DNA of 64,000 nt, taken from positions 1,054,001 through 1,118,000 of the forward strand of contig NW_024881586.1 of assembly GCF_019059575.1 (NCBI RefSeq). Direction: 5' to 3'. This document shows positions 1 to 64,000 of this stretch, in pieces. A model generated the notes under the pieces. The model was not told the DNA's origin and did no database searches. It saw only the letters and a program-made list of their open reading frames with translations. Every line of letters starts with the position of its first letter. Positions within the stretch are counted from its first letter, which is position 1. The position numbers and the translations under genes are program-made. This stretch comes from Amphibalanus amphitrite. Lineage: Eukaryota; Arthropoda; Thecostraca; Balanomorpha; Balanidae.

Positions 1-8845
<8,845 letters not shown>

Positions 8846-9524
8846 TTCACAGTGCCTGGCATTAACTGTCTCCACAAACTACAAATCTTCAATTATTAGG
8901 TTGTATTCTTTGACAGAAGTAAGTGCACAAATGTTAAATTCTTCATAAACTCATCCAAAAATCTTATGTCTCGCGGCGTCCAATCAAAAATTGTGTCCTG
9001 CGCTTGAACGCCGACAGTGCGCCGTTTCCGCACACGCGGATTTCTGTTCAGACAGCAGCATTTGCTTTATCACGCATGTTTCCAAGGTAACCTCAAACCA
9101 GTTCATGTCTGTGAAATTCGTTCTGCTTACAGATTCAAATTTACCACCAAAATCAAAATATTCTAATAATTAAAAATACCTATGAAAGCAATCAGCAAAG
9201 CGTGAATCGTAGGAGATTTAGGTACCATATAAGGTATTTATTTCCAAACCCTGTCGACAGGAGGAAAACACACCAGTATGAACGAACGAACTAGGTAAAT
9301 GATCAAAATGCCCGCATAAATAACAGTAGCTAGCGCTACATACGTAGCGCTAGGTACAGGGAATATCGTCTTTCGATTGGCGACTTATCTAGGCATCTAT
9401 ACCTAGATACAGGCTCCATCAAACACTGATAGGCTAGTAGAGCGGGTTAAGCTGTCTTACTATGTACATACCAGTATAAACGTTCATTGACAGTATAAAG
9501 ACATGGTAGGTACTTGCCCCGCTA
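8846..9524. other. Intergenic between coilin 5' end and QSOX 3' end
   Basis: About 0.7 kb separates the first coilin exon from the end of QSOX, both on the minus strand. It should hold the coilin promoter and the QSOX 3' UTR. A palindromic CTAGCGCTA-type cluster lies near 9330-9352. No gene is seen. Confidence 0.5.
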
Positions 9525-12500
9525 TCAGCGTGAATATTCTCGATTCCACCAGGCACCATCGCTCAGATCAATACCCATCTCCCGTCCAATAGGTGCGCGA
9601 TGAGTGCATAGCACGATGAGTCCCCTGAACAGGTACCCTGCCGCCATGGTAAGGAACCCCTGCAGGACCAGCCACATGCGGCAGCGTGTCTGGAGGTCGT
9701 GCAAACACCACACGAGGCCTGGTATACACGACCCTCGGCCGAGTATACACCACCCTCGGGCGAGAGTACACCACCCTCGGGCGAGAGTACACCACCCTCG
9801 GCCGAGTGTAGGTGACGCGTCGCTGCGTGCGGCTCCGACTGGTGCCCAGACCAGGAGTGATCTCCGACTCTTCGGCAGGGGAGGCGCGTACTACTGTCGG
9901 GAGCACGTGAAGCATCTCGGAGGGGAAGCGCATGATGCCGGGGACGACCTCCGAGTGGCCTGGCTGAGGAGGAAGGACGGCTGGCGGCGGCAGGTTGGCA
10001 CGCACTGGGTGGTGTGTCTGTTTCGTCAGCACGGAGAGTACCGACTCCGAGCCGCGCTGGTCTTCAGACTGAGCCGGAGCGGCAGGTCTCTCCGGAGGCT
10101 GCTGACCTCTGCCTGCTGCGGGCTGACGCTGGCTGAAGAGCTGACCTCCGGAAGAGCCGCTTCTTCGCTCCTGCTGCTGCGATGACAGGGCGGTTTGCGT
10201 TTCTCTGGGTGGCCCCGATCGGCTGGCTGCATCGTGCGAAGCATGAGTCTGCGGAGGAAGATTAGCCACGGGCATTGGGTCCAGCCCTTCACCGTGGAAC
10301 TTCTCTGCCGCGTAAAACTGCAGCAGAAAATCGATAACCTCGTACGTGTCATACTGGTCTCCGACGAAGCAGTACGGACACAGTTTCCTGTCGGGGAACT
10401 GGCGTTTGGGGTGCAGCGGGTCTTCCGTGACGTCTCCGGCGATACGGCCGTTCACTCTGTTGTGGGCACGCCACAGCCACAGGAGTGAGTCTTCCGTCGA
10501 AGAGACGTTGAACAGACCGTCTTCGGCGGCCATCTGCTGGAAATGCTGTAAAAGAAATGAACAGGGTCAGAGGGAGAATCAAGACTTAAGGCAAGAAGAC
10601 AAGAAAGATTTCAGGACACAGTCGCTCTTCAAACGCGATAGGCGATGGGAGACAGCTATTCGGTCCCTATCCACAGCAACTCACCCTAGAGCAGTGCCTG
10701 CAGCTGAAGAAGTGTTTGACGTATCCGTGGACAGCGGGCAGCACTGTAGCATTCCTGCCCTCCGGAACATTGCGCAGCTCCTGCACAGTCAGCGAGTGGA
10801 ATAGCGTCCAGAGGCCGCAGCTGTAGCCGCGATAGTTGGGCCGCGAGCCGCGACACGCCTGGTACGGCTGCAGCTCCGGCAGGCCGGGCCACCACGGCGA
10901 GGAGGACTTGAGGAGCCTCTCCAGCGCCTCCCCGGAGATCCGCTCCGGACCGGTGATGGAGCCGAGCACCTGCTGAAGCGAGCTCATCAGGTGACTCCGG
11001 CCCGGGAACAGGTCCAGCAGCATGCGCAAGAACCCTCGGAGCGCCTCCAGAGCCTCTCCTTCGATCACGTTGTGGCTAATGACCTCCTGCTTCAGCGCCA
11101 CGACGATCGCGTTCTCCATGTCGACCATGAACACCTTGTCTGCCGGAGCGCGAGTTGGCGCAGGCGTCGGCGCCGGAGCAGCCGTCGAAGCGACAGTGGT
11201 CGAAGGGATATCCATGAGGCCGATGTTCCGACGGATCACAGCGCTGAACAGGGCCCTGGGGTCCTGGCCAGGTTTGGCGGTCACCAGCTCCTGGGAGCCG
11301 TCCGGACGCATGAGCACCAGCGCAGGTAGCGAGCTCGGTTTTTGGGTGAGGTCGGCCGGTAGGTGCGCGGTCCGAGAGACGCGCACAAGGTGCTGCTGCG
11401 AGCTGAGGTCCAACTGAACGGAGCGGCCCATCGAGCGACCGACCTCCTCCAGAATCAGAGCCTGCAGGGGCTCCGGGTTCCGCAGAAGCTGTCGCGCCGA
11501 GCCTCTGAGGGAACGAAGTCTCGGTCAGTGATTCGAAGATCAGTTAAGGCTAACTGGTGATGGCTGGGTTGCCTAAACATGTAAGAAAAAAAAACTATGC
11601 GGAACTTCATCATTCCATCGCAATAAATTAGACTGAGACCAACACGTAGGTAAAGTACCTACACACTGAACGAAATCTACAAAGTGAAGCATAAGCTCGT
11701 CTTTTTTCACAAAGCTATGAATATCGAGCAGCTCTGATTCCAGTACCTACACTAAGGACACACAGAAGGTGCAGACGGCGATGCCGCCTCAACACTTCTC
11801 GAAGCGCCACTCACCTGTGTTCGGTCAGGGTCGGCCAGCCCTCGGGCTGCTGCCGGCTCTGGATGGTGGTGACGAACTCGATCAGGACCCCCACCATCCG
11901 ATCTGGATCGTGCTGGATCCCGGAGAGGCCGGGCATGCCGCGCCGCACCCGCGGCCCGAACAGCCGCACCTGTGGCACCCCGTGGATGCCGAACGTGCGG
12001 CAGATGGCGCTGTTGCGGCGACGCGCGCAGTTGATGGCGCCCACTTTGATCACGGTGCCCCAGTCTGGAAAATGGGACACGGTTAACCCGCGCCCTGGTG
12101 GGGTCTGTTTATAACGCGACCTGGTGGGGGGGGGAGGGCTATTTTTTGCCCCCCCTCGTATCTCCGAAACTACTGGACGGATCCGCAAAATTCAAACGGC
12201 GTTCGAAAGGCCTGTCAAATTTGTCGAGGAAATCCAAATTTCATTGACCTCGGGGTCACCGATGACGTCACAGGTCAGGTCAAAGATGAAATGTTTCACC
12301 GTTCACGGGTCTTCTAGGGAATGCGCTATAACACCGAGGAAAACGCATTTTGTCGAGAATCAGCCATAGGGCGTCAGTTGCCTAGTAGATATGTGGCTAT
12401 TAGAGGTCACTGACAATACCAGGTCACGTCACAGGTCAGGTCACCAAGGGTCACAGGTCAGGTCACATGAGCCCAACTTTACTAAGGTTGTGTGATGCAT

Positions 12501-13795
12501 GTTTTATGGCCAATTTTTCATTTCCAACTCAATGGTGTTGGTTATAAGACTACCAGGTCACTTTCTGGTGAAGTTCAGGTCAAGGTCAGGTCAAGGTCAG
12601 GCCAAAAAAGGTCAAATTTTAAAGTTGATAGTTTTGCATAAAATGGGTATTGATTCGATGCAGCTCGTCACGGGGAGTCTAATGGTGGTCTTTGTTTTGC
12701 GCTACGGGGTCTAGAATTGCTAAAAATTGAGTTTGAAAATTTGACGTCATCAATTTTGAACAGTTTTTTCGCTATAACTTCGCCAAAAAAAGAGGTACCA
12801 ATCTCAAATTTGGTATGTACCTAGATAGAAGGCGTTAGGGACTATCACGTATGTTCCGGTTTTTTCGAAATTCAAAAAACTTTTTGGATTTTTTGGCTAT
12901 TATATTTAAAAAATGTATTTTTTGATTTTTTGGAGTCAAATTCCAAAACATTCAAAAATCCGAGATAGCAGTTTTGTAGCCCTGTCAATTCTACAGCTTT
13001 TAAGACCTTATCATTTTTCTGTATTTGCAAAGCTATAGGCCTGACAGCTCTTCCCGCGAAACCCTTTTTTGGGTCGAAAACGGCAGAACATGACGTCACT
13101 CTGACGTCATTTCCGGCCAACCTATCATAGCCTTTGGAAAAATGTTTGGTCACCATGTGTAAAATTGATGTCCGGGAGGGTACTGAAAGTTTGGTGACGA
13201 TCGGCGCAGCGGTTCTGGAGATATATCGAAAAGTCTGGAGGGGGGGGGGCAAAAAATAGCCCCCCCCCCCACCAGGTCGCGGGTTAAGAACCCAGACGAT
13301 AGGGATCTCGGGTTCAGAGAACGATGGGGCAGCCTACTTGTACTTACTTGCATGGTTCTCAAAATGAAGGTCGAATGCTGAGATTTCAGTAAACGATTGT
13401 TAATAAGACTAGTCATGAAATACTTAAATTGCAAACTTAAATATTCACGTTTTCTGTTCGCGCATTTCTCGAATTCTCGAAACAGTGCTCGAATGTGTAC
13501 ATGGAATCAGTCCCGGACGATCGGACATTCGCCCACCTTTGGCCCGGCGTGCCACCTCGGACCAGATGGGTGCAAACCGCTGACAGTGACCGCACCAGTC
13601 CATATAGAACTCCATCGCCCAGGCGTGTGGCTTGTCCAGCAGCGCGCCATAGAACGTCACGTTGTCCAAGTGGACCACGTGGGGGTCCCCCTGGTAGAGG
13701 TCGACCCTCGCGGTGCTGATGCCACCTCCCTGGGTGAGGACTGGTGCCGCCAGGGCTGCCAGTCCGGCCAGCGTCAGTAGGGGGACGCTGAGCAT
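9525..13795 (-). CDS. QSOX: Quiescin sulfhydryl oxidase (flavin-linked disulfide generator)
   Basis: QSOX oxidises protein thiols to disulfides in the secretory pathway, passing electrons from a thioredoxin site through an Erv/ALR FAD centre to oxygen. Exons on the minus strand: 13537-13795 (ATG at 13795, signal peptide MLSVPLLTLAGLAALAAPVL, thioredoxin motif WCGHC), 11815-12064 (DWGTVIKVGAINCA, CRTFGIHGVPQVRLF), 10685-11504 (helix-rich linker, then YRGYSCGLWTLFHSLTV and CRHC) and 10545 to about 9568 or 9525 (HFQQMA, WLWRAHNRVNGRIAGD FAD-binding region, C-terminal CPYC). All junctions are GT-AG and in phase. The C-terminus is uncertain: a membrane-type helix (WLVLQGFLTMAAGYLFRGLI) lies at about 9600-9680 in a different frame from the exon 4 reading that stops at 9568. 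A small final intron or an indel in the repeat at 9721-9806 would explain this. Confidence 0.9.
9721..9806 (-). repeat. 21-bp coding minisatellite in QSOX tail
   Basis: About four to five units of a 21-bp repeat encode YSRPRVV or YTRPRVV in the exon 4 frame, between the Erv/ALR domain and the putative membrane helix. As the unit is a multiple of three, copy changes keep frame, but a one-base slip would move the helix in or out of frame. Confidence 0.85.
12083..13287. mobile_element. TTAA element, long end on left, in QSOX intron 1
   Basis: TTAA lies at both ends (12083-12086 and 13284-13287). The left end reads TTAACCCGCGCCCTGGTGGG, then 27 bp, then CGACCTGGTGGGGGGGGG. The right end, reversed, reads TTAACCCGCGACCTGGTGGG straight into the G-run. 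Inside each end lies GGGCTATTTTTTGCCC. The interior is dense in AGGTCA half-sites near 12240-12620 and has a TGACGTCA-type site near 12265. There is no transposase, so the element is non-autonomous. The TTAA duplication suggests a piggyBac-like or similar enzyme. Confidence 0.85.
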
Positions 13796-13826
13796 GGTGA
13801 GACACCTGTGGAAAGAGATGGAGATG

Positions 13827-13988
<162 letters not shown>

Positions 13989-15563
13989 CGAAGACCCGAC
14001 CGTCGCCGTCTAGCCGTTAGGCTTTAAGCACAACTGTCGAATAACGATAGTATTGGCAAAGTAGCCCGAATTATGACCCTGCGAGAAGTAATAGGGATAT
14101 GAAATATAGGTAAAATCTTTACCTGCAAGAACTTATTGACAACGTTGATAGCGAAGCTTTCTGTGGTGCTGAGTCGTTTAAAGGAAAAGGGCCACCTTTA
14201 ACATGGGGATTGAAACTGAGATAGCCCGTGTCCGAAAACCTAACTGTCTACCTCCTTACGGCCGATTTCGGCCTCCATTCATAGTTATCGGCAATTTTAA
14301 AAGAAAATACGCTAGGAATGCGTCCTTATCCCAGGAATGCGTTCTTATCCGACAATACAGCCACCCGCGGCGAGGCTTTGGTTTTTTACCAATCAGCTCC
14401 AACCAGCTCAGCTTTAACCCGCGCCCCACTGGGGGGGGGGGCTATTTATAGCCCCCCTCCCGTTTTTCTGCAATAACTTCCAAACCGCTTGACGAATCGA
14501 CGCCAAACTTTCAGTACCTTCGGCTGCATCAATTTGACACCTTGTGTCAAAATTTGAACTTCGTAGCTACTATAGGTCGGCCGGAAATGGCGTCAGAGTG
14601 ACGTCATGTTCGTCCGATTTCGACGCAAAACATTGAACCACGGCAATCGCTCCCAAGAGCTCAGTTTTTAAGCTAGATCCAATTTCTTTGCATGAAAGAA
14701 CTCAGAATTGACCGCGCTATCAAACTGCTATCTCGGATTTTCAAAATTTTGAAAATTTCGAAAATTTTATATAATAATATTCAAAATTTATTTTTTTATA
14801 TTTTTTTCAAAAAGTTTTTGACTTTTCGAAAAAACCGGAATATATGTGACAGAACGCATGATTATGACTAATTCTAGCAAGTTTTAGCTAAATATCTTCA
14901 AAAATGGCCAAGTTATACGCATTATTGCAAAAAATTCACAATTATTAATTTTTCAAATTAATTTTTCAGTACGTATTTGGCATCGTACACCAATATAAAT
15001 GGCATCATCGTGTTTCTGAGCTCAAACTGCATCCAATAGACACCTTTTTTGTTGAAAAATTTCAACTTCAAAATTTGACCTTTTTTGACCTGAAAGTGAC
15101 CTGACCTAAGCTAATTTCGACTCAAAATGACCTTGAATGACACAGACGACATCAAATTCGAAATCTATGGCGTAAATGGACCATAAAACATGTGTCACGT
15201 GACCGACCCATGATATAATATTTTCGTGACCTGTGATGACCTGACCCTGACCTGAAAATCAAAGTACAAGTTTGGTACCCTCAAGGTATCTAGAGCATCT
15301 GTTCACGAGTGTGGAAACCAAAAATGAGCCTGATCTGACTTGTAAGACGGCGGCCAGAGCCCAAAATGTGAACAAGCCAAAGTGCTAATAATTTTTACTT
15401 TGACCTGACCTGTGACGTCATCGGTGACCTCGATGTCAATGAAATTAGGTTTCGCTCGACAGTTTTTCCGGGGCTATCAGACGCCGTTTGAATTTTGACG
15501 ATCGGCCCAGTAGTTTCAGAGTTAGGAGGGGGGGCTATGAATAGCCCCCCCCCCCCCCCCAGT

Positions 15564-18525
<2,962 letters not shown>

Positions 18526-18835
18526 CCCCCCAGTAGGGCGTGTTATACACAGACCCCAGTGGGGCGCGGGTTAACCAATCAGCTTATCTGACACAATCCG
18601 ACGAGTCTGTCTTCTGAACGCTGATTGGCTTGAGTGTGACGTCATCGCTATGCCATCATACAGTAGGTGCCGTAGAGAGTATCAACATAGTACCAATATG
18701 TTAAATAGTTTTGAATACTTTTTCGCGAATTGTGCACTTCTGGCACCAGTTTTAAAAAGAAAATGAAAAATAATAATGTCAAAATGAAAAACAATGATAT
18801 CTTCATATTTCACGAAGGTGGCCCTTTTCCTTTAA

Positions 18836-20917
18836 ATTTTTTGCTTGTTTTGTTCAAAGATGATGGATTTGTGCGTCTAGGATGGCCGAATCGGGTCAGG
18901 TCAGATCGGGTCAGGTCAGCGTCAGCATTTGTTCGCTGCATAGAGATGTAACTATAACATCCTATTTCTCGGAAGTCAGCGGTGCTGCTGTGATGTCATC
19001 ATTTAGATGACGTATCTGGTTTGATGGAACGCACACGGCCGGAGCAGACAGGGCGGTGACGTGTCTCTGTATTCACAGAATGTACATACTGTGACACGGC
19101 TTCTGCGCATGGCTCCGCTATGCCTCCCCTCCCACCATTACGAAGAAAGACCTCTCTACCTCCTCCCCGAACCCAGAAGCTAGCATAATATTGAACGATA
19201 GGGACCAGCCGTGCCAGTGTCTTGCCGTCACTGGCACTAATTCAGTTTTTAGAGCAATGTCCGGTAAGCTCTCCTCATAAATCGCAATGTAACGGAGACG
19301 TAAGGAAGGGAAAAGGAGAGACCAGCTACTGTAACTCGAGATGGGCGTTTTTCGTTGCAGGACCCAAGCGTCTGCCGTCTTTGGACATAAATAGAGCACA
19401 CAATACGGTTTGACTGTTGAATACGGTTTGACTCCGATTTTGGCATTAGAGAAGCTACAGTTATATGCTTTTATTAATTCCTGTATTGTTGCCTGTCTTG
19501 AAGCACCACTATACAATTCATCATCGATGAACGACCGATTTAGAGGCACACAGCTTTTGTTTATGCGGGGTATTCAGTTTTTTAAAACAGAAGAACATTA
19601 TTAAACCAACAGTGTTTTTATGTATTGAACACAAACCTTGGGTTCCTACAAGCACCAGTTGACCGTAAGAACGTTAAACCGTTAGCCCGACCGACCATTT
19701 ATACCTATATGGGCCGTTTCATGCTCAAAATGCTGCATTTTTTTAACGAACTTCCACATTTTATAGTTCCTTACATGGCCGTGTTGATCTAAAGCATGCG
19801 GACCAGTCAATGAATAAGTGCAAGCAAGGCGATATTTCAGAATTTGCTTTTGTTCGATAGATAATGGTCTAGACAGTAAGCGTAAAAAACAGCCATAACT
19901 TGAAGCTGCATTTTTACTGGCTTGTGGGAGACGTGTTTACTGAGAAAACATCTGTCAGAATACGCTGTTGCTATGCGATATGATACAAAAAGTGCAAAAA
20001 GTTTGAACTTCTGTCCCTGGGCATGATTTGCCGACCTTTGTAAATACCACTCTAAGAGCATGCATATTGCATAACAAAAGTTCAAATAACAAACGGTTAG
20101 CAACACAGCGATTTCGGTTATCGAAGAAGCGTCTATGCTATTATCCTATTTTCAACCGCCTCTCATCCCGAAATACGCTGGATCACAAGTGTTATGTAAC
20201 GATATGTAACAATTAGCTCTGATACTGACAAACGAACCGTCGCAGCCTGACTACAGAGAATTGGATATTTAGCAGTCGGACTTATGATGAACACCAGACC
20301 CTAGTGCCGTATACGGGGAGTGGAAACGGGAACCGAATGTTTGGGGTGTGTGCCGCAGTGCCAGACACGATGTCCGGCAAATGCAATACGATGCTCTCCG
20401 TGCATTTTAAAACCCTGTTTAGGTGTTTATGCATGCGTCAAGTAGTTTTAAACATGCCTGCACTGAAAACACTTTGGAAGAACGTTTAGAACGTACAGTG
20501 GTATTTAGACCCCTGTGGGGTAAAATGTTATGCCACCGTTTTTCAGAACCCCCATGGCTCTTCACGTAGACGGCTTTGCATTCTCATCAAAAGAATCCAC
20601 ACGATTCTTCCAAAGACTCTTATGAGGTTTAGGGTTTATAATAAGAGCGTTCTTAGCACCTAGATAAGAACCCCAAAGGATCTGTGAAGAAGTCCCTGAG
20701 GTTTATAGGGAAACCACCCTGTGTTCTGAATATCGGTTGTAGAACCCTTTCAGTTCTATTGCAATACCGCAAAATCCCCGTTCATTCGTCTATTGAACCT
20801 CCCATGCATGGCTATCGACCTGCGCCGTCACATCTGCTGCGCAAACACAGTACTTGATACACCTTAAAATGTATTACCTTCCTCTTTACTCTGAGCAATC
20901 AGCCTGCAAGTCTCCAG
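18836..20917. other. No supported gene; possible CACTA-type end
   Basis: Short frames only, the longest being 143 codons on the minus strand at 19118-19549 without a recognised family. Repeated AGAACCC/GGGTTCT words at 20550-20760 and a CAGTG at 20493-20497 could be the subterminal repeats and tip of another CACTA-type element, but I found no partner end. Confidence 0.3.
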
Positions 20918-21012
20918 TCAGGAACAACCAGCCCGCAACCAGCCCATGCGATCAGCCCGCAACCAGCCCGCATTCAGCCCATGCGATCAGCCCGCAATCA
21001 GCCTGCAGGAAC
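20918..21012. repeat. Short minisatellite, CAGCCCGCA-type units
   Basis: Tandem, imperfect units built of CAGCCCGCAACC and CAGCCCATGCGAT. It adjoins the end of the unknown minus-strand exon at 20952-21345. Confidence 0.8.
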
Positions 21013-21345
21013 GCTTTCCATTCGGCCGTGTCACTTGCCTTACCCATCCAAGCCAAAGAACTCCAGAGTCCAGAGCCAAATATGAACACATTTTTAGCTT
21101 TAGCAAGTGGATGTTTTCCCAAACACAGTATGTATAGCGCTATCGCCCATGTCAGCAGCCGGGTGGCGATATCGCATTCTCCCAAATCACATACAGTTTC
21201 TCCTTCCACCACCAGCTTCAAGCCAGCGTTTTCGACGATGTCGACGTCTCCGCGCGCCAGGACGCTCTCCTCAGACTCCAGGGCCTCAATTAGAGCGGAG
21301 ATGGCCTCGTCCCCTGGAATGAAGAGTCGGGCGGATGCGTTATTC
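20952..21345 (-). CDS. Unknown exon, possibly element-borne
   Basis: A minus-strand frame opens after a good acceptor (TTCATTCCAG, near 21346) and encodes GDEAISALIEALESEESVLA, then GLKLVVEGETVCDL and LLTWAIALYILCLGKHPLAK. The pattern G-L-x-V-x-G-x-x-V-C-x-L followed by an aromatic hydrophobic stretch also occurs in the last exon of the CACTA-borne frame at 27270-27572 (GEELSVDGVVVCQLP, AAHAVFYTKF). This suggests one family of unknown proteins. The 3' end passes into a minisatellite and the true stop is unsure. Upstream exons were not found. Confidence 0.4.
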
Positions 21346-21889
21346 AACAGACAGGAAGTAAAGAAACTTAGATTGACTTCAGAAACCATGAGCCTACTCC
21401 GAAAATAAAATAATGCACTTGACATATAAAGTGCAGCTAGATAAAATATTGCACTAATCAGCAAGAACATATGTTTATCAAAATCAGCCAAATTTATGCC
21501 TAAATCAATTGACCCCAAAATGGCAAGGTGATTCTATTCCTGAATTATCTTCATTTGGAAGATTTGTCTAAATACCACATGCATAATTTAAGCTATGGGG
21601 CATTTATACAACATATAAATACTTACTGCATTGATTGGTCTTGCATATGAATTGTCTTCATCCAATGCATTCATCCATGCATTTGAAGAGCGTTGTGATA
21701 TTGCTTATTATTGTCAATCACAAGTAATATAGATAATACACAACACTTGACAAGCCAAAAATTAACCTTATTTCAGTTCTTCAATATTCGATTACTTGCC
21801 ATTCACCCAATCTTGCACCAGCCGCTCGTCACTGCACAAAGCGTGATCCAACGCGATCGAAAAATGGCGATCGCTTCCGGTGGACGCTA

Positions 21890-22690
21890 GAACGTGGTAC
21901 ACTCGGGGGCAGATTGATGTTCCACAACTCTTTATCCACCGGGTTCCTATGGCTCAGCATTGGCAGCAGCCGCCTGGTACCGGTAGACTGTGCCGCTTCA
22001 CTTACTTGTCAAGCGGCACAGCCTACCCACCTGTATGACACCGGTCTGGGTCGGTGGCTGGAAGGCGATAAGGGCCGCCTGTGACGTCAGCGCAGCGGTG
22101 AGGGCCGAGCCCGGAGGCATGGCTCGGGTCGGCGCGGCGCGGCGGCTGGCGAGGACTGGGGAGTGAGGTGGGGTGGGAGCACGGACATCGCGTGGCTGAG
22201 CGAGTGTAGTTAACTTTCGCATCTCAAGGCGCCAATTATTCTACCTAACAATTGTGCTAGAGCAGTTGTTAAAATGTCCTATCCCCAAGACAGCGTCTAT
22301 CGTCATACTTGCAATGCACATTACGACACACTTAAGCGTGGCAATGGGACAGCCGATAGAACTTATGTCACTCGTGCATCGAGGTGCGGAGCTATATTTT
22401 GTATAACATATTAGTATTAAGGCCTTGATCGAGCAGATTGGTGTCTATTGTTTCGCACGGCAATCGTCCAGAGACGTGGGAACTGGGGGTTATGAGTAGT
22501 GCCGCAGCCAACGCTCCAATTTAAAGCGATTATTACTGTTGCTCTAATATGTGGTCGCAACCTCCAATAGCAAACCGTTCCAACTAGGAGCCAAAAAGTC
22601 GGCCACTCAGGGGGGTTCGAACCGGGCTTCTCCCACCGGCCAATTCACGACACGAGCGTTCATTCACTGAGCTACCGAGAATGGTCCTCG
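21890..22690 (-). mobile_element. tRNA-derived SINE-like copy, minus strand
   Basis: Reading leftward from about 22690 there is a Pol III box A (TAGCTCAGTGAATGAACGC, 22658-22676) and box B (GGTTCGAACCC, about 22613-22623) at tRNA spacing. A long body follows, ending near 21890, that matches the plus copy at 22770-23410. At about 0.8 kb it is long for a SINE, so it may be a composite. Confidence 0.6.
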
Positions 22691-22769
22691 TCCGCACAAA
22701 ACAAAATGACATTCACCCGCTGACCGCCAATGACAGTATTGTGACCTTTGATCGCGTTTGACCGCGGCG

Positions 22770-23410
22770 GGTGGTCGCTGGTTTCGGCAGCTCAGTGGAT
22801 ACACGCTAGCGTCGTGGGGTGACCGGTTGGAGAAACCCGGTTCGAACCGTCCCAGGTGCGCAACTTATTTGTTCCTAGATGGAACGGTTTGCTATTGGTG
22901 GCTGCGACCACACATTAGAGGAACATACGAGTTGCTTTGGGACGCCGCGCTATCCAAAAACCCCAGTTCCCACGTCTCTGGACGATTGCTGTGCGAAATA
23001 ATAGACACCAATGAGCTCAATCAAGGCCTTAATGCTTTAGCACAATTGTTAGGTAGAATAAATAATTGGCGCCTTGAGACGCGAAAGTTAACTACACTCG
23101 CCCAGCCGCGCGATGGTCCGTGCTCCCACCCCACCTCACTCCCCAGCCCTCGCCAGCCGCCGCGCCGCGCCGACCCGAGCCATGCCTCCGGGCTCGGCCC
23201 TCACCGCTGCGCTGACGTCACAGGCGGTCCACATCGCCTTACAGCCACGACCCAGACCGGTGGCATACGGTGTGGGTAGGCTGTGCCGCTTGACAAGTAA
23301 GTGAAGCGGCACAGTCTACCGGTACCAGGCGGCTGCTGCCAATGCTGAGCCATAGGGACCCGGTGGATAAAGAGTTGTGGAACATCAATCTGCCCCCGAG
23401 TGTACCGCGG
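22770..23410 (+). mobile_element. tRNA-derived SINE-like copy, plus strand
   Basis: Box A (CAGCTCAGTGGATACACGC, about 22788) and box B (CCGGTTCGAACC, about 22846) lie at the head. The body repeats, inverted, the copy at 21890-22690, including a GC-rich stretch and the tail TGCCCCCGAGTGTACC. The tRNA-like heads differ more than the bodies, arguing for two insertions rather than one fresh foldback. Confidence 0.6.
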
Positions 23411-24159
23411 GCGTGGTCTTGATGAAAGCCATTACACTGATTAAACCACAACCCCTTCACTGAAAAAAACTTACACCTAGAGAGTTATTTTTGGAGTTTT
23501 TCCACTCCAGTTTGGCGAATAATCACGCACCAATGGCATATAATGATTATGTTTTGTAGCGTATTCTTACTCTCTGCATTGCATTAAGGGCGTTTTTGAA
23601 AGTTATTCTTAAACCTGGTACTATAATAATCTTTTTTGTGTTTTAGCAAGTGGTAATTTTATCTTCTAATTTTATCACGTGTCCTTTTTATTCTTTCGGG
23701 TTGTAAATTTATATCAGTCTCAAAGAGGCATGGGGTAATTTTAGCTTATTTCACAGTGATAAACAAGGTCATTGGAATATATTTGTGCTGAACTCCCATT
23801 AGATGGTAATAAAATTGACAGCTAGAGTACTTTTATCAAAACTGCATAAAAATAAACCGCTGTGGAGTAATTAGGGTAATTTTTATACTCCATTACGGCT
23901 GATAAATTGACGCGACAGAATAAAACTATTCTCATGTAGGTGTAAAAATTACTTCCTTCGTGATAAAACTATCATGTCCGGACAATAGTTTTATAACCAT
24001 AGAGTAATATTATGTGGTAGCATTACTAACATTATTCTTCGGGAGTATTCGGGAGCGTATTTCAAGCAATACTGTATCACTTTCTTGATAATCCTATTCC
24101 GTTGTGACATAACTAATCTAAAAGTGATTAATCTATTCGTCCAGCACAGTATTATTCCA

Positions 24160-27100
24160 AGAATAATATTTTCGGAACGTCTCTTCAGTTCGCGACCATT
24201 CGCGACCGCCATTGTGCTCAAGTCGTCAGAACCAAGGCCTTCTGTCAGAGAACCGAGCAAGCGTCCCAGTCCTCGAAGGTAAGCTGAAATTACTGTATAC
24301 TTTGTGTTTTGTTAGTATGACTTTCCAGTAATCCGTAGTATGACCATACAATCCAAGAAATGCGTTGACGTAGATTTGCGGACGAAGATTTCCGCGATGA
24401 TGAAATTCTGGAAGACAAATTGTCAAAACAAATTGACAAATTGTTGTTACAAACAAACAAAACAAATTGTTAAAACGGTCATATCCGGACATCTACTTTT
24501 TGTTGTTTCTATCCTCCCAATATCACGATAGAAGAAAACACGTTAAATGAACGTATTTATATCTTGTTCAGTGTTCACTGCCTGATAAGCTGTCCATGAA
24601 ATTAAAAAAAAACGGTTCTTTTCTTTCTCAAAGGTGACTCTGCGGAAGAACAGCTTCCGACAGAAACTTCGGAACAGATTCAAGAACTGTCGAAAGCCAC
24701 TGAGCATTGAGCAACGCCGTCATCGACACGGAAAGACGAGCCAGGGGCATCGTTGTGAAAAAGCGTGCGGCAGCTGAAGAGGGGATGCCGGGGATGTTTC
24801 CCAAAACGAAGAAGTCGAAGCTAGACATCTGCACCGAAACCGCCAAGTTCAGTGCCAAGCTAAAGCACGCCGATGTCACTCACAAGACATCAGTTCTCAA
24901 AGATTCCTTCGAGGTTCGTCGGATATGCCTCACGAGCAACCGAAACCGGAAGACTGGCGAGGAGATGAAGGAGATATTCCCAGATATGTACAACGAAGCT
25001 GCCGTAAGTGTTGCTTTATTCGGTATTTAAAAGTCTTGTCTAATGTTATGTGTGATTGAACTCGAGATTCCTTTACTAACAGGGTAGTTCAGTAGAAAAT
25101 TTGATCGCTACGGTGACGTCACAGTGGCTATGCGTAAGCGTGGTGTAGTTAAAATGTCACATTTGACATCTGTGCCTTTTAAGGGTGGATTATCGAGAAA
25201 CGGGGCTTCAAACATTCATGTAAACGTGTTTTTTTATAAACTTCTCAATTATAAGCTCGCCAGTTGACCCAGATGATCACCATCTTCCTATGTATTATGA
25301 ATGCGTGGGAACTTTTTCCCGCCAGCGCGGCAGCGTGATGTACCTAACGGTAAAGGAATTTTGAAACTTGTTAACGGGGGATGGTTGAACTGAACTAACT
25401 ATATAATTAGTGGCACCATTTTATATCCGCGCTATCAGGGAACAACATTGGATAGGAAAACATCTGGAAAATTTGTATAATTTTTAACCCACTCCCTCTG
25501 GTTTTTCTACCGCCTGCTGGGAAGTCACCCCCCCCCCCTCCCATCTAACTTGGCGGGTCCTAAGCAACGTAACCGTAACGAAACGCTCAAGGCGGAGTTG
25601 GGAATCTTGTCACAAACCATGACGAAAGCATTCCAGTCATTTTTATCAGGTAAAAGATCACCAGAGGTTGACACTTGACGTGGCGCGCTTTCAAACTTTT
25701 TGTGAGCTGGAGTAACTTACCTGACCTGACCTTCCACAATGATATAATGTTCACTTGATGTTGCTTGATGTTAATTCCATTCATTAATGTGATTTTGCGG
25801 TGTTTCCAGGTGTGGACTGACTTGGGAATGATCATGGGGCTCGAGGAGGACGTGAAGGAGCATGTCCTGCACAAAATCAGACATACCGCGAAGAAGTATG
25901 CCCAGACGATGATAAACGTGGAGCCGGCCGACAAAGACGGTGAGTTTTGAACGGGCACAAGCACACCTTTTCGGATGAGGTGTTCCGCTAGCAACAATCG
26001 TGCCGGGGGGGGGGGGAGGATACTCTTCTTCTATATAACTGGGCTCGAGCCGATCATCGTAGACAATATATTCCTGGCCAGGGCTGGAATAATGTTTAGA
26101 TCTGACTGATTTTTTTTTTAGCGAATGTAAAGCTAGGCCCGAGGTATTTTCGATAAATACGAGGTCAGGCCAAAACATTAGCCAAGACCAAGTGTAGGAA
26201 GGTATTTCCCACGCATGCTTCTTCCTGCACGATGGAGAAATGACGTTTCAAAATCCCAATGGCGTAATACATTAATAGCAGAGGGCAGGACAACTGTTTA
26301 TTTTCTTGATGATTTTTTTTTGTTTGCTTAAAGGAAGACTGCCACCTTTTTTACACAAAACGGTTTTCACTAGACCTAACCCACCTATGACCTACCCTGA
26401 AGTCTGTTTCCCGAAATTCGGCCTAGTTTTCAAGATATCCGCAATTGGACTTCAGATTAAAGCCATCACAAATGTGTGGAATATGGGAATGTATCATTAC
26501 CATGTTAAAATCCCATCTCCCACACTTTTTGTGATGGCATCAATGTGAAGTTCGAATGCGGATATCTCGAAAACTAGGACGAATTTCGGGAAACGGACTT
26601 CAGGGTAGGTCATAGGTGGGTCAGGTCTACTGAAACCCGTTTTAAACCGAAAACCGTAAAAGGTGGCACTTTAACGACGGGCGGGACAGCATGTTGTACC
26701 TCACCTTTGGACAGCCAATCGTCGTTGGTTTTGCTATTAGTCAAAAAGTGTTGTTTAACTCTAGTGATATTGAAAAGTCATGGTTGTCTGATGTCTCCAT
26801 TCAGGTTGTCTCCATTCATGGTTGTCTTCATTGTCTCCAAATATACCATAGTTACATGCAGTTTGATACCTACTTGTACTCCATACTTAACCATGACAGC
26901 GGAACATCGGGTACTAATTTCTTATTTCACTGAAATATTTTAACGACGTATAATTATTTTGTAATTATGCACCACGTTTAGTTGTGCATAATTAGTGTAT
27001 TAATAGTGTAATATGTAATAGTGTAATAGTGTAATAATAGTTAATGTGCATAAGAGTGTATCGTACTACGCAAACGTACTACGCATCGTACTACGATTTT

Positions 27101-27572
27101 GAGAGTGAAAAGAAATCAGCAAGAAGCGAAAAATCATCTCCAGATACTGTAGATGGCATAGCCAGCTACTGTACGAACGCGGTTCCTTGTTTCTCTCCTA
27201 GGTTTCCTTTACTTTTATTTGTACGATATGCATTGATGCCAACTGACTGCAATATTCTTTTTCACGGCAGACGACGAGCTGCTAGCTCTACTTGCCTATG
27301 GTTGTGGAACAACCATTGGCACCTTGGCGGATCCGAGAAACGGGGTTCGTCAGGCAGGTGAGGAACTATCGGTGGACGGTGTGGTGGTCTGCCAACTGCC
27401 GGCCACCAGGTTGGAGACCGTGGCCCTAATGACGGCCGCCCACGCTGTCTTCTACACAAAGTTCACGGGGCCCTGCAGGGCCCTGTTCGAGATTCTTTAC
27501 CAGAGTGTGGGATTCGATGTAAACCTATCTGGCTTATCACAGAAGGTGTGGGAGGTTACCCAGGTAGTGTAG
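24160..27572 (+). CDS. Unknown spliced reading frame inside CACTA-like element
   Basis: Exons that can be supported: one ending at donor CTCGAAG|GTAAGC (24280, VLKSSEPRPSVREPSKRPSP); one starting after TTTCTCAAAG (about 24635) and ending at GCC|GTAAGT (about 25002); 25810-25939 (VWTDLGMIMGLEEDVKEHVL to EPADKD, donor G|GTGAGT); and 27271-27572 (DDELLALLAYGCGTTIGTLA to VWEVTQVV, stop). The last three join in phase. In the second exon the frame at its start (DSAEEQLPTETSEQIQELSK) differs from that used later (SNAVIDTERRARGIVVKKRA), so this copy has a frameshift or an unseen splice. I do not recognise the protein. The Lys/Arg-rich start, helical middle and hydrophobic C-terminal domain resemble uncharacterised element-associated proteins, but that is only an impression. 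Confidence 0.5.
26328..26674. mobile_element. Palindromic TTAA MITE
   Basis: TTAAAGGAAGACTGCCACCT at 26328 and AGGTGGCACTTTAA at the right end, with TTAA on both sides. The arms are about 150 bp each and also contain AGGTCA-type words (ACCCACCTATGACCTACCC). It sits in an intron of the CACTA-borne frame. Confidence 0.8.
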
Positions 27573-27781
27573 AACCAGCATCGGAGATGCCCACTTCGAA
27601 TGACTGGCGACCTGTGGCTCACCTGTGGTTCAAGTGACTCGTGACTTGTGGCTCACCTGTGGCTCAAGTGACTCGCAACGTGTGGCTCACACTACTGGAG
27701 CCTATGTATTATGACTAATTCAGCTGCGGCGGTCTCAGTACGCCAATGAGTCTCAGCTTACGTCTTTCATAGCTCAGATCA

Positions 27782-27931
27782 CGCTCGTTTTATATGCCAT
27801 CCGTGGCGGTGGTTCTGTGCGCAGATGTTATTCGTTAGCCTCAGTGTTAACCATACACGCTCGTTTTATCTGCCATCCGTGGCGGTGGTTCTGTGCGCAG
27901 ATGTTATTCGTTAGCCTCAGTGTTAACCATA
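27782..27931. repeat. Tandem duplication of a 75-bp unit
   Basis: Two almost identical 75-bp units (CGCTCGTTTTATATGCCATC and its copy from 27857) lie in the right part of the CACTA-like element. Confidence 0.9.
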
Positions 27932-27963
27932 ACGCCCTTGTGAGTTGTGACCTTGAACGTCCT

Positions 27964-28081
27964 TCCAGTGATTTCGCATTGCGGCCGGCAGAGACGAAGT
28001 TTTGCCTCCCAGTTGAGACGCCGCTTCTCAACTAGGAAGCAAAATTACGTCCCTGTCGGCCGCAATGCGCCATCACTGGAA
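27964..28081. repeat. Imperfect palindrome, about 118 bp
   Basis: TTCCAGTGAT at the left matches ATCACTGGAA at the right, with a GCATTGCGGCCG arm. It could be a small foldback MITE or a CACTA subterminal hairpin. Confidence 0.7.
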
Positions 28082-28588
28082 GTGCGTCCAAATTAAGATG
28101 TACCTGCTGATGCTCAGGTACCATTCGTTAATCAATTGTTGGTGTTTCAATACATTGTTTAAATGCATTCCTTATTTTACACTTGGTCATAATATTATCA
28201 CATCACCCCGCATTATCAGGGGTGGTACTTTTACGCCGGGGCTTGATTTTACCGGGGAGTTACTCCGGGGTAAAATTATCGAGAAAAGGAGTGCTTTTTG
28301 GCATGGCAATATTATTCCCCGAATGGGAGTAATTTTAGTATTAAGTTAATAAAATTATCATCTGGGTGTAATTTTATCCAAAGATAGCATACTTTTATCC
28401 TCCGTCATAAAATTACTCCCTAGCGCGAATAATATAAGCGTTCGGATACTAAATATATTCTATATGCTAGTTTCATTCCCCAAAACTCCCCATTTTAGGC
28501 GCTTATGCCAGGTCATAAAATTATTCGATTGCAGGAGTGTTTTTTGGCATTCTAAAATAAGAAAATGGGGAGTAAGTTTTTTTCAGTG

Positions 28589-31064
28589 TTCTTCTTAAAC
28601 CCGATGCTAGTTCGTGCAAAACCTCCAAAGGGTTTATCTTTCGCGCGCTTGGTGTGACGTAATATCACGTGACTAGGGAGAACGAAGAAGAACCGGTGTT
28701 GGTCGAGTTGAAGCCCCCTGGGGCCACTAAGACTGCACGCGAAGAAGCAGCACGTGTCTTCGGTCTATGTGAAACACTGTGTGTGTTCTTCATGAACCAG
28801 ACGTTCTGCTTCGCCTCTAAGTCAGTTTACCCTAATACCCAAAAAACCTAAGTGTGGAATATTTTAAGATGCTTTTGCATAACGTTCTTTCAACTTGTTT
28901 TCAGTGTGCCATACGTCGCAGTAATTGCAGTTGTAGGCCTTCAATTAAATGCCTGATCATTCCAAATGCTGCTGAATGATACCAACGGATCACATTTCAT
29001 TTCATTGGACATCAGTATTTTATCAAACCTCAGAAGTGAAGTTCTTAGCATCACAGAGCGTATTTAGAATTTCATCAGATTCAGCATTACCGAGTGCAGG
29101 TTATGCAATGATGTTTATGAAGGAAGTGCAGTGTGCCAGATAGAGGCAGCTATCCACATTCCATTGCACAATCAATGATGAGTGGACCACTCATATATGT
29201 CAGATGGTGATAAGCGGTCTTGAACCGCCTGCGAACGGTGCGCAGCGTGTGCAGAATTTCCCAATTCCCCCAGTTGCAAAATAAAATTATCGAAACCATT
29301 AACACTAAACCTAGCTAGAGAAGAACAGCAAGCTAAAGTAAAGTAATGTCGACGGCACTACATGCAATAATACCCATGCCGAAAAGGAAAATTGGTTATC
29401 TCAGTTGTTGTTTTACCCAGTTTTTTTTTGCGATGTTTTCCACTTATACCTAGATAAGTGACTTACAATGTCCGTCAAATATCTTCTTCTGTTTAGCCCT
29501 TGTATGTAACGATGTGTAATGTTTTATAGCTACCTATACCTAATATTTCATTCGGCAGCTTTGATCGGCAGCTTCTGTTGGCGGCCAACAGCTTATCATC
29601 GGTGACTTGAAAATCATGGATCACAGGTGGAATCCCCGTTGAAAAGCCGGGGCTGGAGTCTTCAGAGCCGTTGCAATTTGCCCGGAGCCAGTGCATTGGG
29701 CGGAGGAATCAGACCCGGAGTCAGAACCATTTAAACTTATAACTGCCTCGCATCTTTGCTACCGACTTAGATTATATTGAGTACCGTGAGCATTTTGAGT
29801 GCGGCGATGCCATAGAAAGGCCTGAGCATCGCACGCAGTTCGCTAATGCTCAGTTGGATACATTATCACTGATAACTGATAAGTGATATCCTCTAAAATT
29901 CAAGCGGGAAAGAATAACAGATCTCACCTGCGAAATAAAGTTTAGCTATACCCAAATCTTCCGGACGAGCGTATCAGGCACTTCTTTGCTCCACCTCACG
30001 GTGAACTCCGGCGCAGAGTAACCGTGCACTGCAGTGCAGAGTGCCCGTGTACTGCAGTGCAGCCGTTTACTGCAGCACAGAGCAGCAACCGCCGGCCGTC
30101 CCAGCAGCAGCGCGCCGCTGCCACCAGTCTGCAGGTCCGCCCTGTCCCGACTGACTGCCCTCGGCGCCTCCGGCTGGACACCCAGCTGGACGGGCGGTAG
30201 TGTATGCAGATCTGACCGTCTGCCGCGGCCTCACTGCACGTCCCCTCGCCGACGTATGGCTCTCCTCATAGCACCGGCATGCCCCGTTAGTTAGCTACCG
30301 GTTTGGTTTATCAGCCATCATGCGGTCAGTACGTCGGACTGATTTGGCGTTGCCATAGCTGGCTGATGACTTCGCGCACCGTTTTTAGGGATGGCTGGAA
30401 CCGCCTCTGGTCACGCTACTGGGTTCGTACTGTTTATTTACAATATACCCCAGTCTTCAGCGGAGCTCTGGTGTCCTTTTGGGTGGATGAGACGTAAGAG
30501 ACGTTTGGAGTGCCGTTCCAGAGGGCCATCAAACCCGAACGACCGCGTCCCGCTCGACAGTCTGACCTTGAAAACGTCCCAAATAATAACGAGAGGAAAG
30601 GAACACCACTGGATGCCTACGTGTGTGAAGGGAACACTCGTACAGTCAATACTCAAGCATCGTATCACACTTACCCACGCATGAAACTGACATATTGTAT
30701 ACATATGATGATGCATCTCCTTTCTACTGTTAAGGCTGAAACAGACTCTTTCCGCGTTCAGGAAATCGCATGCGAGAGCCTATTCAAATACATTGTAATT
30801 CTTCTCGCATCAATCGCTTGCGGGAGGTGCGTGCGATTGATGCGAGCGTGCTTCCATGTATTTGAATAGGCTCTCGCATGCGATTTCCTTACTGCGGAAA
30901 GAGTCTGTTTCAGGCTTTACCCAACCAAGGATGAGCGCGGCTAGTCGCTGCCCGCCCCGCGGCAGAACCACAGGTGAATGACCCTACCCTGAGATGAACG
31001 GGAGTGCGACTGGCGGCGCCGGTGGCCCGGACAGTCTCCGCGGGGCCGGCCGGCGTGTGGCACC
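28589..31064. other. Intergenic, upstream of the METTL24-like gene
   Basis: No supported gene. A CTGCAGTGCAG palindromic repeat lies at 30026-30078. The last 100 bp before the ATG at 31065 is GC- and CpG-rich and probably contains the promoter and 5' UTR. Confidence 0.45.
30733..30916. mobile_element. Palindromic MITE with TTA target duplication
   Basis: The arms begin AGGCTGAAACAGACTCTTTC and pair over most of 85-95 bp each. TTA lies on both sides (30730-30732 and 30917-30919), as for PIF/Harbinger-type insertions. Confidence 0.7.
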
Positions 31065-33811
31065 ATGAGTAGACTGTGTGACCTGACCTGCGGGTCGCCC
31101 TGTTACCTCCGGTGGCCTGTGGTGCGCATTGTGGTGCTATCAGTCGTAGGTGTCTTTATGTTTTCCCTGCTGACGAGAGTTCGGTCCAATGAACGGTGAG
31201 TTGACGGATCAATGCGATGGTGGGTTGCAGCAAGGTTTGAAAAGCTTGGAATTTCTGCTAGGTCGTGCATTATTGTGCATATTCTGTTCTCACACTGAGC
31301 AGCCTTCACGATGAGTGATCATATGTGTTTTAGATCGGGGTTCACCGTTAAATTATGTTTTATGTTTTAGATCTTTGGGAGGGAACGTTTGACTAGATGG
31401 TTTAGAATGTGGAGTTATTTTATTTGGATAATGATGTTTTGGATAATGAAGTTATTTAGTTCGGCTATTTGTCTTAGATAATAAAGTTATTTAGCTCTGC
31501 TATATCGACACCCTTTTTTAAACCCCACATTTGTTCTCCCGTGAATTTCAGACAAGTTGTTTAGAAAGCTTCAAAAAAGGTACAGTCACTCGATTTTTCT
31601 CAAGTTTGTCTGTCTTGGCAGATCAAGCAATGCCAGAGCAAGCTTACGAACACACAAATTTGATCAGGATCGGACGATTGGACACTTCTAAAAAGAGATC
31701 TTTCTTGCTTCCCGGAAATTCACCGGAGAACAGATGTGGGGTTTAAAAAAAGGTGTCGATATGTTTTAGGCAGGGCAGTTAAAGGGACCCTCCCACCTTC
31801 AAAAAAGTTGATGAATTGGCACGAACGTGATGTCGCTCGGTTCAGAAAGAGCAAAAACGAATATCTACCAAATTTCATCGAAAAATATTTACCGGTTTTC
31901 AAGATATTAGACTTACTTTTGTTTACTTTTTGGGATCTCCGCTGTTCCTAGCGACTTTATTTGAAAGTGCGGCATTTGTTGCGCGCAAAGCAGCATATAC
32001 CACCGCGTGCTACAAAACGTTTTAGTCAAACATTTAACGGACGTTCGAAAGCCTGATGACGTCATCAGATTCCCGTAATGGTTAAGAGATAGGGACCACG
32101 CTGGTCCCACCCTGCAAGTAAAGGGAAGAAATTTCTTGAACACCATAAAGCTGCGGGGGTTGCGACCAGGATAAATGGTGGTTTCTGAGCCTGGCCGCAA
32201 ACTTGGCTATCTCAACTCAAAACTAATGTTAAGGTGGGAGGGTCCCTTTAATAAGTTCGGCTACGTGTTATATATCGAGAATGACGGTTCGACTATTTTT
32301 CTTTATATCGGAAGTGACCGATCGGCTAAATGTTTATGATTGCTGAGTGACCGTTTGGCTATAGGCAGGCGCGGATACAAGGGGGGGGGCCATGGGGGCC
32401 ATGGCCCCCCCCCCCTTGGCCGATTTTTTCAAAAATAAAATAAAAAGTTAAAAAGTTAAAAAGCTGAAAAGGGGGCCTCCTGAAAATAAAGTAGCCGAAA
32501 TCCGATGAGTTTTTTTTTTTTAACCTACCCACTTAGTTATTTCTTAGAAGACTAGCTGAGAAGACTTCTTTGTTAGAAGATTGGTAAAGCTTTTCATAAC
32601 TTGGAGGTCTCTTATACTCACAGAGATGACCACTTTTACAGGGCCTCCTAACCTGCACAGAGGGCCTCCAAGCCTGCACAGATGTTGAGATGTTGCCTGA
32701 ACAGCTAGATAAGCTCAATAGACGCAGTTTTTTTTGGGGGGGGGGGCCCAACAAGTGGGAAGATGGGGCCTCCAACAGGTGGGATTATGGGGGGGGGGCC
32801 TCCTGGTTTCTAATGGCCCCTCCCTTGGAGATTTTCTGGATCCGCCCCTGGCTATAGGTACATACCTATGTCTGTTATTGGAGGTGATTATTCAGATATG
32901 TTTTAGAGCAGGCTCTCTGTCAGTAGTCGGTCAGTTTCTTACATGCTTGATGTTTTAGAGCTATGTTTAGAGCAAATTTAACATCAATCTGGCTGTGCTC
33001 AAATATTTCAGAACGCCGTGTGAGTGACCGTCCGTCTCCATGTTTCAGAACTCCCAGGCCAGTACCGTTGTCAGCGCCGCTGGGAGCAGAGACACTGGTC
33101 GGTGCCGTGAACTCTGTGGAGGCGATGAAGGCGCTCTACAATTACCTGGAGCACCCGCAGCATTGCTGCCGCGATCTGCGACCTTTCGGCGGAACCCCAG
33201 GTCACAGCGACGGCTCAAAGATGGTGTGTATGGACGCGGAGGTCGCACCGCCGCCCGGCTCCTGTCTCGCGTACTCCTTCGGTGTGGCCAACGATTGGAG
33301 TTTTGACCGAGCTATGTATGAGAACGGGTGCGAGGTGCATTCGTTTGACCCCAGTGTGAACCACACCGAGGGTCGCACGCCATTCGGGCCCGTCTTCCAC
33401 CGCCAGGGTTTGTCGGGGGACGAGAACACCACCCGTGAGGATGGCTGGATCGTGATGACTCTGGGCGACACAATGGATAGCCTGGGTCACGGGGACCGCA
33501 CGCTTCACTACCTCAAAGTGGACGTGGAGGGTGCTGAGTGGACCTGGCTGGACGCAGAGCACGAGGAGGTACTGAACCGCGTCCGTCAGCTGGCCATGGA
33601 GGTTCATTTCCTCGAGCTGCAGCTGTTTGAGACTGAGGAAGATCTGTTTGAGGTCCTGGATGCGTACATTACGTCGTTCGAGCTGTTGCGCAGCCTGGGT
33701 TTCTGTCTGGTGAGTGTTAGTGAAAACCCCATCAACCCAGGCCGTCGTGTGATGCCCAGATGGGGGGAAGAGAAGGCGACGCTCTTTGAAGTGCTGTGGG
33801 TAAAACGGTGA
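31065..33811 (+). CDS. METTL24: METTL24-like membrane-anchored methyltransferase
   Basis: Two exons, 31065-31195 and 33049-33811, joined in phase (GAACG|GTGAGT to TTTCAG|AACTCC), give 297 residues. Exon 1 starts at an ATG in good context and encodes a short N-terminus, then the signal anchor VVRIVVLSVVGVFMFSLL, so a type II Golgi or ER membrane protein is likely. Exon 2 carries the FkbM/Methyltransf_21-type fold: CLAYSFGVANDWSFDRAMYE, then GCEVHSFDPS for SAM binding, and HYLKVDVEGAEWTWL, the hallmark of METTL24-type proteins. The methyl acceptor is not known for this family. A Penelope-like element begins about 18 bp after the stop, so the 3' UTR must be short or element-derived. Confidence 0.85.
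31779..32251. mobile_element. TTAA MITE, copy B, in METTL24-like intron
   Basis: Complete 473-bp copy: TTAAAGGGACCCTCCCACCT at the left and its inverse (AAGGTGGGAGGGTCCCTTTAA-type) at the right, both with TTAA. Near-identical to 7793-8265, so the family moved recently. Confidence 0.85.
32366..32850. mobile_element. hAT MITE with 8-bp target duplication
   Basis: The ends are CAGGCGCGGATACAAG and, reversed, CAGGGGCGGATCCAG, typical hAT tips. The 8-bp duplication GCTATAGG lies on both sides (32358-32365 and 32851-32858). G-runs and C-runs lie inside both ends. No transposase is seen. It lies in the METTL24-like intron. Confidence 0.85.
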
Positions 33812-35717
33812 TTTTGTCAGGGTATATTAATTAGTAGGTATGCTATTAATAACCTTATGCTCATATTAGTAATTATATTCAAAAAGAAAAGTAAAAATTA
33901 ATATATTTCGACTTGCGCCTTCATCAGAATATGAGATCAATTTGTCGACACACGAAATAAAACTAAGACGATTCACTGAGTACAAACGTGCATAAATAAA
34001 CGGTGGCCTTCAATTCAAGATTAGGGTTACACATTTAGTAGGTCGAAATTCTATCATCATCATAGGTGTACATAAATAAACACAACATGACAGTCAATAA
34101 AACTGAACACGTATAATACATATTTAACACTTTGTAATACATATTTATAGAATGATATATAGTACATACAAGTGAATATGATACATAACAGTGAATATGA
34201 TACATAAAGAATGTCATATAATATACATACATGAGACAATACATCATACATATAATGCATAAATACAATACCAGGTATGTTAAGTACAATACGAAATACA
34301 TATATGGTACATAGAACAGGATACATATTTACATCGTATACCAAAGTATTTAAGTATGGTTCGTCGCAGAGGAGCCATGTGTATATGCTGGTGGTCTGAG
34401 GAGGGGCCAGGATGACGTGTGTGTGTTTAGAGAGGGTTTTTGGTTCCGAATTTCAATAGATTCTGATATCTTAAGGTCCGCTACGTCTTTGCACACTCGC
34501 TCGATGGAAATTTTGAATGACCGTGCAGTTATGTTGCTGGATGGGTGCTGCTGTGCCACATGGTCGCCGAGAGGTGTGTTGCGAGTTTTGTTTTTGGCGT
34601 TTCTGATGTGTTCGTTAAAACGATCCCGGACACGTCGCTTGGACTCTCCTACGTAAACTGCTGGATTGTCGGTGCACATGTTACACTCAATTTTGTATAC
34701 AGCGTTCTTTGTGTGACAACGACCCTCAAGTCCCGCTTCGCAGGTGGAACAGCGCCTTTGACCAGCCGGACAGGGAGGGCTCTGTAGAGCTGATTTGGTT
34801 AAGTACTGGGTCAGTGTCTTTCCACTGGCCCAAGCAACACGGGCCTGTAAGCCTGAGGACTTGAACACCCCCTCTACCCGGCGGGCCAAAGTGTCATCAA
34901 TGTAAGGCAGTGATACGTATGTAGTGTCATGCTTGTTTTTGATGTCTCTGTTCGCTTTCCTAGCTGATGTCCTAGTGTTGTGGCCTGTGGTGTCGCTAAT
35001 GACTCTGTGTCTGGTTCTCTGTATGAGTCGATGTGGGTATCCATTGTGCTTGAACAAAGTTTCGATTATGTGCATGCCGCGGTTCTGTGCTTCTCTGTTT
35101 GACCCTAACCGTTTGGCTCTGAGGAGTTGCGAGTAGAGCACCGAGCGCTTGCACTGAATGGGATGTGCTGAGTTGAAGTGGATGATTATGGGTGCTGCCA
35201 TGGGCTTAATATAAAGCTCTGTGCTGTACGTGCCATCGTTCTGGACAGTGATGAGTGTGTCTAGGAATGGTATTTGTTGAGTAGGAGTCTGGTCTGATCT
35301 CTCGATGGTAGGGTGAATAGGTCAAAAACGCCCCCAGTAAGCGCGAAACCTTCTGACACTCAACCCAACCCAGATTACTCAAACCTTTGGGCACCATCAT
35401 GTAGCTCATTCTTTTTACTACGCTTTGAGACCAAGAAAAGACACTTGCGTGTGGTATTTAACCCCCCAAAAAGGTTTCCGCATACCCTTACAAAAGGGCG
35501 TTTTGCCCCACACCCTGGGTAATACGCCCACACCCATGTGCAAAGCGCCCCCACCCCATCCATCAACAGAGAAAATGATGAACATGGCAGAACTTGACGT
35601 CATTCTGACGTCATTTGTGGTCAACCTATCATAGCCTTTGGAATAAAATGTTGTTGCAATGTGTAAAATGGATGCCCGAAGGAGTCCTGAAAGTTTGGTG
35701 ACGATATCTGCAGTCGT

Positions 35718-36901
35718 TTAACCCGCGCCCCACTGGGGGGGGGCTATTTATAGCCCCCCCTCCCGTTTTTCTGCAATAACTTCCAAACCGCTTGACGTAT
35801 CGACGCCAAACTTTCAGTACCTTCGGCTGCATCAATTTGACACCTTTTGTCAAAATTTGAACTTCGTAGCTACCATAGGTCGGCCGGAAATGACGTCAGA
35901 GTGACGTCATGTTCGGCCGATTTTGACGCAAAACATTGAACCACGGCAATCGCTCCCAAGGGCTCAGTTTTTAAGCTAGATCCAATTTCTTTGCATGAGA
36001 GGACTCAGAATCGACTGCGCTATCAAACTGCTATCTCGAATTTTCGAAATTTTGAAAATTTCGAAAATTCTATATAATAAAACTCAAAATTTACATTTTT
36101 ACATTTTTTTCAAAAAGTTTTTGACTTTTCGAAAAAACCGGAATATATGTGATAGAACGCGTTATTATGAATAACTCTAGCAAGTTTTAGCTAAATATCT
36201 TCAAAAATAGCCAAGTTATACGCATTATTGCAAAAAAATTCACAATTATTAATTTTTCAAATCAATTATTCACCACGTATTTGACATCGTACGCCAATAT
36301 AAATAGCACCATCGTGTTCCTGAGCTCAAACTGCATCCAATAGACACCTTTTCGGTTGAAAAATTATAACTTCAAAATTTGACCTTTTTTGACCTGAAAG
36401 TGACCTGACCTAAGCTAAATTCGACTCAAAATGACCTCGGATGACACAGACGACATCAAATTCGAAGTCTTTGGCCTAAATGGACCATAAAACATGTGTC
36501 ACGTGACCGACACATGATATAATATTTTCGTGACCTGTGATGACCTGATCTTGACCTGAAAATCAAAGTACAAGTTTGGTACCCTCAGGGTATCTAGAGC
36601 ATCTGTTCACGAGTGTGTGAACCAAAAATGAGCCTGATCTGACTTGTAAGACGGCGGCCAGAGCCCAAAACGTGAACAAGCCAAAATGCTAATAATTTTT
36701 ACTTTGACCTGACCTGTGACGTCATCGGTGACCTCGAGGTCAATGAAATTAGGTTTCGCTCGACAGTTTTTCCGGGGCTATCAGACGCCGTTTGAATTTT
36801 GACGATCGGCCCAGTAGTTTCGGAGTTAGGAGGGGGGGCTATGAATAGCCCCCCCCCCAGTAGGGCGTGTTATACGCAGACCCCAGTGGGGCGCGGGTTA
36901 A
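35718..36901. mobile_element. TTAA element, long end on right, uninterrupted copy
   Basis: 1184 bp, TTAA at both ends. Short left end TTAACCCGCGCCCCACTGGG; long right end with the extra TCTGCGTATAACACGCCCTA segment. G-run, CTATTTATAG and C-run hairpins lie inside both ends. It is nearly identical to 14414-18574 minus its insert. Direct and inverted AGGTCA words cluster at 36380-36560 and 36700-36750. Confidence 0.88.
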
Positions 36902-37789
36902 CCCTATTAGTGGCAGGCTCCTGGTATACCCCTATTAGTGGCAGGGGGGGGGCTGTTTACGACCCCCCCTTGATATCTCGAGATCTAACGGGCCGATTTT
37001 CAAAATTCAAACGGCATTCGATTTCGCTCAACGTGATCTACATTTCTAAAAAATAAAAATTAAAATATGTCAACAGGGGGGGGGGTAGAGGGGGGTAAAA
37101 ACGGGCAAATTGCAGATACATTTTTGACTGTTTATCACGGCCAGGTTTCTGAACCAATCCTAACGCAACTTTTGCCGATCGATAGAGAATGAACCAGGAA
37201 TTCACATGGATCCTAAAAATATGCATTTTCAAAAATCATAGGCGGATACAGATCATTGAGATTGGGGGTACACAAAAAGTATAGTAAATAAGGTTTTTGT
37301 TGGTACTGTTTCTAAAAAGGGTGGTAATGGTCTTGTTATGTTACAATTTTCTTATGAGAGAACGACTACAATTGTATTGGTCATGCATAGGCGGTGTCAG
37401 GGCACCTATGTTGGGAGGTAAAACATAACCCCCCTTTTTGGACGCCTGGATCCGCCTATTATAGCAAAAACGTGTCAAAAGAGAATGCACAATAACTGTA
37501 TATGTTATCACATGTATACCTTTCATTCACTGTTCGTAAAACTGGTGCAGCATCGTGATCTTCGCCCAAATGACTCGCTTCACGAATAGGACCCCCAATT
37601 CCCAGTGCTCTGGAGCCGCCCCTGGTAAAGTTATGAACTTGAAATTTTCAGGGAATAAGCCCAATTTAGTTTTAGGAAAAGTCAGAAAATTTCAGCATCG
37701 TAGCTTCAGCGGTTTCGGAGATATTCCCGAAAAACCTGAGGGGTGGATAAAAACAACCCCCCCCCCTGCCACTAATAGGGGTCGTTTAA
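36898..37789. mobile_element. TTAA element of a second subfamily, long end on left
   Basis: It starts TTAACCCTATTAGTGGCAGG, then repeats CCCTATTAGTGGCAGG about 28 bp further in before the G-run. The right end, reversed, is TTAAACGACCCCTATTAGTG then GCAGG and the G-run. It shares TTAA 36898-36901 with the neighbouring element, so one landed in the duplicated site of the other. Within it, AGGCGGATACAG (about 37231) and CTGGATCCGCCT (about 37446) look like tips of a nested hAT-type MITE. Confidence 0.75.
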
Positions 37790-39346
37790 GATGTATCAGC
37801 AAAAAAGGACAGGGAGAGGCCTTTTCGGCCCCGACCTACAGGGCGCTACCCTGCACTCTCACCACCGTGCAAAACGCCCCCCTTTCAGAAAACTGGGGGC
37901 GTCTTGCCCCATGCATCGAGTAGGCGTCTTTCCCCATCCACTCCATTTCCGGTCAACAAAATATTGACAAAAAACGCGCCACTAACGCCACAGCATAATA
38001 AATTCAACAAAATGACAATAAAACGCAGTTTTGAGTGATGTGCACAATAGCAAGTTTTGTGATATAAAAAGGGAATCAAAAGCTTAGGAATCTTCTGTAA
38101 AAACAACAAAAACAACACCCAAAACCAACATCAGCACCTACCCACGCTGCTCCTCAAGACGCAGAACCGGAAATAGAGAACTACGTAAACAAGCAGCTGA
38201 CTGTTCTGAAAGACAGGATAAAACACCTATCCGCCGATAAGATCTACGATTTTTTTAGGGGAGGCGTTTAACCCAGGGGTGCGTTTTCCCCACAGTTACC
38301 CTAAACTTTAGCGCTGGGTGAAAGTTGTTGAGAAAATGAAAGTACTCATCAAGTTTTTCTGGTCCGTGTGTCCAGACCCCCAGCACATCATCGATATAGC
38401 GCATGTATATTACAGGCTGGTACTGCGCGGCGGGTGCGGTCAAAAGCAGTGACTCAATGGCGTCCATGAATACAATAGCCAGGGGTGGGGCTACCCTTGA
38501 TCCCATCGCCACACCCACGGTCTGTTTAAAGTACTTCTCCCCGAATCGAACATAGTTGTTGTTTAGGCAATGGGATAGAAGTGTCTCTATATCTTGAAGA
38601 CTAAGTCCAAATGTATTTATCTGATCTTTGTGTCTTTCAATGAGTTTGATGGTGGCCTGAATGGCTTCATCAGTGGGGATATTCCCATACAGATTTGCCA
38701 CATCCACGGAAAATACTATTGCTCCTGCTGGGAGTTTGTTAGGGAATTGTGTTTTTAGTCGCTTTAGGTAGTCCTGTGTATCCGTGAGGTGCGCAGGAAC
38801 AAACATTAACAGCTGAGTGATAATCCTTTCGAGTAGCCATGTCAGCTTGTCAAGTGGGTCCCCACAGGCAGAAACTATGGGCCGGAGCGGCGCATCTGGC
38901 TTATGCGTCTTAGGGAGACCGTATAGCTCAGCAGTACGAGTTCCGGATGGGACGACACTTTTCAGAACCTTTTCGGGGACCTTCCCTGTTAAAGTACTCT
39001 TCACTAGCCTTTTGGTTTCAGCTTCTAGCTTAGGGGTGGGGTTCTTGTCGATCGCTTCATACCCTGCTGTAATGGTTTGGGCTTTTTCCATATAGTCACT
39101 CTTTGACATCACTACTAGGCCTTTGCATTTGTCTGATCGTTTAATTACAAGGTCCGGGTCTTTGCCTAGCTCTCGAAGTCTACTTAGGTCACATTTCTGA
39201 TGGTTGGGCTGCTGTTGAGTTTTGTGGTTTTTATATATAGTCATCACTTTGTTTTTTACAACTTTCAGTGTGTGTTCAATATTGCCATCAGCAGTGGGAG
39301 CCGCTTTAGTGTCAGTATCACTGAATCGTGGAATTGATGATGCCAT

Positions 39347-41190
39347 GATGAAGCCATTCAGGCCACCATCAAACTCATTGAAAGACACAAAGATCAGATA
39401 AATACATTTGGACTTAGTCTTCAAGATATAGAGACACTTCTATCCCATTGCCTAAACAACAACTATGTTCGATTCGGGGAGAAGTACTTTAAACAGACCG
39501 TGGGTGTGGCGATGGGATCAAGGGTAGCCCCACCCCTGGCTATTGTATTCATGGACGCCATTGAGTCACTGCTTTTGACCGCACCCGCCGCGCAGTACCA
39601 GCCTGTAATATACATGCGCTATATCGATGATGTGCTGGGGGTCTGGACACACGGACCAGAAAAACTTGATGAGTACTTTCATTTTCTCAACAACTTTCAC
39701 CCAGCGCTAAAGTTTACCATCGAGAGATCAGACCAGACTCCTACTCAACAAATACCATTCCTAGACACACTCATCACTGTCCAGAACGATGGCACGTACA
39801 GCACAGAGCTTTATATTAAGCCCATGGCAGCACCCATAATCATCCACTTCAACTCAGCACATCCCATTCAGTGCAAGCGCTCGGTGCTCTACTCGCAACT
39901 CCTCAGAGCCAAACGGTTAGGGTCAAACAGAGAAGCACAGAACCGCGGCATGCACATAATCGAAACTTTGTTCAAGCACAATGGATACCCACATCGACTC
40001 ATACAGAGAACCAGACACAGAGTCATTAGCGACACCACAGGCCACAACACTAGGACATCAGCTAGGAAAGCGAACAGAGACATCAAAAACAAGCATGACA
40101 CTACATACGTATCACTGCCTTACATTGATGACACTTTGGCCCGCCGGGTAGAGGGGGTGTTCAAGTCCTCAGGCTTACAGGCCCGTGTTGCTTGGGCCAG
40201 TGGAAAGACACTGACCCAGTACTTAACCAAATCAGCTCTACAGAGCCCTCCCTGTCCGGCTGGTCAAAGGCGCTGTTCCACCTGCGAAGCGGGACTTGAG
40301 GGTCGTTGTCACACAAAGAACGCTGTATACAAAATTGAGTGTAACATGTGCACCGACAATCCAGCAGTTTACGTAGGAGAGTCCAAGCGACGTGTCCGGG
40401 ATCGTTTTAACGAACACATCAGAAACGCCAAAAACAAAACTCGCAACACACCTCTCGGCGACCATGTGGCACAGCAGCACCCATCCAGCAACATAACTGC
40501 ACGGTCATTCAATATTTCCATCGAGCGAGTGTGCAAAGACGTAGCGGACCTTAAGATATCAGAATCTATTGAAATTCGGAACCAAAAACCCTCTCTAAAC
40601 ACACACACGTCATCCTGGCCCCTCCTCAGACCACCAGCATATACACATGGCTCCTCTGCGACGAACCATACTTAAATACTTTGGTATACGATGTAAATAT
40701 GTATCCTGTTCTATGTACCATATATGTATTTCGTATTGTACTTAACATACCTGGTATTGTATTTATGCATTATATGTATGATGTATTGTCTCATGTATGT
40801 ATATTATATGACATTCTTTATGTATCATATTCACTGTTATGTATCATATTCACTTGTATGTACTATATATCATTCTATAAATATGTATTACAAAGTGTTA
40901 AATATGTATTATACGTGTTCAGTTTTATTGACTGTCATGTTGTGTTTATTTATGTACACCTATGATGATGATAGAATTTCGACCTACTAAATGTGTAACC
41001 CTAATCTTGAATTGAAGGCCACCGTTTATTTATGCACGTTTGTACTCAGTGAATCGTCTTAGTTTTATTTCGTGTGTCGACAAATTGATCTCATATTCTG
41101 ATGAAGGCGCAAGTCGAAATATATTAATTTGTACTTTTCTTTTTGAATATAATTACTAATATGAGCATAAGGTTATTAATAGCATACCTA
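39347..41190 (+). mobile_element. Penelope-like element, plus-strand copy, 5'-truncated
   Basis: It starts abruptly inside the reverse transcriptase region, back-to-back with the minus copy. A frame runs from the start to 40675 with GVAMGSRVAPPLA, YMRYIDDVLGVW, IPFLDTLI and the GIY-YIG endonuclease (AVYKIECNMC...VYVGESKRRVRDRFNEH). About 0.5 kb of AT-rich 3' tail follows, ending at GCATACCTAATAATTA. Such head-to-head partial copies are common in this family. Confidence 0.88.
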
Positions 41191-43987
41191 ATAATTACAT
41201 TCATAATGCTCAAAAGTGCCATTGCAAGATTACAATTATATTAATTAGATATGAACGGGGCAAGAGGCTGCGTTTAAACGGTTTTTCGGAATACCATGCT
41301 CCGAAATGGCAAGGGGATTATTGTAGTCTACTCACCATGAGCTAAGTCTTCTAAATAATGCGGACGCCTGTAAGGTGATCACACTCAGGTACATTGAACG
41401 TTAAATTGTGTCATGCCATGCATAGTTGCCTTATGTCTTGTTGAGTGCTCTCTCAGTCATGGTGTGAAGCTGCCACATGATATTTTTTCATCAGTAAAAG
41501 ACGGCGTTATGAAATTCAAAGTGTTATTTTTTCGTATGTGTGACTGTGCGAAGTGTGCATTATAATAAATAAGACATAAGTGCCACTTTGACTTCATTCG
41601 TTTTATTCTATCGGTCTGTTGAAGTGGTAAATGTGTAATAAAAAACGTCCAATTTTCACCATGTGCGTTTCAGCGCCAGCACCCGTCTCTAATAGATCTG
41701 CAGCCTATAGCAATTGCATGTTAAGCTACATACATTTTTTTCGACTTATCCTACCAACAGACAGTAACCGGCGACTTTCAATGCTGGACATTTTAGCCAT
41801 TTCACTTTACCTATAACCTATAACTGCCTTCAAGTCAGTGCTCTGCACTGCACAAGCGGTGTGTGACGAGGCCTCAGCTATCAAGGCCCCCTCCCCCCAG
41901 CTATTCGACCCCCCCCCCCCCCGAGCATCGCGAACCATCCCGACGGGCGGCTCGCTTTTTTCAGGAAGCCCAGGAACGTGTTCTGTCGGATTACATACCG
42001 TCACGGCCGAGAGCTAGGCAGGAATGGTGTTTACCGCCGCGGACCCAGCGATGTATCGAAAGGAATTCATCAATCATAAAACAGACGTGAGTCGAGTCAA
42101 ATGCATTGCCAATGCCGAATGTCGTAGATAGTCAGATATACAGAAACAAAGCACAAAACGATACCGAACAGATCGCACCGTTTGGCGTTCTTCGAGTACC
42201 TATAGGAAAAAAAACTTTTTACTTCGTCACTTAGAAGTCATTGACTTTACAACTCAGGTGGACCGCTGTAGCTCTTAATGATGCACTTGTGAATGAAATA
42301 CGTTTAGCAAATCCTCGCAAACAAACGTCTGTATATCTGTATATATTGTATCACTAGGCAAGTATGTCATCAAATGCAAATGCAGCCAAGGCGGCGCCTG
42401 ACGCGCAGCTTATGGACCGGTACCATAACGTGCCGGGTACGACTGTACCCGCCGTACCCACGCTCACTCACTGTACCACAATGCACCAGCACAATACCAA
42501 CGGTTATATCACAGCTGACAAGACAGACACGGGGACCTATCGCTGGGGGGAGAAGGAGAGAGAGGGGAAGGGTACCGGTCTGGAAGACTCAGGGTGTCTG
42601 ACCGGAGGCGGGAAGGGGAAAGAAAAAGGGTGTAACAAACAAAATTATCGTTGGGAATGTAGATAAAATGTGTCTATAATCTTTGCAAAATGTGGCGGTG
42701 GAGTAGGGTGACGTGTGTTTCGGTGTAAACCTGGGAAGTGAGGAGGAAAATGGTATGGTACATTTGATTCAAAATAAATGATAATTTGTTGCATATAGCC
42801 GGCTGAACGGCTAACGTAACATATGAACAAATGCAGTCACTCCAGTTTTCAATCTAGCACGGCTAACTCGGTGAGCCTGAACATGATCAGCAGTCGATGC
42901 GAAAAAAAAAACAGGCTGGTAAAATAGCATGAAACAATGACACTTCAAGACCATCAAGTGCTTGTAGCTGTTCGCACTTGCGCTCAACCACAAAACAAAA
43001 GCAGAGTTTAGACGAAGTTCACGCATGCTAGAAGTCACAAATCGAAATTCAATCATATAACATGATATGTCACCTGAACAACAATACTTGAGTAGGTATA
43101 AAATAAAAAACTGGGGTTTTAGCTCCAATCGATAGAGCAAAATAGGGAAAACAGAACGGTAAAAAGCACGGGAATGAAAACGCTAATTGCACACATGATC
43201 CTCGCACGCCAGCCAATAAGCAACTTTGTACTTGCCGAGCGTTGATAAAAGAAACATTTCGGAACGTTTCTTCAAAACGACCAAATAAAAATACTGGATA
43301 CAAACAAATTGAAACAGGCAAGAGTGGTATGTACAGCAGAATACCGTGATTGACAACGGCGTCTAGAGCACGAGATTCGGGCAACAGCTTCCAGCTGCTG
43401 AGTCGGACAGCTTTTGCACGATTGCTATCAAATTCTATCACCTCCACGCGACTGTGCTCAAGGGTATGTACAAAGTAACTCGAGTCTCATATGGAGCTTG
43501 CATTCGTCGGTGCGACTGTACGCAGGACAAAATGGCGGCACAACACCATGGCTTCACTCTAGTACCTACTGCCTGCCACAGCTACCACTGTCAGCCCATC
43601 TAGTGTGCGTCTTGGCACTTCAAGTTGTCCAACTGGCCGCTAGGCGGTGCGTGTGTCGCCGCCGATCGCTCCGGCTTGCTGGCCGCGCTTGCTGAGATCA
43701 AGAAGAGCAACACTCACTCACGGGTAGTCTACCACATCGGTTGTCCGCACTGAACTGTTTATCAGCTGAGCCGGGAGGCGGGACTCACGGGTCTCTGCTG
43801 AGACTGTGGCACCATCGACTAAAGCACATCTCCTCAGCTCTAAACAGCTCCTCTGTAACACAAACCGGCGCTCGTAGCGTCCCACTATTCAAACGCACCG
43901 CTCTGTCGGCCATAGTCCGCTGAGAGGGCGTGCTGCCACCTATCGGTGCGACACTGCTGCCACCTATTGCCGCGATGCTGCTGCCAC
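41191..43987. other. 3' flank of Sema1a; no supported gene
   Basis: No gene is recognised. The part next to 43987 should hold the Sema1a 3' UTR, including three CTGCCACCTA-type repeats at 43930-43990. A 14-base C-run lies at 41909-41922. Short frames here look like chance. Confidence 0.5.
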
Positions 43988-60485
<16,498 letters not shown>

Positions 60486-60990
60486 CTGAAACAGAAGCGA
60501 AACCAGTTCGCGTGAGAATTGTGTTTTAAAAGGTTGAAATCGACTAAGGGTGCTGTGCCTCGGTGTATTCGTATGGTGTAGCGCTGGAAGAATGGTTGCT
60601 GTCATTGGCAGACAAGTGGGCGTGCAGATGGTATTTTAACCGGACGGTACCTGAAGTACGTTACAGTGTTTGAAAGTGCAATTGAAGATGGATGAGTGGA
60701 GTTCAGAGTATTTAGTTGGTTCAGCGAGGAAGCTATTGCTGTTCATTTGGATGCTTCGTCGATGTTTAAGTCGGTAAATGGCTAAATACTTTGGTCGAAG
60801 GATGGAAATGCTCAGTTGGATCGCTGAGCAATATACGATGCTGGAGCAAAACAGCAACCATAGAGCAACATTTGATTGCAGACACAACGCTCCCCTTTTC
60901 CACCAGCGTGCTTTTATACCTATGGTGGAGTTGAAACATAATAGTTAGCCATCAGCTGTCTGGCTTCGCCCTAACCGTTTAGGCCCCAGC

Positions 60991-62204
60991 TTAACCCGGC
61001 ACCGCCTGGGCTATTTCCGTACCCACGACAGCCTGGGGGGGGGGGGGTCGGATCCGACCCCCCTGTTATCTCGAGAACCAATGGTCGTATCGAGCCCCGC
61101 GAGGCGGCGTTCGAAAGGTCTCTACGAGACCTTCCCAAAGCACTCTTAAGATTTTAAGATTGAGGTCAACTTTCGGGTCAAGGTCAGGTCAAAGGTCAAA
61201 TTCAGGGGTTTTGCATGATTAGGCTTACGGACATCGGAATCGATAGCTGCTGCTCGAAACTCACCAAAAATGACCTCAAAGGCCTAGTGAAGGTACCATG
61301 TGTGTATAGGGGTCATACTAAGTACGGGTCAAGGTCAGGTCAGGTCACGAAAGGTCACGGTTTTCAATTTCTGCTACATGGGCGTGCGACACATGTTTTA
61401 TGGCTTATTTTTCACGCCGAATCCGATGGTAATGGTTATATGTGACCCCAATTCACTGTGCTGGTGAAAAGTGTGCATTGAAAGCATAAAAAATCGTTTA
61501 TACTATACGAGGGCTGAGAAAAAAGGTCAATTTTTCAACTTTTTATTTTTGACATCAAAATGCACTTTTCTAGACGAGCTTTGTCCCAGGAATCTAGTGG
61601 TGCCATTTGTTTTCACATGCGATGTTCAGAAGTACCTCTAATTCACGAAAATGCTTATGACGTCACCATGCCCTATACATGTTGGAGTTATTTTTTACAA
61701 TTTGGGGGTCAAAAATCAAGATAGAAAGTTGAAATTTGGGGCATCAAATGTTCTAATAGAGCTCTACAACATATACTCCGGTTTTTTGGAAATTCCCAAA
61801 ATTTTGGATTTTATTAGCTGTTTTCCAAAAAATAAAGTTTTTTGAATTTTTAGGGGTGCAAAACGCATTTTAAGGAAAATCCGAGATAGCCATTTTAAAG
61901 AACTCGTTGAGCTGCGTCTTTTGATGTCCTTAATTTGCATTTTGCTTTAAACCCTGATTTTTGGCGATTTTTTAAACATTTACCACTTTTTGACTAAAAA
62001 CGCCATGTAGTTACATCACTAAAATCGATATATCTCAATTTTTTTGGAAATTTTTTCTTAAAAATTGCACAGGAGACATCAAATTGATGGGGGAGAAGGT
62101 ATGCCAAGTTTCAAGTAGATAGCGAAAGTGGTTCATGAGTTATTCAAGAAAAACGGAGGGGGGTCGGATCCGACCCCCCCCCCCCCCAGGCGGTCGCGGG
62201 TTAA
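60991..62204. mobile_element. TTAA element with GGATCC-centred end hairpins, in Sema1a intron
   Basis: TTAA lies at 60991-60994 and 62201-62204. Long left end: TTAACCCGGCACCGCCTGGG, then 28 bp, then GCCTGGGG and the G-run. Short right end, reversed: TTAACCCGCGACCGCCTGGG. Each end has a G-run, TCGGATCCGA and a C-run, a near-perfect hairpin. AGGTCA words cluster at 61160-61200 and 61325-61355. There is no transposase. Confidence 0.85.

Positions 62205-64000
<1,796 letters not shown>

Follow-up and report, generated by a model that had tools for sequence, protein, structure and literature searches.

The window analysed here is a stretch of 64,000 nt of Amphibalanus amphitrite (contig NW_024881586.1), and all counts given below come from this one window. 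It contains five elements, labeled A to E in Table 1, together with ORFs of a QSOX-like gene, a relic of an A-like element, and a probable degraded sixth long end. TTAA starts and closes each of A–E, and the positions of the five complete elements proposed in the earlier note were all upheld. Since C and D have one TTAA in common, the ten ends are furnished by nine TTAA sites. B was found to be 95% identical to C across 1143 bp, and the two were thus assigned to a single family, leaving four families: A, B/C, D, and E. The lengths of A, C, D, and E range from 892 to 1214 bp, and B is interrupted by a nested element whose inverted repeats agree in all but one of 39 end bases and which sits at the junction of the inner box and the G-run. 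The density of the group, five copies and one probable degraded long end within 64 kb, was also recorded, as was a polarised AGGTCA array. The earlier note mentions neither this array nor the degraded long end, the A-like relic, or the homology of the interiors.

Table 1. Positions in the window of the TTAA elements, their ends, and associated repeats
Feature	Position	Strand	Remarks
Probable degraded sixth long end	2211..2451	+	TTAG instead of TTAA; tip CCCGCGCCCCGGTGGG; G-run spaced as in long ends
Element A	12083..13287	+	Complete; long end left; between thioredoxin-domain and FAD_SOX-domain ORFs of a QSOX-like gene
A long end, outer tip	12083..12103	+	TTAA and box
A long end, inner box copy	12113..12129	+	Offset 26 bp; TTAT in place of TTAA
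A long end, G-run/core/C-run	12126..12155	+	Core CTATTTTTTG; behind inner copy
A short end	13240..13287	-	TTAA, box, G-run, core as in A long end, C-run
Element B	14414..18574	-	Family of C; long end right; interrupted by nested insert
B short end	14414..14457	+	
B long end, G-run/core/C-run	15528..15560	-	Parted from its own tip by nested insert
Nested element inside B	15564..18525	.	2962 bp; 9-bp duplication CCCCCCAGT
B long end	18528..18574	-	Outer tip 18554-18574; inner copy 18528-18544; offset 26 bp
Relic of A-like element	35580..35705	+	84.6% to A 994-1119; adjoins C+D on the left
Direct repeat around C+D, left copy	35713..35721	+	9 bp, GTCGTTTAA
Direct repeat around C+D, right copy	37781-37789		9 bp, GTCGTTTAA
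Element C	35718..36901	-	Complete; long end right
C short end	35718..35760	+	
C long end	36832..36901	-	Outer tip 36881-36901; inner copy 36855-36871; offset 26 bp; palindrome GGGGGGGCTATTCATAGCCCCCCC
Element D	36898..37789	+	Complete; long end left; TTAA 36898-36901 common with C
D long end	36898..36969	+	Outer tip 36898-36917; inner copy 36929-36945; offset 28 bp; G-run/C-run
D short end	37741..37789	-	ACGA separates TTAA from CCCC box
Element E	60991..62204	+	Complete; long end left
E long end	60991..61063	+	Outer tip 60991-61010; inner copy 61021-61037; offset 27 bp; palindrome 61042-61063
E short end	62158..62204	-	Perfect palindrome GGGGGGTCGGATCCGACCCCCC as in E long end

The first three terminal bases are CCC at nine of the ten ends, the exception being the short end of D; CCCG was present at all eight ends of A, B, C, and E, and CCCT solely at the long end of D. 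A relaxed end pattern (TTAACCC, G6, C6), which detects five of the ten ends (the short ends of A, B, C, and E and the long end of C), gave 10 overlapping matches in the window, every one at element ends, and none in 100 dinucleotide shuffles. A common end plan, running from TTAA through tip, box, and G-run to C-run, had been proposed for all the elements; the observation holds, with the qualifications that the right end of D carries 4–5 extra bases ahead of the box and that in A and D the palindrome scored under the threshold for reporting. All base pairs of this palindrome match in E, and all but one in C; in B, the short end resembles that of C and the long end is interrupted by the nested insert. 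Homopolymer arms (G-run and C-run) were found in all four families, and the distance from box to core varies with the G-run.

In all five elements, the long end was observed on one side only and never on both, lying on the left in A, D, and E and on the right in B and C, precisely as previously claimed. At this end, the tip is repeated in part (the inner box) on the inner side of the outer tip, with the G-run/C-run near-palindrome standing behind the inner copy. The extra segment had been put at about 27–30 bp, and the measured offset between outer and inner copies proved to be 26–28 bp. None of the five inner copies keeps TTAA; the bases in its place are TTAT (A), GTAT (B, C), ATAC (D), and CGTA (E). 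When a tip repeat was sought at an offset of 22–34 at 477 TTAA sites, the long ends of A, B, C, and D ranked within the top six, and the two other sites in this group were of low-complexity appearance. The long end of E scored 9/13, a value attained by 53 of the 477 sites and by none of the five short ends. The tip-to-inner match of E alone is thus not unusual, and its case rests on the inner copy and the palindrome matching its own short end.

Comparison of the interiors gave scores for the same orientation versus the flipped one of 657 versus 103 for A–C (shuffle maximum 85), 421 versus 92 for A–E (74), and 288 versus 97 for C–E (93), with 10 shuffles in each case. The interiors of A, C, and E thus align with their long ends on the same side and hardly when flipped, demonstrating that the long end is homologous in these three elements, for which one origin suffices. 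The corresponding values for D against the shuffle maxima were 80 versus 64 (A–D), 76 versus 81 (C–D), and 74 versus 72 (D–E), so that the interior of D lends its long end weak support. Meanwhile, the boxes differed on average by 2.0 of 17 positions within families versus 9.9 between families, and in a permutation set of the 12 boxes of A, C, D, and E (B being omitted as of the family of C), only 1 of 20,000 permutations attained the observed distance. The inner copy is closer to the short tip than to the adjoining long tip in three of the four families, with a tie in the fourth. The earlier note had read the differing boxes as several transposase specificities; the joint change of all three boxes in each family fits such specificities, as far as the sequences tell, for four families rather than five.

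These data bear directly on the view that the extra segment is a neutral relic, namely a chance tandem duplication of the tip in a founder that all families inherited. The homology of the long end in A, C, and E would agree with such a history, as would the spacer, which is alike in A and C (TCTGTTTATAA and TCTGCGTATAA). However, an idle copy should drift alone, and the inner box differs in step with the outer boxes; although gene conversion among copies could imitate this pattern, we regard a neutral relic as unlikely.

The search for coding content recognised no transposase in the 19 ORFs scanned (10 element ORFs and 9 others in the window). The elements overlap with 35 listed ORFs of 60 codons or more; the 10 element ORFs examined from this list gave no Pfam match, and no Rfam match was obtained at gathering thresholds. 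Being short and non-coding and bearing terminal inverted repeats, the elements correspond to MITEs on these criteria. Little was to be expected from the contig collections scanned for relatives, as these comprise viruses and prokaryotes. The tip pattern was present in one viral contig (L001) without a G-run behind it, and this was taken as a chance match. The relaxed end pattern matched at least 120 loci in viral contigs and at least 120 in genome contigs; the 243 matches listed (240 loci), many of them terminator-like hairpins, were judged by eye, without a formal test, to be chance, and none among them was seen with these boxes or with a one-sided tip repeat. A literature search, to which most subscription papers were out of reach, found no description of these elements.

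Taken together, we consider it probable that the elements are non-autonomous, MITE-like transposons forming at least four related families of the piggyBac superfamily, to which they most likely belong, and that the long end is bound by an additional transposase dimer without a cutting role. The short end would represent one transposase site, in which TTAA is followed by a box of 13–17 bp, presumably contacted by the transposase core, and then by the G-run/core/C-run near-palindrome, which may be contacted by a dimeric C-terminal domain. A long end would then be an end of the short type plus, on its outer side, a further tip and a spacer of about 10 bp, giving two boxes 26–28 bp apart. The outer box copy would be the cut site, and the inner copy, devoid of TTAA, would hold another transposase dimer, which would leave the DNA uncut and help to unite the two unlike ends. 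Points against this reading are the lack of a recognised transposase in the ORFs scanned, the CCCG tips of A, B, C, and E, the poor palindrome, interior scores, and 9-bp flanking repeat of D, the unremarkable tip-to-inner match of E, and the varying box-to-core distance.

A requirement for unlike ends is disputed, and the title of one paper reportedly states that asymmetric ends inhibit piggyBac transposition. This points the opposite way and would suit an explanation that we hold to be quite unlikely, in which the inner copy is a true transposase site serving as a brake that captures transposase and lowers transposition. The restriction of piggyBat activity by an internal left-end site (PMC11707139) also speaks for a brake; on the other side, transposition fell by about half when the repeated box of piggyBac was randomised or moved by 5 bp (PMC7351741), and piggyBat, although most active with its innermost site deleted, was dramatically less active upon further deletion (PMC13405395). 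The inner, non-catalytic binding mode of piggyBat is reported to aid synapsis and to guard against internal cleavage (PMC13405395). In piggyBac, the minimal ends are LE35 and RE63, in which bp 34–63 of RE are nearly identical to bp 7–35 of LE; native transposase requires these ends in cells, the hyperactive transposase works with symmetric ends, and the structure authors termed the reason for two unlike ends puzzling and enigmatic (PMC7351741).

An extension of this second-dimer model, possible but doubtful as a whole, is that the elements are a radiation of TTAA transposons in one genome and that their unlike ends form a pairing code resembling the 12/23 rule, in which a single-site end would have to pair with a double-site end, where loss of TTAA would have disarmed the inner site. 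Each family would have rewritten its three boxes and both palindrome cores jointly, giving rise to several mutually exclusive end–transposase pairs, and D would have moved to a longer target duplication.

Element D possibly departs from simple insertion at TTAA, as C and D together are flanked by the 9-bp direct repeat GTCGTTTAA, and when D is read with this repeat, its inverted repeats become a perfect 16-bp pair directly inside. These features, along with the CCCG tips in three of the four families, could indicate another, perhaps undescribed, superfamily resembling piggyBac, in which the 9-bp repeat of D is the true duplication length and TTAA elsewhere is a target preference. Against this stand the compared flanks, which share no bases beyond TTAA in B, C, and E and only GG in A, where on one side GG is part of the element tip; such an assignment seems improbable. 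An empty site for C+D is not claimed: the joined flanks scored 186 against A and the left flank alone 174, and of 1000 shuffles, 141 did as well as the beginning of the right flank by itself.

The stretch at 2211 is probably a degraded sixth long end: it was clearly detected, with E 2.9e-6, by nhmmer using a profile of A, C, D, and E, but BLAST against the four elements gave weak matches only, with nothing below E 0.006 (E 0.077 for the tip). Its inner box is not clear, since 9 of 16 positions matched at an offset of 27 and the same score was obtained at 33, and no second end for it was found in the window.

The G-run/C-run hairpin could itself be the signal, recognised as a single strand or a cruciform, with the box repeat being secondary. 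The homopolymer arms in all four families and the strong pairing in the short end of A (z -3.65) and the long end of C (z -3.21) would fit such recognition. However, among the nine ends folded (all except the long end of B), the two ends of D were no better than shuffles (0.12 and 0.23) and the other five gave -0.86 to -2.15, and we regard this explanation as very unlikely. The Kolobok superfamily also duplicates TTAA, and TTAA stands at both boundaries here, but Kolobok ends are 5'-RR and YY-3' (PMC9587614) and the Xenopus copies given in PMC6004289 begin with AG, so that the tips of our elements, CCC at nine ends and ACG at one, contradict an assignment that is hardly credible.

The evidence considered here on unlike piggyBac-type ends, as available from the sources, comes from one insect element and one bat element. 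Four diverged natural families that combine a single with a double end, rewrite their boxes in step, and never keep the inner TTAA would argue, on evolutionary grounds, for an inner site that is in use and has to stay uncut, and they would supply separate end specificities for cross-reaction comparison. The lopsided end design of these gene-less elements would offer useful natural evidence on why such transposons have unlike ends.

Among known systems, the Group IV class of piggyBac-like elements is said to have been defined by Bouallegue et al. As described in PMC8086355, this class, including piggyBac and PLE-wu, is set by the layout of its end repeats, with complex ends and multiple internal repeats, and by that description alone resembles our elements. 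In invertebrate piggyBac-like elements, inner inverted repeats have been sought with arms of 5–15 nt and spacers of 2–10 nt (PMC12324416). Coral CMITE likewise comprises several TTAA MITE families with differing tips and shared interiors, linked to piggyBac-like transposons; its members are only about 100 bp, and a one-sided tip repeat does not figure in the description in PMC2872659. The terminal motif CC[C/T]T given there is absent from the ends of A, B, C, and E, and only the long end of D bears CCCT. PiggyBat of Myotis lucifugus shares the TTAA, the unlike ends, the repeated box-plus-palindrome units, and the inner non-catalytic dimer (PMC11707139, PMC13405395), the last of which is only presumed for our elements; unlike them, it is reported to have three units at 44-bp spacing at one end and no such palindrome at the other. 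The CCC tip is a trait of the piggyBac family (PMC10813416), and the CCCG of A, B, C, and E is not among the motifs given in that source. This tip, the palindrome made of G and C runs, and the lack of a recognised transposase set our elements apart from piggyBac of Trichoplusia ni. That element has TTAA, an insertion and a repeated tip box at one end, and a palindromic internal site at both ends, the 19-bp CRD site, with a tip-box offset of 27–28 bp versus 26–28 bp in the window (PMC7351741). The likeness to piggyBac drawn in the earlier note is a good fit: the LE35/RE63 layout has counterparts in the window for the doubled tip box, for its spacing, and, most clearly in C and E, for the palindrome that follows.

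The end asymmetry of the TTAA elements was shown to be real. All five elements proposed in the earlier note (A to E in the table) were confirmed in position, each having TTAA at its start and finish. A relaxed end pattern gave 10 overlapping matches in the window, exclusively at element ends and covering 5 of the 10 ends, and none in 100 shuffles of the sequence. B and C were 95% identical across 1143 bp, and thus four families were recognized (A, B/C, D, and E). The greater length of B was due solely to the element nested within it, whose inverted repeats match at 38 of 39 end bases; this nested element also holds a fragment at 18220–18323 resembling the short-end side of the same element group. 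Of 35 listed ORFs that overlap the elements and span 60 codons or more, 10 were scanned and gave no Pfam match; the elements are, as far as tested, non-coding.

Coordinates of the elements and associated features
Feature	Positions	Long end	Details
Element A	12083–13287	left	
Element B	14414–18574	right	
Element C	35718–36901	right	
Element D	36898–37789	left	
Element E	60991–62204	left	
Nested element in B	15564–18525		2962 bp; inverted repeats begin GCGTATTTACAAATTG; 9-bp duplication
Small MITE-like insert in D	37235–37462		17-bp inverted arms, 88% complementary; ATCATAGGCGGATACAG / CTGGATCCGCCTATTAT
GIY-YIG and reverse transcriptase ORFs	34350–35321, 38255–39439, 39341–40675		
Further G-run/palindrome/C-run	32381–32415		GGGGGGGGGCCATGGGGGCCATGGCCCCCCCCCCC; no TTAA tips alongside
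Probable degraded sixth long end	2211–2451		profile match, E 2.9e-6

An extra segment, carrying a partial second copy of the tip, had been claimed for one end of each element and never both, and it was indeed confined to one (long) end in 5/5 elements. The inner copy of the box, which follows TTAA at the tip, lies inward of the tip by 26 bp in A, B, and C, 27 bp in E, and 28 bp in D. The element description in the earlier note was good overall, and failed on this offset, the family count, and the right end of D. As a control, a tip repeat at offsets 22–34 was scored on both strands for all 477 TTAA sites followed by 70 bases of sequence. The long ends of A, B, C, and D scored 12–13 of 13, within the top 6, and none of the five short ends attained 9. 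The long end of E scored 9, as attained by 53 of the 477 sites; its asymmetry is supported not by this score but by the alignment of its inner copy and palindrome with its own short end over 45 columns.

Twelve boxes (A, C, D, and E; B was omitted as belonging to the family of C) differed on average at 2.0 of 17 bases within families versus 9.9 between, although the frames were hand-chosen, and the latter distance may be inflated by the frames of D and E being one base off those of A and C. This grouping was equalled by 1 of 20,000 label permutations. Judged from sequence, the three boxes of each family change together. The short tip, rather than the neighboring tip of the long end, was the closer match to the inner copy in A (2 versus 3 differences), D (0 versus 1), and E (2 versus 4), and the two tied in C (4 versus 4); these margins are small. 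The long end can thus be read as a whole short-type end with a further tip outside. The position of TTAA in the tip is occupied in the inner copy by TTAT (A), GTAT (B and C), ATAC (D), or CGTA (E), and all five long ends lack TTAA within bases 5–60.

Interiors were aligned with ends removed and long ends set left, in the same versus flipped orientation. These alignments gave 657 versus 103 for A–C (shuffle maximum 85), 421 versus 92 for A–E (74), and 288 versus 97 for C–E (93), each maximum being from 10 simple shuffles. The interior of D aligned weakly (A–D 80, C–D 76, and D–E 74, against maxima of 64, 81, and 72), and its ends matched those of A and C in BLAST at 76–79% over 58–80 bases at the expected positions. 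These results indicate that A, B/C, and E, and perhaps also D, inherited one and the same long end. In addition, a profile built from A, C, D, and E matched a probable degraded long end, whose G-run starts 44 bases past the start of TTAG; this distance from TTAA is 43–46 in the five long ends versus 17–23 in the five short ends. Against this assignment, BLAST detects almost nothing there, and the inner box is indistinct.

D deviates in several respects: its palindrome is poor, and ACGA precedes the box at its short end. C and D adjoin with one TTAA in common, and together (35713–37789) are bracketed by a 9-bp direct repeat, GTCGTTTAA; if this repeat is taken as the flank, the inverted repeats of D are perfect over 16 bp. 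In the simplest order, D arrived first and made a 9-bp duplication, whose left copy then provided the TTAA for the insertion of C; it is equally possible that this single D copy underwent an aberrant event.

A, C, and E contain 14, 11, and 9 AGGTCA hexamers on the strand inward from the long end (shuffle means 0.3–0.5, maxima 3–4) and one each on the other strand; D has none. All 34 hexamers lie in the half adjoining the long end, as direct repeats, which we take to resemble nuclear-receptor half-sites. A lies within an apparent intron of a QSOX-like gene on the minus strand (10667–13801), with the apparent splice acceptor of the following exon, judged by eye, about 20 bp away. ORFs of this gene matched thioredoxin and FAD_SOX above the Pfam cut-off and Erv1/Alr and QSOX_Trx1 below it. 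The reverse transcriptase and GIY-YIG ORFs, the GIY-YIG part being present twice in opposite orientations, resemble those of Penelope-like elements. Long GA microsatellites were also observed; with the QSOX-like, reverse transcriptase, and GIY-YIG ORFs, they mark the window as eukaryotic and probably animal.

The most fitting interpretation is that these are non-autonomous, piggyBac-like elements having ends of the LE/RE type. Among the relaxed-pattern matches listed from two public viral and prokaryotic DNA collections, all were judged by eye to be chance, and the literature searched, of partial coverage, gave no description of these elements. We infer a transposase, a second dimer, and a need for unlike ends: by analogy with piggyBac and piggyBat, the inner box would seat the second transposase dimer, and its lack of TTAA would add a sequence-level guard. 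Native piggyBac transposase performed both excision and integration in cells with the LE35/RE63 pair only, and activity fell by roughly half when the second box was randomized or 5 bp were added (PMC7351741). In piggyBat, a catalysis-free binding mode aids synapsis and guards against internal cleavage (PMC13405395). Alternatively, the inner copy might brake transposition, a rival that we retain because the published evidence is mixed: hyperactive piggyBac transposase accepts symmetric ends (PMC7351741), and piggyBat is restricted by an internal site on its left end (PMC11707139).

The value of these elements is that four families with differing end sequences keep the same asymmetry. The CCCG tips of three families depart from CC[C/T]T, given as the hallmark terminal motif (PMC2872659), yet keep CCC, the stable part of the tip in a survey (PMC10813416). 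The order of parts equals that of published piggyBac ends, in which LE35 comprises a tip box and, after it, a palindromic 19-bp repeat to which a dimer of C-terminal domains binds, and RE63 carries an insertion plus a repeated box, making RE bp 34–63 nearly identical to LE bp 7–35 (PMC7351741).
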